DNA of 64,000 bases from NCBI RefSeq assembly GCF_008000815.1, contig NZ_CP042806.1:2976001-3040000 (forward strand), in the 5' to 3' direction. Below, piece after piece: positions 1 through 64,000 of this stretch. The first letter of the stretch is position 1; each line of letters opens with the position of its first letter. The notes below the pieces were generated by a model, which had not been told where the DNA came from, searched no databases, and saw only the letters and a program-made list of their open reading frames with translations. Source of the DNA: Terriglobus albidus (GTDB lineage: Bacteria > Acidobacteriota > Terriglobia > Terriglobales > Acidobacteriaceae). A program made the translations under genes and the position numbers.

Positions 1-867
1 CCGGACGTCAGCGGTTGAGACGGTCCTTGCGCCGAGACGGGAGTAACGGCCGTCCTGCAGGACATGAAGCAACTTAGCCTGCATCGGAGCGCTCATCTCA
101 CCGATTTCGTCCAGCAGGAGGGTGCCGCGGTCGGCCAGTTCGAACTTACCAGGCTTCGCCTTGACGGCTCCGGTAAAGGCGCCCGCCTCATAGCCGAAGA
201 GCTCGCTTTCAAGGAGGTCCGGCGGGAGAGCGGCGCAATTGACAGAACTGAAGACGTGCGACGAACGGCGAGAGTGCTTGTGGAGGAGATTGGCAACGAC
301 GTCCTTACCAACGCCGCTCTCGCCGAGGATCAGTACAGGCACATCCACGGCGGCGAGGAGGCGAATGTTCTCATAAATTCGCATCATAGCCGGTGAGGCC
401 GCGAGGAAGTAGCGGTTATGGCCGATCTCTTCCAGATGATAGCGTCCAGAGGTCGGCCGGACATCATGATCCACCTCGCGAGTTACTTCAAACTCCTCCG
501 CCAACTGGGAGAGTTCCGTAAGCATCTCTTCGAGTTCAGGGCGTTGAACCGGGACTTTGAGGAAGTGGTGAATCCCAAGCGTCTCTGCATCCTGAACCCA
601 CGGGCTCAGACCTAGGGGGGGCGCCAGCCAAATGCGATGCGCACCCACCTGCTGACTAAGTCTCGACAAAGAAGTCTCATCTCTGGGGGGACGTGCGGAG
701 ACGTCCAAAATAACAGCATCGAAATGGCGTGTCTGGCAAGCCGCCAAGGCTTCTTTCAGGGATTCGAAGACCTCAACAAGATGTCCCTCGGATTGAAGCG
801 TTGCCTCGGCAGTCTGAATAAATGGCCTTGAGCTTGTAATAATTGCGACTACTTTAGTCCTTAGCAT
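1..867 (-). CDS. Sigma-54-dependent response regulator, NtrC type (3' end outside window)
   Basis: The minus strand reads openly for 289 codons from an ATG at 867 to the window edge, so the C-terminal part is missing. Residues 1-125 look like a receiver domain with a phosphorylatable-type Asp at 55 (FDAVILDV), but the acidic pair normally found after the first strand is absent (VVAIITSSRPF), so it may be a pseudo-receiver. From about residue 145 a sigma-54 AAA+ domain follows: Walker A GESGVGKD at 182-189, the GAFTGA loop that touches sigma-54 at 229-234, and Walker B LLLDEIGEM near 250-258. Such proteins are enhancer-binding activators that remodel sigma-54 RNA polymerase; a Fis-type HTH is expected beyond the edge. 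An AAAGG precedes the start by 8 bases. An A8 tract lies just upstream. Target genes are not evident here. Confidence 0.93.
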   Translation of the reverse strand, partial: MLRTKVVAIITSSRPFIQTAEATLQSEGHLVEVFESLKEALAACQTRHFDAVILDVSARPPRDETSLSRLSQQVGAHRIWLAPPLGLSPWVQDAETLGIHHFLKVPVQRPELEEMLTELSQLAEEFEVTREVDHDVRPTSGRYHLEEIGHNRYFLAASPAMMRIYENIRLLAAVDVPVLILGESGVGKDVVANLLHKHSRRSSHVFSSVNCAALPPDLLESELFGYEAGAFTGAVKAKPGKFELADRGTLLLDEIGEMSAPMQAKLLHVLQDGRYSRLGARTVSTADVR

Positions 868-1004
868 CACGGATACCTTTAAGTACCTCAATATGTTGAA
901 AATGGCTCGTTTTTTTTAGGTGAACAGGCGTATGGTGTACCCCAGATTCCAAGGCGCACCTGTGCCGGCTGTTGAGACGCCTACTTCTCAGGCGATTAGG
1001 CCTT

Positions 1005-1322
1005 TCATCGCCTGGAAGTTTGGTCTTTCGTTTGCTGTCCCGCATAGCAGGATCCCCAACGAAGGAGGGAAGATACGTTCTGTGCCCAGACCTCGGAGAG
1101 CGAGATGATCCAGGCTACCTGTAGTACCCCCATTGCAGCTATCCATTCACCGGAGGGGCCGGTCTTGTCGAGAATTGTCCAACAAATCGAGAAGACACTG
1201 ATCCCAGTCAACGTAAGTACAACCGACGGAAGATATGAACGCCAGTTCAGCAACCTTTGCGGAACATGGGAGGTATACAAGGCAGGGCCGTAAAGCGCCC
1301 GAAGCATTCCAGGAGAAGCCAT
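1005..1322 (-). CDS. Small putative membrane protein
   Basis: A 105-residue ORF starting with ATG at 1322, chosen over an upstream GTG at 1373 because AAAGGA lies 8 bases before it. Two hydrophobic stretches are visible, around residues 29-50 (LPSVVLTLTGISVFSICW) and 62-82 (WIAAMGVLQVAWIISLSEV), separated by a short polar loop (DKTGPSGE), so a two-pass inner-membrane protein is plausible. No family is recognised. It lies about 140 bases upstream of the sigma-54 activator and points the same way. An overlapping ORF in another frame of the same strand (1147-1443) has no membrane pattern and is less likely. Existence of the gene rests on the ribosome site and hydrophobicity only. Confidence 0.45.
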   Translation of the reverse strand: MASPGMLRALYGPALYTSHVPQRLLNWRSYLPSVVLTLTGISVFSICWTILDKTGPSGEWIAAMGVLQVAWIISLSEVWAQNVSSLLRWGSCYAGQQTKDQTSRR

Positions 1323-1496
1323 AATGTGTGTCCTTTGGAAGAAAACCAAATGCAGTACAACGAGCCCGATCACGATAGGAGATAAGACCCGATAAAAATG
1401 AAACTGGCCTACCGTATCTAGAAAGGGCGAATTTAGTCCTCAAAACCGTAATTGATGCTGGTCAATTGATCCATTGTTATATCCAGGTCTTTTCCA

Positions 1497-3611
1497 ATGA
1501 AAGAGATACAGTTTTTTGGAGAATATACGTTTGAGAAATCTCCGCTACTTGTCATGCGCGGAATTGAGATGATTGATCTCACGCCAAGGCAATTAGAGAC
1601 TCTATCCTTGCTGCTTGATGCCAAAGGAGAGGTCGTAAGCAGAGAGACATTCCTGGACAAGGTCTGGGGGGACGTTATTGTCGAAGAACATAATCTGACT
1701 CAGACAATCTTTCTGCTGCGCAAGACCCTTGGTAAGTTACCAAATGGTCAGGAGTACATAGAGACGGTACCCAAAAAAGGGTACCGAATGTCACCATCCG
1801 CATTATCTCTTTCGACAATGCGCGAGCCCTCTCCCTCCCTGTGGGACAAGGCGAAAATGAAGATTCCCTCGCCGGCTTTGCCGAGCGTTCCCTTGATGGA
1901 AGGAACGCGCTCCAGAAGCATTATTAAGAGGATGTTTCTGATACAAGCTGCCGTCATAGTTGTCACGATGGCAGCTACGCTGCTCCGTGGCTTTCAGGCA
2001 AGGCCGCACTTGTTGAAAGTTAGGCAGCTAACACATGACGGCGTGTACAAGGTAAGTGATGCTCCCCTCTTCCTGCGCGATAAGAGGCTCTTCTTTACGG
2101 AGCGCCAGGATACCCGGAATCTCTTGGCAAGTGTCTCTCTCGATGGCAACATCTCCAGGAACCAGGTGCTTCCGGTTCGGGATGGAGTTCTGTCTGGTAT
2201 CGGTAAGTCTGCGGAGGACGTGCTGATCTCCCGGCCGGGGGATAAAGGCACGATCACCGTGGCATCATTAAACGGAGACAACAATCGCCCGTTAAGCGAA
2301 TTCGGTGGGGAATCGCCTTCGTGGTCGCCGGACGGCAAGCATCTGGCCTTCATTCGCGGACAACAATTGTTCACGGCTGACGACAAGGGCCAGAACCCTG
2401 TCCCCCTGGTGGCAGTGCAAGGGACCCCCTTCTGGCCAGTATGGTCGCCTGACGGCACTGCCATTCGGTTTTCGGTTCGCGAGCCAGATGGCGGAGAAAG
2501 TATCCACGAAGTAAACCTGGCGACGAAACGCCTCTCGCCGGTCCTCCGGGGCGAGCCTCATGAACATCGTGCATGTTGCGGTGCATGGACCTCCAATGGA
2601 AGGTACTTCGCGTATGTCGTCGGAAACTCCGCATCAACGTCACTATGGGTTCAGCGCGAAGAGGTTCTTGGCTGGAAGAAGATCAAGCGTTCCTGGGAGC
2701 TGGCATCAGGGCCGGTGGATTTCTGGCGGGCGCCCGTTATCGACCAGGATCATATCTATGCGATCGGTGAACAGGTAAGGCACAAGCTCGTTCTGCTCAA
2801 CTCGAAATTTGCTCCTTTTCTTCCGGCGGTATCAGTGAATTCATTGAGCATCTCTCATGATGGAGAGTGGGTTGCATACTCCGTGTATCCGGAGGGTTCA
2901 CTCTGGAAGAGCCGCCTGGATGGTACCGAACGGACACGTCTTTCGGCGCATGACGAGTACACGCGCATGCCGCAATGGTCGTCCGATGACCATGAAATCT
3001 TTTATCTGCGCATGATCGAAGGCAAGCCGTGGAGTTTAGCGCAGGTGGATGCGCGTGGCGGTAAGCCAGGCATTCTGGCAATCGGCGGCAGCGGAACGAG
3101 TGAGCTGGCCTACAGTACCGCGGGCGATCAGCTTGTCATGGATCAGACGGGCCCGGGCAGCACGACATCCAGAAAGCTCGCCATTCTTTCTTCAAAAGGG
3201 CAATTGATAGAAGAACTGCCGGAATCTGAGGGGATGACCGCTGCAAGGTGGTCAGCGGATGGGCGATATATCTCTGCTGTAAGTGTAGATCGAGAACAAC
3301 TACGCGTCTTTGACAGGGTGTCCAGAAAGTGGGATGTTGTGTTCACCTCGGCCACGATCGGAGCTAACGTCTGGGATCGCAAGGGAAATACGCTCTATTT
3401 CATGGCACGCCAGGAGCAGCGTTGTACCCTCTTCAGGTTTCAGCCCGGCGGGCAGGGGGCGAGCGAAGTGATGGAGATACCAGAGGTCTATGCGAATGGT
3501 GATGTATCACGGGCATTGGAAGTTACCGCACGTGGAGACCTGATCTTCGAGTACCTGGAGGGCGCAGCGGAGATCTATGACCTTAATGTAGATCTCAGAT
3601 CTCCCCTGTAA
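1497..3611 (+). CDS. CadC-like winged-helix regulator with TM helix and PD40 beta-propeller
   Basis: 704 residues. Residues 1-98 form an OmpR/PhoB-type winged helix (LTPRQLETLSLLL; ETVPKKGYRM), a proline-rich linker follows, and a single transmembrane helix lies near 146-163. The outer part carries TolB/PD40-type propeller blades, seen as WSPDGKHLAF at 276, WSPDGTAIRF at 316, WSSDDHEIFYL at 494 and WSADGRYISAV at 585. The layout is that of ToxR/CadC one-component regulators in which an extracytoplasmic sensor is tied to a cytoplasmic DNA-binding domain; wHTH-PD40 fusions are very common in Acidobacteriota. The ligand and target are unknown. It is a stand-alone gene; no partner is apparent. 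The start ATG is followed at once by the conserved first strand of the winged helix. Confidence 0.9.
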   Translation: MKEIQFFGEYTFEKSPLLVMRGIEMIDLTPRQLETLSLLLDAKGEVVSRETFLDKVWGDVIVEEHNLTQTIFLLRKTLGKLPNGQEYIETVPKKGYRMSPSALSLSTMREPSPSLWDKAKMKIPSPALPSVPLMEGTRSRSIIKRMFLIQAAVIVVTMAATLLRGFQARPHLLKVRQLTHDGVYKVSDAPLFLRDKRLFFTERQDTRNLLASVSLDGNISRNQVLPVRDGVLSGIGKSAEDVLISRPGDKGTITVASLNGDNNRPLSEFGGESPSWSPDGKHLAFIRGQQLFTADDKGQNPVPLVAVQGTPFWPVWSPDGTAIRFSVREPDGGESIHEVNLATKRLSPVLRGEPHEHRACCGAWTSNGRYFAYVVGNSASTSLWVQREEVLGWKKIKRSWELASGPVDFWRAPVIDQDHIYAIGEQVRHKLVLLNSKFAPFLPAVSVNSLSISHDGEWVAYSVYPEGSLWKSRLDGTERTRLSAHDEYTRMPQWSSDDHEIFYLRMIEGKPWSLAQVDARGGKPGILAIGGSGTSELAYSTAGDQLVMDQTGPGSTTSRKLAILSSKGQLIEELPESEGMTAARWSADGRYISAVSVDREQLRVFDRVSRKWDVVFTSATIGANVWDRKGNTLYFMARQEQRCTLFRFQPGGQGASEVMEIPEVYANGDVSRALEVTARGDLIFEYLEGAAEIYDLNVDLRSPL

Positions 3612-3712
3612 GTGATCACCGTCACCAGAGAGGGTGCAGACGGTCACGGTCTTCCCGTATCGGGCCTGTTATGTAGCTATGTGAGCGCGCTTGCGCTGAA
3701 GGAGGGCTTGTC

Positions 3713-4234
3713 ATGCCGACTACGCTAACCGTCCACTCAGGCAAATTGCGTAAGAACGCCATTCAGTTTCCTCATCTTCATAATCTGTTTGAGGACATGG
3801 AGCGCCTTACCGAACGTATCTCCAAGCGTGCTTTCAGTCTCTTCCAGCAGCGTGGAGGGGGCGAGGGCCGCGACTGGGATGATTGGTTTAAGGCTGAATC
3901 GGAGTTCCTGAAAGCGGTTCCAGTAGAGATTACAGAGTCTGATCAGAAAATTTCCATCCGGGCTGAAGTACCCGGGTTCACGGCCGAAGAGCTTACCGTT
4001 CAGGTGGAGCCGAATGGAGTCTATATTCGCGGTAGATCCGAAAGCAGGAAGGAAGAAAAGGGGAAGGGAATTGTCACGTATAGTGAAGTGTTTTCGAATG
4101 AGATCGCGCGCCATATCGAACTGCCGGCCATAATCGATGCAAGCCATAGTGAAGCAAAGCTCAGCGATGGTGTGCTCGAACTTACGTTGCCAAAATCGGC
4201 GCCTCCCAAGGCCGTCAACATCAAGGTGGCATGA
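3713..4234 (+). CDS. Hsp20/alpha-crystallin family small heat-shock protein
   Basis: 173 residues. The alpha-crystallin domain spans about residues 62-165, beginning VPVEITESDQKISIRAEVPG and including the ISIRAEVPGF strand, the GVYIRGRSE segment and the conserved A-x-x-x-x-G-V-L motif (AKLSDGVLELTLPK). The N-terminal 60 residues are a variable arm with an amphipathic start. Members form large oligomers that hold unfolding proteins in the cytoplasm. A strong ribosome site (GAAGGAGGG) lies 6 bases before the ATG. A short inverted repeat AGCGC/GCGCT sits directly before this site at about 3683-3697 and could modulate access, which is only a guess. The gene is single and convergent with the dehydrogenase downstream. 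Confidence 0.95.
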   Translation: MPTTLTVHSGKLRKNAIQFPHLHNLFEDMERLTERISKRAFSLFQQRGGGEGRDWDDWFKAESEFLKAVPVEITESDQKISIRAEVPGFTAEELTVQVEPNGVYIRGRSESRKEEKGKGIVTYSEVFSNEIARHIELPAIIDASHSEAKLSDGVLELTLPKSAPPKAVNIKVA

Positions 4235-4290
4235 AGACATAGCCGCCGTTCGATCGGGATGCAGAGGACGTCATCGTGGACCGTATAGGT

Positions 4291-5283
4291 TCACGGAATG
4301 ACTACGTAGGGAAGTGTGAATCTGCTTTCGCGAATATCGAGCAGAACCCGATTGATCTCATCCAGGCGGCAGGGCGTTATCTTTGGCCGCCATGAGAGGT
4401 TTGCAACAAGCTGCAGATACTCGGCGGCATCTTTCCGCGTGAGGTTGGCGACGCTGCGGAGTTGCCGTTCTCCCCAAAGAAGCGTGTCGTAGTCGAACGA
4501 CGGAATGCGGTCCAGATGGACGGCATTGATCGCGACGATTCCTCCCTTCGAGAGAGACTGCAGGGCAGAGATAACAACATTACCGACAGGCGCAAAGGTG
4601 ATTGCGGCATCAAGCTGTTCGGGAGTTTTCTCATCGAGCGGACCTGCCCAACGTGCGCCCTGGGTGCGGGCCAGATCCTGGTGGTCGGGTTCACGCGTGG
4701 CCACGAAGACGTCGCAGCCCCAGTGGAGAAGAACGGGCACCACCATTTGCGCCGAAGCTCCATACCCAAAGAGACCGACTCTTGTACCGGGTTTGACGTC
4801 AGCAACGCGCAGACTCCTGTACCCCACGGCGCCGGCACAAAGAAGAGGCGCAGCCGTTTCAGATGGCAGATTTTCCGGCATTGGATAGGTGAAACGGGCA
4901 TCGACGGTAACGTATTCTGCAAACCCTCCATCGCGTCCATATCCCGTGAATACGGGATGATCGCATAGATTCTCACGCTCCGTCCTGCAGTATCGGCAGG
5001 TGCCATCGGTACCGCCGAGCCAGGCAACCCCAACGCGATCTCCAATTTGAAGAGAACTATCGTTCGTCTTCACGACTTCACCAACGATCTGGTGCCCGGG
5101 AATGACGGGCTTCTTGATCCGAGGAAGGTCACCTTCAGCGATATGGAGGTCTGTATGGCAAACTCCACACGCCAGCACTTTCAGCAACGCTTCACCCGTC
5201 AAGGGCGAAGGTATTGGGACGTCCCGCAGCACGAGCGGTGAGGTCTCAATCGGCGCCGGCTGTTCCAGAACTGCAGCACGCAT
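4291..5283 (-). CDS. Zinc-dependent alcohol dehydrogenase, MDR superfamily
   Basis: 330 residues from the ATG at 5283, selected because GAGGAG lies 7 bases upstream and the sequence MRAAVLEQP is the usual first strand; a start 17 codons earlier has no such support. The catalytic-zinc motif CGVCHTDLH and the GHQIVGEV segment are present, then the structural-zinc lobe (TCRYCRTERENLC), a nucleotide-binding fold (VGLFGYGASAQM) and a C-terminal fold with LTRKDAAEYL. The enzyme should oxidise an alcohol or reduce an aldehyde with NAD(P). The first of the four usual structural-zinc cysteines is replaced by Asp (GGTDGTC), so that zinc may be weak or lost. It is the last gene of a minus-strand series that includes an ABM monooxygenase. 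Confidence 0.92.
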   Translation of the reverse strand: MRAAVLEQPAPIETSPLVLRDVPIPSPLTGEALLKVLACGVCHTDLHIAEGDLPRIKKPVIPGHQIVGEVVKTNDSSLQIGDRVGVAWLGGTDGTCRYCRTERENLCDHPVFTGYGRDGGFAEYVTVDARFTYPMPENLPSETAAPLLCAGAVGYRSLRVADVKPGTRVGLFGYGASAQMVVPVLLHWGCDVFVATREPDHQDLARTQGARWAGPLDEKTPEQLDAAITFAPVGNVVISALQSLSKGGIVAINAVHLDRIPSFDYDTLLWGERQLRSVANLTRKDAAEYLQLVANLSWRPKITPCRLDEINRVLLDIRESRFTLPYVVIP

Positions 5284-5427
5284 CGTAGAACTCCTCGATG
5301 ATCCATCATCGTACTGTCCTGGTAGCAGGAGCAAATCACTCCGTTCGAAGTGCGGTCATCGGGCTTACGTCCGCTGCTCGTCTTGCCGGCAGGTAGCCCG
5401 AGCAGACAGTGGACGGCGGCATAGACT

Positions 5428-5483
5428 CTCCCCTTGATATTCGACAAAAGAGTTTCGCATCTCGTGTCGAATGTCAAGGGGAG
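5428..5483. repeat. Long imperfect inverted repeat between ABM and ADH genes
   Basis: Arms of 19 bases (5428-5446 and 5465-5483; left arm CTCCCCTTGATATTCGACA) match as reverse complements with a single mismatch, around an 18-base loop. It lies in the 220-base gap between the ABM gene and the ADH gene. There is no T run on either strand, so it is not a standard intrinsic terminator. It could be a processing or transcript-stabilising hairpin, or a site for a dimeric regulator. Confidence 0.75.
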
Positions 5484-5503
5484 GCTGCCGTTGATATCTG
5501 CGA

Positions 5504-5806
5504 TCAGGCCTTCGAGCTCACCATTTGGAGCTCCTGCAGGCCGACGCTTCCGTCGATGAGATCGCCGAGCTGTTGGGAAAACGCCTGGAAATGCGGGGTA
5601 GCGAAGTGGTACTCCAGGGCTGCTTTTGAGACCCAGTTTTCGTAGACGACCCATGTATTTGCGTCACTCAAAGAATGATGCAGGTCGTAATTGATGCAAC
5701 CCTCTTCTGCGCGCGATGGTGGCACAAGTGCGAGAAGCGCCTGTCCAAGTGCCTCGCTCTTACCCGGTTTGGCTACCAGGGTTGCAATGATCGTTAGTTG
5801 CTGCAT
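5504..5806 (-). CDS. ABM-domain putative quinol monooxygenase
   Basis: 100 residues, the usual length for a single antibiotic-biosynthesis-monooxygenase (ABM, YgiN-like) domain, a ferredoxin-like fold that works as a dimer. Family traits are the opening LTIIATLVAKPGK, the EEGCINYDLHHS segment, the NTWVVYENWVS strand and the helix with HFATPHFQAF. Relatives oxidise quinols or phenolic compounds without a cofactor, or detoxify reactive carbonyls. GGAGG lies 4-5 bases before the ATG. It is followed by a zinc alcohol dehydrogenase in the same direction, a pairing that would fit detoxification or conversion of small carbonyls, though the 220-base gap with a strong hairpin may separate them. Confidence 0.88.
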   Translation of the reverse strand: MQQLTIIATLVAKPGKSEALGQALLALVPPSRAEEGCINYDLHHSLSDANTWVVYENWVSKAALEYHFATPHFQAFSQQLGDLIDGSVGLQELQMVSSKA

Positions 5807-5848
5807 CGTTCCTCCGATTCTTGTTTTGTGGTGGCTGTGTTCAGGTTG

Positions 5849-6946
5849 CTACCGCAATGGTTTCAAGGAGACTGTCTTTCCGGTTTGTACGGAGGTGCGA
5901 GCGGCATCGAGGATCTGCATGACGATCAGGTTCGTGTCCAGGGAAGACAGGTCTCCCTGGTCTTTGACCTGTCCATGAAGAACGGCAGCCAGGTATTTCA
6001 GAGAACCGGATTGATCGGCGGGAAGCGAGGGAGAGGTTCCGGTCTGCTCTTCGGATTCACCAAGGAAGCGTTTGCGTGCATGGGATGGTCCGACGGTAAA
6101 GATGGTTCCCTGGGTCCCATAGAGCTCCATATCTTTGCGGTCGAAGCTCCAGTTCCACGAAGCCATCAGGACCGCCTGCGTCTTCGGGTAGCGCACAATG
6201 ATGGTCGCATCGTCGTCAACGTGCGGATAGATCTCTGGTTTGTCTGTCTGGGCCGATGCCGTTACTGAGATCGGAGTCTCTCCATGCATCAGCACGGTCG
6301 TAAGGTCAGCGCCGTAGCAGCCGAAATCGAAGAGTGCACCCGCGCCATTGCGGACGGGATCGGTGAGCCAGGGAAGCCATTCCGGGCCGACACCAATCTC
6401 CTTCGGGCCTTTGTGTCCGTCGTGTACGACAACCTTCCGCACATCGCCCAGCTTGCCATTGGCTGCGAGACTCAGGGCCTCAGCGTTGGAGGAGTACCAC
6501 GTCGTCTCATAGTTGACGAGGACATGCACGTTGTAACGTTTTGCCGCATCCCGGATAGCGAGCGTATCGGGCATGGTGGTCGCAAGGGGCTTCTCTACCA
6601 TGGACGAGATGTGATGACGGGCAGCGGACTCGATGACACGGCGATGGTCGAGGATAGTGGTGTAAACCAGTACCGCATCAGGGTGGGTGCTGTTGAGCGT
6701 CTCTTCGAGGTCGGTATGGAAGAGGGAATGGTCGAGCGAGAACTGCTTCTCGTAGTTGGCGGCGAGCGCGGTATCGGGTTCCACGATTGCGACCAGTTGG
6801 GCATCCGTGGACTTGGGAAGATCGCGGAGGAAGCCTTTGACGTGGCCGTGAACAAGGCCGACGATCGCGACTCGAATCGGCTGCTGCGCGCGGAGCACCG
6901 GTGCGAATGCGAGGAAGAGAAGTGCCAGGGGTAGTCTCAATTTCAC
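5849..6946 (-). CDS. Secreted Gfo/Idh/MocA-family oxidoreductase
   Basis: 365 residues if read from the GTG at 6946, preferred to the TTG at 6955 because AAAGGAG lies 10 bases before the GTG but only one before the TTG. The first 20-22 residues are a Sec signal peptide (LRLPLALLFLAFAPVLRAQ). The Rossmann fold follows with IRVAIVGLVHGHVKGF, where the normal GxGxxG is altered; the catalytic-type EKP is present near 118-120 and the C-terminal alpha/beta domain carries HDGHKGP and GALFDFGCYG. Family members oxidise or reduce sugars or act as NAD-dependent glycosidases. Export means a bound NAD cofactor would be needed, as in glucose-fructose oxidoreductase. Neighbours are a GH101-like hydrolase and an Oar receptor, so a periplasmic sugar step is likely. 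Confidence 0.88.
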   Translation of the reverse strand: MKLRLPLALLFLAFAPVLRAQQPIRVAIVGLVHGHVKGFLRDLPKSTDAQLVAIVEPDTALAANYEKQFSLDHSLFHTDLEETLNSTHPDAVLVYTTILDHRRVIESAARHHISSMVEKPLATTMPDTLAIRDAAKRYNVHVLVNYETTWYSSNAEALSLAANGKLGDVRKVVVHDGHKGPKEIGVGPEWLPWLTDPVRNGAGALFDFGCYGADLTTVLMHGETPISVTASAQTDKPEIYPHVDDDATIIVRYPKTQAVLMASWNWSFDRKDMELYGTQGTIFTVGPSHARKRFLGESEEQTGTSPSLPADQSGSLKYLAAVLHGQVKDQGDLSSLDTNLIVMQILDAARTSVQTGKTVSLKPLR

Positions 6947-7038
6947 TGGGGTCAAGCTCCTTTGGGGTCAAAAGGCAGTGTGCCGTGTCGCTTTGAGGAT
7001 GGTCAAGCGAACAGGAGGAAACCCAACATCTTGAGCGC

Positions 7039-7079
7039 ATGGTGGCTGAACAAACGAATGTTTTCGGTTCAGCCACCAT
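7039..7079. terminator. Perfect 13-bp hairpin after the GH101-like gene
   Basis: Arms 7039-7051 (ATGGTGGCTGAAC) and 7067-7079 are exact reverse complements with a 15-base loop. It is placed 27 bases past the stop of the GH101-like gene on the minus strand. No T tract follows on either strand, so it may act as a weak terminator or as a 3' end stabiliser. Confidence 0.55.
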
Positions 7080-7105
7080 AGGACATCTGGCCATGGTCTC
7101 CGCGG

Positions 7106-9331
7106 TTAGGTTGTGCTTGCTTTGCTCCGGCTTCGGTACAGCATGACAGGCCGTCGTGCTTGCATCGTGACCGTGACCTCACGTCCTGCCTGCTTCAAAG
7201 AGACGGGCTCTTTTCTGTCCGGGAAGAGCGCGGCGCCAGTGACCTCCTGTGGGGCCCAGGAGGCGGGCAGCGTCGCCGTCAGTGGACCGTCATGGACCGC
7301 ATACATGGCGATGCGATCATTGCCCAGGGGACAGAAGACGGCATCCTTTCGCGCTACTTCCGCTCCGTTGAGGGTGACCTTATAGCTCTGATTCTGCCAG
7401 TCCATCTCGATTGCATTGCCGGAGCCTTCGAGGTATGTGACGGTTCGGTCCTGAGTGCGCTGAAAACCCTCGATGTTAAGCAGGTGGAGGCGGAACCAAG
7501 GCACCATTGTTAGATAGAAAGAGTCAAGCATCCTCTCCTGCGAGGCGTCGCCATTGAAGATGGAGTGCTGTGCTTCGCCGTAAAAGGTCATGAGAAAGAG
7601 CGGAAGCTCGCCTGCATTCCCGGCCCGGCCCCAGACAGCGCTCCTGCGGTAGATCATGGAGAGCATCGGTACTGGCTTTCCACCGAAGGGGCAAGGTTTG
7701 GGGCCGCCGGCATACCAGCTCATGCTCATCTTGCCGATGAATGGATAGCGAAGCCCTTCCGACGTGACATCGACGCCGTGCTTGGCGAACTCTTCCATGA
7801 TGCGGTAACGGCCCGCATTGAGATTACGGATACCGCTGGCTGGGTGTTTTAGGTCCCAGTCGTTGCGGATGGCGTAATACGAGAGCACGTCGACATGAAT
7901 GGTTCCCGGTAGCTTGTAGCGTTCGCAGGTATAGCGGACGCGATCCGGGCCTGGGCCCTCCATATATTTGGCCAGTCCCTGAATATAGGACTCTTCGCCG
8001 GTCCATTCGCGGCTCTTCCAGAGCTCGCCATCGGGTTTGCGGGCGATCATCTCTTCATTCCATGCCGGGCTGCTGCGATACGCGTCGTCGTAGTTGTCCG
8101 AGAGGCTGACAGTCGTGTTCAGAGCCTTCGCGCGGCCCATCAGACGCATCATGCCGTCATAGCCGCCGATGCGTTCATTCACGACATTGACGGCTGGATA
8201 GCCCGTATCTTTTCCGCGGAATTGCCATCCCCACAGATGGACGAGTTGTGGAGAGCCGTCAGTCAGCGCATGCATGTCTCGAATAATCTGTTCGCAGCGT
8301 TCAAAGGTCGCTGACGGTTTAGGAAACTTCGGTTCGTCAACTCGAATGCCATAGATGAACTTGTCATCGTAGAAGTGGTTGGGGATGGCAGGCATGCGTG
8401 CACGCACAAGTTTTGCTCCATCGATCCAGTCGAGGGCCTTTCCGCCAGCTTCCGGTTCGAGGAAGTCGAGACGGCAGGCAGACTTCTGCTCTACCAGCAG
8501 ATTGGGCGTTGCGTTGTTGCCACAGCTCTTTGGAGCGCCGCGGCCCAGGTTCATGTCGTAACAGGCGCTTCCGTCAACGCGATGAACCTTCGTCGTTCCA
8601 AGCGATGCGACCCTTGCGGGAGCTTCGCCTGTCACCGACAGAAGCGTGCCGTCCATAAAGGCCGTGGTCTCCTGCACGCAGACCGTGCCGGAGTGCCCGG
8701 CCATGATGACCGGAAGAACGCCATTGATCTCTCCCCAGAAGGTATTGAGAGGCAGCTTCCCGGCCTTGGCATCGCGCAGCGAGACCAAATCGCCGCCGTC
8801 GTCCGCATGAGCGATCCATGCATTTGGATCGGATTCATGCACACTGACAAGGGAAGGCATCGAGAGTGAGATCAGCTCAAACCCGGGTAGCTCCTGTACT
8901 TCCTCGAGCGTGACCTGAATGCGCCGTCCATCGATCGCATAGCGCAGGCTGAAGTTTGCCGCAGGGGCGGAATCGCAGGTCGCCTGGAAGCGAAAGTCGG
9001 CAGTAGACCGTGTTGTCTTCTCGCTGGAGGGCCGTATCTCCACGTCACTGAAGGCGTGCGGTTCGCGCTGGAAGAGCCGGACCTTCAAGGGGGTAGAAGG
9101 CGCGCTTCCGCGATAGAGCTTTCCGGAGCGGAGCAACCGATAGGAGACAGGCAGACCGGTCGTTCTGTCGAGTTGCAGAACCAGATGGGGCGAGTGCAGC
9201 GACGTGACGCGGCCTGCAGGAACGGGCACTGCTGGCTCAGAGAAGAGATTGCCGGTCTTTGCCATGGCCATGCCGGCGGCACTGATTTTCAGAAGGGTGC
9301 GGCGGCTCAGGCCATCGGGACGATCGGTCAT
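7106..9331 (-). CDS. Tat-exported GH101-like putative glycoside hydrolase
   Basis: 741 residues from the ATG at 9331, chosen for the AAGGAG 8 bases upstream and because it places a twin-arginine signal (SRRTLLKISAAG, residues 9-20) at the N-terminus. After a beta-rich region (about 40-320) comes a central barrel-like domain. The segment TIHVDVLSYYAI with Asp near 481 and VTSEGLRYPF with Glu near 525 resembles the nucleophile and acid/base of endo-alpha-N-acetylgalactosaminidases (GH101), which cut O-linked disaccharides from Ser/Thr. A C-terminal beta region (from about 650) ends the protein. It is encoded directly downstream of an Oar receptor and upstream of a secreted oxidoreductase. The family call is from motif memory; another alpha-galactosidase-like clan member is possible. 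Confidence 0.68.
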   Translation of the reverse strand: MTDRPDGLSRRTLLKISAAGMAMAKTGNLFSEPAVPVPAGRVTSLHSPHLVLQLDRTTGLPVSYRLLRSGKLYRGSAPSTPLKVRLFQREPHAFSDVEIRPSSEKTTRSTADFRFQATCDSAPAANFSLRYAIDGRRIQVTLEEVQELPGFELISLSMPSLVSVHESDPNAWIAHADDGGDLVSLRDAKAGKLPLNTFWGEINGVLPVIMAGHSGTVCVQETTAFMDGTLLSVTGEAPARVASLGTTKVHRVDGSACYDMNLGRGAPKSCGNNATPNLLVEQKSACRLDFLEPEAGGKALDWIDGAKLVRARMPAIPNHFYDDKFIYGIRVDEPKFPKPSATFERCEQIIRDMHALTDGSPQLVHLWGWQFRGKDTGYPAVNVVNERIGGYDGMMRLMGRAKALNTTVSLSDNYDDAYRSSPAWNEEMIARKPDGELWKSREWTGEESYIQGLAKYMEGPGPDRVRYTCERYKLPGTIHVDVLSYYAIRNDWDLKHPASGIRNLNAGRYRIMEEFAKHGVDVTSEGLRYPFIGKMSMSWYAGGPKPCPFGGKPVPMLSMIYRRSAVWGRAGNAGELPLFLMTFYGEAQHSIFNGDASQERMLDSFYLTMVPWFRLHLLNIEGFQRTQDRTVTYLEGSGNAIEMDWQNQSYKVTLNGAEVARKDAVFCPLGNDRIAMYAVHDGPLTATLPASWAPQEVTGAALFPDRKEPVSLKQAGREVTVTMQARRPVMLYRSRSKASTT

Positions 9332-9415
9332 GCGTGTTGCTCCTTGCATTTGTCTGAAGAGATGATCTTGCAGCATGCCGCGGGCCGAGTGTTGTGCACC
9401 CGGCCCGCAGCATGG

Positions 9416-12400
9416 CTAGAAGCTGAGTTTGCCGCCAAACTGCAGTTGGCGTACGGTACCCGCTCCGGTGATGCGGCCGAAGGTTGCCGTGCCGATGGTG
9501 CCACCGGGATTCGAGTAGCTGGGGTTGTTCAAGGCATTGGAGGCCTCTGCCCGGAACTGGAACTTGACACGCTCCGAGATCGGGAAGGTCCGAGCCAGAT
9601 TCAGATCGACATTGTGATACGCAGGACCTGTCAGGAAATTGCGAGAGGTGTTGCCATTGACGGGAACACCATTCGTTGGCACAGCATTCTGAACAAATGC
9701 TGATGTATTGAACCATTGGGTGAGCGAGCGTTGCACCGCATTCGGATCGCCGACCACGGAGGCACGGTCGTTGGTCTGACCGTCAAGGTTGGCATCGAGC
9801 GAATTCATCACGGTAAAGGGAGAGCCGCTGCGGAGACGAGCGAGAGGCGAGATCTCCCATCCGTTGGTGATCGCTTTGAGCCAGCGTTGCGGTCCAGTGT
9901 AGTAGTCCGGCTGCCAGACGATGCCGATCGTCGACATCTGGCGATAGTCGTTATCGGTACGGCCACGTTCGTCGCGCAGACGCGTGTAGTTCTGCGCGGT
10001 GCCTCCAGGACCGGAGCTTTCAAGTCCGACGCTGGAGAGCGACTTCGACCACACATACGTGCCGCTGACGGAGAGATGGTGAGACATGCGCTGCGTCACC
10101 GTTGCCTGCAGCGAGTGATACGACGATGACTGATTGGATTCAGTACGCAGGATGGTGCCGAAGGGCTGATACGGGCGGCGGCACTGAACATTGCCGGTTG
10201 TTGCCGTGAGCGTTGGTGTGCCTGTTGCGCCGGTAGTGCATCCCGAACTGCCGGCAGCGAGACCGTAGTTCGTGTTGAGGCCCGGATAGTTGAGATCAGG
10301 AGCGTAAACCTGGTTGCGGCTGAGTGCTCCTACATATGCAAGAGAGATGCCCCACGAGTTTGTAAGCTGCTGCTGGACAGATAGATTCATCTGCACCGTA
10401 TAGGGAGAGTCGGCAGACTTGCTTGTCGGCTGGATAGGACCGGCTACCGGAAAGAAGTTGCCGCTGTACGGAAAGATATTGCCGGAGGGCTGGCCACGAT
10501 ATGGATTCGAAAGACTGGCGCCCGTCGTGCTGGAGACGACCGGGAAGCTGTAGCGGATGGCGAAAGGAATCGTATTGCCGCTGGCCATCCAGCTCTCCTC
10601 TGAGAGTGAACCCCAGAAGAGTCCTGCGCCGCCACGGAAGGCCGTTTTGCCATTCGCAAATGGATCGTATGCGAAACCGAGTCGAGGAGAGAAGTGGCTG
10701 TACCGCACAGGCGTAATACCGCGGGAGATGCCCGCGTCGCCGGGGAAGAGTAGGCCGACGGGTGCATTTGGACGCACCGTAGATTGCTGTCCAGGCACAA
10801 AGCTGGATTCACGATTCGCCGGATCGACCGGCGGCGTTTGAATGTCATAACGCAACCCCAGATTGACCGTGAGTTGCCGATTAAGGCGGAGATCATCCTG
10901 CAGGAAGAAGGACGATGTAAGCGTAACGGCGGAGACGGAAGCAGGGGCATCCTGCTGCGCTGAACTGGGCAGACCGAGCAGGAAGTCGCCAAGGCCGGCG
11001 AGCCCAGTCGACTGGCTGCCAACGCGGGTAACACCTCCATTGAAGGAGAAGCTTCCCCAGTTATTCAGATTGGCGACCTTCTGCGATTTGTCGAGAACGG
11101 CCTCTCCTCCGAATTGAAGCGTGTGTCGGCCAAGCGTCCAGGTGACAAGATCGCGGACGGCATAGTTGTTCGTGAACCCGGGACCGGAGTTCGTTTGCCC
11201 GAGAGTGAAGTAACCGGTAATGGAAAGATTGGGTAGCGCCTTTGGTCCTTGCGGTGTAAAGGCAGAGCCGAAGTCGGCAAGCGAGAGCGTCGGAGTGTTG
11301 ACGCGGTTCGAGAGCAGGCGCGTGTAGGAGATCCAGGCATTGTTGACGATGGCAGGCGTAATGGTCCAGGTGTGCGCGAGAACGAAGTTCTGCTGCCGCC
11401 AGAACATGTTCTGCGAAGAGTACGGGACATTGCTTGATCCGCCGCGCGCTGCATTAAAGCCGCTGGAGTTGAAGTAGGTGCCCGACAACTGCTGGTTTGC
11501 ACTCAGCGTGTGATTCAGCTTCAACAGGAAATCATCGGTGTTGTAGGGAGAGTTGTAATAACCCTGCCACGAAGGATAAGCGCCGACCGAGCTGGAGAAC
11601 GTGGTATTCGGCGCCGGCAGATAGCTCTGCATGAACCTCGTCGCAACCGGATCGAGATGGGCCGCGGGAATGATGTTGCCTGGATATGTGGTTCGGTTGG
11701 CCGCGCTGGAGCTGCTGTATGGATTGCAGACGAGATATTTGCCGCTTGCAAGGTCGGCGGCGGACAGGACCGGGGCGGAACCTGACGCGCACGAGTAGGT
11801 CGAGGTTGCGGAAAGACTCGCAGGGAAGTGATCGCTCAGGTTGCCGGCCTGATTTGCGACTGTGGGAATGATGGAGTTCTGCAGGAAGGTGCCGCTGGTC
11901 TGGCGAAGGCCGGCATAGGAGCCAAAGAAGAACGTCTTGTTGGGTACGATCGGACCGCCAAGCGTTGCTCCGAATTGGTTGCGGTGCAGAGGAGACTTCG
12001 GCAGTGTGGCGTTCGATCCCCAGTCGCGCGCATTGAGCTTCTGGTTGCGAATGAACTCAAAGACCGTGCCGTGGACCGTGTTGGTGCCGGTCTTGACCAG
12101 TGCGTTGATAATGCCGGAGGCAAACCGTCCGTACGGCGCGCCGTAGTTGCTGGTCTGAACGCGAAACTCCTGCAGCGCGTCAGGATTGGGAAGAATGTTG
12201 CCCGAGTTGCGCAGGCCTGTCATATTCGGGGCGCCGTCAAGATAGTAGTTGACCGAACCTGCACCGTTATCACTGCCGCCGTTGATCAGGGTAATCTGTG
12301 CGGGCGCACCAAACGACTGGATGTTGGAGTTTGTCTGCACGCCTGGCGTCAGATCAAGCAACTGATACGGGTTGCGGTTCACCAGGGGCAGCTCAATCAT

Positions 12401-12823
12401 CTGGCGTGAGTCTACGGTGGTTCCGACCTCGGCGTTGACGGTGTTGACCAGCGGCGCCGAAGCTGTGACCTCAATCGACTCCGTCACTTCACCGGCCGAG
12501 AGGGCGATGTCGACGCTTGCCGGAGCTCCTGCATTGAGTGTGATGCCCTTCTGCACAAACCGCTTGAATCCCGGCATGGATACGGTGACGGTGTAGTTGC
12601 CGGTCAACAGGAAGTCAATGCGGTAAGCGCCATCGCTCCCTGTCTGGGCAGACTTCGACTGACCCCGGTCAGTATCCGTGGCAACCACGGTGGCATTTGG
12701 GATGGCGGCGCCGGTGGGATCCGTGACCGTGCCGACGACGGAAGTTGTGGTGACCTGGCCGAACAGTGCTACGGGGGCCGCAAAAAACAACAGGAGGAAT
12801 AGAGCGCGATACACGTATGACAT
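9416..12823 (-). CDS. Oar-type TonB-dependent outer-membrane receptor
   Basis: 1135 residues from the ATG at 12823; a TTG six codons earlier is less likely. A signal peptide (about 1-22, ending ALFGQ) leads to a carboxypeptidase-regulatory-like beta-sandwich (residues 28-115, GTVTDPTGAAIPNATVVATD), a plug (LPLVNRNPYQLLDLTPG; DGAPNMTGLRN), and a long 22-strand-type barrel with QDDLRLNRQLTVNLGLRYD and the C-terminal KLSF. Proteins of this Oar/SusC-like class import large substrates, often oligosaccharides, in Acidobacteriota. The gene starts a minus-strand series with the GH101-like hydrolase 84 bases downstream, so the pair may form a glycan-use locus. A 650-base intergenic region with regulatory features lies upstream. 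Confidence 0.94.
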   Translation of the reverse strand: MSYVYRALFLLLFFAAPVALFGQVTTTSVVGTVTDPTGAAIPNATVVATDTDRGQSKSAQTGSDGAYRIDFLLTGNYTVTVSMPGFKRFVQKGITLNAGAPASVDIALSAGEVTESIEVTASAPLVNTVNAEVGTTVDSRQMIELPLVNRNPYQLLDLTPGVQTNSNIQSFGAPAQITLINGGSDNGAGSVNYYLDGAPNMTGLRNSGNILPNPDALQEFRVQTSNYGAPYGRFASGIINALVKTGTNTVHGTVFEFIRNQKLNARDWGSNATLPKSPLHRNQFGATLGGPIVPNKTFFFGSYAGLRQTSGTFLQNSIIPTVANQAGNLSDHFPASLSATSTYSCASGSAPVLSAADLASGKYLVCNPYSSSSAANRTTYPGNIIPAAHLDPVATRFMQSYLPAPNTTFSSSVGAYPSWQGYYNSPYNTDDFLLKLNHTLSANQQLSGTYFNSSGFNAARGGSSNVPYSSQNMFWRQQNFVLAHTWTITPAIVNNAWISYTRLLSNRVNTPTLSLADFGSAFTPQGPKALPNLSITGYFTLGQTNSGPGFTNNYAVRDLVTWTLGRHTLQFGGEAVLDKSQKVANLNNWGSFSFNGGVTRVGSQSTGLAGLGDFLLGLPSSAQQDAPASVSAVTLTSSFFLQDDLRLNRQLTVNLGLRYDIQTPPVDPANRESSFVPGQQSTVRPNAPVGLLFPGDAGISRGITPVRYSHFSPRLGFAYDPFANGKTAFRGGAGLFWGSLSEESWMASGNTIPFAIRYSFPVVSSTTGASLSNPYRGQPSGNIFPYSGNFFPVAGPIQPTSKSADSPYTVQMNLSVQQQLTNSWGISLAYVGALSRNQVYAPDLNYPGLNTNYGLAAGSSGCTTGATGTPTLTATTGNVQCRRPYQPFGTILRTESNQSSSYHSLQATVTQRMSHHLSVSGTYVWSKSLSSVGLESSGPGGTAQNYTRLRDERGRTDNDYRQMSTIGIVWQPDYYTGPQRWLKAITNGWEISPLARLRSGSPFTVMNSLDANLDGQTNDRASVVGDPNAVQRSLTQWFNTSAFVQNAVPTNGVPVNGNTSRNFLTGPAYHNVDLNLARTFPISERVKFQFRAEASNALNNPSYSNPGGTIGTATFGRITGAGTVRQLQFGGKLSF

Positions 12824-13208
12824 AGTTTGATGTCCAAACAAATAAGACTTGAACTACGCCGCTTTTTTACTCTTAGAAAGTATTTGTTGTAAATAAAAAA
12901 CTGCATTTGGCTCGAAAAAGAGCCGTTTCCCCTGAAAACATGTATCCGCTCCGTTGGGAGCGCATACGTAATGTGACGGCTTCATGTGAGGGGAACACTG
13001 TGCGATATCTCGCTTCAGGCTCAACGCCAAGCAGCAGCCTGGCTTCCAGGTTTGACTGCCGTTCTCTTCACTCTTCTGTCATGTTCGAGTCTGTTTGGTC
13101 GATAAAAAGTTTGAGACCGGGTGTTCTATCGGCAGTCTGGCAGTCAGCTGTCCACGAGTCGATATTAGGGAAGCCGGTCATGCAGTTGATGGCCAGCCTC
13201 TCTCTTCG

Positions 13209-13325
13209 CCGCGATCTCCTCCTTCGATCGCGGTGCAGCGCAGTTGTCGTTTGTAGCAAATGGCACGTAATTCTCCTTCGCCGGTCAGCATGTGGGCTCG
13301 CTGCATTCTGACCGGCAACTTTTTT
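13209..13325 (+). ncRNA. Candidate small RNA or leader with C-rich (anti-SD) loop
   Basis: On the plus strand an 8-bp perfect stem (CCGCGATC at 13209-13216, GATCGCGG at 13226-13233) presents the loop TCCTCCTTC, which is complementary to a Shine-Dalgarno sequence. About 47 bases later comes an intrinsic terminator (13280-13325). No convincing protein gene ends there. C-rich anti-SD loops followed by a terminator are the layout of many bacterial trans-acting small RNAs. The 5' end is not determined; it could begin anywhere in 13000-13200. An alternative is an attenuated leader of the barrel gene, but that gene has its own promoter downstream. Only structure supports this call. Confidence 0.38.
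13280..13325 (+). terminator. Intrinsic terminator with no assigned gene upstream
   Basis: A perfect 9-bp stem (GCCGGTCAG at 13280-13288, CTGACCGGC at 13308-13316) with a 19-base loop is followed by AAC and a T6 run at 13320-13325. The T run is on the plus strand only. No plus-strand gene is recognised in the 450 bases before it. Confidence 0.68.
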
Positions 13326-13386
13326 GCCACGGTCGTTCTTGCATTCACGCCCTGACGGCACCATTTCCTTTCGAAGAGAGGAGCGG

Positions 13387-13435
13387 TTGCGGAAGTCTTC
13401 TTTTCTCTATATAAATACCTACTAGTAGGTATTTA
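13387..13435 (+). promoter_or_regulatory. Promoter of the barrel gene overlapped by a 24-bp perfect palindrome
   Basis: TTGCGG (13387-13392) and TATAAA (13410-13415) are spaced by 17 bases, a good sigma-70 arrangement. A perfect 24-bp palindrome occupies 13412-13435; each half reads AGTAGGTATTTA outward from the centre (13423/13424). It covers the end of the -10 box and the expected start point, the classic position for a repressor operator. The symmetry and length resemble operators of TetR/AcrR-type dimers; no such regulator is encoded in the window. The gene start follows 45 bases downstream. Confidence 0.7.
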
Positions 13436-13480
13436 ATTTTTAAGACAAAATTCTTCATCCAAATCAGGAGTCCATACGAA

Positions 13481-14092
13481 ATGAACCGAGTGAAATGTGC
13501 CGTGATCTTTGCACTGATGTCGAATGTGTTTGCCATGGCGCAGGCGACGGAAGCAGGACAGGCCATCGCAAGACATCAGATCACGGTACAGGGAAGTGGC
13601 GTATTCACGCGGAAGGTGACCGTACAGGGAGTGACCTATAAACCGACCTCATCCGGCGGTGGCACGGTTGGCTACCGCTTTAACTTCAGCAGGTTTCTAG
13701 GAGCAGAGGTGGAATACGACTTCTTCCGGAACACACAGAAATTTGAGACGTCGAGTACGTCGTTGTCGCTAAGGACCAATGTCCATGCCGCAACTGGTTC
13801 GGCCGTTATCAATCTGCCCAATCCACTCACGAAGCGATTCAAATCTTACGCGATGGTAGGAGGCGGCGTTCTCTTGTTCGATCCACGGGACACCACATTC
13901 ATTCCCAGGCAGACGGCGAACGCCATCATGTTTGGAGGCGGAGTCGATATCCCCATTACCCGTCAACTTGCGATCCGTGCCCAGGCAAAGAACTTTCTAT
14001 ATAAGGCTCCGGACTTCTCTTTAGGAATATCGCGTCCGGATAAGTTCTCCCAGATGATGGTGCCATCCGTAGGTCTTGTATTCCAGTTCTAA
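13481..14092 (+). CDS. Outer-membrane beta-barrel protein, OmpA/OmpW-like size
   Basis: 203 residues with a signal peptide (MNRVKCAVIFALMSNVFAMAQA). The rest alternates hydrophobic and polar residues as in a small 8-stranded barrel: VGYRFNFSRFLGAEVEYDFF, SYAMVGGGVLLF, NAIMFGGGVDIPI, LAIRAQAKNFLYK, and the terminal strand MMVPSVGLVFQF ending in Phe, the outer-membrane assembly signal. The spacing fits an outer-membrane beta-barrel domain protein with unknown cargo. CAGGAG lies 10 bases before the ATG. Transcription starts from a promoter masked by a palindromic operator, so the gene is probably repressed until an inducer is present. A strong terminator follows. Confidence 0.85.
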   Translation: MNRVKCAVIFALMSNVFAMAQATEAGQAIARHQITVQGSGVFTRKVTVQGVTYKPTSSGGGTVGYRFNFSRFLGAEVEYDFFRNTQKFETSSTSLSLRTNVHAATGSAVINLPNPLTKRFKSYAMVGGGVLLFDPRDTTFIPRQTANAIMFGGGVDIPITRQLAIRAQAKNFLYKAPDFSLGISRPDKFSQMMVPSVGLVFQF

Positions 14093-14105
14093 GGTCTGTT
14101 GCTGT

Positions 14106-14150
14106 GGCGTGGCCTGCGAATGTCGCTTGCAGGCCACGCCTTACTTTTGG
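14106..14150 (+). terminator. Intrinsic terminator of the barrel gene
   Basis: Perfect 12-bp stem (GGCGTGGCCTGC at 14106-14117 and its complement at 14129-14140), 11-base loop, then TTACTTTT on the plus strand. Its right arm abuts the stop of the convergent oxyR gene at 14141, so it may stop transcription from both sides. Confidence 0.8.
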
Positions 14151-15007
14151 ATCCCTGCGAGAAATGCCTGCTGAATGCGGTTAAAACTACGCCCGCGCAG
14201 AATGGCGGCAACGACAGTGCGGGTAGCGCGCGCGTCACTGACGCGGACGTAGCGGCATCCGGGGTTGCGGTCAATGGCCATCTCCGGAAGGAGCGAGATC
14301 CCGACGCCGGCAGCAACCATTCCGACAAGGCTGCTGAACTGGCCGCTCTCGAAGGCGATACGTGGTGTGACGTGAGCATGTGTGCATGCGGCAATACTCA
14401 GATCGCGGAAGCAATGGCCGTCGCGCAACATAACAAAGGACTCTCCACGTAGCTCCTTGAGAGAGAGTGATTTCGCTCCTGCGCGAGGATGATCCTTCGG
14501 CAGCACGGCGAAGAGCGGTTCGGTGTGGAGGGGGAAGAGCTCCAGATCCTTATGACGGAGCGGCAGGGCTAGAACCGCGATATCGATCGAGAGATTCCGC
14601 AGGCTCTCCACCAGTACGGGTGTCATCTCTTCCACAATGCGCAGATTGGCTTCAGGGTATCTTTTCGCAAAGGCAGCCGTATGGCGCGGCATCAGGAAGG
14701 GTGCGATCGTCGGGATGACACCGACAGCGACGCTGCCGCGAATGTCAGCAGATTTATCAGCCACGGTCGCTCGAGCCGCCTCCATCTGGTTGAGGATAGA
14801 GCGGGCGTGAGGCACGAACGCACGGCCGGCCTCCGTTAAGCGGACACTCCGTCCCAGCCGGTCAAAAAGCTTTGCCCCCAGATCGTCCTCGAGCTTAAGC
14901 ACCTGCTGTGAGAGCGATGGCTGTGCGACTTGACAGTGCTCTGCGGCGCGGCTGAAACTGCCTGTTTCAGCAATGGCGCAGACGTAGCGCAACTGATGAA
15001 ATTCCAT
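14141..15007 (-). CDS. oxyR: Peroxide-sensing LysR-family regulator OxyR
   Basis: 288 residues: LysR-type HTH at 1-60 (AETGSFSRAAEHCQVAQPSL) and a substrate-binding-like domain from about 90. The peroxide switch is intact: LRDGHCFRDLSIAAC places cysteines at 199 and 208, the same numbers and spacing as the redox pair of E. coli OxyR. Oxidation of these to a disulfide turns the protein into an activator. It is divergent from katG, the standard OxyR target, and an OxyR-like box overlaps its own start codon, which suggests autoregulation. The only doubtful feature is the absence of a clear ribosome site; AGGAGAT falls after the start on the other strand. Confidence in the assignment is high. Confidence 0.93.
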   Translation of the reverse strand: MEFHQLRYVCAIAETGSFSRAAEHCQVAQPSLSQQVLKLEDDLGAKLFDRLGRSVRLTEAGRAFVPHARSILNQMEAARATVADKSADIRGSVAVGVIPTIAPFLMPRHTAAFAKRYPEANLRIVEEMTPVLVESLRNLSIDIAVLALPLRHKDLELFPLHTEPLFAVLPKDHPRAGAKSLSLKELRGESFVMLRDGHCFRDLSIAACTHAHVTPRIAFESGQFSSLVGMVAAGVGISLLPEMAIDRNPGCRYVRVSDARATRTVVAAILRGRSFNRIQQAFLAGIQK

Positions 15008-15042
15008 AGGAGATAACTATACTCCGGATGGGAAATATGTAT
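15006..15042. promoter_or_regulatory. OxyR-binding box, four spaced half-sites
   Basis: The sequence fits ATAG-N7-CTAT-N7-ATGG-N7-GTAT at 15006-15009, 15017-15020, 15028-15031 and 15039-15042. The E. coli consensus is ATAG-N7-CTAT repeated with N7 between; the first pair is exact and the third and fourth half-sites have one mismatch each. Spacing is exact throughout. It overlaps the oxyR start codon and lies about 200 bases before katG. Confidence 0.7.
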
Positions 15043-15104
15043 TGGAGCTATCGGTCCCCCGAGTGCTACAGTCATCTGGTCGAGAACGACAAGAGCGAAT
15101 GGTG

Positions 15105-15186
15105 CGCGTGTTTTACACGCGGCTGAAGAAAACAACAACGGATCGGGCGTATAAGGAGTGACAGCTTCTGCAAACCGATGCAGAAG
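15105..15186 (+). other. katG leader with two hairpins
   Basis: Between the OxyR box and katG there are a 7-bp stem with a TTT loop (CGCGTGT at 15105-15111, complement 15115-15121) and an 8-bp stem (CTTCTGCA at 15165-15172, complement 15179-15186). They would lie in the 5' untranslated leader if katG starts near 15060-15100. No function is assigned. Confidence 0.4.
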
Positions 15187-15211
15187 TCTTCCATTGCGCC
15201 AGGTGCGATGA

Positions 15212-17425
<2,214 letters not shown>

Positions 17426-17454
17426 ACAGAACCAGAGTCTCAGCAATCGCAAAC

Positions 17455-17490
17455 CACTCAACCTCAACCTGACCGGGTTGGGGTTGAGTG
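17455..17490 (+). terminator. Hairpin terminator after katG
   Basis: A 16-base stem (17455-17470 with 17475-17490; CACTCAACC pairs with GGTTGAGTG) contains two T-G wobble pairs and a 4-base loop. No long T tract follows, so termination may be partial. Confidence 0.6.
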
Positions 17491-17540
17491 CGTTAAGGCG
17501 CCGTGATTGCTCTATGGATCAGATAAGATGATGGGCGCGC

Positions 17541-18929
17541 ATGTTTCAGCCCGATCCGCAACTCGCGAGAAGTGAAGTATTGCGAATCTTCAACCACGCC
17601 CAGATCTACCTCTTTCTGGGAGCGGCCATCAGCAGCGTCGGGGTGGTATCGAGCTTATTCGCATTATTGCGCCGCCGGTTTGATCCCTTACTTCTATGGT
17701 TTGCGCTGCTTGCCCTGCTTTATGGCGGCCGCCTCTGGATGAGATATCAGCTTCTATTGCAACTGGACCTGCGGCCTCCTGTCTTTTGGAGAATTTATAC
17801 AGCGGTCGGGTTTCTGGTTCCTATTCCCGCGTTTTTCTTTTTCCGCGAATTGAATCTGCTTGGGCGGGCTGGACGAATCGCATGCAACATTGTGTGGCCA
17901 ATTGCCTCAATGCTTGCTCTTGCAGGCTTGATCTTCGGTTCTCAGCAGATCTTTTGGAACATCAATAATGGGTTTGTTGCCATTGCACTCCTGCTCGTTT
18001 CTATCGCGCTCATCCGTGCAGACTCAGAGAAAGACGACATTCGTCTCGTTCGCCGCGGACTTTTACTCTTTAGCGGCTGCGCGCTCTACGGTAATGTGAG
18101 CGAGTTGTTCGGACGGCATGACAACATAGAGCCCTTCGGCTTTGTAGTATTACTTGCCTGCCTCGGTATCGTTGCAGGTCGCAGAGCCCTTGGAAAAGAA
18201 CAGCAGCTATCTATTATCCAGAAAGAGCTTGAGATCGCCCAGCGAATCCAACTCTCATTGCTGCCCGTTTCCTTTCCTATCTCCAAAAGATTTCAGGTCG
18301 CCGCCCGGTACGTTCCTATGACCTCTGTCGCCGGTGACTTCTACGAGTACGTGGTTGCAAGTGACGACGAGGCCGGCCTACTGATTGCTGACGTGTCGGG
18401 ACATGGTGTTCCCGCGGCGCTGATCGCATCCATGGTTGAACTCGCTATAACGACGCAACATGAGAATGCACGCACTCCGGCGGAGCTTCTAACCGGTATG
18501 AATGATGTTCTTTGCGGGAATACTCAGAACCAGTTCGTTACAGCGGGATATGTCTACCTTAGTGCGGCGGAACGGGAACTGCGATATGCTGCCGCGGCTC
18601 ATCCTCCAATGCTTCTTCTTCGACAGGGTGCGACGATCGAAATTGAAGAGAATGGGCTTATGCTGGCAGCTTTCGAGTTCGCGAAGTATCAGACCGTGAG
18701 TGTCCCGATTCAGCCGGGAGACCGTTTCGTCCTGTACACCGATGGGATTCTGGAAGCGGAAGATGCTGCGAAGACAGAGTTCGGCAAGGACCGGCTTTGC
18801 GGATTGATCCGCGATACCGCAGGTCAAACCTGTGCTGAAGCGGCAGACCACATCATTGCGTCGATCCGGCACTGGTCTCCTAACCAGAATGACGACCTTA
18901 CGGTCCTGATTTGTGATTACGTTGGCTGA
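17541..18929 (+). CDS. 7TM membrane protein with SpoIIE/RsbU-type PP2C phosphatase domain
   Basis: 462 residues. About seven hydrophobic helices fill residues 20-215 (LFLGAAISSVGVVSSLFALL; LLLWFALLALLYGGRLWM; PPVFWRIYTAVGFLVPIPAF and four more). A linker helix (KEQQLSIIQKELEIAQRIQL) leads to a SpoIIE domain with the metal motifs VAGDFYEY, ADVSGHGVPAAL, YTDGILEAED and NDDLTVLI. Such phosphatases dephosphorylate anti-sigma-factor antagonists or similar proteins at Ser/Thr in response to a membrane signal. No anti-sigma antagonist is encoded next to it. The gene is convergent with the diguanylate cyclase, only 13 bases apart. Confidence 0.92.
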   Translation: MFQPDPQLARSEVLRIFNHAQIYLFLGAAISSVGVVSSLFALLRRRFDPLLLWFALLALLYGGRLWMRYQLLLQLDLRPPVFWRIYTAVGFLVPIPAFFFFRELNLLGRAGRIACNIVWPIASMLALAGLIFGSQQIFWNINNGFVAIALLLVSIALIRADSEKDDIRLVRRGLLLFSGCALYGNVSELFGRHDNIEPFGFVVLLACLGIVAGRRALGKEQQLSIIQKELEIAQRIQLSLLPVSFPISKRFQVAARYVPMTSVAGDFYEYVVASDDEAGLLIADVSGHGVPAALIASMVELAITTQHENARTPAELLTGMNDVLCGNTQNQFVTAGYVYLSAAERELRYAAAAHPPMLLLRQGATIEIEENGLMLAAFEFAKYQTVSVPIQPGDRFVLYTDGILEAEDAAKTEFGKDRLCGLIRDTAGQTCAEAADHIIASIRHWSPNQNDDLTVLICDYVG

Positions 18930-18942
18930 GGGCGTGCCCGCC

Positions 18943-20643
18943 TTAAACGGTATAGGTGGCCCCGTCGGTGACGATGCAGGCACGGTTTCTACCTTCATTC
19001 TTCGCCCGGTAGAGAGCCGCATCGGCCTGTCGTAAGAGTGTCTCTGAAGTGTTGCCGTGTGCGGGGAAGAGGGCAATGCCGATGGAGATGGTGATCTCTG
19101 TATGGAGTCCCTCATCGACCAGGGTCCGGAGCGCTTCGACGGCCATGCGAAGGTTGTCAGCTCGCTCCAGTGCCGACTCCTCTGTGGTCTCCGGGAGAAT
19201 GACAGTAAACTCTTCGCCGCCGTAGCGGCATGCGATGTCTTCGCTCCTTATTGTTTTCTGAAGTACGTTGGCGACCTCCCGAAGGACGGTGTCGCCGGCG
19301 GCATGACTGAAACGGTCGTTGAAGCTCTTGAAGTGGTCGACGTCGATCATGAAGACGGCGAGCGTGCTCTTGCGCCGGGTGGCCCGGGCGAGTTCGCGAT
19401 CGAGAGCGACCTGCATGAAGTACCGATTGAAGAGGCCGGTCAGGGCATCGCGGATCGACTGATTTTCAAGCTTGCTTCTCAGTTCCAGAGAGGCGTGCGC
19501 CATGGCTGTCAGCTGTACCAGTTGATGAAGCACCTCTTCGCGTTCCTGAACACTTTTGAGCGAAGCGACATCGGAGAATTCAACAAACACAATGCCGAGC
19601 GTGTCTCCCTGGGCGACGAGTGGAACGCATACATAACGCGCAGGCGAGAGCCCGATGAAGTGGGTGCAGTCGATCTCTGACTCTCCCGGAATTCTCCAGC
19701 GCATTCGTCCGCCTCTCAAACCACAGCATGAGTCCGGAGGAAAGACTTCGGAGAGTGATGGCGCGGGATCGCCCCAGGAGGCGACCGTTTCGAGCGTGTG
19801 ACGAGAGTTGTTGATGATGCACAGCGCCCCTTTGGTCTGAGGCAGCAGTTGCGGAAGCCGGACAGAGGCGGCACGATACACCTGCATGATCGAAGCGCAG
19901 AGCTGCAACTCATCACGGTAGGCTCCGAGCACGGTGGCATCGTGGGAATGACGTTCCAGTGATCCCATCGTGCGTTCCAGTTCGTGGTTCGTCTCTTCGA
20001 GCTGCTGGGTTGTAACGGCCCACTCCCTCGCGATACGAGCGCGAATGAGAACATCGCGAACCATCAGGCTGAACAGCGCTGCCAGGACCAGGATCGAGAG
20101 AAGGAGGACCCCAACCTGACTCGCAATGGAGATCTGTGCCCGGTCTCGGGAGGCCTGCATTCGTTCGCGGAGGAGCTGATTCTCCTGCTCCGTCATGAGC
20201 GAAAGCGTCTGCTGGCACCGCATGGCCAGTTGTCTCGCCCGGCCTAGATCCAGGCCGCTAAGCGCAATGTGCAGGATCTCCGCTTCCTTGGCGAGGGCTT
20301 GGACGTTCTGGTCCTCCTTGCGATTATCGGAGATAAGGTCGCGCAGATTGACCACCAGGTTTTGCAGGCGGACGCTGTCTGCCTGCGCAGCTTTCAGGCT
20401 GTCATTATGCTGGGTCGCGCCATAAAAGGCCATCTCCGCATCCAGGCGTTCGACCAGTTGTGAGGTCTGCTGAATGGAGAGCAGGACTTCCTGGGTGTGT
20501 TCAACCCAGGTCCGTGCAGTAACAAGATTCTGCGTGTTGCGATAAAGAAAGAAACCGGCGCCAATGCTGAAACAGACAGATCCGAAGGCCGCAACAAGGA
20601 TCAGAATGATCGGCACCTTCGGATTGGTGAGCTGCCTTTCCAT
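18943..20643 (-). CDS. Membrane diguanylate cyclase, CHASE3-GAF-GGDEF
   Basis: 566 residues. TM1 lies at about 10-32, then a helical periplasmic CHASE3-like sensor (LLSIQQTSQLVERLDAEMAF), TM2 near 176-196, a coiled segment, a GAF-like domain (about 260-395), and a C-terminal GGDEF domain. The active loop is GGEEF at 475-479, an accepted functional variant, and an inhibitory I-site RSED sits at 466-469, five residues before it. The enzyme makes cyclic di-GMP from GTP and should show product inhibition. The input signal is unknown. It could control biofilm or exopolysaccharide, which fits the capsule-type gene found later in the window, but no link is shown. Confidence 0.93.
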   Translation of the reverse strand: MERQLTNPKVPIILILVAAFGSVCFSIGAGFFLYRNTQNLVTARTWVEHTQEVLLSIQQTSQLVERLDAEMAFYGATQHNDSLKAAQADSVRLQNLVVNLRDLISDNRKEDQNVQALAKEAEILHIALSGLDLGRARQLAMRCQQTLSLMTEQENQLLRERMQASRDRAQISIASQVGVLLLSILVLAALFSLMVRDVLIRARIAREWAVTTQQLEETNHELERTMGSLERHSHDATVLGAYRDELQLCASIMQVYRAASVRLPQLLPQTKGALCIINNSRHTLETVASWGDPAPSLSEVFPPDSCCGLRGGRMRWRIPGESEIDCTHFIGLSPARYVCVPLVAQGDTLGIVFVEFSDVASLKSVQEREEVLHQLVQLTAMAHASLELRSKLENQSIRDALTGLFNRYFMQVALDRELARATRRKSTLAVFMIDVDHFKSFNDRFSHAAGDTVLREVANVLQKTIRSEDIACRYGGEEFTVILPETTEESALERADNLRMAVEALRTLVDEGLHTEITISIGIALFPAHGNTSETLLRQADAALYRAKNEGRNRACIVTDGATYTV

Positions 20644-20715
20644 CTCGACGTCTGCGACGCTCCCGGCCGATATTTCCCAGTAGACTGGAATCTTATCTCT
20701 ATTCGAAATAGCGTG

Positions 20716-22035
20716 CTACCAGGTATGAACCGCGACGATCTCTGTCGAGACCGCTTTGTAGTCCACGACCTTGATACGGAGTACGACCTGCAGGTTCTGG
20801 TGCTGCCAGTTGGGTGCAAGCCTCGCGAGTTTTTTGATGGACTCTTCATCACAGACGAAGTCAGTCGCGGCCAGAGTGCCATATTGCCCCATGCCGGCAA
20901 GGCTGAGAAATGGGCCGGTGGCGTTGCCCGAGAGCAGACGGGTAATCAGCGCATAGTCTTCGGTGTCGTGTGAGTCGTTGGATGCGTCGAGCAGCCAGCT
21001 TTGACCGGGGTTAAGATGATCGTCAATACGGTTGCGGCTGGTGAGGGTGAAACGCAGCTTCTTCGTGAACTCCCGCGTCATCTGGTTATTGAAGCCGCCG
21101 ATGGAGACGGTGGGATTGCTGCGCACCTCGGCAAAGGAGATGTCGTTCGAGAAGCGAATCTGCTGCTGCTTGTTCAAGCCGGTTAACGTTCGCGTGATCT
21201 CCGCAACAGCGGCGACATCGCCAAGTGCGACAAAGCTGTCCGGCGCGGCATGCAGCCCGGTGGAGTCGACGGTCTGATGAGGATCGAGCGTGGGGAAGAA
21301 CTCCATGCCGGAGGCCTCCAGATGGTGCTCCTTAACATAGTTGTCGGAAAAACTCTCTGAGAGCCGGTAGACCGCGTTGCTTCCCACTGAGAGCAGTACG
21401 GGAGAGTTTGCGGTGAGCAGCGGCGACCAGAACTGTTGCACGGCGCCATGGGGACGAGCGCTGTAAAACCGGATCCCGAGTAGCGCAAGGACGACGGCGA
21501 AGACAATGCCGAGCGTGAGGATGACACGTCGATTGCGCCAAGGGGAACTCTGGTTTACATGGACGATCGGCGCAGGAACCTGCTGCTGGGGTTCCTGCCT
21601 GGCAGGCACGATCTCCGCAGCCGGGCCAACCGCAGCTTCCTCCTCTTTAGGAGCGAGAAATTCAAAGGCCGCACGGTAGCCGCCGACCGGGATGGAGATG
21701 CGGGGGCTGGCTGACGGATTTGCCTGGTAATAGATGGCCAGTCGCTTGCGAAGATCCGCGACTCGAATGCGGACAACCGGGTCTTCGCCCGGCTCATAAT
21801 CCGCCGGCCGATGGAAGACCTCTTTCCCGATCACACGCTCCCGAAGTACAGCTTCGTCTCCCGCGATGCTGTGTTCCACCACGTATCGCAACAGCGACTG
21901 ATTCTGCGAAGAAGAAGAGAAGGAAGAGCTTGTCAGCATCTCTTGGACCGCAGCCCAGATCTGCTCCCGTTCACCTGAGGCGAGGGGAGGAATGTCTTTC
22001 GCGTGCGGGTCCGCAACCTGGGGGACAGATTTCAT
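20716..22035 (-). CDS. Membrane protein of an acidobacterial type, function unknown
   Basis: 439 residues. Residues 20-125 form a conserved module (QNQSLLRYVVEHSIAGD; KEVFHRPADYEPGEDPVVRI; RVADLRKRLAIYY; ISIPVGGYRAAFE) that I have seen at the N-terminus of many acidobacterial proteins and that looks like a DNA-binding or scaffold region. A Pro/Gln-rich linker follows, one transmembrane helix at about 170-190, and an extracytoplasmic alpha/beta domain of about 245 residues with no recognised motif. Order of parts is like the wHTH-TM-sensor proteins, so a one-component regulator is possible but unproven. It lies 72 bases upstream of the diguanylate cyclase in the same direction, so they may be cotranscribed. 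Confidence 0.7.
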   Translation of the reverse strand: MKSVPQVADPHAKDIPPLASGEREQIWAAVQEMLTSSSFSSSSQNQSLLRYVVEHSIAGDEAVLRERVIGKEVFHRPADYEPGEDPVVRIRVADLRKRLAIYYQANPSASPRISIPVGGYRAAFEFLAPKEEEAAVGPAAEIVPARQEPQQQVPAPIVHVNQSSPWRNRRVILTLGIVFAVVLALLGIRFYSARPHGAVQQFWSPLLTANSPVLLSVGSNAVYRLSESFSDNYVKEHHLEASGMEFFPTLDPHQTVDSTGLHAAPDSFVALGDVAAVAEITRTLTGLNKQQQIRFSNDISFAEVRSNPTVSIGGFNNQMTREFTKKLRFTLTSRNRIDDHLNPGQSWLLDASNDSHDTEDYALITRLLSGNATGPFLSLAGMGQYGTLAATDFVCDEESIKKLARLAPNWQHQNLQVVLRIKVVDYKAVSTEIVAVHTW

Positions 22036-22210
22036 GGGACAGAGAGGTATGCTACCTCCCCCTTTCTTCGACTGTCAAAGCTGATTTCAAAGGACTTAGG
22101 CCGGTTACCTCAATCTGCGTACTGTATTGCACCTTGTCGACTGTATCTGCAGGCAAGTGTAGTGATTCGGCATCTGAATCTTCCTATTTTTTTGAGACCA
22201 AAAGAAAAGA

Positions 22211-24613
22211 GTGTGTGTGTTGGTTCGCAGACAGAGTCCGGTTCGAGACCTTGTACGAGGCTGCCGCTGGGCAGCCGGAGCAGCCGTGTTGCTGGCCGCG
22301 TTGGCCGGAAGCGCGGAAGCACAGTATGTTCTGCACCGCAATGAGGCCACAGTGGTGGTTGAGCCCTACGCGGCGAACATTGTCCGCGTCAGCTTGAGTC
22401 TGAGGCAGCAAGATGCGGTGGCTCAGGCGGGCTATGGCGTTCTGGCTCGCCCGCAGACAGAGGGGTGGACACAACGGCAGGGAGTAGACGGAGACCACTT
22501 CCAATCCCAGGCACTGGATATTCAGGTCATGCCTGCCGCTGAGAAAGGGCCGGAATCTGGAACGCATGCAGACATTGCGAAGTTTTTCAACGGATCGGCC
22601 CCAGGGGTAGGGCTGCATATTGCCACGGCGGACGGTCGCTCGCTGGTCGACCTGAGGGGCTGGGGCATGGCCGTCCCGAACTACAAGGACGGAACGGCAT
22701 GGCTCAGCGCGGATCGCAGACCTTCCGATCCTCCCTTCTTTACCGTGAGCGCCAGCTTCAGCGCCGCTGCCGACGAGCACGACTACGGCATGGGGCAAAA
22801 CCAGGAGGGCTACCTCGACCGCCGAGGCCATGTGCTTCGTTGTGCGCATGACTACAACGCTCCCGGCGGGCAGAGCGTCTGTGTCCCGTTCGTCGTTACG
22901 AACAAAGGATATGGGCTGATCTGGGATAACCCGTCACGCACCACCGCTAGTTTTGGCTTCAATGACCAGAACACCTTCCTGAGCGAAGTTGGCCAGCGGG
23001 TGAGCTTCTTCATCATCGCCGGCGACTATGACGCGCAATACAAGGGCTATCGGCTGTTGACCGGCGATACACCCATGCCTCCGAAGTCGGCATTCGGATA
23101 CATCCAGTCGAAACAGCGATACACCAGCCAGCAGGAGTTGTTGGAGGCAGCCAGGGGATACCGTGAGCGGCATCTGCCAATCGACGACCTGGTCATCGAC
23201 TGGTTCCACTACACAAAGATGGGGCAGATGGATATGGATCCGGCGAAGTGGCCGGATCCGGTGGCGATGAACCGTGAACTGCACCGCATGCACTTCCAGA
23301 CGATGATCAGCGTCTGGCCAAGGTTCGTTCCCGAGAGCCGCTATTACAACACGCTGATGCAGAAGGGATGGCTGATGCATCAGGCCGACGGAACCCCGAC
23401 GAACGGCTTGCCCTACGATCGCGCCGGATCGGACATCGACACTACGAATCCAGAGGCGGCGCAGTGGTACTGGAACACTGTGCGAGAGAACTATGTCACC
23501 AAGGGCTTCGACGCCTTCTGGGCAGACGAAACCGAACCCGACCTTCCGCCAAACGGCAGCTACTTCCATGTCGGGCCGGGAACGCAGTTCTTCAACGTGT
23601 ATCCGTTGTTTCATACTGCCGCCTTCTACGACGGTATGCGCAAAGATATGCCGGGGCGAGCTCTGATCCTTTCTCGCGACAGCTATCTTGGCGCGCAGCA
23701 TAACGGCGGCATCTTCTGGTCGAGCGATATCTCCCCGAGCTGGGATGTCCTGCGCCGCCAGATCCCGACCGGCCTGAACTTCGTTGCTAGCGGCATGCCG
23801 TATTGGTCTACCGATATCGGCGGATGGCAGTACCTTCCGCAGTCGCATAAACCGGAGCATCCACCGCTGCTCGACCCGAGCGATGCACGCGAGAACGTTG
23901 GCGGGTTCGATGACTATCCGGAGCTGTACACCCGCTGGTTCGAGTACGGAACCTTCCAGCCCAACATGCGCGCGCATGGATCGCGTCTGCATAACGAGGT
24001 ATGGAGCTATGGCAAGCAGGCGGAACCGATTCTCGAAAAATACCTTCGGCTGCGTTACGAGCTGATGCCGTATTTGTATTCGCTGGGATGGCAGTCACAT
24101 CTGACCGGCGCGCCTTTCATGCGCGGTCTGTTCCTCGACTTCGGTAACGATCCGAATGTTGCTGACCTGGGGGATGAATACATGTTTGGCCCCGCGCTGC
24201 TGGTGGCTCCGGTGACAGAGCAGGGAGCGACGACGCGCAGCGTGTATCTGCCGGCGGGAACTTCCTGGTACAACTTCTGGACCAATGAGTGTCTGCAGGG
24301 CGGTCAGCGGGTGACGGTGGCTGCGCCGATCGACACTATTCCTGTTTTTGTGCGTGCGGGATCGATTCTTCCGCTGGGTTCCGCGGTGGAGAGCACGCAG
24401 GACAAGCAGACCATCGCGGCCATCAAGGTCTATGCCGGAGCAGATGGCCACTTCACCCTCTATGACGACGATGGCACGACCTATGCCTATGAGGGCGGAA
24501 AGCACCATGTGGCCGAGTTGCATTGGGACAACCGTGCACAACGATTGAGTTCCAGCGATACGTCGATTCCAGTTGATCCGGCGAAGGGCGTCGTGCAGGT
24601 GGTGCATCCATGA
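22211..24613 (+). CDS. Exported GH31 glycosidase (alpha-xylosidase or alpha-glucosidase)
   Basis: 800 residues from a GTG at 22211 after AAAGAAAAG; a second GTG two codons on is equally possible. A signal peptide ends near residue 37 (AALAGSAEAQ). An N-terminal beta-sandwich carries DEHDYGMGQNQEGYLDRRG, typical of GH31. The catalytic barrel has DDLVIDWFHYTKMGQMDMD, the likely nucleophile Asp439 in FWADETEPD and the likely acid/base Asp506 in WSSDISPSWD; MPYWSTDIGGW is another family signature. C-terminal beta domains close the chain. GH31 enzymes release alpha-linked xylose, glucose or galactose; the family gives no firm substrate. An Oar receptor follows about 110 bases downstream, suggesting joint use of a xyloglucan- or starch-like glycan. 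Confidence 0.94.
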   Translation: MCVLVRRQSPVRDLVRGCRWAAGAAVLLAALAGSAEAQYVLHRNEATVVVEPYAANIVRVSLSLRQQDAVAQAGYGVLARPQTEGWTQRQGVDGDHFQSQALDIQVMPAAEKGPESGTHADIAKFFNGSAPGVGLHIATADGRSLVDLRGWGMAVPNYKDGTAWLSADRRPSDPPFFTVSASFSAAADEHDYGMGQNQEGYLDRRGHVLRCAHDYNAPGGQSVCVPFVVTNKGYGLIWDNPSRTTASFGFNDQNTFLSEVGQRVSFFIIAGDYDAQYKGYRLLTGDTPMPPKSAFGYIQSKQRYTSQQELLEAARGYRERHLPIDDLVIDWFHYTKMGQMDMDPAKWPDPVAMNRELHRMHFQTMISVWPRFVPESRYYNTLMQKGWLMHQADGTPTNGLPYDRAGSDIDTTNPEAAQWYWNTVRENYVTKGFDAFWADETEPDLPPNGSYFHVGPGTQFFNVYPLFHTAAFYDGMRKDMPGRALILSRDSYLGAQHNGGIFWSSDISPSWDVLRRQIPTGLNFVASGMPYWSTDIGGWQYLPQSHKPEHPPLLDPSDARENVGGFDDYPELYTRWFEYGTFQPNMRAHGSRLHNEVWSYGKQAEPILEKYLRLRYELMPYLYSLGWQSHLTGAPFMRGLFLDFGNDPNVADLGDEYMFGPALLVAPVTEQGATTRSVYLPAGTSWYNFWTNECLQGGQRVTVAAPIDTIPVFVRAGSILPLGSAVESTQDKQTIAAIKVYAGADGHFTLYDDDGTTYAYEGGKHHVAELHWDNRAQRLSSSDTSIPVDPAKGVVQVVHP

Positions 24614-24651
24614 AGCACTGCATCTTCGCTATCAGAGCGTCACCGATGCGA

Positions 24652-24685
24652 TCTCTACGGATCGTTCCGATGTAGAGAGTTTTCT
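24652..24685 (+). terminator. Weak hairpin between GH31 gene and receptor gene
   Basis: TCTCTAC (24652-24658) pairs with GTAGAGA (24672-24678), with extra inner pairs GGA/TCC, and is followed by GTTTTC. It may cut down read-through from the GH31 gene into the receptor gene. Confidence 0.4.
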
Positions 24686-24722
24686 AAGAGGCCTATCAAG
24701 TGCAATTTTGAGGGAGTCCATG

Positions 24723-27700
24723 ATGAAGATAAGACAAAATAAAACGACAAGGCCGGGCCGCAGTATTGCGATCTTCTTCGCACTTCTGTTTATGCTTGGC
24801 GGTTTTTCAGGAAGGCTTATGGCGCAAACGACGTCGAGTCTTTCCGGAACAGTGCAGGATGGGACCGGAGCAATCATTCCCGAAGCCCGCGTTGTGCTGA
24901 CGAACACTGCCACGAACGAAATTCGTCGGCTGGAGACCAATTCGTCAGGCTATTTCAACTTTGCGGGAATCGTTCCCGGAAGCTACACCGTTGCCATTAC
25001 CGCGGAGGGATTTCGTGGATATCAGCAACAGAATGTCGTTCTGAATCCGGGCGATACGCGATCGTTGCCAAATCTGGTGCTGTCGCCGGGAGCGGCGACG
25101 GAGACCGTCACCATTAACAGCAGTGCGGAAGCGATTGCGCCCGAGGACTCCGGTGAGCGCTCAGCCTTGCTGGATGCGAAAGACATCGAGCGGATTCCGC
25201 TTGCGAGCCGAAACTTCTCAGAGCTGTTGAAGGTGTTGCCGGGGGTAACGACAACCTCGACTGGAACAGGGAACGGCACCGGCTTCGACTTTACCGATGC
25301 GGGATCCTCGGGATCGGCTGTCGGTGTGGGGCTGAATACGAACGGTGCGCCGTATCGTGGAGGAACAGCATATCTGCTGGATGGCGCCAACATTATTGAT
25401 CCAGGTTGCGCCTGCTGGTCGATCGCGACCGTGAACCCCGATATGACGCAGGAGGTAAAGGTTCAGAGCTCCAACTTCGGGGCCGATGCGGCGCAGGGGC
25501 CGGTCGTCATCAACGTCATCAGCAAGGCCGGCGGAGCAGCATTCCATGGCCAGGCTTATCTATACACACGCAACGCTATCCTTAATGCCAATACCTGGCA
25601 GAACAAACACAGCACATCGCCGACGGCACGTCCGGATGCGCAGTACTACTATCCGGGTGGCAGCATCGGTGGTCCGATTCTGATTCCAGGTACCGGCTTC
25701 AATAAAGACCACAAGCTTTTGTTCTGGGCTGGTTATGAAGCATTTCGCCAGACACTGCCGGCATCGTCACCTCTGCAGAGCTATGTACCGAGCACAGCGA
25801 TGCGGGCAGGAAACTTCAGTCTGACGGACTCTGCCAACGCCGCGCTGTGCAAGACGAGCACCGGCAACGACTTCTGCTCGTCACTGAATGGTGGCTACGC
25901 TCCCGATGGAACACCCTTAACTGGGACCCAGATTCCATCCTCGTATCTTGATCCCGGGGCGCTGGCGCTGTTGAAGCTCTTCCCCACAGCGAATGCTGAT
26001 CCATCCGGCAATTCGGGTGGATACAACTACTATCTGCAGCCCACCAACGTTCATAACGGTTATATCTATCGCGGACGCGTGGACTACAACCTGAGCGACC
26101 GCAACAAATTCTTTGTCAGTTATCAGTACGGTAGCGACTCCGCGACATCTGTCTCGCATATCTGGTGGACTCCGTCGTATTCGGTGGCTTATCCCGGCGG
26201 GCCACTCATCAGCCCGACCCATTCACATGTGCTGAGCGGAAGCTATATTCACGTCTTCAACGGAGCGTCAACCAACGAGCTGCGTGTTGCCGTAGGTTGG
26301 CTCGACAATCCGTTCACCGGTTCAAACCTGCAGGCGATGTCGAAGAGCGCGGTCGGGTACAGCTACAACACGGTGTATAACGGCGCATCTTCATTCGTGC
26401 CTTCCATCAACTCTCCTGGCGCCAGAACCCTTCCTGACATCTCACAGCCGGATATCTTCCAACAGGGAGGAACGTACAACTCCATCAAGAAGTCTCCATC
26501 GGTGGCGGATGATTTCACCGTGGTGTACAAGACTCACACCTTCAAGATGGGTGGCTTCTGGAGCCTGGCTGGCAATAAACAGGGAACCTATGGTTCTGCA
26601 AATGGGGCCTTGTCGTTCGGCAGTGGTGTGAAGGTCGATCAGGTTACCGGCAACAAGATCGGCACCGCCAATCCACTGGCGAACTTCCTGATGGGTATCA
26701 CCAGCGGGTTCTCGCAGAACAGTACCAATCCGGTGACCGATATGTACTACAACACCGGCGCCGGATACATTCTGGATAACTGGAAGGTCATGCCAGGACT
26801 TACCCTCAACCTCGGTCTGCGTATTGAGCACCTGGGCCGCTGGCAGGATGCTTCGGGGACAGGCATGGCTGTGTGGCGTTCCGATAAGTATGCTTCGGAG
26901 CTTGGCGCAGGCAAGGCATATCCCGGCGTCTCCTGGCATGCTCTCGACTCAAGCCTGCCGAATGGTGGATCCCCGGTGCAGACACTGTTTCTGTCGCCAA
27001 GGCTTGGTCTGGCCTACGATCTCCATAGGAACGGAAAGACCGTCTTCCGCGGAGGCTGGGCGCAATATCGCTGGAACGATCAGTTCAATGACTACGGCGG
27101 CCCGCTGCAGACGGCGCTTGGTGTGAAGACGTATAACTCGACGGGCGGGCAGGCGATTACGTTGAAAGAGATCAGCGCGCTCTCGTCGTCCGGCTCTTCC
27201 TTGGGATCGTTGCCTTCGAGTGTCTATGTCACCGATCCCAATGACGATAAGGTCGGTGTGACGAACGCATACAACTTCACCATCTCGCAGCGGTTGCCGA
27301 AGGCGATGCTGCTGGAAGTGGCCTACGTTGGTAACGACACACAGAACATCCTGATGGGTGGACAGAGCAACGGATCAGGCGTCGGTGGATCGAACTTCGT
27401 CAACCAGAACAAGATTCCTTTGGGAGGCTTGTTCAAAGCAGATCCGGTAACCGGCGTTGCAGCGCCAAGCGACCCAGAGAATATTCCCAATCTTGTGAAC
27501 TACTTTCCTTACTACAAAGGCTATGGAAGTAATGCCATCACCATGGCCTCCCATCTTGGTTACTCCAACTACAACGCGGCACAATTCAGCCTGATTCGGA
27601 TGACCGGACGGGCTACGTACAATATCAACTACACCTTCTCCAAAGCGCTTGGCATCGTCGGCAGCACGCTCGATGCGTTCAATGTCCGCAATAACTATGG

Positions 27701-28334
27701 GGTGTTGAATATCGATCGCCCTCACGTGATCAATACGTCTTACGCCTTCGATCTCGGGCGGTGGGTGCACGGGAATCCGTTGCTCGGCGGCGCGGTGAAT
27801 GGATGGACACTCTCAGGCACAACAACCTGGCAGGCGGGTGGCAATATGCAGGCCAACCTGGGGCAGAACCTGGGCATGACGGTCTATAACAGCACGCTCG
27901 GACACTACATCACTTCGAATACCTACTACGGAACACCATCGCAGACGGTGCTTCCTGTGACGACATGCAATCCCAACTCGAACCTGGGAACCTACCAGCA
28001 CATCAATCTGAACTGCATTACAGCTCCCCAACTGGGACAGGTAGGGGTGCGCCAGCTTCCATATCTGAGCCTGCCTTCGTACCTCAACTCGGATCTGGGC
28101 ATCTACAAGAAGTTCCAGATCACGGAACATCAAGGCGTTGAGTTCCGTGCGACGGCTTTCAACTTCCTGAACCATCCACTGCCGGGTTACAGCTCAAGCA
28201 GCCTGGTGCAGCCCAAGCTGGTGACGACTGACAACAGAACGTTTACCTCGCAGGTTTCCAATGTGGGGCGCGGCGTGACCGATGCGAAGTACACGCAGCG
28301 CACAATGCTGTTGGCGGTGAAGTACACCTTCTAA
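24723..28334 (+). CDS. Oar-type TonB-dependent outer-membrane receptor
   Basis: 1203 residues from the second of two adjacent ATGs, 6 bases after GAGGGAG; the first ATG at 24720 has a spacer of 3. A long signal peptide with a basic start (MKIRQNKTTRPGRS) ends at GRLMAQ. Then come the carboxypeptidase-regulatory-like domain (SGTVQDGTGAIIPEARVVLT), a plug (IPLASRNFSELLKVLPG; AYLLDGANIIDPG), a large barrel, and a final KYTF. A cysteine pair in the plug (PGCACW) is unusual for the family. The protein should import an oligomeric substrate through the outer membrane with TonB energy. It lies just behind the GH31 glycosidase and ends in a strong terminator, so the two make a compact locus. Confidence 0.94.
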   Translation: MKIRQNKTTRPGRSIAIFFALLFMLGGFSGRLMAQTTSSLSGTVQDGTGAIIPEARVVLTNTATNEIRRLETNSSGYFNFAGIVPGSYTVAITAEGFRGYQQQNVVLNPGDTRSLPNLVLSPGAATETVTINSSAEAIAPEDSGERSALLDAKDIERIPLASRNFSELLKVLPGVTTTSTGTGNGTGFDFTDAGSSGSAVGVGLNTNGAPYRGGTAYLLDGANIIDPGCACWSIATVNPDMTQEVKVQSSNFGADAAQGPVVINVISKAGGAAFHGQAYLYTRNAILNANTWQNKHSTSPTARPDAQYYYPGGSIGGPILIPGTGFNKDHKLLFWAGYEAFRQTLPASSPLQSYVPSTAMRAGNFSLTDSANAALCKTSTGNDFCSSLNGGYAPDGTPLTGTQIPSSYLDPGALALLKLFPTANADPSGNSGGYNYYLQPTNVHNGYIYRGRVDYNLSDRNKFFVSYQYGSDSATSVSHIWWTPSYSVAYPGGPLISPTHSHVLSGSYIHVFNGASTNELRVAVGWLDNPFTGSNLQAMSKSAVGYSYNTVYNGASSFVPSINSPGARTLPDISQPDIFQQGGTYNSIKKSPSVADDFTVVYKTHTFKMGGFWSLAGNKQGTYGSANGALSFGSGVKVDQVTGNKIGTANPLANFLMGITSGFSQNSTNPVTDMYYNTGAGYILDNWKVMPGLTLNLGLRIEHLGRWQDASGTGMAVWRSDKYASELGAGKAYPGVSWHALDSSLPNGGSPVQTLFLSPRLGLAYDLHRNGKTVFRGGWAQYRWNDQFNDYGGPLQTALGVKTYNSTGGQAITLKEISALSSSGSSLGSLPSSVYVTDPNDDKVGVTNAYNFTISQRLPKAMLLEVAYVGNDTQNILMGGQSNGSGVGGSNFVNQNKIPLGGLFKADPVTGVAAPSDPENIPNLVNYFPYYKGYGSNAITMASHLGYSNYNAAQFSLIRMTGRATYNINYTFSKALGIVGSTLDAFNVRNNYGVLNIDRPHVINTSYAFDLGRWVHGNPLLGGAVNGWTLSGTTTWQAGGNMQANLGQNLGMTVYNSTLGHYITSNTYYGTPSQTVLPVTTCNPNSNLGTYQHINLNCITAPQLGQVGVRQLPYLSLPSYLNSDLGIYKKFQITEHQGVEFRATAFNFLNHPLPGYSSSSLVQPKLVTTDNRTFTSQVSNVGRGVTDAKYTQRTMLLAVKYTF

Positions 28335-28353
28335 GTCATTGTTGCGTCACTAT

Positions 28354-28391
28354 ATCTGGCCAGACATCGCTCCCGTCTGGCCAGATTTTTG
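28354..28391 (+). terminator. Intrinsic terminator of the second Oar receptor
   Basis: Perfect 12-bp stem (ATCTGGCCAGAC at 28354-28365, complement 28375-28386), 9-base loop, then TTTT directly after. A textbook rho-independent terminator. Confidence 0.88.
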
Positions 28392-28546
28392 TTTAAGACA
28401 AAGAGTCATTCTGCTCTGCTCAAGCCGCGCCAGATCGCGGTCCATGCCTGATATAGAGAGTAAAGATTGGCTGAAAGATAGGTTTCGTTAAATTGCTTGC
28501 GAATCAAGCCATTTCGTACGATGACAACAGAGCAGTTAGGGGTTGA

Positions 28547-30307
28547 ATGGTCTGTACTGAGCGGCGAAAGAAGGGTAAGAGGTTTCGATTATCTACTGTG
28601 GCAATCGCACTGGTGTTGCTCATCATGCATCCGGAGATTGGGACTGCTCAGGACAATGCCTCTGTCTATGAGAGCAATCAACTTGGGAAAGATTGGGCAC
28701 GATTGGATGCGTATGGCTCGACCAATGTGCCGATGGACAGTTGGGTCTATCCAGCTCTAGAGCGTTTGGCCAATCTCGGACTGATTCCTTCACAGAGCAT
28801 CTCGATCCGGCCGTGGAGCCGTAATGAGTGCCGGCGCCAATTGCGGGAGGCAGAGTCAAATTATCTGACGATCTCGCCTGGTGACCGCGTGATGGACGAA
28901 GCTGAGGGGTTGATCTCGGACCTGAAACAGGAGTTCGATCTCGCAGCAGAGACACCGGCGGCGGAGGTGGAGTCCATCTATGCGCGGGTGGGTACGATTG
29001 CGGGGCCGGCATTATCAGATGGATTTCACTTCGGCCAGACGTGGCGGAACGACTATGGCCGGCCGCTTGGCCGTGGAAACAGCGCGCTTGCAGGATTTTC
29101 TGTCCGTGCCAATCATGGGCGGTTCTTTTTTTATGATCGCCAGGAGCTCCAGTACGGCCCGGGCAAAACGGCCATCACACCAGCCTTGTCAGAGCTCTTC
29201 AATCAATTGGACATGGCCCCGTTTGGTTCCGCTCCGGTAAATCCATTTCCGGTTTCGCCTGCGACCGGCGCGATTGTGCGTCAACGGCCGATCGAGTTGT
29301 ATGCGGGATTCTCGTTCATGGGAGCGCAACTCTCATTCGGAAAGCAACAGCTTTACTGGGGACCAACCCAAAGCGGACCGTTTTCGTTTTCAAGTAATGC
29401 TGAACCAACCTATAACCTACGGCTGGTCTCCACGCGGCTCCGCGTGGTTCCGTTCCTGAATGGTGCGGTGACCTATCGTTACGATCTGGTCTTCGGAAAA
29501 CTTTCGGGTCACAAGTTTCCGGCACGTCCTTACTTCAACGGGCAGAAAGTGGAATTGACCTTTCTGAATCATCTGGAGGTCGGCTTTACTCGATGGTCAT
29601 TGCTATGGGGTGTGGGGCATCCGATGACGCTCGGAAGTCTGAAAAGAAATCTGGACAGTGGAGTCTCCACCGGAGCGACCTTTTTGTATGGCGACCGGAC
29701 TGATCCGGGTGACCGGAAGGGGGGCTTTGATCTTCGGCTGCATGTGCCGGGACTGGAGAAATACCTTACGATTTACACGGACGGATTTGCCGATGATGAC
29801 CCAAACCCGATCGATGCTCCACGCAGAGCCGCCTGGAGCCCGGGTTTTTATCTTTCGCAGCTGCCTTATCTCCGCCATATGGATCTTCGATTCGAAGTTC
29901 CCAGCTCGATGGAGATGAGTGAGGACGAAGGCGGTACCCGTTTCTTCATCAATAACCAGTACCGTGACGCCAATACAAACAAGGGTTTCCTGTTGGGGAA
30001 CGCCGTGGGACGCGATGCACGTGCCTACGAGGTTTCCACAACGTACTGGCAGTCGGGGCGTACGACCTACACAGCACTCTTTCGCCATGTGCAGGGTGGC
30101 CGCATGTTGCCTGGAGGTCAGTCCATCACGGATGTATCGTTCACAGGTACGTTTGCTTTGTCGAAGGAGTGGAGTGTAACCGCGTTTACTCAATATGAGC
30201 GTTGGCTGATTCCAGTATTGCAGCCTGGTCCACAACGAAACGGAAGTGCCTGGATCACGCTTACCTGGAATCCAAAGGCGGAATCGCTGCTGTCCCGCCA
30301 CAAATAG
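28547..30307 (+). CDS. Capsule assembly Wzi-family outer-membrane protein
   Basis: 586 residues. A basic N-terminus and hydrophobic core (STVAIALVLLIMHPEIGTAQ) give a signal peptide. The body shows the Wzi pattern: an N-terminal helical region (SWVYPALERLANLGLI; WSRNECRRQLREAE) and an 18-strand-type barrel with the family segment FGKQQLYWGPTQSGPFSFSS and LRHMDLRFEVPSS. Wzi in E. coli ties group 1 capsule to the outer membrane; many distant relatives work in exopolysaccharide export. AGGGG lies 4 bases before the ATG. The last three bases, the TAG stop at 30305-30307, are also the first bases of a dispersed repeat, so an insertion may have set the present C-terminus. Confidence 0.85.
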   Translation: MVCTERRKKGKRFRLSTVAIALVLLIMHPEIGTAQDNASVYESNQLGKDWARLDAYGSTNVPMDSWVYPALERLANLGLIPSQSISIRPWSRNECRRQLREAESNYLTISPGDRVMDEAEGLISDLKQEFDLAAETPAAEVESIYARVGTIAGPALSDGFHFGQTWRNDYGRPLGRGNSALAGFSVRANHGRFFFYDRQELQYGPGKTAITPALSELFNQLDMAPFGSAPVNPFPVSPATGAIVRQRPIELYAGFSFMGAQLSFGKQQLYWGPTQSGPFSFSSNAEPTYNLRLVSTRLRVVPFLNGAVTYRYDLVFGKLSGHKFPARPYFNGQKVELTFLNHLEVGFTRWSLLWGVGHPMTLGSLKRNLDSGVSTGATFLYGDRTDPGDRKGGFDLRLHVPGLEKYLTIYTDGFADDDPNPIDAPRRAAWSPGFYLSQLPYLRHMDLRFEVPSSMEMSEDEGGTRFFINNQYRDANTNKGFLLGNAVGRDARAYEVSTTYWQSGRTTYTALFRHVQGGRMLPGGQSITDVSFTGTFALSKEWSVTAFTQYERWLIPVLQPGPQRNGSAWITLTWNPKAESLLSRHK

Positions 30308-30419
30308 AGCATTTCCCTGCAGGTGTCGTGTAGGGTTTCCGCATCTATAGGCGTTTTCCGCAATGAAAACGCCGCTGCACGCCCCTTCCGGAATGCCCAG
30401 CAACAGGAAAAATGCTCTA
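30305..30419 (+). repeat. MITE-like dispersed repeat, copy 1
   Basis: 115 bases, starting TAGAGCATTT and ending AAATGCTCTA. The inner hairpin GGCGTTTTC-CGCAAT-GAAAACGCC is perfect. It sits between the convergent Wzi and PIG-L genes and supplies the Wzi stop codon. One base shorter than the other copies, in the left arm. Confidence 0.88.
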
Positions 30420-30427
30420 GCAGCCAC

Positions 30428-30459
30428 AAAAAGGCCCTTATCCACTTGGGATAAGGGCC
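30428..30459 (-). terminator. Intrinsic terminator of the PIG-L gene
   Basis: Perfect 11-bp stem (30433-30443, GGCCCTTATCC, with 30449-30459) and 5-base loop. Read on the minus strand it is followed by TTTTT, so it ends transcription of the PIG-L gene. Confidence 0.87.
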
Positions 30460-30481
30460 AAGGATGCGAAGCGTGCCTGCG

Positions 30482-33322
30482 TTATTTCGCAGCGGCCAGG
30501 GAAGTCTTCCATGCCGGGTTGCGAGAGGCGCTGATCAGGTTCATGTAGATACGGAATGATCCCGGGATGCCCTCCGGAATCTGCCGGAAGAAGGCGAACG
30601 AGGTATAGATGTATTGGCCCTTCCCGTATTTGGCGTAAAGCAGGCCACCTTTTTGCGCGTCCTGCCCGTCGTCATGCATCTCCGTCAGGGCGGTGAACTT
30701 CGGATCCCAGGTGCGTGCGAAGCCGTGGCCGCGCTCCTCCACCCAGTTGTTGAAGTCTGCGCTGGTGATCTTGTTAGGCCAGTTCAATAGCGGATCGGCC
30801 GAGTCGAGGATGGTTGCCGTGGAGGTCTCATCTACGACCTTCTCGGCGTCCGCCGGCACAGAGATGGCGTATGGACCGTAGTTGTGGTCGTACTCATTGG
30901 TCTGGTACTCCACCACTACAGTGCCGCCATTGTTGACATACTCCAGCAGGCGATTGTTATTGGCCCTCAGGTCAGGGCGGTTGGCATAGGCACGGATGCC
31001 GATGACCACCGCATCGAAGCCGCTCAGATTCGCAGATGCAAGATCTCCAGCAGAGAGTTGCGTCACCTGCACGCCGGCATCGCTGAGCGAGGCAGGAACA
31101 TCTTCTCCGGTGCCCATGATGTAGCCGACCTTTAGACCGGCAGGCGTCTTCAAATCCACACCCGTCGCACGATAGGTTGCCGGGCGGTAGGACGGATAAG
31201 GCCGCAGCCCGGGCCACGTAACCGTGGTAAAGCCTTCCTTGTACTCTTTACCGGCATACTTCGCGATAGCGGTAATGGTGTAAGGTTTCAGTTTCACGTT
31301 TTTGGGAGTGACGTCGAAGGATAGGTTCTTCTCGTCGCCGTCACGCGCGGTGGAAAAGGATGCTGAGCGTGGCGACGAGGTCCAGCCCTCGGGCAGGTTC
31401 AGCGCAAGCTCTCCTTCGGCTGGACCCTTGACGTTGCTGCGCAGCGTCACTTTGAGGGTGAGCTTTGCGTTGTTGGAAGGGATTACACCTGCTTCCGGAG
31501 AGACCAGCACCGAGATGGCCGGCGCGATCATCAGTGGCTCCGGAACGGGACCGATGCCATTGATACGGTGTGTTGTCTGTACCGTCCCTGTCACGCTTGC
31601 CTGCACGCCGTGGAAGCTGTACTGCAGGCGCGCAGTGACGGGGTAGGGCATTGTCGGAAGTCCGAGATAGGCCGGATTGTCCAGGTTGTAGTAGGACTGT
31701 TCCAGCGTGGGCCGGCTGAAATAAGGCTTGGTGATGGGTTCGTTGTCGGGGACAACACCCTCTACCGTCAGATCGTCTGCCTGTCCGGCATCCATGGAAG
31801 CAGCGGGTTTTCTTTGCGCAGACCACTTCCAGTCACCGGAATCGCTGAGGACTGAGAGATCGTCAATGGCTACGTTCTGTGTTCCCTGATTGGCAATGTG
31901 GACGTTGACCGAGACCGGTTGGCCGGGGGTAGCGAACTGATACGTTAGCGTGTTGCCACGTAGTTCTCCAAAGGGCCCCATGCGCGGCTTTTCGCCCACT
32001 GGATTGACGCTGGCGACCAGCATGACGCCGAGGGACTGAGACAGCGCTTCGTTGAACTGATCTTCCTTGATAGAGAGCTCGTGCAGGATGTTGTACTTTG
32101 CCGCTTCAGGAAGGCTGCTGCGCGTGATCTCGTTCCGGAGAGAACGCGTCTTCTCCAGGCCGCGAGCGAGTGCAGCTGCGGACCGCGATGGGTTCGCGGC
32201 ACTGTAGCTCTCGGTGGCTTCGCTGACGATCTGTTGCAATTCCTCGAGACCTTTGCGCCACGCTGCGCGGTCGGCGACAGGGGCGTAGTCCGCGATACCG
32301 GAGAGCGAGATGTCGATCCCGTCAAAGAATGTCTTCTCCGTGGCAGGCAGCGTATCGCCGCTCACACGCGAGGCATAGAGATGGTAGGGCGAGTTGAACT
32401 GCGCGGGCAGGGGAATGCCGACGCCGTCGTTCTGTGACTTCTGGTTAGCCAGGCCCTCACGAGCGACCGCGAGATAGCTGCGCCCAAGGAGGGCGTTGTA
32501 CTCTCCTTCGGGAACTTCGAGGGTCTTGGAGGGAACCCCTTCAATCCACGAGCCGGTGACGTAGTTCTTGAAGCGCACAGGCTCCCACTTGCCGGTAGCG
32601 TAGTCGAAGATGCCCTGTTTGGTGACGCGGGCGAAGGGAACGCGCGCGTAGACCTTCAACGGAGACCATGGTTTCAGGCCTGCGGCTATCTGGTCCGGAA
32701 AGACATTTGGATCGCCGGCGAGCTTGTAGGCCTCCTGCGCCATGACACCGGCGGTCTGGTGGTGCCCGTGGCCGTCAGAGACATTGCCGGCGAAGACGCT
32801 GGTAATGACGAGCGGACGGCTGATGCGCACCTGGCGTACGACGTCGTAGAGCACGCGATCGTGGCCCCAGTTCTTCAGCGCTTCATCCAGCGTTTTAGAA
32901 AAGCCATAGTCGGCAACCCGGGTCCAGTTCTGGTGCACCCCATAGTAGGATCCCGCGGCGAGCAACTCATGCGTACGCATGATGCCGAGCTGATCCCAGT
33001 AGTCCCCGGTCATGACGTTCTGGCCGCCTTCTCCACGGTTGAGCGTAAGCAGCGTGGTATCGGCGCCCTGGCCGCGGCTTTCATAGGCCAGCATGCCGCC
33101 GTCTTCATCGTCAGGATGAGCGACAACCATCATCAGGCTGGCGCGAGTCTTCAGTTTTTGCAGCGACTGCCACAGACCGGAGGCGCCACGATCCAGGGGA
33201 AGGGGATAGGCCTCCGGAGAGAGATAGCGGGGCTGCGGACCTGCCTGCGCCGTAGCCGCCATTGGAGAGAACGCAAGCCATGCGGCCAGGGAGTAGGATA
33301 TGCAGTGCTTCCACGTCGTCAT
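30482..33322 (-). CDS. Exported PIG-L deacetylase with long C-terminal extension
   Basis: 946 residues with a signal peptide (ending MAATAQA). The PIG-L/LmbE domain covers about residues 55-280, with the zinc motif MVVAHPDDEDGG near 66-77, RGEGGQN, and the second metal His in GHGHHQTAG. Such enzymes remove N-acetyl groups from GlcNAc-type sugars. The remaining 650 residues contain Ig-like beta-sandwiches (PVSVNVHIANQGTQNV; LKVTLRSNVKGPAEGEL) and a C-terminal glutamine-amidotransferase-like fold (DAVVIGIRAYANRPDLRANN; GGTVVVEYQ). The architecture is seen in other Acidobacteriota and points to deacetylation of a periplasmic or external amino-sugar polymer. It is divergent from a ROK regulator that may control it. 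Confidence 0.9.
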   Translation of the reverse strand: MTTWKHCISYSLAAWLAFSPMAATAQAGPQPRYLSPEAYPLPLDRGASGLWQSLQKLKTRASLMMVVAHPDDEDGGMLAYESRGQGADTTLLTLNRGEGGQNVMTGDYWDQLGIMRTHELLAAGSYYGVHQNWTRVADYGFSKTLDEALKNWGHDRVLYDVVRQVRISRPLVITSVFAGNVSDGHGHHQTAGVMAQEAYKLAGDPNVFPDQIAAGLKPWSPLKVYARVPFARVTKQGIFDYATGKWEPVRFKNYVTGSWIEGVPSKTLEVPEGEYNALLGRSYLAVAREGLANQKSQNDGVGIPLPAQFNSPYHLYASRVSGDTLPATEKTFFDGIDISLSGIADYAPVADRAAWRKGLEELQQIVSEATESYSAANPSRSAAALARGLEKTRSLRNEITRSSLPEAAKYNILHELSIKEDQFNEALSQSLGVMLVASVNPVGEKPRMGPFGELRGNTLTYQFATPGQPVSVNVHIANQGTQNVAIDDLSVLSDSGDWKWSAQRKPAASMDAGQADDLTVEGVVPDNEPITKPYFSRPTLEQSYYNLDNPAYLGLPTMPYPVTARLQYSFHGVQASVTGTVQTTHRINGIGPVPEPLMIAPAISVLVSPEAGVIPSNNAKLTLKVTLRSNVKGPAEGELALNLPEGWTSSPRSASFSTARDGDEKNLSFDVTPKNVKLKPYTITAIAKYAGKEYKEGFTTVTWPGLRPYPSYRPATYRATGVDLKTPAGLKVGYIMGTGEDVPASLSDAGVQVTQLSAGDLASANLSGFDAVVIGIRAYANRPDLRANNNRLLEYVNNGGTVVVEYQTNEYDHNYGPYAISVPADAEKVVDETSTATILDSADPLLNWPNKITSADFNNWVEERGHGFARTWDPKFTALTEMHDDGQDAQKGGLLYAKYGKGQYIYTSFAFFRQIPEGIPGSFRIYMNLISASRNPAWKTSLAAAK

Positions 33323-33405
33323 GTGTGAGCCATTCCTCGGCGAGCGAACACAGGAGGCCGCCCGCCGATGAGTGATGTTGGATTGTCCTTGTTGATATCA
33401 CCCAC

Positions 33406-33433
33406 TTGCGACTTTGTAAAGTTTGTTTATAAT
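33406..33433 (+). promoter_or_regulatory. Promoter of the ROK gene, near-leaderless
   Basis: TTGCGA (33406-33411) and TATAAT (33428-33433) are 16 bases apart. The ATG at 33448 is only 14 bases after the -10 box, so the leader would be about 8 bases with no ribosome site. ACTTT-GT-AAAGT at 33411-33422 lies in the spacer and could be an operator. Confidence 0.62.
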
Positions 33434-33447
33434 CTGCCTACCTGCCT

Positions 33448-34662
33448 ATGTCCTCTACGCTTGCCAATTCGCGTGAGCCGCGTATCTCTCGTCCGGCAAA
33501 TCTGCGCCGTTCGAACAATCGGGCCCTTCTTCAACTGGTACGGGAGAACTCCCCCTGTTCCCGTGCTGATCTTGTACGCATGTCAGGGTTATCTGCTCCG
33601 ACCGTCACTGCCGCGATTGCGGATCTGGAGGCGTTGGAGCTGATCGAATATCTCGGGGAGGGAATCTCCTCCGGCGGGCGTCCTGCGGAGCTGCTTCGCT
33701 TCCGTCCGGAGCATGCCTACGTCGCCGGCGCCGACATTGGAGGAACGCGTTTGCGCATGATGCTAGCCGACCTGGACGGTAGGCCGGTGGCACAGTGGGC
33801 ATGCAAGCTGGGAGCGCGGGAGAAGGATCCCGTTTCGATCTGCCATCTGCTTCGCGGTGGACTCACGCAGATGTGTGCGCAGGCAAAGGTCTCCCTCAAG
33901 AAGGTAAAACATCTGACCGTGGGTGCGCCTGGTGTGACCGATGTGGCTCGCGGCGTCGTGCTATCTGCGCCGAACCTGACTGGATGGGACGAAGTTCAGT
34001 TGCGTGCTCTGCTGGAAGATCAGCTTGGGTTCGAGGTGATTGCAGAGAACGACACGAATCTCGCCGCCGTGGGGGAGCACTGGCACGGCGCCGCTGAGAA
34101 CGTCGACGACTTTGTGTTTATCGCCATGGGAACCGGTGTCGGCGCGGGCATCTTTCTTGGTGGCCAGGTCCATCATGGCTCTGCGTGGAGCGCCGGCGAA
34201 ATCGGCTATCTCGGCGTTCCTGGAATGCCGCGTGAACCCCTGGAGATGCACCGCACTGGCCAACTGGAGAGTGTGATCGGCGGAGCCGGGATTGAGGCTC
34301 AGTGGCGGGAGGAGCTGGACCGTGTAACCCGCGTTGACGCTGAGCTTCGTGCCCTTCGAGCTTCGCAGATTTTCGATCGAGCTGCCTCCGGCGATGTACA
34401 GGGGAAAGCCGTACTGAAGAACACGGCGCGCATACTGGCCGATGCCATTGCGACGATCACATTGCTCTTCAACCCATCACTGGTCGTCATGGGGGGAGGC
34501 ATTGGATCGCACCTGGCGTTGTGTGAAGCCGTGGGTGGTGTCCTCGCGGAGAGCGACTTCCCGCATCCGCGTGTGCGATGTAGTGTGCTAGGGCCCGAGG
34601 CCCAGCTCTATGGTTCCGTGGCTCTGTCACTTCAAGCCATGGACAGCAAGCTGCTGGGTTGA
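33448..34662 (+). CDS. ROK-family transcriptional regulator (NagC/XylR type)
   Basis: 404 residues. A winged helix at about 22-80 (RADLVRMSGLSAPTVTAAIA) precedes a ROK sugar-kinase-like fold: DIGGT at 96-100, VGAPGVTDVARG, the catalytic-region END, and MGTGVGAGIFLGG. Most ROK proteins have a zinc site with HxH-x-x-C-x-C-x-x-x-x-C; here the region reads MHRTGQLESVIGG with no cysteine, so zinc is probably absent. NagC-like members repress amino-sugar or xylose genes and are released by the sugar or its phosphate. Position suggests control of the divergent PIG-L deacetylase and perhaps of the receptor gene 110 bases downstream. The message seems to be almost leaderless. Confidence 0.92.
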   Translation: MSSTLANSREPRISRPANLRRSNNRALLQLVRENSPCSRADLVRMSGLSAPTVTAAIADLEALELIEYLGEGISSGGRPAELLRFRPEHAYVAGADIGGTRLRMMLADLDGRPVAQWACKLGAREKDPVSICHLLRGGLTQMCAQAKVSLKKVKHLTVGAPGVTDVARGVVLSAPNLTGWDEVQLRALLEDQLGFEVIAENDTNLAAVGEHWHGAAENVDDFVFIAMGTGVGAGIFLGGQVHHGSAWSAGEIGYLGVPGMPREPLEMHRTGQLESVIGGAGIEAQWREELDRVTRVDAELRALRASQIFDRAASGDVQGKAVLKNTARILADAIATITLLFNPSLVVMGGGIGSHLALCEAVGGVLAESDFPHPRVRCSVLGPEAQLYGSVALSLQAMDSKLLG

Positions 34663-34770
34663 ACAATGCAGTAGCAGTAACGGAGGCCGCGCTGGAGTAG
34701 TCGCCAGCAGGCCATCCGGGGACATGATTCAAATTTCAAGGTCAGTTGCTGAATGGGGGAGGTCAAAACT

Positions 34771-37659
34771 ATGAGAACTCATCGTGTTCGATCAGTTCTG
34801 CTAGCGTTTGCCATGCTTGGGCCTGTTGCTCTCACAGGACCTGCGGCATATGGACAATCGCAATCCATCAATGGAACGATCCGCGGTCGTGTCGCGGATC
34901 CGAGCGGGGCAGCCATCGCGGGGGCGACGGTCACTGTAACGAATGCCTCAGTAGGATTTACGCGCACCGTAACTACTGGCAACGATGGTTATTATGTGCT
35001 GGTCAACTTGCCACTGGGTGAATACACCGTCAATATCACGTCAACCGGGTTCTCCCCTCTGAAAGTATCGGGCGTGAACCTCAACGCCGGTACTGAGGCG
35101 GTTATTGACGGCGACCTCAAGGTTGGTACGGCGGATACAGCCGTGACAGTTGAGGCCTCCATCGCTTCCATCGATCCGACCAATCTGAATGTGCAGCGTA
35201 CTCTCACTCAGACCGAGATTGAGAACGTTCCGCTGACATCGCGTAATCCGTACAACTTCATCGTCTTCCAGCCCGGTGTATCGGGGCACCCGAATCCAGA
35301 GCTTGGTATTCCTCGTACGTTGAACACCAATGGCCTGATGGATCGCATCAACTACCAGATGGACGGGATGGTAAATACTGAGGCCGACCGTACTGGTCTT
35401 CGTCTGTTTCCCATCGGCAACATCTTCGTCAAGGAAGTGCAGACAGTCTCGAACTCCTTCGCGCCTGAGTATGGATGGACGACCGGCGATGTCTACAACG
35501 TCATCTCGAACTCCGGAGCGAACGATTTTCATGGGACATATCAGTTCATCAAGCGCTGGGTCGACGCGACGGCGTATCCGCTGCTGCAGAACAAGGTGAC
35601 GAGCCCGACGAAGCCGAATCTGATTCTTGAAGATCACTCTTTCAACTTTGGCGGCCCAGTCAAGAAGGACAAGCTCTTCTTTTTTGGATCGTATGAGCAC
35701 GTACTGCGTGGCAGCCCGGCGCCTGTAACAATCACGGCAGCAAATGCCACGGCGATCGGTCTGGCCGCGTCGGAGCTTGTACCCGCTCCCGGCCTGTTGC
35801 ACGGCACCTTTGCGGACGTTCGCACCGATTACAACATCAACGAGAAAAACTCCATCTTCCTGCGTTACAACTACTTCCGGAACTCGTTCCCGTTCAATAC
35901 GCAGGTCGGCGGGATCAACGCGACCAGCGCTGGAGTGGACTTCAAGGACCGTGCGCATGTCTTCGGGCTTCAGTGGATCTCCACGATCTCGAACAGCCTG
36001 GTGAATGAGTTCCGCTTCTCAGTGCCATTCCGTTCCAACACCCACTTCGCCGGACCCAGCACGGGGAAAGGACCGGCGATCGTGATCTCCAACATCGCCG
36101 CCTTTAATGGAAGCAGCAACGCAGGAGATCAGTACAGCGATAAACAGCCCTCAGGCTCCGAAAACATCAGCTACGTTCGCGGACCGCACACGATCAAGGC
36201 CGGCTTTGTCCTGTCGCAATTGCAGAATCGGCAGCGCCTGGTCTCTTTCAACCGCTACACCTTCGCCACAGTTCAGGCCTATCTGAACGCTAAGAATGGC
36301 ACCGATCCCTACGGCTACGCTAACTATGCCTCGCAGACGGACCTCAATGGTATCGGCTATACCTCGCTGTTTTATGGCGGGTATGCGCAGGACACCTGGC
36401 AGCTTTCGCCTCGCCTGACGGCCGTGTATGGCATTCGTTACGATCGTTTCTCTTCACCCCAGGCGAATTCCAGTGCACTGTATCCGGATTCGCGTAAGTT
36501 CAACGTGCCCAACACCAACTTCGCTCCGCGCCTGGGTTTCAGCTATCGCGCAACCAACACGACGACGTTGAAGGTCTCCGCCGGAATCTTCTACCAACAG
36601 ACTCCAACCAACCTTTGGTTCAATGCCTTGAACCTGGACGGCTCGAACCGTACCTCCTCCTTTACCTATATCGGAGGGGCCAGCGGTACTCCGGGACGCC
36701 CCGCTTTTCCCACAATTCCTGCTTCCGGTTCAGGCGCCACGCAGAACGTGACGACCATCAATCCGAACATCAAGAACGAGTACACCTGGAACGTCAACGC
36801 ACAGGTGACCCAGCAGCTCACGAATCATATCTCGGCGACGATTGGCTATATCATGTCAAACGGTCGCAATCTGCCATGGATGCATAACATCAACGTCATC
36901 CCAACGGGAGCAACGCTGGCTGACGGCCGTCCAATCTTTAGCGCCCCGGTGAACTCGTCGACCCGGTATGATCCTCGCTTTGACCAGGTAAACCGCGTTG
37001 AGTCCGGTGCGAACTCGAGCTTCAATGCCATGTTCACCAACGTGACGATGTCGCCGATGCGTGGCATGCAATTCAACGCCAGCTACACCTGGTCGCACGT
37101 CATCTCCGACGCTCCTGAGGTCAATACCTTTGAGCAGAACCTTGGTGTTTCGAATACGCTGAACCGGAAATTCGACCGCGGCAATTCTTCGGTAAATCGG
37201 CCGAATGCATTCAATTTGTCTGCCGTGCTTGAACCGCAGTTCAATGTCAGTAACCGTGTAGGCCGTGAGATTGCGAACCACAATATGCTCGCGATTCTCG
37301 GCAATATCTCTTCCGGAGATCAGGCGAATATTCTTGCCAGTAATGCCACCTTCTATTTCGATGGCTCAACCGGCAGTGTCGGGCGCCCTTCCTTTGTAGG
37401 TAGAAACTCGGCTCGCGGACCTTCGATCACCCAGATCGATGCCCGCTATACGCGCACCTTCCCGAAGATCAAAGATCGTTTCGCGCCAACCTTCCTTCTG
37501 GAGGCGAATAACCTCCTGAATTCGAACAATGTAAGCACACTTGCTATCACGCAGCCGGTCAATGCCTCGACTGGCATCGCGAATGGCGCCACGACAACGA
37601 CCCGCACCACCGTTCTGGAACAGCGTATCGTTCAGTGGGGCGCGGCGATTCGTTTCTAA
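34771..37659 (+). CDS. Oar-type TonB-dependent outer-membrane receptor
   Basis: 962 residues from the ATG at 34771, 8 bases after GGGAGG; an ATG six codons upstream overlaps that site and is rejected. Signal peptide ends near AAYGQ. The carboxypeptidase-regulatory-like domain (GRVADPSGAAIAGATVTVTN) is followed by a plug (VPLTSRNPYNFIVFQPGVSG; NYQMDGMVNTEADR), and a barrel ending AAIRF. It is about 240 residues shorter than the other large Oar protein at 24723, mostly in the barrel loops. Substrate unknown; the ROK regulator before it and the ArgH-permease-GH63 genes after it are the only clues. A hairpin terminator separates it from the lyase gene. Confidence 0.94.
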   Translation: MRTHRVRSVLLAFAMLGPVALTGPAAYGQSQSINGTIRGRVADPSGAAIAGATVTVTNASVGFTRTVTTGNDGYYVLVNLPLGEYTVNITSTGFSPLKVSGVNLNAGTEAVIDGDLKVGTADTAVTVEASIASIDPTNLNVQRTLTQTEIENVPLTSRNPYNFIVFQPGVSGHPNPELGIPRTLNTNGLMDRINYQMDGMVNTEADRTGLRLFPIGNIFVKEVQTVSNSFAPEYGWTTGDVYNVISNSGANDFHGTYQFIKRWVDATAYPLLQNKVTSPTKPNLILEDHSFNFGGPVKKDKLFFFGSYEHVLRGSPAPVTITAANATAIGLAASELVPAPGLLHGTFADVRTDYNINEKNSIFLRYNYFRNSFPFNTQVGGINATSAGVDFKDRAHVFGLQWISTISNSLVNEFRFSVPFRSNTHFAGPSTGKGPAIVISNIAAFNGSSNAGDQYSDKQPSGSENISYVRGPHTIKAGFVLSQLQNRQRLVSFNRYTFATVQAYLNAKNGTDPYGYANYASQTDLNGIGYTSLFYGGYAQDTWQLSPRLTAVYGIRYDRFSSPQANSSALYPDSRKFNVPNTNFAPRLGFSYRATNTTTLKVSAGIFYQQTPTNLWFNALNLDGSNRTSSFTYIGGASGTPGRPAFPTIPASGSGATQNVTTINPNIKNEYTWNVNAQVTQQLTNHISATIGYIMSNGRNLPWMHNINVIPTGATLADGRPIFSAPVNSSTRYDPRFDQVNRVESGANSSFNAMFTNVTMSPMRGMQFNASYTWSHVISDAPEVNTFEQNLGVSNTLNRKFDRGNSSVNRPNAFNLSAVLEPQFNVSNRVGREIANHNMLAILGNISSGDQANILASNATFYFDGSTGSVGRPSFVGRNSARGPSITQIDARYTRTFPKIKDRFAPTFLLEANNLLNSNNVSTLAITQPVNASTGIANGATTTTRTTVLEQRIVQWGAAIRF

Positions 37660-37670
37660 CTATCCATAAC

Positions 37671-37710
37671 AAGGGCCGCGGGTACACACTGTCCTGCGGC
37701 CCTTCCAATT
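37671..37710 (+). terminator. Hairpin terminator after the third Oar receptor
   Basis: AAGGGCCGCGGG (37671-37682) pairs with 37693-37704 with one mismatch and a 10-base loop, followed by CCAATTT. GC-rich with a poor T tract, so partly effective. Confidence 0.6.
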
Positions 37711-37723
37711 TGCAGAAGGCATC

Positions 37724-39205
37724 ATGGAATCCTCAAAGAGTTCGACATTTCCGGCAGTTATTTATCGCGATCAGGTGCTCTCCCATGTCTTTCAGGACGC
37801 CAAGCGCCTGTTTCTGCCGGCCATGCTGGAGATCGACTACGCGCATGTGTTGATGCTGGCGGAACAGCAGATCATCTCCCGGAAGACTGCTTCAAATTGT
37901 TTCCAGGGACTGAAAGCGCTCCCATTGCAGGAAATTGCGGCGGCGAAGTATGACGGGTCTGTAGAGGACCTGTTTTTCCTGGTCGAGAGGAAGCTTGCCG
38001 AGCTTTGCGGGGAAGAGGATGCCGGCCGTATTCACACGGCCCGTTCTCGTAACGATCTCGATATGACGATGTACCGCATGGTCCTGCGTGGGCGGCTGCT
38101 GGAGGTAGCTGAGGCGTGTCTCGCCCTGCGCTCGGTCCTGCTGCGTCTCGCAGGGGAGTATCGTTCCGCGCTCATCCCGGCCTACACGCACAATCAGCCT
38201 GCCCAGCCTACGACCATGGGGCACTACCTGATGGCGATCATCGAGGTGCTGGAACGGGATACCGAACGCCTGCGTGCTGCCTATGCCCACGTGAACCAGT
38301 CACCGCTGGGTGCCTGCGCGATTACGGGCACAGGATTTCCGATAAACCGCGAGCGCACTGCGGAGTTGCTTGGTTTCAAAGGTCTGCAAATCAATACCTA
38401 TGGCGCGATTGCGGCGGTGGATTACATCATCGAGCCATGTTCGGTGCTTGCCACACTGATGGTCAGCCTCGGCCGGTTTACCCAGGAGATGCTGCTCTGG
38501 TCGACCGCCGAATTCGGCTTCCTGCGGCTGTCAGAGGGGTATGTGCAGGTTTCAAGCATCATGCCGCAGAAGCGCAATCCCGTTCCGCTGGAACATACCC
38601 GCATCCTGGCTTCGCGTGCCATGAGCGAGTCACAGGCGGTGCTGAACTCACTGCATAACACTCCGTTCGCCGATATGAACGACAGTGAGGATTCATTGCA
38701 GCCGCTAGTGGATCTTGCTTTTGCTGACGGCCTGCGCGCCTTAAGGCTGCTGACCGGTGTTTTAGAAGAAACGTCGTTCAATCTGGAGCGTCTTTCCGCG
38801 CGAGCGCATGGCGAGTTCCTTGCAGTGACCGAACTGGCCGATACGCTGGCGCGCGAGGCCGGTCTTTCCTTCCACGATGCGCATGCTATCGTTTCGACAG
38901 CAGTCAAAGCGTCCATGGGAAGGTACCAGCCCGAAGCGATGGTCGATTTTGTGGAGAGCGCTCTCCGGCAGAGACAGGCAAAGCCGATGGAGCGTGCGAC
39001 GCTGTTGCGTGCTCTCGATCCGGAGAACTTCGTTGCGGTTCGGACCACAACGGGAGGCCCTGCTCCGTCAGCCCTGAATCCACAGATCGATCGTGCAAGG
39101 TCGCAGTTTCACGAAGACTCAGCATGGCACCGGAGCGAGGTCGATCACCTGTCGGCTTCGTCGCAACGGCTTCACACGGCGGTGGATACCTTTGCCCGTG
39201 GCTGA
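37724..39205 (+). CDS. Argininosuccinate lyase-family protein
   Basis: 493 residues of the fumarase/aspartase/ArgH superfamily. The three shared regions are visible: HTARSRNDLDMTMYR near 104, YTHNQPAQPTTMGHYLMA near 163, and the signature SSIMPQKRNP at 277-286, which holds the catalytic serine loop. True ArgH splits argininosuccinate into arginine and fumarate. Here there is no arginine operon; the gene overlaps an amino-acid permease gene by 8 bases and follows an outer-membrane receptor. The start FPAVIYRDQVL is unlike the usual ArgH N-terminus, so a related lyase on an imported amino-acid conjugate is also possible. A Cys follows the normal N-terminal domain (TASNCFQGL). Confidence 0.82.
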   Translation: MESSKSSTFPAVIYRDQVLSHVFQDAKRLFLPAMLEIDYAHVLMLAEQQIISRKTASNCFQGLKALPLQEIAAAKYDGSVEDLFFLVERKLAELCGEEDAGRIHTARSRNDLDMTMYRMVLRGRLLEVAEACLALRSVLLRLAGEYRSALIPAYTHNQPAQPTTMGHYLMAIIEVLERDTERLRAAYAHVNQSPLGACAITGTGFPINRERTAELLGFKGLQINTYGAIAAVDYIIEPCSVLATLMVSLGRFTQEMLLWSTAEFGFLRLSEGYVQVSSIMPQKRNPVPLEHTRILASRAMSESQAVLNSLHNTPFADMNDSEDSLQPLVDLAFADGLRALRLLTGVLEETSFNLERLSARAHGEFLAVTELADTLAREAGLSFHDAHAIVSTAVKASMGRYQPEAMVDFVESALRQRQAKPMERATLLRALDPENFVAVRTTTGGPAPSALNPQIDRARSQFHEDSAWHRSEVDHLSASSQRLHTAVDTFARG

Positions 39206-40616
39206 GAAGAACCCGCAGCTTGTACGCGGCCTTTCCACCGCAGCGGCTACCAGCGCCAACATCATTGATATGGTGGGCGTGGGCCCGTTCATCACGCTCC
39301 CCCTGATCGTGACGGCGATGGGCGGCCCGCAGGCCATGCTGGGATGGATCCTGGGAGCAGTCCTCTCCCTCTGCGATGGTTGCGTGTGGAGCGAACTTGG
39401 CACGGCCTACCCTGAGGCGGGTGGGTCCTATGCCTATCTGAAACATATCTATGGGAAGAATGGTGCGGGCAAAGTCTTTGCCTTTCTCTATGCCTGGCAG
39501 CTTCTTCTTTCCGCGCCGCTCTCGATCGCCTCAGGCTGCATCGGTTTTGCGCAGTATGTCTCTTGGTTTGCGCCATCCGCCTCGCGGCCAATTGCCAGCG
39601 GTCATCTCTTTCATGCTCCGATCATCTTCAGCGGCCAGACCCTGATAGCGATGAGTGCCTGCGCCATTGCTCTGGTGGCGCTGTATCGGCCGGTTGCGCA
39701 CGTAGGCCGCATCGCCCGCGTGACGGGCGTCGTTGTCGTCGCGACGCTTGTCGCTGTCATCCTGGTCGGCTTTACACACTTCTCTCCGAGCCTGGCTTTT
39801 TCATTTCCTGCCGGAGCCTTCCATCTGGATGCGGCCTTCTTCTATGGACTCGGCGCCGGTCTGCTGGTCTCCGCCTATGACTACTGGGGCTACTACAACG
39901 CGTGCTTCCTGGGAGCCGAGGTAGAGAAGCCGGAGAAGACCATCCCCAGGGCAGTGCTGGGTTCTATCGTCATTGTCGGTACCTTGTATGTGCTGATGAA
40001 TATCTCGGTGCTCGGTGTGCTGCCCTGGCAGTCAATGATGGCGCTGACGCATGATGCCGCAGCCCGGCAGTATACGATGGCAGCCTTTGTGCAGATGGCG
40101 TTTGGCTCGCACTCCTGGGCACACACTGCGGCCTCGATTGTGGTGGTGCTGATTGCGACAGCGTCGCTGGCGTCGGTCTTCGGTCTGCTCCTGGGCTACT
40201 CGCGTATCCCCTTTGCCGCCGCACAGGACGGCAATTTTCCCGCCATCTTCGGGCGGGTCCATCCACGTTTCCACATCCCGGCCATCTCTCTCTTTACGCT
40301 GGGAGGCATCGCGATGTTGCTGTGCCTGCTGCGGCTGCAGGAGGTGATCGCATCGCTGGTCATCATCCGTATCGTCTTCCAGTTCCTGATGCAGGGAATT
40401 GCGGTGATGGCGCCGAAGCATCGCGCAGAAAGGCGAAAGCAGGGCCGGTTCCGGATGCCGCTGTATCCCTTGCCTGCGCTGGTTGCTCTGGGAGGATTTG
40501 TCTTCATTCTCTTCTCACGGCAAAACTTCGCGTCAGAACTAAAGCTTGCCGGTATCGTCGCCGTCAGCGGACTGCTGGTTTACTTCGTTCGCTCCCGTGT
40601 CGCTGCCCGCTCCTGA
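39198..40616 (+). CDS. APC-family amino-acid permease
   Basis: 472 residues starting at a GTG whose first 8 bases overlap the end of the lyase gene (GTGGCTGA), which implies translational coupling; longer readings add a polar tail without sense. About twelve transmembrane helices are visible, starting with the APC motif region MVGVGPFITLPLIV and SELGTAYPEAGGSYAYLKHI, then YDYWGYYNACFLGAEVEKPEKTIPRAV, typical of the family's helix 6-7 region, and IPFAAAQDGNFPAIFGRVHP. It should take up an amino acid or polyamine with protons. Coupling to an ArgH-type lyase suggests that the two share a substrate or product. Confidence 0.92.
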   Translation: MAEKNPQLVRGLSTAAATSANIIDMVGVGPFITLPLIVTAMGGPQAMLGWILGAVLSLCDGCVWSELGTAYPEAGGSYAYLKHIYGKNGAGKVFAFLYAWQLLLSAPLSIASGCIGFAQYVSWFAPSASRPIASGHLFHAPIIFSGQTLIAMSACAIALVALYRPVAHVGRIARVTGVVVVATLVAVILVGFTHFSPSLAFSFPAGAFHLDAAFFYGLGAGLLVSAYDYWGYYNACFLGAEVEKPEKTIPRAVLGSIVIVGTLYVLMNISVLGVLPWQSMMALTHDAAARQYTMAAFVQMAFGSHSWAHTAASIVVVLIATASLASVFGLLLGYSRIPFAAAQDGNFPAIFGRVHPRFHIPAISLFTLGGIAMLLCLLRLQEVIASLVIIRIVFQFLMQGIAVMAPKHRAERRKQGRFRMPLYPLPALVALGGFVFILFSRQNFASELKLAGIVAVSGLLVYFVRSRVAARS

Positions 40617-40626
40617 AGCTGGAAGG

Positions 40627-40742
40627 TAGAGTATTTTCCCTGTAGGCGTAGAGTAGGGCTTCGATATCTATGGGCGTTTTCCGCAACGAAAACGCCGCTG
40701 CACGCCCCTTCCGGGATACCCAGCAACAGGGAAAACGCTCTA
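40627..40742 (+). repeat. MITE-like dispersed repeat, copy 2
   Basis: 116 bases, TAGAGTATTTTCCC to GGGAAAACGCTCTA. The ends have two substitutions relative to copy 4 and the inner hairpin is perfect. It lies 11 bases after the permease stop and 25 bases before the GH63-like start, so it is inside a co-directional gap. Confidence 0.9.
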
Positions 40743-40766
40743 GAATTCGGTCATCCGGAGATGACC

Positions 40767-42104
40767 ATGAACCTTCGCCCTGATCGCCGCAGCTTCCTCA
40801 CGGGCCTTGCCGCTCACAGTCTTGTGTTCTCTAAAGTTGCGACAGCAGGTGCGCAGCGGGCGCCCAATGGTGCCGGCGACAGGGAACTTCTGCTTGGCTA
40901 CTTCGCGAAGAATGCACGGGCGCTGCTACGTGAACCTGCTGGCTTATTGAAGTATCCGAGCATCTCTCCCAGCCTTCCCAAGGCAGCATATTCTTCGGAG
41001 CTGTGGGACTGGGACACACTTTGGACGGCGCGCGGCCTGTTCGCGATCGCGAAGCAAACCTCGGATAACTCATTGCGGCAGGCAATCGTCGCCCACGCCC
41101 AGGGAAGCATTGCGAACTTCTTCGACCATCAATCGAGCGAAGGCCGTATTCCCATGCTGATTAAGCTGAACGATGCTGATCCGTTGCACTGCCTGAGCGG
41201 CAGCCGGCCTCATAAGGAGAACCAGGCCAAACCGGTGCTTGCACAATTGGCGTTGCTGGCTACGGAGGAGAGCGGCGATGCCGGGTGGTTCTCTCCGTTC
41301 CTGGAGAAGCTGCAGCGTTTCTATGATTCCTGGACTGCGGACAACACGAGCAAGGTGGGCCTTCTGGTCTGGGGCGACGATGTCGCCATTGGCAATGACA
41401 ATGACCCCACAACCTTCGGACGGCCATTCTTCTCCTCCGCGAACCTGTTATTGAACTGCCTCTATTACCAGGACCTGAAAGCTGCGGCAGAGATGGCACG
41501 CAGGCTTGGGAAGGAAGATACCGCTTCGCGATTTGCGTCGAGTGCTAAGCAGCTTGGCGAGGCAGTGCAGCGGCAGTGCTGGGATCCGCGCGACAAATTC
41601 TTCTATACGGTCGATGTGCAGTGTCAGGACCGCCGCGCCGAGCTGATTCCGAACATCAAGCGCGGTATGGATATGTCCTGGAGCACAATGCCAATCCGCA
41701 TCCAGACCTTCACCGGCTTCCTGCCGCTGTGGTGTGAGCTCGCAACCAAAGAGCAGGCCGAAGATCTCCGGCAGCACTTCCTGAACCCCGCGACTTTCGG
41801 CGGTAAGTATGGCGTGCGCACCTTATCGCGCGCGGAGAGTATGTATTCGCTGGCAGCCAGCAGCAATCCCAGCAACTGGCTCGGACCGGTATGGATTATC
41901 GCGAACTACTTCGCGTGGAGTGGCCTGCAACGATATGGATTCACTCACGAGGCGCAGACACTGGCGGCAGTAACAACGCAACTGCTGGCGCAGGACCTGC
42001 GCGTAAACGGATCGCTGAATGAATATTACGACCCCGATACAGGCAAGGCGTTGAGTCACAAAGGCTTCATGGATTGGAACCTGCTCGTGCTTGAGATGCA
42101 GTAG
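40767..42104 (+). CDS. Tat-exported GH63-like glycoside hydrolase
   Basis: 445 residues from the ATG at 40767, 6 bases after GGAG; an ATG two codons earlier touches that site. Twin-arginine signal DRRSFLTGLA at 6-15. The fold looks like the (alpha/alpha)6 barrel of GH63/GH37 relatives, with ELWDWDTLWTARGL near 73-86, VWGDDVAIGNDND, NWLGPVWIIANYF, and SLNEYYDPDTGKALSHKGF near the C-terminus. In the family an Asp in the WDWD segment and the Glu of NEYYDP are the catalytic pair. Members act on glucosylglycerate, mannosylglycerate, trehalose or alpha-glucosides. Length is close to the shorter single-domain members. The substrate is not resolved. Confidence 0.82.
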   Translation: MNLRPDRRSFLTGLAAHSLVFSKVATAGAQRAPNGAGDRELLLGYFAKNARALLREPAGLLKYPSISPSLPKAAYSSELWDWDTLWTARGLFAIAKQTSDNSLRQAIVAHAQGSIANFFDHQSSEGRIPMLIKLNDADPLHCLSGSRPHKENQAKPVLAQLALLATEESGDAGWFSPFLEKLQRFYDSWTADNTSKVGLLVWGDDVAIGNDNDPTTFGRPFFSSANLLLNCLYYQDLKAAAEMARRLGKEDTASRFASSAKQLGEAVQRQCWDPRDKFFYTVDVQCQDRRAELIPNIKRGMDMSWSTMPIRIQTFTGFLPLWCELATKEQAEDLRQHFLNPATFGGKYGVRTLSRAESMYSLAASSNPSNWLGPVWIIANYFAWSGLQRYGFTHEAQTLAAVTTQLLAQDLRVNGSLNEYYDPDTGKALSHKGFMDWNLLVLEMQ

Positions 42105-42117
42105 AGCGACAGCACAG

Positions 42118-44868
42118 TTATGACTTCGGGGCTTTCTTCTGGAACGTGACGCGAAGACCGCCAAAGATATTGATGGGTGCGCCGGGCGCCAGGAAGGTGG
42201 AGTGGCGGGTCGGGTACTGTGTCTCGCCCTCGAAGTTGATGGAGGCAAATGGGCGTCCAACGAACGCTCTGTTGTTGTCGAACGGAGTTCCACCGAGCTG
42301 TGCCGCCGTTGCGTAGTGCGTGTCAAACAGGTTGTTGATCTGCGCGAACAGCTCAAACTGCGGTGAGAAGGCATACCTTGCTCCGACGTTGGCGATGCCG
42401 TATGCATCCGTACGGCCGACGCCGAGGTAGTACGTTCCATCAGGCTGGTGCAGGTTGTTCTCATTGCCGCGAGCATACGACCCTGAGGTGGAGACGACAT
42501 TGAAGTTCACTGTCAGCTTGCGGGTGGGTTGGTAGTCAGCATTGAACTTCAGAATGTGTGACGGAGTCTGCGGCAGCGTGTTACCGGCACTGATCTCCTG
42601 TTCGCCTTCAATGCCGTGCGCTCCGTCGATAGCCGCCTCATTCGAGCTGTTCGCGCTGCCGTCGACCACTTGTGGTGTACCGTAGGTTGCCTGCAGGAAT
42701 GTGTAGTTGGTCGAGAAGGTGAAGGGATGGAGCTGGTAGGTGATGCCGGCCTCCGCTCCCTGGCGGATAGTGCGTCCGAAGTTGGTGAAGTAGCCAAACC
42801 CAGTGGCGGTGGATGAGACGAAGAGCAGATCGTCGTAGTTAGTGCCGCGGAAGAAACCGGCATTCCACTGCAGACGGTTTTCGTTCTTGCCACGGATGCC
42901 CGCTTCGAAGGTACGGCTGACGACTTGTTTCAGCGGCGGATCACTGACCATGGCGTTGGGAAGGCGGCAGGGAAAGCTAGGATCAGCGCAGCCCAGCTCG
43001 GTTGAAGTTGGAGCACGGTTGCCTTCGCTGTAGTTCAAATACAGCATCGCTAACGGCGAGATACGATAGGTCAGACCGGCGGACGGATTGAAGCGTTGGA
43101 AGGTGTACTTCCCAGTCAGCGTTCCGCGCCCGGCGGAAGGCGGCAGCCGGTCAAGATTATCAACGGTGGCATGGTTATAGCGGCCGGCAAATGTGAAGGT
43201 GAACTTCGACAGCAAAATGGTATCCGTGGCGTAGAAGCTGGGAACGTTGACCGTACCATGCAGGTTGGCACGGGTGTCGACCGGTAAACCGTCTGCGTCG
43301 GTCGATCCATCGGTATAGGTCGGAATGGTGGTAAAGCTTAGTCCATCGGTGTTCAGGTAGGCGAACTGGGAGATCTGCGTGTAGCTGATGTTACTGCGAT
43401 CCCAGGAGACACCTGCGGCGAGCCGGTTGCGGGCCATGCGATACGACAGCAGGCCTGAGAGGCCGTAGGCGTTCTGTTTGTTCTGCGTATAGGTGTCAAT
43501 GCCCGTGCACTTCTCTGAGGGCTCGTCCTTCAGCAGACCCTGCGCAATGCAGCGCCAATAGGGGAAGGGCTGCTGCGTGGCATTGCTGGCTCCAGTAGGG
43601 AAACCGGTATAACCGTTCGTGCTGAGAATGTTCTTCTCGGCGGTGCTCAGCGTATAGAGCGACTGATCGAAGGAGTCGTCGTTCAGGTCTCCGTTGAAGG
43701 TGTTGGCGCGGATGTAGCGGTAGTAGGCATTCGCCGAGAGTGTCAGCTCGTTGTTCACCTCGTGCGTCACATTGAAGGTGAGTGAGGGCGCATGATTCCT
43801 CGTCTGGTCGGGAATGGTGTAGACGCTGCTGTAGTCCTTGTTCAGATTGCGGAAGTCCTGTGTGCCATTCCCGCTAAGGTTGTTGATGGCATACACACCG
43901 GAAAGCGATAGCGTCGTCCGGCCGAACATCCATCCAAGCTTGGCGAACGACTGCTTCACGTCAGAGGGAGAGTACTTGCGCCAACCGTCTTCGTGATACA
44001 GATTGCCGGCGACGTACCAGTTGAAGCCGCGTGAAGTGAAACCACCCCATTCACCTTCGACAGCGCGGCGTCCGAAGCTGCCGCCCATGGACCTTACGGT
44101 GAGGCCGGCATTGGCGATGCCGTCTTTGGTACGCATGGCAAGAGCTCCGCCCAAAGAGTTGAGTCCATACAGCGGATTTGCACCTGGGATCAGCTCGATG
44201 TCCTGTACTGCAACCTGGGGAATCAGATCCCAGGAGACGACATCGCCGAACGGCTGATTTTGCCGCACTCCGTCCAGATAGATCGAAAGCCCCTGAGGTG
44301 TACCCAGGAGCGGGGAAGCCGTGTAACCACGGTAGTTCACATCCATCTGATAGGGGTTGCCCTGGTTCTCGCTGATGTAGATGCCGTTCACTCGCTTGTT
44401 AAGTCCATCGCCGATATTCAGCGAGTTGACGTCAGCGAGCTGCTGCGCCGAAAGGTTCTGCACCGGGACGGGGACGGTCGAGGTGTCCGTATCAGCCTGT
44501 CCGATCGGCGTCTCAGAGAAGACTGTGACCGAGGTGGAGAGGGACGATAGTGTCAGGGTGACAACGCGTTCCACAACCTCTGAAGAGCGTACGTCGATCA
44601 CAACGCTCTGCGTTGCGAATCCATTGCGGTAGAGCTGGAGCTTGTAGCTACCGAAGGCAAGTCCTGTGAACATGTGCTCGCCACTCGCAGAGGTCTGGAA
44701 CTGCCGCACCGATCCCGGACCGCTCAGGGTGCCGGTCACGGCCAGGCCTGAGCCTGACGTATCTTTCACCACCAGGTGAAGTCCCCCGGAGTCACGAGCC
44801 TGTGCCACTGCTAAAACATGGAGAAGAGCAAGCAATAAACCGCAAACAAGACCGGGCAGACGACGCAT
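42118..44868 (-). CDS. TonB-dependent receptor of conventional type
   Basis: 916 residues. Signal peptide ends at VLAVAQA. A short carboxypeptidase-regulatory-like domain (LHLVVKDTSGSGLAVTGTL) is followed by a true plug domain (DVNSLNIGDGLNKRVNGIYI; IELIPGANPLYGLNSLGGALAM) and a 22-strand barrel (YLNYSEGNRAPTSTELGCA; FELFAQINNLFDTHYAT). The plug signature GANPLYGLNSLGGALAM is that of siderophore and metal-type receptors, unlike the Oar proteins. Cysteines in the extracellular loops (GCADPSFPCRLP) probably form a disulfide. It does not end in an aromatic residue (KKAPKS) but shortly after a normal last strand (LRVTFQ). AAAGG precedes the ATG and a GC-rich hairpin lies just before it. Divergent from an ECF sigma factor, possibly its regulator. 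Confidence 0.92.
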   Translation of the reverse strand: MRRLPGLVCGLLLALLHVLAVAQARDSGGLHLVVKDTSGSGLAVTGTLSGPGSVRQFQTSASGEHMFTGLAFGSYKLQLYRNGFATQSVVIDVRSSEVVERVVTLTLSSLSTSVTVFSETPIGQADTDTSTVPVPVQNLSAQQLADVNSLNIGDGLNKRVNGIYISENQGNPYQMDVNYRGYTASPLLGTPQGLSIYLDGVRQNQPFGDVVSWDLIPQVAVQDIELIPGANPLYGLNSLGGALAMRTKDGIANAGLTVRSMGGSFGRRAVEGEWGGFTSRGFNWYVAGNLYHEDGWRKYSPSDVKQSFAKLGWMFGRTTLSLSGVYAINNLSGNGTQDFRNLNKDYSSVYTIPDQTRNHAPSLTFNVTHEVNNELTLSANAYYRYIRANTFNGDLNDDSFDQSLYTLSTAEKNILSTNGYTGFPTGASNATQQPFPYWRCIAQGLLKDEPSEKCTGIDTYTQNKQNAYGLSGLLSYRMARNRLAAGVSWDRSNISYTQISQFAYLNTDGLSFTTIPTYTDGSTDADGLPVDTRANLHGTVNVPSFYATDTILLSKFTFTFAGRYNHATVDNLDRLPPSAGRGTLTGKYTFQRFNPSAGLTYRISPLAMLYLNYSEGNRAPTSTELGCADPSFPCRLPNAMVSDPPLKQVVSRTFEAGIRGKNENRLQWNAGFFRGTNYDDLLFVSSTATGFGYFTNFGRTIRQGAEAGITYQLHPFTFSTNYTFLQATYGTPQVVDGSANSSNEAAIDGAHGIEGEQEISAGNTLPQTPSHILKFNADYQPTRKLTVNFNVVSTSGSYARGNENNLHQPDGTYYLGVGRTDAYGIANVGARYAFSPQFELFAQINNLFDTHYATAAQLGGTPFDNNRAFVGRPFASINFEGETQYPTRHSTFLAPGAPINIFGGLRVTFQKKAPKS

Positions 44869-45015
44869 GACACCTTTGGCCGAGCAGGGGGCCCGGCGGT
44901 AACTCTGGATTTTTATGTTGCTGCTTGGATATTCCGGACGAAGGCCTTTTGTTCAGTGTTTTCGGAAAAGTTTTTCAAAGCGACGGAGATGGATTGTTGT
45001 CTGCTGCGTCTCTCA

Positions 45016-45131
45016 TAGAGCATTTCCCCTGTAGGTGTAGAGCAGAGCTTCCGCATCTATGGGCGTTTTCCGCAATGAAGACGCCGCTTCACGCCCCTTC
45101 CGGAACACCCAGCAACAAGGAAAATGCTTTA
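45016..45131 (+). repeat. MITE-like dispersed repeat, copy 3
   Basis: 116 bases, TAGAGCATTTCCCC to AAATGCTTTA. The inner stem keeps pairing through one wobble (GAAGACGCC). It ends 14 bases before the ECF sigma start, so it forms most of the leader of that gene or separates it from its old promoter. Confidence 0.88.
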
Positions 45132-45145
45132 ATGAGTGCATTCCC

Positions 45146-45715
45146 ATGAGCTCTACCTTCAACCAGTCGAGACTCGCGATCCTTGCTCCTGTCATAGCAG
45201 GGCAGGGGAGAGCGCGCGCCGCTGAGGCTGAGGTGCTTGCGATGTTCGACCTGCACCACGCGGCGTTGTTGCGCTACGCGGTTTCATTTGGCATTGCCGT
45301 GCAGGATGGGGAAGATGTAGTGCAGGAGACCTTCCTGGCCCTCTTCCGGCATCTGCTGGAAGAGAAGCCACAGGATAACCTTCGTAGCTGGCTCTTTCGC
45401 GTGACCCACAACCTGGCCTTGAGACGCCGTGGAGTACACCGCCGCGAAGTGTTTGAAGCAGAGAACATCTCTCTGGAGCGCACCGATCCCGCTCCCGGTC
45501 CCGAAGAGACGTTGCTCTTCAGCGAACGAAAGCTCCATTTGAGTCGCGTGTTGCAGGCAATGCCTGCCACCGATCGTGCCTGCCTGCAGCTCCGCGCTGA
45601 GGGGTTGCGGTATCGTGAGATCGCCGAAGTGATTGGAATCTCCCTCGGTTCGGTAGCAGCGGCAGTAGCGCGTTCCATTGAGAGGCTGGAGCGATCGGAG
45701 ATGAGCCGTGGGTGA
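45146..45715 (+). CDS. ECF-type RNA polymerase sigma factor
   Basis: 189 residues from the ATG at 45146; longer readings would translate the repeat. Region 2 is seen as FDLHHAALLRYAVSFGIAVQ and QDGEDVVQETFLALFRHL, and region 4 as AMPATDRACLQLRAEGLRYR with the HTH EIAEVIGISLGSVAAAVARS. Region 3 is absent as in ECF factors. No clear ribosome site stands before this ATG, but a five-codon frame (ATGAGTGCATTCCCATGA) ends in an ATGA overlap with it, so translation could be coupled. The anti-sigma gene overlaps by 8 bases downstream. Likely controlled by sequestration at the membrane; a divergent TonB receptor is a candidate target. Confidence 0.92.
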   Translation: MSSTFNQSRLAILAPVIAGQGRARAAEAEVLAMFDLHHAALLRYAVSFGIAVQDGEDVVQETFLALFRHLLEEKPQDNLRSWLFRVTHNLALRRRGVHRREVFEAENISLERTDPAPGPEETLLFSERKLHLSRVLQAMPATDRACLQLRAEGLRYREIAEVIGISLGSVAAAVARSIERLERSEMSRG

Positions 45716-46493
45716 TAACGTGCACCTTTCGCGGGAAGATCTCCTCCTATTACAGGATGGAGAGTTGACAGCTGCCGAGGCGGCCGCTGCGGAGCGTCAC
45801 CTTTCTGATTGCGAAGTCTGCCGCGCGTTGAAGCTTAGAACGGAACAGACCTTTGCCGCAGCTTTGGCGGCGATTGCCGCCGAGACTTCGAAGCTGCCGG
45901 ATTACCGGCGCAACGTATTGCAGCATCGTATGGTGTCGGCAAGGCGGCGGCCATGGACGATTGGCTTCGCCACTGCGGCGGCGGGTTTATTGGTGGCTGC
46001 TGGGCTTGGAATTTCGCTGCATCGGAATCATCAGGCGATTGTCCCTTATCTGGAAGATCGTCCCGTCCCGAATCCGCAACTGACCCCCGGCGCCGTCCGC
46101 GTCATGGCCCTTGGCGAGGTGTGCGGTGAGAAGGACGACGATCTCGACCCAGCAGTTCCGGCAGCGACAGAGCAGGTTGTCTTTGCCGAGTACCACGTAC
46201 CGCAACAGCAGCGCGGCAAAGAGTTCCAGGTGGACTACCTGATCAGTCCACAGCTCGGCGGAACAGCAGAGATCCGAAACCTGTGGCCGCAACCCTACAG
46301 CACGATGTGGAACGCGCAGGCAAAAGACATGCTGGAACGCAGACTGCATGGGATGGTTTGCAGTGGAACAATGACCCTGGAGCAGGCGCAGCAGGAACTT
46401 GCAGGCGACTGGATCGAGAGCTACAAACGGGAGTTTAAAACGCAAGCCCCGCTTCGTGTGGAAGCAGGGCTTGAACGTCCTTTGTTGCCCTAG
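45708..46493 (+). CDS. Membrane anti-sigma factor with zinc-finger (zf-HC2) domain
   Basis: 261 residues from a GTG overlapping the sigma gene. The cytoplasmic part has LLLLQDGELTAAEAAAAERH and the HxxxCxxC motif (His31, Cys35, Cys38 in RHLSDCEVC), the zinc-binding anti-sigma domain. One transmembrane helix spans about 83-104 (WTIGFATAAAGLLVAAGLGI), and a periplasmic tail of about 155 residues follows with no known fold. It should hold the preceding ECF factor until signalled or cleaved. The TAG stop at 46491-46493 is the first triplet of repeat copy 4; the natural tail may once have been different. Confidence 0.88.
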   Translation: MGDNVHLSREDLLLLQDGELTAAEAAAAERHLSDCEVCRALKLRTEQTFAAALAAIAAETSKLPDYRRNVLQHRMVSARRRPWTIGFATAAAGLLVAAGLGISLHRNHQAIVPYLEDRPVPNPQLTPGAVRVMALGEVCGEKDDDLDPAVPAATEQVVFAEYHVPQQQRGKEFQVDYLISPQLGGTAEIRNLWPQPYSTMWNAQAKDMLERRLHGMVCSGTMTLEQAQQELAGDWIESYKREFKTQAPLRVEAGLERPLLP

Positions 46494-46606
46494 AGCATTT
46501 TCCCTGTAGGTATAGAGTAGGGCTTCGGAATCTATGGGCGTTTTCCGCAATGAAAACGCTGCTGCACTCCTCTTCCGGGATACCCAGCAACAGGGAAAAT
46601 GCTCTA
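46491..46606 (+). repeat. MITE-like dispersed repeat, copy 4
   Basis: 116 bases with perfect 17-bp inverted ends (TAGAGCATTTTCCCTGT at 46491-46507 and its complement at 46590-46606). It lies between the convergent anti-sigma and YVTN genes, supplying the anti-sigma stop codon and ending 5 bases before the YVTN stop. Likely the least altered copy at its ends. Confidence 0.92.
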
Positions 46607-46611
46607 AAGGC

Positions 46612-47676
46612 CTATGGCAGAGCCACTAGCCCCCATGGGCCGCCTTTGGCTTTTGCCTTCTTCACAACGGTAAAGCTTGCCAGGTCGACAAACGAGACAT
46701 CGTTCGAAGGCCCATTGGCGGTAAACAACGTCTTGCCATCCGGTGAGAGTGTCATGCCCCATGGCCGAGCGCCCACCTCAACCGAACCGGCAATCTTGTT
46801 GTCCTTCGTGTCGATCGCAAAGACCTGCTTGCCGCGGCCGGTGCTGACGTAGAGCTTCGAGGCATCCGGGGAGAGCAGAACATACATCGGCTTGATCACA
46901 CCGGCCTGACCCAGGGTGATGGTCTTGGTCATCTTGTGTGACTTCACATCGACGACGACCACGTTGCCATCATTCTCGGCATTGACATAAGCAGTCTTGC
47001 CATCGGGCATGAAGGCTACGTTGCGCGGACGGTGACCGACCTTGATGGTGGCTGTGATCTTGCCCTTCTCCGGATCCAGAACAGAGATCTCGCCCGTCCC
47101 TTCTGAGGTGACCCAGACCTCCTTGCCATCAGGACTGACACGCACACCCTCAGGCTCGCTGCCAATCTTGAAAGACTTTTCAACCGTGCCGGAGTCGACA
47201 TCAATGATGCTTACCGACGAGATATCTTCGTTCGAGATAAAGAGCTTCTTACCGTCTTTGCTCAGGTCGAAGTTCTCAGGGTCCGAACCTCCGGGAATGG
47301 TGCGAACGATCTTACGTACTGCGAGATCGAAGACTGCGATGCCGTCGGCAGAGTGGTCTGGCGGAGGCAACGTGCTCTCATCCACGCCGGGGCCGGCAAT
47401 CGGCGTTCCGCTGAGTGCAATGTAAAGCTGCTTGCCATCGGCCGAGGCATGGATGCCGCGCGGCCGCTTACCCAGATGTACGTTGGCGATGGTCTGCGCC
47501 GTGCCGATGTCGATGATGGTCAGGTCGCCGGAGACCTCGTTGGTGGCATACACGCGCGGTCCGGTCGGCTCCGGTGCGGGCTTCTCCGCGGAAGGCGCAG
47601 GTGCGCTCGACTTGCAGCCCAAGGCTGCAAGAGCAAGGCAGGTGGTGGCAACAAAAGGCAGTGCAAGCTTCCGCAT
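46612..47676 (-). CDS. YVTN-family beta-propeller lipoprotein
   Basis: 354 residues with a lipobox-like site at Cys21 (LALAALGC). The chain is a seven-bladed propeller; repeats show the pattern V-SPDGK-x-V/L-x-V-T/S-x-E (VSPDGKEVWVTSEGTGEISV; LSPDASKLYVSTGRGKQVFA; LSPDGKTLFTANGPSNDVSF). YVTN propellers are exported scaffolds or quinoprotein-like subunits; no catalytic residue is seen. It is the last gene of a three-gene minus operon with a cupredoxin-like lipoprotein and a di-haem peroxidase, with 8 bases to the gene before it, so it probably works with them in the periplasm. The operon ends in the dispersed repeat. Confidence 0.9.
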   Translation of the reverse strand: MRKLALPFVATTCLALAALGCKSSAPAPSAEKPAPEPTGPRVYATNEVSGDLTIIDIGTAQTIANVHLGKRPRGIHASADGKQLYIALSGTPIAGPGVDESTLPPPDHSADGIAVFDLAVRKIVRTIPGGSDPENFDLSKDGKKLFISNEDISSVSIIDVDSGTVEKSFKIGSEPEGVRVSPDGKEVWVTSEGTGEISVLDPEKGKITATIKVGHRPRNVAFMPDGKTAYVNAENDGNVVVVDVKSHKMTKTITLGQAGVIKPMYVLLSPDASKLYVSTGRGKQVFAIDTKDNKIAGSVEVGARPWGMTLSPDGKTLFTANGPSNDVSFVDLASFTVVKKAKAKGGPWGLVALP

Positions 47677-47684
47677 GATTCTGA

Positions 47685-48458
47685 CTATTCTCCCTTGTAG
47701 GTGAAGTTGGCCGGAGTGTCGCTCTTCGGAGAGACGCTTATGGTCTGCTCCTGGACGCCAAGTTTTTCATGCCACACGCCCAGCGTGTATGTTCCGGGCG
47801 GCAGGTTTTCGATCTTGAAGGTGCCGTCATCCTTCGAGACGGCGAAGTATGGATTGTCAGTAACGCCGATAAACGAGTGCATCCAGTCATGGATATTGCA
47901 CTTCACCGGCACCATGATCTCCGGCTTGGTGAACTTACGCTGCAGCGGAGCATCCCCAGGACCCATGCTGTGGTTCCATTCGCGGTTGATCTGGGCCACC
48001 GGATGAATATTGTGCGTCACAGGATCTGAGTTGGTGATGATGAGCTGCTGGCCGACCATGATGCCCAGCACATGCGGCCGGAACCAGCAGCCGGACTGGT
48101 CCAGCGTCACAGTTGTGGTGGGAACCTCGAAGACCTTTCCTTCCAGACCCTTCCTGATGTAGACGAAAGCGTTGGCCAGGTCGCCCTTGCTATCGACAAC
48201 GAGCGACTCATCGTAAGCCTTGCCTTTATGAGCCTTCACGCAGGTGGGATCCTGGCTGATGTCGATCAGCTTCGGCGTTGGGCGTTTGCCGGTGTACTTC
48301 AGCGTGCCGGAGATGGAGCCGGCGGTCCCAGGGTCCACATGATAGAAGACCGGAGCAGAAGAGGTTTCCGTCGTCGCGACAGGTTCGGTGGGCTTCGACT
48401 TACAACCGGCGAGGGACGCGGCAATCAGGACCAGGGCGAAGGATGAATTCAGTCGCAT
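47685..48458 (-). CDS. Cupredoxin/carboxypeptidase-regulatory-like lipoprotein
   Basis: 257 residues, lipobox LAGC with Cys19. A beta-sandwich from about 45 ends in a plastocyanin-like pattern: His149 (DPVTHNIHPV), Cys187, His190 and Met193 in VKCNIHDWMHSF. That His-Cys-His-Met set is the type-1 copper ligand set, so the protein probably carries electrons. The C-terminal part (DDGTFKIENLPPGTYTLGVW) is a carboxypeptidase-regulatory-like strand set. Related proteins are annotated as methylamine-utilisation-like. It lies between the di-haem peroxidase and the YVTN propeller, a plausible electron donor to the peroxidase. Binding of copper is inferred, not shown. Confidence 0.85.
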   Translation of the reverse strand: MRLNSSFALVLIAASLAGCKSKPTEPVATTETSSAPVFYHVDPGTAGSISGTLKYTGKRPTPKLIDISQDPTCVKAHKGKAYDESLVVDSKGDLANAFVYIRKGLEGKVFEVPTTTVTLDQSGCWFRPHVLGIMVGQQLIITNSDPVTHNIHPVAQINREWNHSMGPGDAPLQRKFTKPEIMVPVKCNIHDWMHSFIGVTDNPYFAVSKDDGTFKIENLPPGTYTLGVWHEKLGVQEQTISVSPKSDTPANFTYKGE

Positions 48459-48486
48459 ATCACCGTCACTTTACTACCTGCGATGA

Positions 48487-49545
48487 CTACTTTGCAGGCG
48501 GGCCTGAGTTCGGAGGCAGGTCTCCGGTAAGAGCGTTGAGGAATTCGACCAGGTCTCGGCGGTCCTGCGGGCTGAGATGGATCTTCCTGATCTCAGGGTC
48601 GAGATAAGGATTGGAGTTGCCCTGTCCGGCGTAGAAGTCCACCACCGCTGCCAGAGTCTTGATGCTGCCATCGTGCATATAAGGCGCGGTCTCTGCGATA
48701 TTACGCAGCGTCGGCGTCTTGAAAGCGCCTTTGTCCGTCTCGACCCGGGTCTCGTGATAGCGGCCGATGTCCGTGAAGTCTCCGTCACCATTCACACCCT
48801 GGCCGATATTGTGGAACTTGCCATCGGTGAAGAGCGCATCCTTCGGTCCGATGGTGTGGCAGGACGCGCAGTTGCCTCCGGCAGGATTCAGAAAGACCGC
48901 AAGACCTCGAAGCTGGGCCGGCGTAAGCGCGCTCTGGTCGCCGCCATACTGAAAGCGGTCAAACGCGGAGTTTCCGCTCAGCAGCGTACGCTCGAAGCTG
49001 GCCAGGGATTTCTCGACACGGACAAGGTTGATCTCCTTCGAGCCGTACACCTTGCGGAACATCTTGGGATACTCAGCATCGTCTTTCAGCTTGTCGAGAA
49101 AGATCTCGTGCTTGGCGTTATTCATCTCGACCGGATTGGCGATGGGGCCAACCGATTGCTGTTCGAGCGAGATCGCACGTCCGTCCCAGAACTGAAAGGG
49201 CATATAGGCGGAGTTGAGAAGCGTGGGAGCGTTACGGACGCCGAGCTGGTCGTTCACACCCTTCGAGAGCCGCAGGCCGTCAGTGAAATAGAACTTCGGA
49301 TCGTGGCAGTGCGCGCATGCCAGAGAGTTGTCGCTGGAGAGGCGCTTGTCGTAGAAGAGCCGCCGCCCCAGCTCAACCGAGTCTGCCGTGACCGGATTGT
49401 CGACAGGGACGGGAACCGGTGGAAGGCCGAGCGGCGCTTTGATCGCGATGGGTTTGCCGACCGGGTTGTCCTGGGTCCTGGAGCGGCATCCTGCAAGCAG
49501 TAAGGGCAGGATGGCGAGACAGGTAAGCGTGCGTGGTGACGGCAT
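48487..49545 (-). CDS. Di-haem cytochrome c peroxidase (MauG/CcpA family) lipoprotein
   Basis: 352 residues. Lipobox LLLAGC with Cys20. Two haem c sites are present, CAHCH at 77-81 and CASCH at 226-230, at the usual distance for the family, with the typical HDPKFYFTDG and RGLAVFLNPAG. Family members reduce hydrogen peroxide in the periplasm or, as in MauG, oxidise protein side chains. No clear ribosome site is seen before the ATG. It is the first gene of the operon with the cupredoxin-like and YVTN proteins. Peroxide defence is supported by the presence of katG/oxyR elsewhere in the window but is not tied to it. Confidence 0.93.
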   Translation of the reverse strand: MPSPRTLTCLAILPLLLAGCRSRTQDNPVGKPIAIKAPLGLPPVPVPVDNPVTADSVELGRRLFYDKRLSSDNSLACAHCHDPKFYFTDGLRLSKGVNDQLGVRNAPTLLNSAYMPFQFWDGRAISLEQQSVGPIANPVEMNNAKHEIFLDKLKDDAEYPKMFRKVYGSKEINLVRVEKSLASFERTLLSGNSAFDRFQYGGDQSALTPAQLRGLAVFLNPAGGNCASCHTIGPKDALFTDGKFHNIGQGVNGDGDFTDIGRYHETRVETDKGAFKTPTLRNIAETAPYMHDGSIKTLAAVVDFYAGQGNSNPYLDPEIRKIHLSPQDRRDLVEFLNALTGDLPPNSGPPAK

Positions 49546-49871
49546 ATCGAATGCTAACGGTTATGGGACGTATCAGGCCCCATTTGGGTTCCAAGGTGTT
49601 CGATGATCGGAACAGAGCCAAAAATCGAAGCGTTTTACGAAGTCCTTGACATTGGCTTCTCTGCATCGATACTATCCTCGCGGCAATGAGACGTCTCACG
49701 GTGCCGCTCAACTCTCCGCCTAAATGCCCTTATCTGCTGCATTTCCCGCAGCGTCGGCCAAAGGTGGGTGGGCGTTATAGTGTTCACGTCCTCAAACAAC
49801 CGGATTCACTGGTTTCTGCCTGTCATGGGTGGGGCAGCCAGTTCTCCGCAACATAAGAAGGAAGATGTCAC
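49546..49871. promoter_or_regulatory. Divergent intergenic region with promoter of the sugar operon
   Basis: TTGACA (49646-49651) and TACTAT (49670-49675) are 18 bases apart, a good plus-strand promoter that leaves a leader of about 190 bases. The leader contains a 56-codon frame (49686-49856, starting MRRLTVPLNSPP) without ribosome site; I see no protein features in it and do not call it a gene. Ribosome site AAGGAAG lies at 49858-49864. Confidence 0.5.
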
Positions 49872-51092
49872 ATGGTGAATCGCTCTATCGTTCAGGACGC
49901 TATCAATGCCGGTGAGGGCATCCTCCGGCTGGCTCCCTGCTGGGTCCCCCGTTCGTTTATGATCCCCGGCCGCCGTCTGCGGCTGCATCCGGACGATCTT
50001 TATGCCTTTGGCGCCAACCGCGGCGGCATCAACGAACGCTGGTTTTCGTCCACGACCAAGGCGTCGAACGGCCCGCTGACCACTGAGGACGAGGGCCTGA
50101 GCTACGTCGTGACCAACGCCGGTAAGAAGTTCCTTCTGAAGGACGGCGTCGATGAAGCCGGCGATCTGCTGCTGGGCGCCGATGTGATGGCTCGCGAGAA
50201 GGGCTGGAACATCCTCTGCAAGTTCTTCGACAACATGGGCCCAATTCCTCACCATATGCACCAGGATGATGAGTTCGCGGCACGTGTCGGCTTCAAAGGC
50301 AAGCCAGAGGCCTACTACTTTCCGCCGCAATACAACCAGATTAAGAACAACTTCCCATACACCTTCATGGGCCTTGAGCCTGGCACGACGAAGGACGATG
50401 TGCGCAAGTGCCTGGAGAACTGGAACAAGGGCGACAACGGCATCCTCGGCTTCGCGCGTGCCTATCTGCTGGAGCCGGGTACGGGCTGGCAGATCGATCC
50501 AGGCATCCTGCACGCTCCGGGTTCGCTGGTCACTTATGAGCCGCAGGTGAACTCTGATGTCTTCGCGATGTTCCAGTCTGAAGTAGATGGCCGTCTTGTG
50601 GACTGGAGCCTGCTGGTGAAGGATGTTCCTGCAGACAAGCAGCACGATCTGGACTACCTGATCGCCATGCTCGACTGGGATGCTAATGTGAACCCCGAGT
50701 TTGGCAAGTCGAACAAGTGCTTCCCAACTCCGGTGAAGCCGTTTGCCGAGACCGAAAAGCTGGGCTATCGCGAAGTGTGGGTCACCTACGGTACACGCTT
50801 CTACTCGGCCAAGGAACTCACAGTACTGCCAGGTCAGAAGGTGACGATCACCGACGCGGAAGCGTATGGTTGCATCGTTGTTCAAGGCCATGGATCGCTC
50901 GGCAAGCAGCCGGTATCTGCTCCGACGATGATCCGTTTCGGCCAACTGACAGAAGACGAATACTTCATCACCAAGGCTTCTGCCAACCAGGGCGTGGTGG
51001 TCGAGAACAAGAGCATCAGTGACCCGCTGGTGATCCTCAAGCACTTTGGCCCCGGCAACCCCGATGCCGAGCCGCTGAAAAAGAAAAAGTAA
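49872..51092 (+). CDS. Cupin-fold protein resembling mannose-6-phosphate isomerase
   Basis: 406 residues, no signal peptide. Two cupin-like parts: the first holds the metal motif PHHMHQDDEF near 126-135 (His, His and Glu as ligands), and the second part lies in residues 290-400 (VWVTYGTRFYSAKELTVLPG; YGCIVVQGHGSLG). The bicupin order and the PWVPRSF-like start resemble class I mannose-6-phosphate isomerases, which need zinc. A non-phosphorylated ketose-aldose isomerase is also possible. It is the first gene of a tightly packed sugar operon followed by a TIM-barrel isomerase 12 bases on. I do not recognise the exact family. Confidence 0.72.
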   Translation: MVNRSIVQDAINAGEGILRLAPCWVPRSFMIPGRRLRLHPDDLYAFGANRGGINERWFSSTTKASNGPLTTEDEGLSYVVTNAGKKFLLKDGVDEAGDLLLGADVMAREKGWNILCKFFDNMGPIPHHMHQDDEFAARVGFKGKPEAYYFPPQYNQIKNNFPYTFMGLEPGTTKDDVRKCLENWNKGDNGILGFARAYLLEPGTGWQIDPGILHAPGSLVTYEPQVNSDVFAMFQSEVDGRLVDWSLLVKDVPADKQHDLDYLIAMLDWDANVNPEFGKSNKCFPTPVKPFAETEKLGYREVWVTYGTRFYSAKELTVLPGQKVTITDAEAYGCIVVQGHGSLGKQPVSAPTMIRFGQLTEDEYFITKASANQGVVVENKSISDPLVILKHFGPGNPDAEPLKKKK

Positions 51093-51104
51093 CCGGAGAG
51101 TGTT

Positions 51105-52148
<1,044 letters not shown>

Positions 52149-52158
52149 GAGAACAGAC

Positions 52159-53310
52159 ATGGCTAAGAAAAAACTGAACGTCGGCCTCGTGGGCTATGGC
52201 TTCATGGGGAAGACCCATTCGAACGCCTTCCTGCAGGCTCCGCGCTTCTTCGATACGCCGTATGAACCGGTATTGAAGGCTGTCTGTGCACGCAGCGCAG
52301 AGAAGGCCAAAGGCTTTGCCGACACCTGGGGCTACGAATCGGTTGAGACCGACTGGCGCAAACTGATCGAGCGCAAAGATATCGATGTGATCGATATCGC
52401 CAGCCCGAATAACACGCATGCTGAGATCGCTATTGCCGCCGCTGAGGCCGGCAAGTGGGTTCTGTGCGAGAAGCCTCTGGCTCGTACGGCTGAAGAGGGC
52501 AAGCCCATGTGGGACGCGGTCAAGAAGGCCGGTGTGCCCAACATGGTCTGGTACAACTACCGCCGCGTTCCCGCCGTCGTGCTGCTGAAGCAGTTGCTCG
52601 ATGAGGGCCGCTTCGGTCGCATCTTCCACTATCGTTCGCAGTTTCTGCAGGACTGGACCATCTCGGAAGATCTGCCGCAGGGCGGACAGGCGCTGTGGCG
52701 TCTCGACTCTGCTGTCTCCGGCTCAGGCGTTACCGGCGACCTGCTGGCGCACAACATCGATATGGCGATGTGGCTGAACGGCCAGATCGTCGATGTGACG
52801 GCTATGACCGAGACCTTTATCAAGGAGCGCATGCACAATGAGACAGGCAAGAAGCAGCCAGTCACCATTGATGATGCTGCCGCCTTCCTCGGTCACTTCG
52901 AGAACGGATCGATGGCCCTGTTCGAATCAACGCGCTACGCTCGCGGTCACAAGGCGCTATTCACTCTGGAGATTAACGGTGAAAAGGCCTCGGCCCGCTG
53001 GGATCTGCACGACCTGCACCGCCTGGAGTTCTTCGATCATCGCGACGAGGGCCGCTTGCGCGGCTGGAAGAGCATCCACATCACGGACGGCGACCATCCG
53101 TACATGAAGAACTGGTGGGTTCCCGGTCTGCAGATCGGTTACGAGCACACCTTCATCCACCAGGTTGCGGATTTCCTGATCGCAGCAGGTGCGGGTAAGA
53201 GCGCGGAGCCAACCTTCGAGGATGGACTGAAGTGCGACTACGTCACCGATGCCGTGCTGAAGTCGGCCAAGTCGAAGCAGTGGGAGTCGGCGCTTCCGCC
53301 GAAAGAGTAA
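52159..53310 (+). CDS. Gfo/Idh/MocA-family sugar dehydrogenase, cytoplasmic
   Basis: 383 residues, no signal peptide. The Rossmann motif GYGFMG is at 11-16, the catalytic Lys in EKP at 104-106 ([10 protein letters not shown]), and the substrate-side motif [13 protein letters not shown] is near 194-206. It should use NAD(P) to oxidise a sugar at a secondary carbon, or reduce one. It is the only oxidoreductase in an operon with a DUF1080 protein, which makes C3 oxidation of a glycoside a reasonable hypothesis. An unlinked, secreted relative is found at 5849. The start ATG follows the previous stop by 10 bases. Confidence 0.93.
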
Positions 53311-53323
53311 GGAATAGATCCAG

Positions 53324-54202
53324 ATGTACATCAGCAATCTCAGAAAGACGGCAGGCCTGTTCGCGGCTGCCGTCTTCTTCGTCTCCGCGACTGTGACGTC
53401 GCCCGCGCAGAAGGCTGCCGGTAAGAAGCTTCCTCCTCTTGGACCCGTGAACCGGGTTCCTCCTGAGCCGCGCAACTGGGAAGACCACACCGGCTGGACG
53501 TCGCTCTTTGATGGCAAGACCCTGACCGGATGGAGTGGTGCTCCAGAGGTCTGGAGCGTCGCCGATGGAACCATCGTCGGCTCGTCCAGCGATGCTATCC
53601 CTTCTGGCACCACCAACCTGATCTACAAGGTCAGCCAGTTTGCCAACTTCCGCCTCCGCATGGAGGTGAAGATGGAGGGTAATGGCGCCAACGGAGGCAT
53701 CCAGTACCGCAGTCATATTGTTCCCGTTCGCGACCGTATTCTTCCCGCCAATCCAACGGAGGAGCAGAAGGCCCGTATGGCCAAAGCGGCTGAGCTGAAC
53801 AAGAAACATGCCGCCTGGAACATGACCGGCTATCAGATGGACTTCAACTATGACAACCGGTACACCGGCCAGCTATATGAACAGAGCTCGGAGCGCGGCA
53901 TCATGACCTATCCCGGTCAGGTGGTTGCATTCGAGGGGCACGGAGCTAAGCCGCGCGTTGTGGCTGAGTTGGGTACCGGCGAACAGTTGAAGTCGTACTT
54001 GAAGAAAGACGGCTGGAACGAGATCGAGATCATCGCAGACGGCCACACCCTGACCCATATCGTGAACGGGCACGTCTTTACGCAGACCGTTGATACCGAC
54101 CCGGAGCGGATGGCGGCTAGCGGCTACATCGCGCTCGAGCTCGAGGGACCTGGAACATTGCGAATTCTGCATCGCAACATCTACATCAAGAAGCTTCCCT
54201 AA
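53324..54202 (+). CDS. DUF1080 (3-keto-disaccharide hydrolase-like) exported protein
   Basis: 292 residues. A signal peptide (residues 1-28, LFAAAVFFVSATVTSPAQ) precedes a concanavalin-like beta-sandwich: WTSLFDGKTLTGWSG, NFRLRMEVKMEGNGANGGIQ, TGYQMDFNYDNRYTGQLYE, RGIMTYPG and the final strand GPGTLRILHRNIYIKKL. DUF1080 was long listed as family-16-like; some members split 3-keto-glycosides by beta-elimination or hydrolysis. Export places this step outside the cytoplasm while the dehydrogenase next to it is inside, which needs explanation. It is the last gene before a strong terminator. Catalytic residues are not identified here. Confidence 0.88.
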   Translation: MYISNLRKTAGLFAAAVFFVSATVTSPAQKAAGKKLPPLGPVNRVPPEPRNWEDHTGWTSLFDGKTLTGWSGAPEVWSVADGTIVGSSSDAIPSGTTNLIYKVSQFANFRLRMEVKMEGNGANGGIQYRSHIVPVRDRILPANPTEEQKARMAKAAELNKKHAAWNMTGYQMDFNYDNRYTGQLYEQSSERGIMTYPGQVVAFEGHGAKPRVVAELGTGEQLKSYLKKDGWNEIEIIADGHTLTHIVNGHVFTQTVDTDPERMAASGYIALELEGPGTLRILHRNIYIKKLP

Positions 54203-54221
54203 TCATCAAGAAGGATTTACG

Positions 54222-54258
54222 CTGGCGCGATGGCCTTGCCATCGCGCCAGTTCTTTTT
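54222..54258 (+). terminator. Intrinsic terminator after the DUF1080 gene
   Basis: Perfect 12-bp stem (CTGGCGCGATGG at 54222-54233, complement 54239-54250), 5-base loop, then TTCTTTTT on the plus strand. It separates the four-gene operon from the DUF4432 gene. Confidence 0.88.
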
Positions 54259-54284
54259 AGAATGGCCAAGGGAGATGGACGCAC

Positions 54285-55343
54285 ATGAGTTCCGAAACTC
54301 GCATTTATATCGAAGAACGTATCGGCCGGCTGTCGCAGATGGGCGGGGTGACCGCATTTGAGTATGCCGAAGGCAAGGCCAAGGGGGTTTCGGCTCTACG
54401 GGTGCGTACTGCAACCGGCCTCGAGTTCTGGGTGATGCCGGGGCGCGGTATGGATATCGGAGAGGCCACCTATCTGGGCAAGTCGTTGAGCTGGCAGTCG
54501 CCGACCGGTGTGACCAACTCATCGTACTTCTCGAATCGCGGCCTGGAATGGCTGAGCGGTTTCCATGGCGGCCTGCTCTGCTTCTGCGGCCTCTCCCACG
54601 CAGGCGCTCCGTGCGACGATTGCGGCCAGCACCTCGGCCTTCATGGTCCTATCTCCAACACGCCGGCAGAGCAGGTGAGCTGGTCAGAGGAGTGGCAGGG
54701 CGACGACTGCATCTTCACCATCACGGGAAAGGTGCGTGAGGCCTCGGTCTTTGGTCCGAACCTGGTGCTAAGCCGCAAGATCACAGCCTCGCTGAAGGGA
54801 AGCACGATCGCGGTAGAGGACACCATTGAGAACCTCGGCTATAACGAATCGCCGCTGATGGCGCTCTATCACCTCAACTTTGGCTACCCCTTGCTGACAG
54901 GCAAGAGCGAGATCTTTGCCAGCCCTACGAAGACGGACGCAGCTACTCCCCATGCGCAGGAGAGCCTCAAGCAGTGGCGTCTCTTTGAAGAGCCCACGCG
55001 CGGCATCGAAGAGCGCGTCTACTTCCACACGATGAAGCCGGGAGCGGACGGCTGGGTGAATACGCTGCTGGTGAGCGACCGGGAGAAGAAGGACTGGGCT
55101 GTAAGCGTACGCTACGACCCAAGCACGCTGCCTGACTTTGTCCAGTGGAAGCTGACGGGTGTAAACCACTACGTCCTCGGCCTCGAGCCCTCCAACTGCC
55201 GCAGCCTCGGCCGCAAAAAGGAACGCGAGCGCGGAACACTGAGGAGCTTGAAGCCAGGCGAGAAGACGGTGCTGCGGGTGGAGCTGACCGTCCACGACGG
55301 CGCAGAAGCAGTAGCCGCCGCCATCAAAGCCACCGAAGTCTAG
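54285..55343 (+). CDS. DUF4432 aldose-epimerase-like protein
   Basis: 352 residues with the galactose-mutarotase fold. Features are FEYAEGKAKGVSALRVRTA, GRGMDIGEATYLGKSL, SNRGLEWLSGFHGGLLCFCG, DCGQHLGLHGPISNTPAE and YHLNFGYPLLTGKSE. A cluster of cysteines (GGLLCFCGLSHAGAPCDDCG) is notable for a cytoplasmic enzyme and may bind metal or form a redox pair. Mutarotases exchange alpha and beta anomers and often stand with dehydrogenases of free sugars. AAGGGAG lies 10 bases before the ATG. A terminator lies just upstream, so it is probably expressed partly by read-through or from its own promoter. Confidence 0.9.
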   Translation: MSSETRIYIEERIGRLSQMGGVTAFEYAEGKAKGVSALRVRTATGLEFWVMPGRGMDIGEATYLGKSLSWQSPTGVTNSSYFSNRGLEWLSGFHGGLLCFCGLSHAGAPCDDCGQHLGLHGPISNTPAEQVSWSEEWQGDDCIFTITGKVREASVFGPNLVLSRKITASLKGSTIAVEDTIENLGYNESPLMALYHLNFGYPLLTGKSEIFASPTKTDAATPHAQESLKQWRLFEEPTRGIEERVYFHTMKPGADGWVNTLLVSDREKKDWAVSVRYDPSTLPDFVQWKLTGVNHYVLGLEPSNCRSLGRKKERERGTLRSLKPGEKTVLRVELTVHDGAEAVAAAIKATEV

Positions 55344-55357
55344 ATTCACGATACTCT

Positions 55358-55402
55358 CGATACCCCACCCTTCGCAGTTTCACCGCGAAGGGTGGGGTAT
55401 CG
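55358..55402. terminator. Bidirectional hairpin between convergent genes
   Basis: Exact 18-bp arms, 55358-55375 (CGATACCCCACCCTTCGC) and 55385-55402, with a 9-base loop. It lies between the DUF4432 stop and the Oar gene stop. No run of T on either side, but the stem is very stable; it probably ends both transcripts. Confidence 0.75.
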
Positions 55403-55503
55403 CGCTTTCGCGCGACCGCTTTGTCTATACTTTTTCCCAGAACCCACTCACATAAGAATGGTCAACACCACACGCCTGCGTTGTACCCACAAATCACTCA
55501 AAA

Positions 55504-58500
55504 TCAGAATTGTAGGCGCGCCACAATCTGACCACTGCGCGGAGGATAGTTACTGCCTGCACTGCTTATGTTGTCCCCAATATAGCCAAAGCCACTGGTG
55601 ACGGAGCCGTTGGATCCATATTGTGTGACTTGGAGGAAATTCGATGTATTGCTCAGACTTGGGTAGGCCCAACGATTAAAGACATTGAAGAAGTCTGCTC
55701 GAACCTCGAAAACCAATCCCTCCTTAATACCGATCGATTTGCCGATGCCCATCTGCTCGTTTGGGTAACGAGGATTACGATAGTCGGAGAACCTTGGTTT
55801 TGAAGTCCCATAGGTACCCGATGTGGGTTGAGACCATGCAGCAGAGTTCAAGATCAAACTGGTCCTCGGATTGAAATCATGCTTATTCAGGTTGTGGAGG
55901 AATAGAGGTTGTCCGGGAACGCGATTGGCAAAGTTGTTGGGCGCAAAGGTGGCTGATGTCAATCCGTCCTGGGCGCCAGGAATGGTAATGAGAGTCCCGC
56001 TCTGATAACGGAGGATCCCGTCAGTTGTCCATCCTTTGAATAGGCGCTTCTTCCAACCCGACTCCGCCAGTCCGAAGGTCGGGATCTCGTAGCGATAGCT
56101 GATTGAAAAAGCATGTGGCGTATCGACACCGAGATATGTCTTTTGGCTCGCGCGCGGCTGGCTGGCATCCGCAATTGCGACCGAGGTTCCATACACGCTA
56201 TCGGTGGTGCCCAAGTCCTTAGACCACGTGTAGGCCCCAATGAACCAAAGGCCACGCGAGAGCCGCTTCGTCATCTTGATCTGCAGCGAGTCATACCAAT
56301 AGTTGCCGAGCATGGTACCGCTTACGCCGACACTGCTAAATTGAGGATATGGCCTTAATGCTTGCGCCAGGGAAGCAGTGGAAGGGAATCCAGCATAGGG
56401 AGCGGTAAAGCCTCTGGCCTTCACCGCTGGATCTGACATCGTCTTTTTCAACAAGGCGAGGTCGGTCGAGTTCGTCAAGCTGAGGCCGTAGTTATTGAGA
56501 CGCTGCTGAGTCAGCTGGTTGGGGTTGACCAATCCATCGGCCTGGAACCAGGACCCACGGACGCCGACGTAGGACATCTCAAAGGACAGATCGGGCGTCA
56601 GGGCCCGCTGAAAGCCGACATTCATTTGTAGAGTTCTAGGTGGTTTACCGTTTGTCGGATGAATCCAACTAGGCAGGGTGTTGACCTGGCCGGTGTTGGG
56701 GCGGATTCCTGGATTCAAGTTGACTCCATAGAGATCATCCTGCGTATACGAAATACCGTTGGAAAACTGGGCTGCGGATAGACCATAACCGGGAGCCGTG
56801 TAACTCTTGGTGTTCCACCCAAATCCCAGGCTGTTCCCCGATCCGACATAGTTGAAGGAGGGTTGCTGACCGTAAAAGATCCCAACACCCGCATGGAAGA
56901 TACTTTTCGGGTCGACTTGGTAGGTAATTCCCACACGGGGTCCGAATGCATACGGATAATAGTGTTCGAACGAGCAGTTGCAACGCCCGCTCCCATACCC
57001 TTCAAACTCCGCACCTCCGAGAAGGTTCCCTGCGGATGGATTCGCAATGTCGGGGCTGAAACGCGTTGTCCGGTATTTCAATTCATGCTGCCTTGGCTGC
57101 ATGTCGTAGCGAAGCCCATAGGTTAGAGTCAACTTCCTGGTCATCTTCCACGTGTCCTGCGCATAGATGCCACCGGCAGCTCGTACAAACCAGGGGTTCG
57201 CCACGTTTCCGATGGACTCACTGTTCACATTCCCCAGGAGGAAGCTGGCGAAACCATTTCCGACAGAGCCTCCATTGAGATTCTGGCCATTGGTTGAGGG
57301 AAGTCCTGATTGTTGCGCATCGAAGGAATAACTGCCAAGCGCCTGGGTGGAAACTTGATTGAGGAAGCTTTCATGCCTCCATTCACCTCCGAACTTGAAA
57401 TTGTGTGCGCCTCGAAGCCATGAGACCGAAGCAACCGCTGTCGGCTTGTTAAGCACGTAAAGCTGATAGTTGGAAGGTCCGAGGCCTAACGATTGTCCAT
57501 TAATTGAGAGACCTGAGATAACAGGAAACCCTCCGACTAAGGCGCCACCCAAGCCTAGCTGGGTTTGTTGGTTAAACGTCGTGATCGGTGTTGAGTCGGG
57601 ATTGTAGTAGCGCTGGAACCCAATACCGGCATGTACCACGATGGTTGGAGTTACCACGTCATCCATGTTGACGCGGACGGTATTACTCCGAATAATTTGG
57701 AACCGGCGAGCGGAGATGGGATCGGGAAGGCCATCGCCGCCATTGTCTTTGTCCGTTGCCTGCATGGAGTAGTAGCCAGACAGATGTATGCTGCGCGTGA
57801 GATTGTGATCGATCTTGATGCTTGGAATCCACTGGTACTTGTTGGCCGGAAAGACGACCGGGTAATTGTTCGTCGGATTGCTATTGGCGGCATTTGGGAT
57901 TAGCGACAGAACCTTCGCTGAAGCGGGATCGAAACGGCTGGGATTGATGTAGTTGTTCGGAAAAGGATCGCGAACAGTCTGGCCGTTCACTATTCTGGTA
58001 GTCGCTGGATCGTAGATGGCGCCATTCATGATGGGACGTCCAAGGGGATCCGTTCCGATCTGCTTTCCAGTCAGAAGATAGCTCAGGTCGCCGTTACGAT
58101 ATGCCGCGGTCGGGACGGTCTTGAACCCACTGCTCGTATTGGCTCGGTCCCGATACATTTCGTAGTTGAAGAAGAAGAAGGTACGCTCATGGCCGTCGTA
58201 AAGCCTGGGAATCCATACCGGGCCACCGAAACTACCTCCAAAATCGTTCTTCCTGCTCTTAGGCCTCACCAGATGTCCGTGGCCGTCGTCCGTAAAGGGT
58301 TGGCCGGCGTTGAAGGCTTCATTGACGAAATACTCGTACAGCGAACCGTGAAACTTGTTCGCGCCAGACTTCGTTGTGTAGTTGAAGATTCCGCCTGTGG
58401 TTTGGCCAAACTCCGGCGGAAAACTGTCCGCCTGCATCGTGAACTCCTGAAGGGCTTCCACTGAAGGCTGTACTTCGTCGGATGCTTGCGCGAACAATCC

Positions 58501-59130
58501 ATTGCCCGTATCTTGGCCGTCCAGAATGATGCGATAGGTCGATCCAGGAGCACCATTGATATGGATATTGTTCCAACTGCCGACCCAGGTTCCAGGTGCA
58601 ATGAGTGAAAACGAGAGTGGGTTGCGAATCGCCCCGACACCGGCCATGTTGAGTGGAAGCGAATTGATGTCTTTGGAAGTGATCGTTAGGTTGTTCTCGG
58701 CATTCTCTGTTTTCAGCAGCGGCGCATCTCCGGTGACAGTAACGGTATCGGCTGTCGAACCAATTTTGAGAACTACATCCAGACGCACCGTCAGATTCAC
58801 AGAGACGGTAATGCCACTACGGACCAAAGTGGTAAAGCCGGGGGCTCCGACCGTTAGGGAATAAATGCCCGCTGGTAATTCCGGGATGGTGTAATTTCCG
58901 GCACTGGTAGTCAGAGTTTGGTTCGTTGTCCCAGTAGCCAGGTTTGTAGCCGTAACTTTGGCGCCAGGAACGGCACTATCCGTCGGGTCAGTCACTGTTC
59001 CAGTCATGGCGCCACGATCCGATTGCGCGAAGCAGAGCGTTCCGAAACAGCCGAATAGAATTCCAGTCAGCAGCAGAGGGGTCAGCCCTGGGCATAAAAA
59101 AGATCGATTCTTGCGCGAATTGAGTCTCAT
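55504..59130 (-). CDS. Oar-type TonB-dependent outer-membrane receptor
   Basis: 1208 residues, the largest protein in the window. GAGGAG lies 7 bases before the ATG. Signal peptide ends at LCFAQ after a basic start (MRLNSRKNRS). The carboxypeptidase-regulatory-like domain reads GTVTDPTDSAVPGAKVTATN; the plug has GAIRNPLSFSLIAPGTWVGS and ILDGQDTGNGLFAQAS; the long barrel ends ARLQF. Its base composition is lower in GC than the neighbouring sugar operon, which could mean a different origin. It is divergent from a two-component system whose kinase has an outer sensor, so the pair may regulate it. The region upstream holds a hairpin with a Shine-Dalgarno-like loop. Confidence 0.93.
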   Translation of the reverse strand: MRLNSRKNRSFLCPGLTPLLLTGILFGCFGTLCFAQSDRGAMTGTVTDPTDSAVPGAKVTATNLATGTTNQTLTTSAGNYTIPELPAGIYSLTVGAPGFTTLVRSGITVSVNLTVRLDVVLKIGSTADTVTVTGDAPLLKTENAENNLTITSKDINSLPLNMAGVGAIRNPLSFSLIAPGTWVGSWNNIHINGAPGSTYRIILDGQDTGNGLFAQASDEVQPSVEALQEFTMQADSFPPEFGQTTGGIFNYTTKSGANKFHGSLYEYFVNEAFNAGQPFTDDGHGHLVRPKSRKNDFGGSFGGPVWIPRLYDGHERTFFFFNYEMYRDRANTSSGFKTVPTAAYRNGDLSYLLTGKQIGTDPLGRPIMNGAIYDPATTRIVNGQTVRDPFPNNYINPSRFDPASAKVLSLIPNAANSNPTNNYPVVFPANKYQWIPSIKIDHNLTRSIHLSGYYSMQATDKDNGGDGLPDPISARRFQIIRSNTVRVNMDDVVTPTIVVHAGIGFQRYYNPDSTPITTFNQQTQLGLGGALVGGFPVISGLSINGQSLGLGPSNYQLYVLNKPTAVASVSWLRGAHNFKFGGEWRHESFLNQVSTQALGSYSFDAQQSGLPSTNGQNLNGGSVGNGFASFLLGNVNSESIGNVANPWFVRAAGGIYAQDTWKMTRKLTLTYGLRYDMQPRQHELKYRTTRFSPDIANPSAGNLLGGAEFEGYGSGRCNCSFEHYYPYAFGPRVGITYQVDPKSIFHAGVGIFYGQQPSFNYVGSGNSLGFGWNTKSYTAPGYGLSAAQFSNGISYTQDDLYGVNLNPGIRPNTGQVNTLPSWIHPTNGKPPRTLQMNVGFQRALTPDLSFEMSYVGVRGSWFQADGLVNPNQLTQQRLNNYGLSLTNSTDLALLKKTMSDPAVKARGFTAPYAGFPSTASLAQALRPYPQFSSVGVSGTMLGNYWYDSLQIKMTKRLSRGLWFIGAYTWSKDLGTTDSVYGTSVAIADASQPRASQKTYLGVDTPHAFSISYRYEIPTFGLAESGWKKRLFKGWTTDGILRYQSGTLITIPGAQDGLTSATFAPNNFANRVPGQPLFLHNLNKHDFNPRTSLILNSAAWSQPTSGTYGTSKPRFSDYRNPRYPNEQMGIGKSIGIKEGLVFEVRADFFNVFNRWAYPSLSNTSNFLQVTQYGSNGSVTSGFGYIGDNISSAGSNYPPRSGQIVARLQF

Positions 59131-59522
59131 CGTCGGTCTCCTCTAAGTGTTCATCTTCGTTCCCGGATCCACGCGAACAGCGCACTTCGGCTCAGTTGCT
59201 CTTCGTCCTTTGCGCTACCTCCTGCGCAAAGGACGAGTGCGATAGCGGTACGACGGGGACTTTCCAAAAGGAACGCTCCGAAGACTAGACCTTCGGTGAG
59301 GAGTACACAACCTACGTTCTGCCCTCAATCTCGAGGCTCGAACGGATAAGTGCGGAATAGGCGAATGGGGTAGCAGGTGAATAGTACAAATGGGCCATAT
59401 TCCAAGGGGCTACCTAACCGCGTGCATTTTATATACAAGTGATGTTCCCTGCGGATAAGATCGGGAACCGGATCGGGGAGCAGGCTCCGCGCCGAAGCTC
59501 TCTTTCCGTTCAGGAGTTGGAA
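59131..59522. other. Divergent intergenic region upstream of kinase and receptor
   Basis: About 390 bases. A strong hairpin at 59203-59236 is listed separately. A second short stem (TTTCC-AAAA-GGAA, 59261-59273) is present. AT-rich sequence at 59425-59440 could be a kinase promoter. A kinase start at 59439 or 59442 would cover the right-hand 80 bases but has no ribosome site. Confidence 0.5.
59203..59236 (-). promoter_or_regulatory. Hairpin with Shine-Dalgarno-like loop in the receptor leader
   Basis: Exact 13-bp arms (TCGTCCTTTGCGC at 59203-59215, complement 59224-59236) around an 8-base loop. On the minus strand, in the leader of the Oar gene, the loop is AGGAGGTA; on the plus strand it is TACCTCCT, an anti-SD sequence. 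No start codon follows at a useful distance on the minus strand. Confidence 0.6.
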
Positions 59523-61745
59523 ATGCGTCGAGTCAGGCCAAAAGATGCAACACACAGTCTGGCTCTTGCCACGGCGGGACGGTTGCGGAGAGATAGGTAC
59601 AGTGACAATGGCGGTTTTTCGGTTTCGCTTGTAATTTGCATAACGACTTTGAGCCTGCTGCTTTTGGGGAGCGTTTGTGCGCAGGCACGGGAAGAATCAT
59701 CGCCCGCAATCTATCAGACTGCGGCCTCAATTCATGCCCTATCGCAAGAGCAGGCCCAGCGCGCATATCCCGCACACCTGCTTGGCGTCGTCACTCAATC
59801 CTTGAACGACGGTTTCACGCTTCAGGATCGTACGGGAGGAATCTGGATTTACTTCGACCATCCTGAGCAATTTATGCCGGGTGATGAGATTGATGTCGAA
59901 GGCACTGCAAAGCCAGGCTTATTCGCACCCGTCGTGCAGGCTCTGTCTGTGCGAAAACTCGGACGCGCGCCTCTGCCAAAACCCATAAAAGTTTCGTTCA
60001 AACAGATCAGCAATGGCAATCGGGATTGTCAATACGTTTCGGTGACTGGCATGGTCCGCTCTGTGGGAATCAGAAAAGGAGCATCGAACTCGCAGAAAAT
60101 ATGGATGAGAATCGCCGTCGATGACGGCATCATCGATGCCACGTTCCCTGCAGCAGACGCCGACCTTGCCGCAAAGTTGATCGATGCGTTCGTTCGCATC
60201 GATGCTCCCACGATGTGCTCGAAAAATCAGAAAAGGCAGATTATCGCTGCCAATCTCTCCGTGCCCAGCATGCGTAATCTGACTGTGTTACGGCCTCCTC
60301 CTCCAGATATCTTCGCTACGCCGCTTATCCCGGTCGGCAAACTAATGCAGTATCTCTCGGGTACGGACTACTATCACCGCGTACGCGTCGCTGGCGTAGC
60401 AACATATTACAAACCCGGTGAGAGCCTTATTCTCGAAGATAGGGGACAAGCTCTGTTGGTTAAAACGGCAGAGAATAAGACGATTCAGCCAGGTGACCGG
60501 GTCGAAGCCGTTGGCTTTCCTGCGCCTGCAGACTCGGGCCCGATTCTGCAGGATGCAGTCCTGCGGCGAACAGCATCTGGCGCAGCGTTGCAACCGGCCT
60601 TAGTTAAGATCGCCGAGATCTCGTCCGGCACGATGAACAATACCTTGGTCAGTGTGGACGGCCATCTTGTGCGACGAATCCACGAGCCCTTTCGTGAAGT
60701 ATTGCTGCTGCAAGATGAATCGAACATCCTACTCGCAGAATTGAATCAATCTGGTGGCTCAGATCCATTTCCAGAACTTCGTGAGGGAAGCAAGATTCGC
60801 ATATCTGGTATCAGTGTGCTTGAGGTTGAAGGGATGTGGAACTATGGACTGAGGAGTGCCTATGACGTTCGGTCCAAACTTTTACTTCGAGCCCCAACCG
60901 ACGTCGAGATCATTGAACCTCCAACATGGTGGACGACGCGTCACGTCCTGTACATTGCCGGTGTGTTGGGGATATTGGTCCTGGTTTTTCTCGCACAGAT
61001 CATCGTCAGCCGCATAGAGAAGTGGAGGCTCGAGGCGGTGCTCGAAGAACGAGAGCGCCTGGCCCACGAGATTCACGATACCCTCGCCCAGAGTTTTGCA
61101 GGAATCGGTTTCCAACTCCAAGCAATTCTTAAAGAGATTCCTCGTGACATGCCCAGCTTGAAGGAACAAGTGAATCTGGCTCGGGATTTAGTGCGCCATA
61201 GCCATAAGGAGGCGCGCCGGAGCATCGAGCCACTGCAACCGAATTCGTTGCAGGAGACCGACCTCCTGCTTTCACTTGAAAATGCCGCGCGGAACATGGT
61301 GCAAGGAGGATCGGTCAACGTTGTTACCTCCTGTAGCGGAAATCCGCGTTCGCTTTCATTGCAGATTGCGGATGCTTTACTTCGTATCGGTCAAGAAGCC
61401 ATTGCGAATGCGGTTCGTCACGCCGATCCTAGCAATCTCACAATTGCTTTGCACTACGAGGACAACACGATCCAGCTGAAGATCCAGGACGACGGTAACG
61501 GTTTTGTGAAGAGTGGAGATCTGCTTGGCTTTGGCCTCCGCGGAATGCGCAAACGAGCCGCGTCCATCTCGGGGCGACTTGACATCATCACCGGGCTTGG
61601 GCAGGGAACTTGTGTCGCTATCACCGTGCCATTACCTCCAGTTATGACGTTGTCCAATTCACTGAAACGCACTTTCAGATATGCATCGGGGCATATATTC
61701 CATGTTGAAGCTAAGCAACGAGCGAATACGAATACTGATCGTTGA
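59523..61745 (+). CDS. Membrane sensor histidine kinase, NarX/LiaS (HisKA_3) type
   Basis: 740 residues from the ATG at 59523, chosen because AGGAG stands 6 bases upstream; a GTG 28 codons earlier has no ribosome site. TM1 near 34-54 (VSLVICITTLSLLLLGSV) is followed by a periplasmic region of about 415 residues that appears to hold repeated OB-like units (HLLGVVTQSLNDGFTLQDR; RVRVAGVATYYKPGESLILE; TLVSVDGHLVRRIHEPFREV). TM2 lies near 474-495. The dimerisation helix has ERERLAHEIHDTLAQSF with phospho-His518, then the HATPase motifs IGQEAIANAVRHA, DDGNGF and GLRGMRKRA. It phosphorylates the response regulator encoded next, whose start overlaps its end. Confidence 0.93.
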   Translation: MRRVRPKDATHSLALATAGRLRRDRYSDNGGFSVSLVICITTLSLLLLGSVCAQAREESSPAIYQTAASIHALSQEQAQRAYPAHLLGVVTQSLNDGFTLQDRTGGIWIYFDHPEQFMPGDEIDVEGTAKPGLFAPVVQALSVRKLGRAPLPKPIKVSFKQISNGNRDCQYVSVTGMVRSVGIRKGASNSQKIWMRIAVDDGIIDATFPAADADLAAKLIDAFVRIDAPTMCSKNQKRQIIAANLSVPSMRNLTVLRPPPPDIFATPLIPVGKLMQYLSGTDYYHRVRVAGVATYYKPGESLILEDRGQALLVKTAENKTIQPGDRVEAVGFPAPADSGPILQDAVLRRTASGAALQPALVKIAEISSGTMNNTLVSVDGHLVRRIHEPFREVLLLQDESNILLAELNQSGGSDPFPELREGSKIRISGISVLEVEGMWNYGLRSAYDVRSKLLLRAPTDVEIIEPPTWWTTRHVLYIAGVLGILVLVFLAQIIVSRIEKWRLEAVLEERERLAHEIHDTLAQSFAGIGFQLQAILKEIPRDMPSLKEQVNLARDLVRHSHKEARRSIEPLQPNSLQETDLLLSLENAARNMVQGGSVNVVTSCSGNPRSLSLQIADALLRIGQEAIANAVRHADPSNLTIALHYEDNTIQLKIQDDGNGFVKSGDLLGFGLRGMRKRAASISGRLDIITGLGQGTCVAITVPLPPVMTLSNSLKRTFRYASGHIFHVEAKQRANTNTDR

Positions 61746-62343
61746 TGATCATCCGGTTGTCTGTTCCGGCCTGACGAATATGCTGAGCGCACGAGTGGGG
61801 TTCGAGGTCATCGGATCTGCCGCTAGCGGTGAGGAAGCGCTTGCTGTTGTCCAACAGGACAAGCCAGACCTGCTCCTGTTGGATCTCCGTATGCCAGGCA
61901 TGGATGGCATTGCCGTGATGCACGCGTTGAAACACATTGAGGCTCCTCCTCGAGTAATCGTGCTGACGAGCTTTGAGAAGGACGAAGATATTTATCGCTC
62001 TATTCGCGCTGGTGCCCAAGGATATCTGCTGAAAGACACAACGGAATCAGAGATAGTTGCCGCCATCACAGTCGTCGATGCAGGCAAACGATACATTCCT
62101 CGCCATATCGCTGCCCGGCTCGCTGACCGGATGATGCGTGCCGATTTGACAGGGCGTGAATTGCAAATCCTCGAAATGCTCGCCCAGGGGTCAACCAACA
62201 AGCAGATTGCAGGAGCTCTGGACATTAGCGACAACACTGTTCGACATCATGTCAACAAGATCATGGACAAGCTTCAGGTTTCTGACCGCACCGAAGCGGT
62301 TGCAACCGCCATCCGGCGCGGCGTTCTCTCGGGAACGGACTAG
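61702..62343 (+). CDS. NarL/FixJ-type response regulator
   Basis: 213 residues from the ATG at 61702; an ATG 7 codons upstream is possible. The receiver domain has IRILIVDDHPVV with the acidic pair, LLLLDLRMPGMDG with the phospho-acceptor Asp near 59, and the switch Thr and Lys (VLTSFEK; GYLLKD). The C-terminal LuxR-type HTH is LTGRELQILEMLAQGSTNKQ to NTVRHHVNKIMDKLQVSDR. The gene overlaps the kinase by 44 bases, a coupled pair. The divergent Oar receptor is a likely target, as in other paired sensor-receptor loci. Confidence 0.95.
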   Translation: MLKLSNERIRILIVDDHPVVCSGLTNMLSARVGFEVIGSAASGEEALAVVQQDKPDLLLLDLRMPGMDGIAVMHALKHIEAPPRVIVLTSFEKDEDIYRSIRAGAQGYLLKDTTESEIVAAITVVDAGKRYIPRHIAARLADRMMRADLTGRELQILEMLAQGSTNKQIAGALDISDNTVRHHVNKIMDKLQVSDRTEAVATAIRRGVLSGTD

Positions 62344-62382
62344 CTGCGATCTCGACGCAATCGACCCATAATTCAAACTGCC

Positions 62383-63366
62383 CTAATTCGAGAGCATCCG
62401 GTTCATATAAAAGTTGATGAAGCGCTCAGGGTCCGACTCTAAACATACGAACGTGTTCGGTGCTCCCGCCCCTATCCGGGTAAATCCTGCGTCATCGATA
62501 GTGATATGCATTTCTTTCATCGGGCACATATCGGGCTTAACGAGGAACGCTAATGTCATTGCGTCGTGAAGCAATGGCGTAGTCTGCCCCCACAGTTGAT
62601 ACAAAATCAGCAGTTGATCCGTAAGTGGCGTATCCACCCTGAAAAGTAGCCGTCTGTTTACTTCATCAAATTTAAGCTGCGTAGAATCTGACGGGACCAT
62701 GTACAGGGGGACATTAGCCGCCATAAGCTTCTGAGCTTCCGGGATTGCTTCCAGAATGTTCCACTCGGCAATTTGGCCTTGTGGATGGCCGAACCCGAAG
62801 TCCCAATTCCGTTTATAGAAAGAACCCCCCATAATCACAACGCGTTTTACTTTCTTGAATGTCTCCTTATCGCGATCGATCATGGCGGCCAGGTTGTACA
62901 TCGGCCCGATAGCTATCAGAGTGATCTCATTCGGATACTTTCTGATGAGGGCTAGTGTGCTCTCAATCGCATCTGGAGCCGGTCTCCGTACCCCGTCCCG
63001 CTCGCCATAGCGGCGCTGTGTAAAGTGACTTTCTGGCATTGGACTAGGAACCCCTGTTGCGACGGGGATATCCGCCCGTCCCACTTCGTCAAGAAAACGC
63101 TGCAACATTGCAGTTCGAATGGAAACCAGTCCGAAAGCGCTGTTGATCTGCAATACATTCAATTCTGGACACTTCAATGCAAGGGCGAGTGCGAATGCAT
63201 CATCAATATCGTCGCCAATGTCGGTATCGATAATGACTTTTTCCGAAGGAGTGAATTTTTCTTTTTGAGCGGCTGAAGTGGATTGTGCGTAGACAGGGGT
63301 CAGAGGCAGCCCAATTACGCCAATATATAAAATCCATAACGTTACGATGCTCAATGTTCGTTTCAT
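62383..63366 (-). CDS. Exported inosine-uridine-preferring nucleoside hydrolase family protein
   Basis: 327 residues. A signal peptide (MKRTLSIVTLWILYIGVIGL to VYAQ) precedes the mature domain, which starts with the calcium-binding motif KVIIDTDIGDDIDDAFAL, the hallmark of the family. Other conserved parts are NSAFGLVSIRTAMLQRFL, TLIAIGPMYNLAAMI, VVIMGGSF and WNILEAIPEAQKLM, and a His-Asp (LLHDAMTLAFLV) near the end. The enzyme splits the N-glycosidic bond of nucleosides to base and ribose; export fits scavenging of external nucleosides. It is convergent with the response regulator. Base composition is lower in GC than the sugar operon. Confidence 0.9.
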   Translation of the reverse strand: MKRTLSIVTLWILYIGVIGLPLTPVYAQSTSAAQKEKFTPSEKVIIDTDIGDDIDDAFALALALKCPELNVLQINSAFGLVSIRTAMLQRFLDEVGRADIPVATGVPSPMPESHFTQRRYGERDGVRRPAPDAIESTLALIRKYPNEITLIAIGPMYNLAAMIDRDKETFKKVKRVVIMGGSFYKRNWDFGFGHPQGQIAEWNILEAIPEAQKLMAANVPLYMVPSDSTQLKFDEVNRRLLFRVDTPLTDQLLILYQLWGQTTPLLHDAMTLAFLVKPDMCPMKEMHITIDDAGFTRIGAGAPNTFVCLESDPERFINFYMNRMLSN

Positions 63367-63459
63367 TTTTCTTTCCTAACGACTAAGTATCCCCTGCAAG
63401 GGTGAACGGTCTTATTGCGTGAAAATCCGACACGAAAGCTCATGCATGTTTTGGAGCAG

Positions 63460-63699
63460 TCAGTGCTTAGGCCCTACGAACGTGCCTGCACGCGATGGGA
63501 GCGCAGGTTGCGTGAGGGCATGTTTCGTTCTTTGGGGTCCAGTTAAAATCAGTTCTTCCATGAGATGAGCCAGTTCGTCCGGCGGAATGCTGTTCAGCAG
63601 ATATGCCTGATTCTTATCAGGCATATCTACCCAGCGGTTTGAGCCATCGCTGCGGTCAATAAAGTTGTAGCCAGCCGAGTGTGCATCGAAATACTTCAC
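63460..63699 (-). CDS. Short ORF of doubtful reality
   Basis: 79 residues from a GTG, MKYFDAHSAGYNFIDRSDGS to the end. The first 50 residues look protein-like with PDKNQAYLLNSIPPDELAHL; the tail (TKHALTQPALPSRAGTFVG) does not. The open frame extends upstream by 16 codons with no start. It could be a remnant of a gene disrupted by rearrangement or simply a chance frame. It lies 43 bases downstream of the partial protein at the window edge on the same strand, in another frame, so a frameshifted tail is also possible. No ribosome site is seen. Confidence 0.3.
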   Translation of the reverse strand: MKYFDAHSAGYNFIDRSDGSNRWVDMPDKNQAYLLNSIPPDELAHLMEELILTGPQRTKHALTQPALPSRAGTFVGPKH

Positions 63700-63742
63700 G
63701 CCGTTATAAGAGAGACCGCGTTCGCTCCGGAGCGAGGAAGTA

Positions 63743-64000
63743 CTAATGGTTAATTGTTATGTCGTCCACTAGTGCCCCTCCATACTGAGAAGTGCTACTG
63801 TCCTTCGTGCCGGTGATGTCCAATCTCCGGATTGGATAGCCACTCAACCCTGTAATCTGCACCCAAGCTCCCGTGGTAGTGCCCGTAGCGTGGTTCGGTA
63901 TGCTTGTATAAGGCACTGTCACAGTGACTACTGGAGTAGTGTCGTTCACATTGGTGTAGCCGGTCAGTATTACATCCTGCTTCCACCAGTCGTAATTGGT
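63743..64000 (-). CDS. C-terminal end of a protein continuing beyond the window
   Basis: 85 residues read in frame from the right edge to a TAG at 63743. The sequence is rich in Thr, Val and Gly and looks like beta-strands (TPVVTVTVPYTSIPN; GAWVQITGLSGYPIRRLDI), as in a carbohydrate-binding or exported beta-sandwich domain at the end of a larger exported enzyme. An internal GTG at 63949 is not believed to be the real start because the upstream frame (NYDWWKQDVILTGYTN) is equally protein-like. Function cannot be read from this piece. Confidence 0.65.
   Translation of the reverse strand, partial: TNYDWWKQDVILTGYTNVNDTTPVVTVTVPYTSIPNHATGTTTGAWVQITGLSGYPIRRLDITGTKDSSTSQYGGALVDDITINH

Follow-up and report, generated by a model that had tools for sequence, protein, structure and literature searches.

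Comparative analysis of a 64,000-nucleotide stretch of Terriglobus albidus DNA (hereafter the window) indicates that four short repeats found in it very probably belong to a family of non-autonomous DNA transposons (MITE) of the IS630/Tc1-mariner kind, presumably moved in trans by a transposase of the IS630 group. The element is mobile; its distribution among acidobacteria is patchy, with hundreds of insertions in some soil members. It has the features by which MITEs are recognized, i.e., small size (115-116 bp), inverted ends (17 bp), target-site duplication as judged against empty sites, and dispersion in a high number of copies. It constitutes a new family within a known kind, that of IS630-type MITEs such as RUP.

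Using a repeat search (minimum 40 bp), one repeat family was found in the window, with four copies on the same strand; a 33-copy nhmmer model likewise retrieved these four copies only. Upon alignment, copies 1, 3, and 4 are 81-91% identical to copy 2. These results agree with an earlier note on this DNA, which had described four same-strand repeats of 115-116 bp sharing about 80-90% of their bases, the fourth with perfect 17-bp inverted ends, as is indeed the case. The features are as follows.

30305..30419, + strand: element copy 1, 115 bp (start 30304/5 in the repeat search); the initial TAG serves as stop codon for the ORF 28547-30307
30350..30373, no strand: central palindrome of copy 1, with 9-bp arms and a 6-base loop
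40627..40742, + strand: element copy 2, 116 bp, between an ORF ending at 40616 and an ORF starting at 40761
40673..40696, no strand: central palindrome of copy 2
45016..45131, + strand: element copy 3, 116 bp, preceding the ORF listed at 45059-45715; the start given for this ORF falls within the element
45062..45085, no strand: central palindrome of copy 3
46491..46606, + strand: element copy 4, 116 bp, its ends perfect over 17 bp; the initial TAG serves as stop codon for the ORF 45708-46493
46491..46507, + strand: left terminal inverted repeat (with its TA) of copy 4
46537..46560, no strand: central palindrome of copy 4, the best conserved part over 57 copies of the genome
46590..46606, - strand: right terminal inverted repeat (with its TA) of copy 4

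The same start had been attributed to every copy. Literally, this holds for copy 4, which begins with TAGAGCATTTTCCC; the three others deviate from it, copy 1 by lacking one T, copy 2 by reading TAGAGTA, and copy 3 by reading TTTCCCC. The placement of all copies in gaps was nearly right, except that copies 1 and 4 begin in ORFs, whose stop codons they form. No ORF was assigned to the element itself, the ORFs of the window having been listed mechanically.

Empty sites in relatives argue for insertion at TA. In all 10 aligned rows, drawn from three relatives (G008, G001, and G010) and covering the four window copies, the element is absent and a single TA is present, as compared with TA-element-TA at the same sites in the genome of the window (G000, 6.4 Mb). 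The single TA was observed in G008 and G001 for copy 1, in G008, G001, and G010 for copies 2 and 3, and in G001 and G010 for copy 4, where the site reads TAA. Three further empty rows have TA in two cases and AA in the third. Because one TA in the relatives corresponds to two in G000, the element was inserted at TA with duplication of this dinucleotide, in line with the target proposed in the earlier note. The two TAs enclose a body of some 112 bp, whose inverted ends begin with GAGCATTTTC. Loss of the element from the relatives is a less simple reading of these rows. Duplication of a gene or segment as the origin of the copies was rejected, since the flanks are otherwise collinear and what differs between them is a single gain of about 114 bp.

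The repeat is not restricted to the four places of the window. The nhmmer model (E<1e-3) found 64 distinct copies in a 1.264-Mb part of G000 that contains the window, and none in a control with this sequence reversed; extrapolation gives about 324 copies for the whole genome. A search for the element ends yielded 446 matches, as compared with one in the reversed control. A further sample of 80 out of at least 120 stretches was picked by exact end match and thus favours intact ends. Matches are found in four of the 19 genomes of the genus, and 19-45 end matches were counted in each of the other element-bearing genomes G115, G132, G152, and G172. In G001, the element also forms tandem units with a period of 114-115 bp, which would result from the insertion of one copy into the border TA of a second one. 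Ten pairs of ends lying beyond 120 bp from each other (at most 2 mismatches) were noticed in the G000 sample and considered as larger composite elements; they were taken for chance or neighbouring copies. Similarly, inspection of partnerless ends in low-copy genomes (L215-L227) as hidden IS ends gave no convincing larger element.

The link with IS630 comes from the tips. Of the IS630 loci of the bacterial family, 31 were examined; in eight, two of them in the genus of the window, a TA-bounded TAGAGCR...YGCTCTA pair encloses the DDE domain at a spacing of 950-1150 bp (0/318 windows in the control). The exact 12-bp tip TAGAGCATTTTC is found at one or more ends of L199, L228, L194, and L203, and IS630 ends such as TAGAGCAGTTTCATCGTAGGTGTATAG resemble the left end of the element, TAGAGCATTTTCCCTGTAGGTGTAGAG. 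Further inward, the 17-bp end of the element departs from the IS630 loci, and the interior of the element has no notable similarity to these loci beyond the tips. Within the genus, IS630 copies with TAGAGCA tips are present in the element-bearing G008 and in G015, but the latter has no element match. The view that the repeats are non-autonomous derivatives of an IS630-type element is thus supported by IS630 elements having TA borders and TAGAGCR tips in the family and in the genus. IS630 elements with the same or a similar tip, for which a search had been recommended, were found in the bacterial family and genus, some ends being exactly TAGAGCATTTTC, but a PF13358 search of the whole G000 genome with inspection of the ends revealed no IS630 with the tips of the element. 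The two IS630 copies of G000 end in TA followed by TTGATTCCTG and in TA followed by TTGCTTCCTG; as these ends differ from those of the element, they were rejected as cognates. Hence, the element has the IS630-matching ends and the TA target of an IS630-type MITE, and lacks a detected cognate transposase in the same genome, the presence of such an enzyme being usual for this class but not required. This absence is compatible with past mobilisation. A transposase of the tip-matched IS630 group may have been supplied in trans and may now be lost from G000, or escape detection there. Such an enzyme would bind the tips of the element and move it by cut and paste; judging from sequence, an IS630 transposase is the putative mobiliser of the G000 copies.

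Transposases were searched for in whole genomes as PF13358, PF01797, and PF01609, and the earlier statement that the window has none holds for these families. In the element-bearing genomes G010 (draft, 94% complete) and G115 (85% complete), G132, G152 (77% complete), and G172, no PF13358 match was obtained at E<=0.001 for the former and at E<=1e-10 for the four others, which counts against the IS630 reading. A MITE moved at TA by a transposase of another family, e.g., an IS5-type or an unknown DDE enzyme, would fit with G000 having no tip-matched IS630 and G010 no PF13358 match. It is unlikely, however, given that the tip and the TA border match IS630 elements. Moreover, the search for PF01609 transposases was negative in G001 and G008, two genomes with many copies, and IS5/IS4-type DDE_Tnp_1 was rejected on this ground.

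The flanks of the G000 copies raise the question of orientation. After dropping 7 incomplete copies out of 64, TA is intact on the right of 52 of the 57 copies and on the left of 41. The base following the right TA (+1) is A or G in 50/57 copies, and the +2 base is A or T in 40/57. TA is found on both sides of the element, yet the target preference is oriented. Such a preference is not predicted by a symmetric two-ended reaction and counts against the IS630 reading. It would fit a REPIN-like element moved through single-stranded DNA by a Y1 (HUH, RAYT-type) transposase, in which case the apparent TA duplication would consist of an adjacent WYTA cleavage site and the TCTA end of the element itself. 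This end does resemble the reversed target, Y1_Tnp matches exist in all four element-bearing genomes of the genus, and 5 of 22 Y1 loci (L038, L041, L042, L049, and L056) contain a copy. Nevertheless, copies near transposase genes are about as frequent as the background: at the density of G000, 8 of 46 loci (149.6 kb) have a copy where 7.6 would be expected; the Y1 loci by themselves give 5 in 72.2 kb, against an expectation of 3.7. A RAYT gene flanked by the repeat, the mark of REPIN/RAYT systems, is therefore not what the five near-background loci display. A different palindrome, GGCTTCAGCCGTGCC, is found at five Y1 loci (L048, L050, L052, L054, and L056), with one weak match at a sixth (L046); the 16 others have no match to it, so that GGCTTCAGCCGTGCC clears only part of the Y1 loci. 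A bias with respect to the replicating strand was rejected, as orientation relative to replication is not significant (53/89, p=0.09). Finally, Y1 transposition leaves the long near-perfect inverted ends with IS630 tips unaccounted for, and we consider it quite improbable. REPIN/RAYT systems are not known to produce a target duplication.

A second peculiarity of the insertions is their position relative to genes. Nineteen of the 64 sampled copies lie exactly in the stop codon of a co-oriented upstream gene, as compared with an expected share of 8.6%, genes being called with a crude codon-usage script and the expectation computed on sequence with the elements included. An in-frame excess at element borders is also observed in records of other genomes. 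At such insertions, the TAG tip of the element restores a stop codon, which would make insertion into TAA or TAG stop codons nearly harmless. Together with the preference for TA-purine targets, this property may explain the many copies at stop codons.

The central palindrome is the best conserved part of the element, with 2% mismatch as compared with 13% elsewhere in the 57 G000 copies. In its helix, 98% of cells are paired and two-sided changes occur, and the four window copies have fold z-scores of -3.3 to -5.2. Pairing is kept in most of the elements examined from other genera, whose alignment took 13 of 20 places (three more G172 copies, G120a, G079, G130b, and G102 were left out); the fold is absent in two relatives that bear such tips, G120a (118 bp, same tips) and G079. 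These data, together with the position at stop codons, could suggest that selection maintains the element as a structured RNA or a regulatory 3'-end element, its hairpins acting in mRNA and its mobility being secondary. This is very improbable. For every copy of the window, two or three close relatives have none, which argues against a conserved host role at these places, and no Rfam match was found at E<=1 in 28000-48000. Furthermore, any inverted repeat folds regardless of purpose, a dyad protein site would produce identical paired changes, and two of five covariation measures are not above shuffles. For an IS630-type MITE, the palindrome may instead be a further cis-acting site or structure aiding mobility, the weakest step of the proposed mechanism. 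More specifically, it could be a third transposition site, either a further dyad for transposase or host factor or an extruded hairpin, making the two-ended IS630 reaction oriented and selecting TA-purine stop codons. If so, an IS630-type element would distinguish its ends and land safely in stop codons. This idea is doubtful, the more so because the central palindrome is missing from the folds of G120a and G079.

Part of the intergenic DNA, as well as altered stop codons, can be traced to the element, which can also serve as a strain marker. With empty and filled alleles and tip-matched IS630 in the genus, it offers a clean system for studying why the internal palindrome of a MITE is kept more strictly than the ends. 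No paper on the element was found among the top matches in the open-licence full-text literature.

Several known systems are comparable. REPINs, associated with RAYT transposases, exist as hundreds of short intergenic palindromic copies. The element shares such numbers of short copies, but differs by TA on both sides, by IS630 tips, and by the other palindrome at five Y1 loci. BOX repeats of pneumococcus resemble the element in that they often provide the stop codon for the gene upstream (36 of 58 gene overlaps); unlike it, they are modular and are described as linked to another IS, ISSpn2 (PMC3049150). ERIC and Correia/NEMIS are short, measuring about 100-200 bp, and have inverted ends, a terminal TA on both sides, and target duplication, as in the present element; they differ from it by their hosts (PMC2229807). 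The comparison with ERIC and Correia/NEMIS covers these features; the better conservation of the core than of the ends is a result on the Terriglobus element. RUP (repeat unit of pneumococcus) is 107 bp long, has 108 copies, inserts at TA, and has ends similar to those of IS630-Spn1 (PMC2229807). Thus, RUP and the element are alike in size, TA insertion, and IS630-like ends, and differ in sequence and host; moreover, the supposed IS of RUP resides in the same genome, whereas the tip-matched IS630 of the element is found only in other genomes.

The earlier note had described four same-strand copies of a MITE-like repeat, and these prove to be the sole dispersed repeat family of at least 40 bp in the window:

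30305-30419, copy 1
40627-40742, copy 2, same strand as copy 1
45016-45131, copy 3, same strand
46491-46606, copy 4, same strand

The copies align over 115-116 columns, and their ends are near-complements of each other. The perfect 17-bp ends claimed for copy 4 are present, whereas the start motif TAGAGCATTTTCCC, attributed to every copy, occurs in its strict form in copy 4 and not in the other three. Single-strand folding of the four copies is good (z -3.3 to -5.2), as it would be for any inverted repeat.

The repeat is not confined to these four places. In the source genome (G000, a single contig, C1, of 6,405,582 bases, with the window at 2976001-3040000), the end pattern TAGAGCATTTTCCCTGTAG, allowing up to 3 mismatches, has 446 matches vs 1 in the reversed control. 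Using a profile built from 33 copies (E<1e-3), 64 distinct copies, 57 of them full length, were found in a 1.264-Mb sample made of the window and 60 roughly evenly spaced stretches of 20 kb; the reversed sample gave no match at this cut-off. Extrapolation leads to about 324 copies genome-wide. Median pairwise identity of the full-length copies is 84.5%. A tandem repeat of the heptad AACTGGC is also among the commonest 14-mers of the sample.

Among 19 Terriglobus genomes, the element is matched at E<=1e-4 in G000, G001, G008 and G010, and in none of the 15 others. In Acidobacteriaceae, the 17-bp end (up to 2 mismatches) occurs in 80 of 200 genomes, 12 of which have 10 matches or more. Among 396 genomes drawn from the phylum, those listed from outside this family have 3 end matches at most, the reversed control reaching 2. 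Among the matches listed in a scan of named genomes (at least 80 records), 78 are acidobacterial and 2 are not, the former coming from Terriglobus albidus, Granulicella mallensis, Bryocella elongata and metagenome bins. Elements of 114-118 bp with tips of this kind stand at 17 of 20 places fetched in other genera; G079 holds a 143-bp element, and the remaining two (G130b and G102) no clean one. In the G000 sample, relatives of the element with similar ends measure 43 bp (L128:17780-17822) and 154 bp (L090:8739-8892).

Comparison of 19.8 kb of the window with the genomes of relatives shows that breaks fall at the elements. In aligned junctions, the sites of copies 2 and 3 are empty in G008, G001 and G010, that of copy 1 in G008 and G001, and that of copy 4 in G001 and G010. 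As anticipated for insertion into a TA dinucleotide, a single TA stands at the empty site in 10/10 aligned rows, a set without the G010 row of copy 1 and the G008 row of copy 4. Two further copies were followed in another stretch (L099), where the relative G018 is too diverged to be read:

L099:12959-13073, copy A, present in G000, G008 and G001; empty in G010, site AA
L099:16003-16116, copy B, present in G000 and G010; empty in G008 and G001, site TA

These presence patterns conflict on one species tree and do not fit it without excision, repeated insertion or exchange. Moreover, G001 has insertions of its own, two tandem units near copy 1 and another near copy A, as well as arrays in which the element repeats in tandem every 114-115 bp (C42:15898-16237 and C50:419173-419515), the product to be expected when one copy inserts into the border TA of another. 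We conclude that the family has been active after this lineage separated from its near relatives. L099:17131-17309 holds another dispersed repeat, about 175-180 bp long, with many 80-84% matches in G001, G008 and G010.

Insertion appears to be oriented. In the full-length G000 copies, oriented by the element, the right TA is followed by A or G in 50/57, and the second base out is A or T in 40/57; the left flank is unlike the right, G being favoured two bases out. The right TA is intact in 52/57 and the left in 41/57, the latter often reading TG. When an intact TA is required, a purine follows on the right in 46/52 vs a pyrimidine on the left in 25/41 (p=0.003). The asymmetry persists in the 36 copies outside stop codons (28/33 vs 12/21, p=0.03; second base out A or T, 24/33 right vs 4/21 left, p=0.0002). 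Records of other genomes yielded 96 distinct full copies, for which the corresponding counts are 69/82 and 49/77. Orientation relative to replication shows a weak, non-significant bias (53/89; skew places the origin near 1.0 Mb and the terminus near 3.8 Mb).

In the G000 sample, only 3/64 copies overlap predicted genes by more than 20 bp, and 19/64 start exactly in the stop codon of a co-oriented upstream gene, the reverse arrangement occurring in 3/64. The expectation is 8.6%, the proportion of intergenic TA-purine sites that are stop codons (p about 1e-6). As an independent check, reading frames of 100 or more codons that reach the element's border were counted. In G000, 22/52 are in frame at the left border vs 4-5 in each alternative frame; at the right border, the in-frame count is 6 vs 4-8; in other genomes' records, the counts are 25/86 vs 6-7 (left) and 17/86 vs 2-6 (right). 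Thus, the placement recurs beyond G000, while the orientation bias is strong only there. Relatives read TAA or TAG at the sites of copies 1 and 4 (letters only, frame aside). Both ends of the element begin with TAG, so that a stop codon is re-formed when the element inserts into TAA or TAG. Such placement is not new by itself, because the BOX repeats of pneumococcus behave similarly (36/58 gene overlaps; PMC3049150).

The element also carries a central palindrome, examined in 22 aligned elements from nine genomes and five genera. In 19/22, the stem has 9-11 bp and the loop 5-7 bases; in L112 the stem has 6 bp, and the best-stem search settled elsewhere in G120d and G132a. Among 19 palindromes excised from the alignment (17 of them distinct), pairing holds in 98% of cells, vs 46-54% with slid partners, and 21 cells carry two-sided changes; none of 500 shuffles reaches either value or the covariation score. 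The number of pairs with a two-sided change (4, reached by 309/500 shuffles) and that of pair types (10, reached by 123/500) are not above shuffles. The outer four pairs switch jointly between genus groups (GGCG/CGCC, CAGC/GCTG, and GCCG in few), so that few independent events underlie the covariation counts. G120a, which has perfect 17-bp ends, and G079 show no fold with the central palindrome. In G000, mismatch to the consensus is 2.0% in the arms, the best of 89 block placements, vs 13.0% elsewhere, and the inverted ends are less conserved (9-11%). Such conservation means either that the core promotes movement or that it is maintained in copies once inserted; these data do not separate a hairpin from a protein site with dyad symmetry.

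Which transposase moves the element? G000 has two IS630 copies (PF13358), 99.8% alike; they were rejected as a tip match, their ends TA|TTGATTCCTG and TA|TTGCTTCCTG differing from those of the element. PF13358 is present in 60/200 family genomes (E<=1e-10). Among 31 IS630 loci (L031, L033, L228 and 28 newly fetched through PF13358, some of which are truncated at contig ends), 8 carry an exact TAGAGCR...YGCTCTA pair that encloses the domain at a spacing of 950-1150 bp, vs 0/318 G000 control windows. The exact 12-bp tip TAGAGCATTTTC occurs in L199, L228, L194 and L203 (the last, with tips 1722 bp apart, is not among the 8), and an inner (A)GGTGTATAG is common to several IS ends and the left end of the element. 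A profile of five tip-bearing transposases detected in the genus a 1024-bp IS630 element with tip TAGAGCATTTTC in G015 (E 4.9e-84), where the MITE-like element itself is unmatched (E<=1e-4) despite this IS, and another strong match in the element-bearing G008 (E 1.1e-55; tips TAGAGCAAAG/TAGAGCAGAA). The rest of the genus gave a fragment in G016 and weak matches in G000 and G001; neither this search nor PF13358 found an IS630 with the element's tips in G000. IS630 elements with such tips thus occur within both the genus and the family of G000, which supports the derivation suggested in the earlier note. Of the 12 family genomes with 10 or more end matches, four (G115, G132, G152 and G172) have no PF13358 match (E<=1e-10), which counts against a simple link.

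Mobilisation by Y1 (HUH, RAYT-type; PF01797) transposases was also considered, as these occur in all four element-bearing Terriglobus genomes and 5/22 Y1 loci contain an element copy. That proportion is, however, near background from element density, and 5/22 Y1 loci carry another palindrome, GGCTTCAGCCGTGCC, with a weak match in one more. This palindrome (GGCTTCAGCCGTGCC / GGCTGAAGCC; Y1 loci L048, L050, L052, L054 and L056) occurs 47 times in the 1.264 Mb of G000 vs 9 in reversed sequence (up to 2 mismatches) and is probably a separate REP family; palindromes and tyrosine transposases, acidobacterial ones included, are treated in PMC3733652. DDE_Tnp_1 was rejected as mobiliser, none being found in G001 and G008. 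Ten DDE_Tnp_1 matches of identical score in G000:C1, with 361-codon frames (e.g. 305720-306172 and 5852372-5854132), suggest a recently multiplied IS. We regard the element as a real IS630-type MITE family and infer that an IS630 transposase mobilises it.

The best-ranked open-licence full-text matches, for queries some of which matched thousands and with subscription literature outside their scope, include no paper on the element. Passages of PMC10969869 mention neither 'IS630' nor 'Acidobacteri', those of PMC5900883 neither 'MITE' nor 'IS630', and those of PMC3910553 not 'transposase'. RUP, ERIC and Correia are TA-bounded MITEs, and RUP has been linked to IS630-Spn1 (PMC2229807). The family described here is new; its kind, the IS630-type MITE, is already known.
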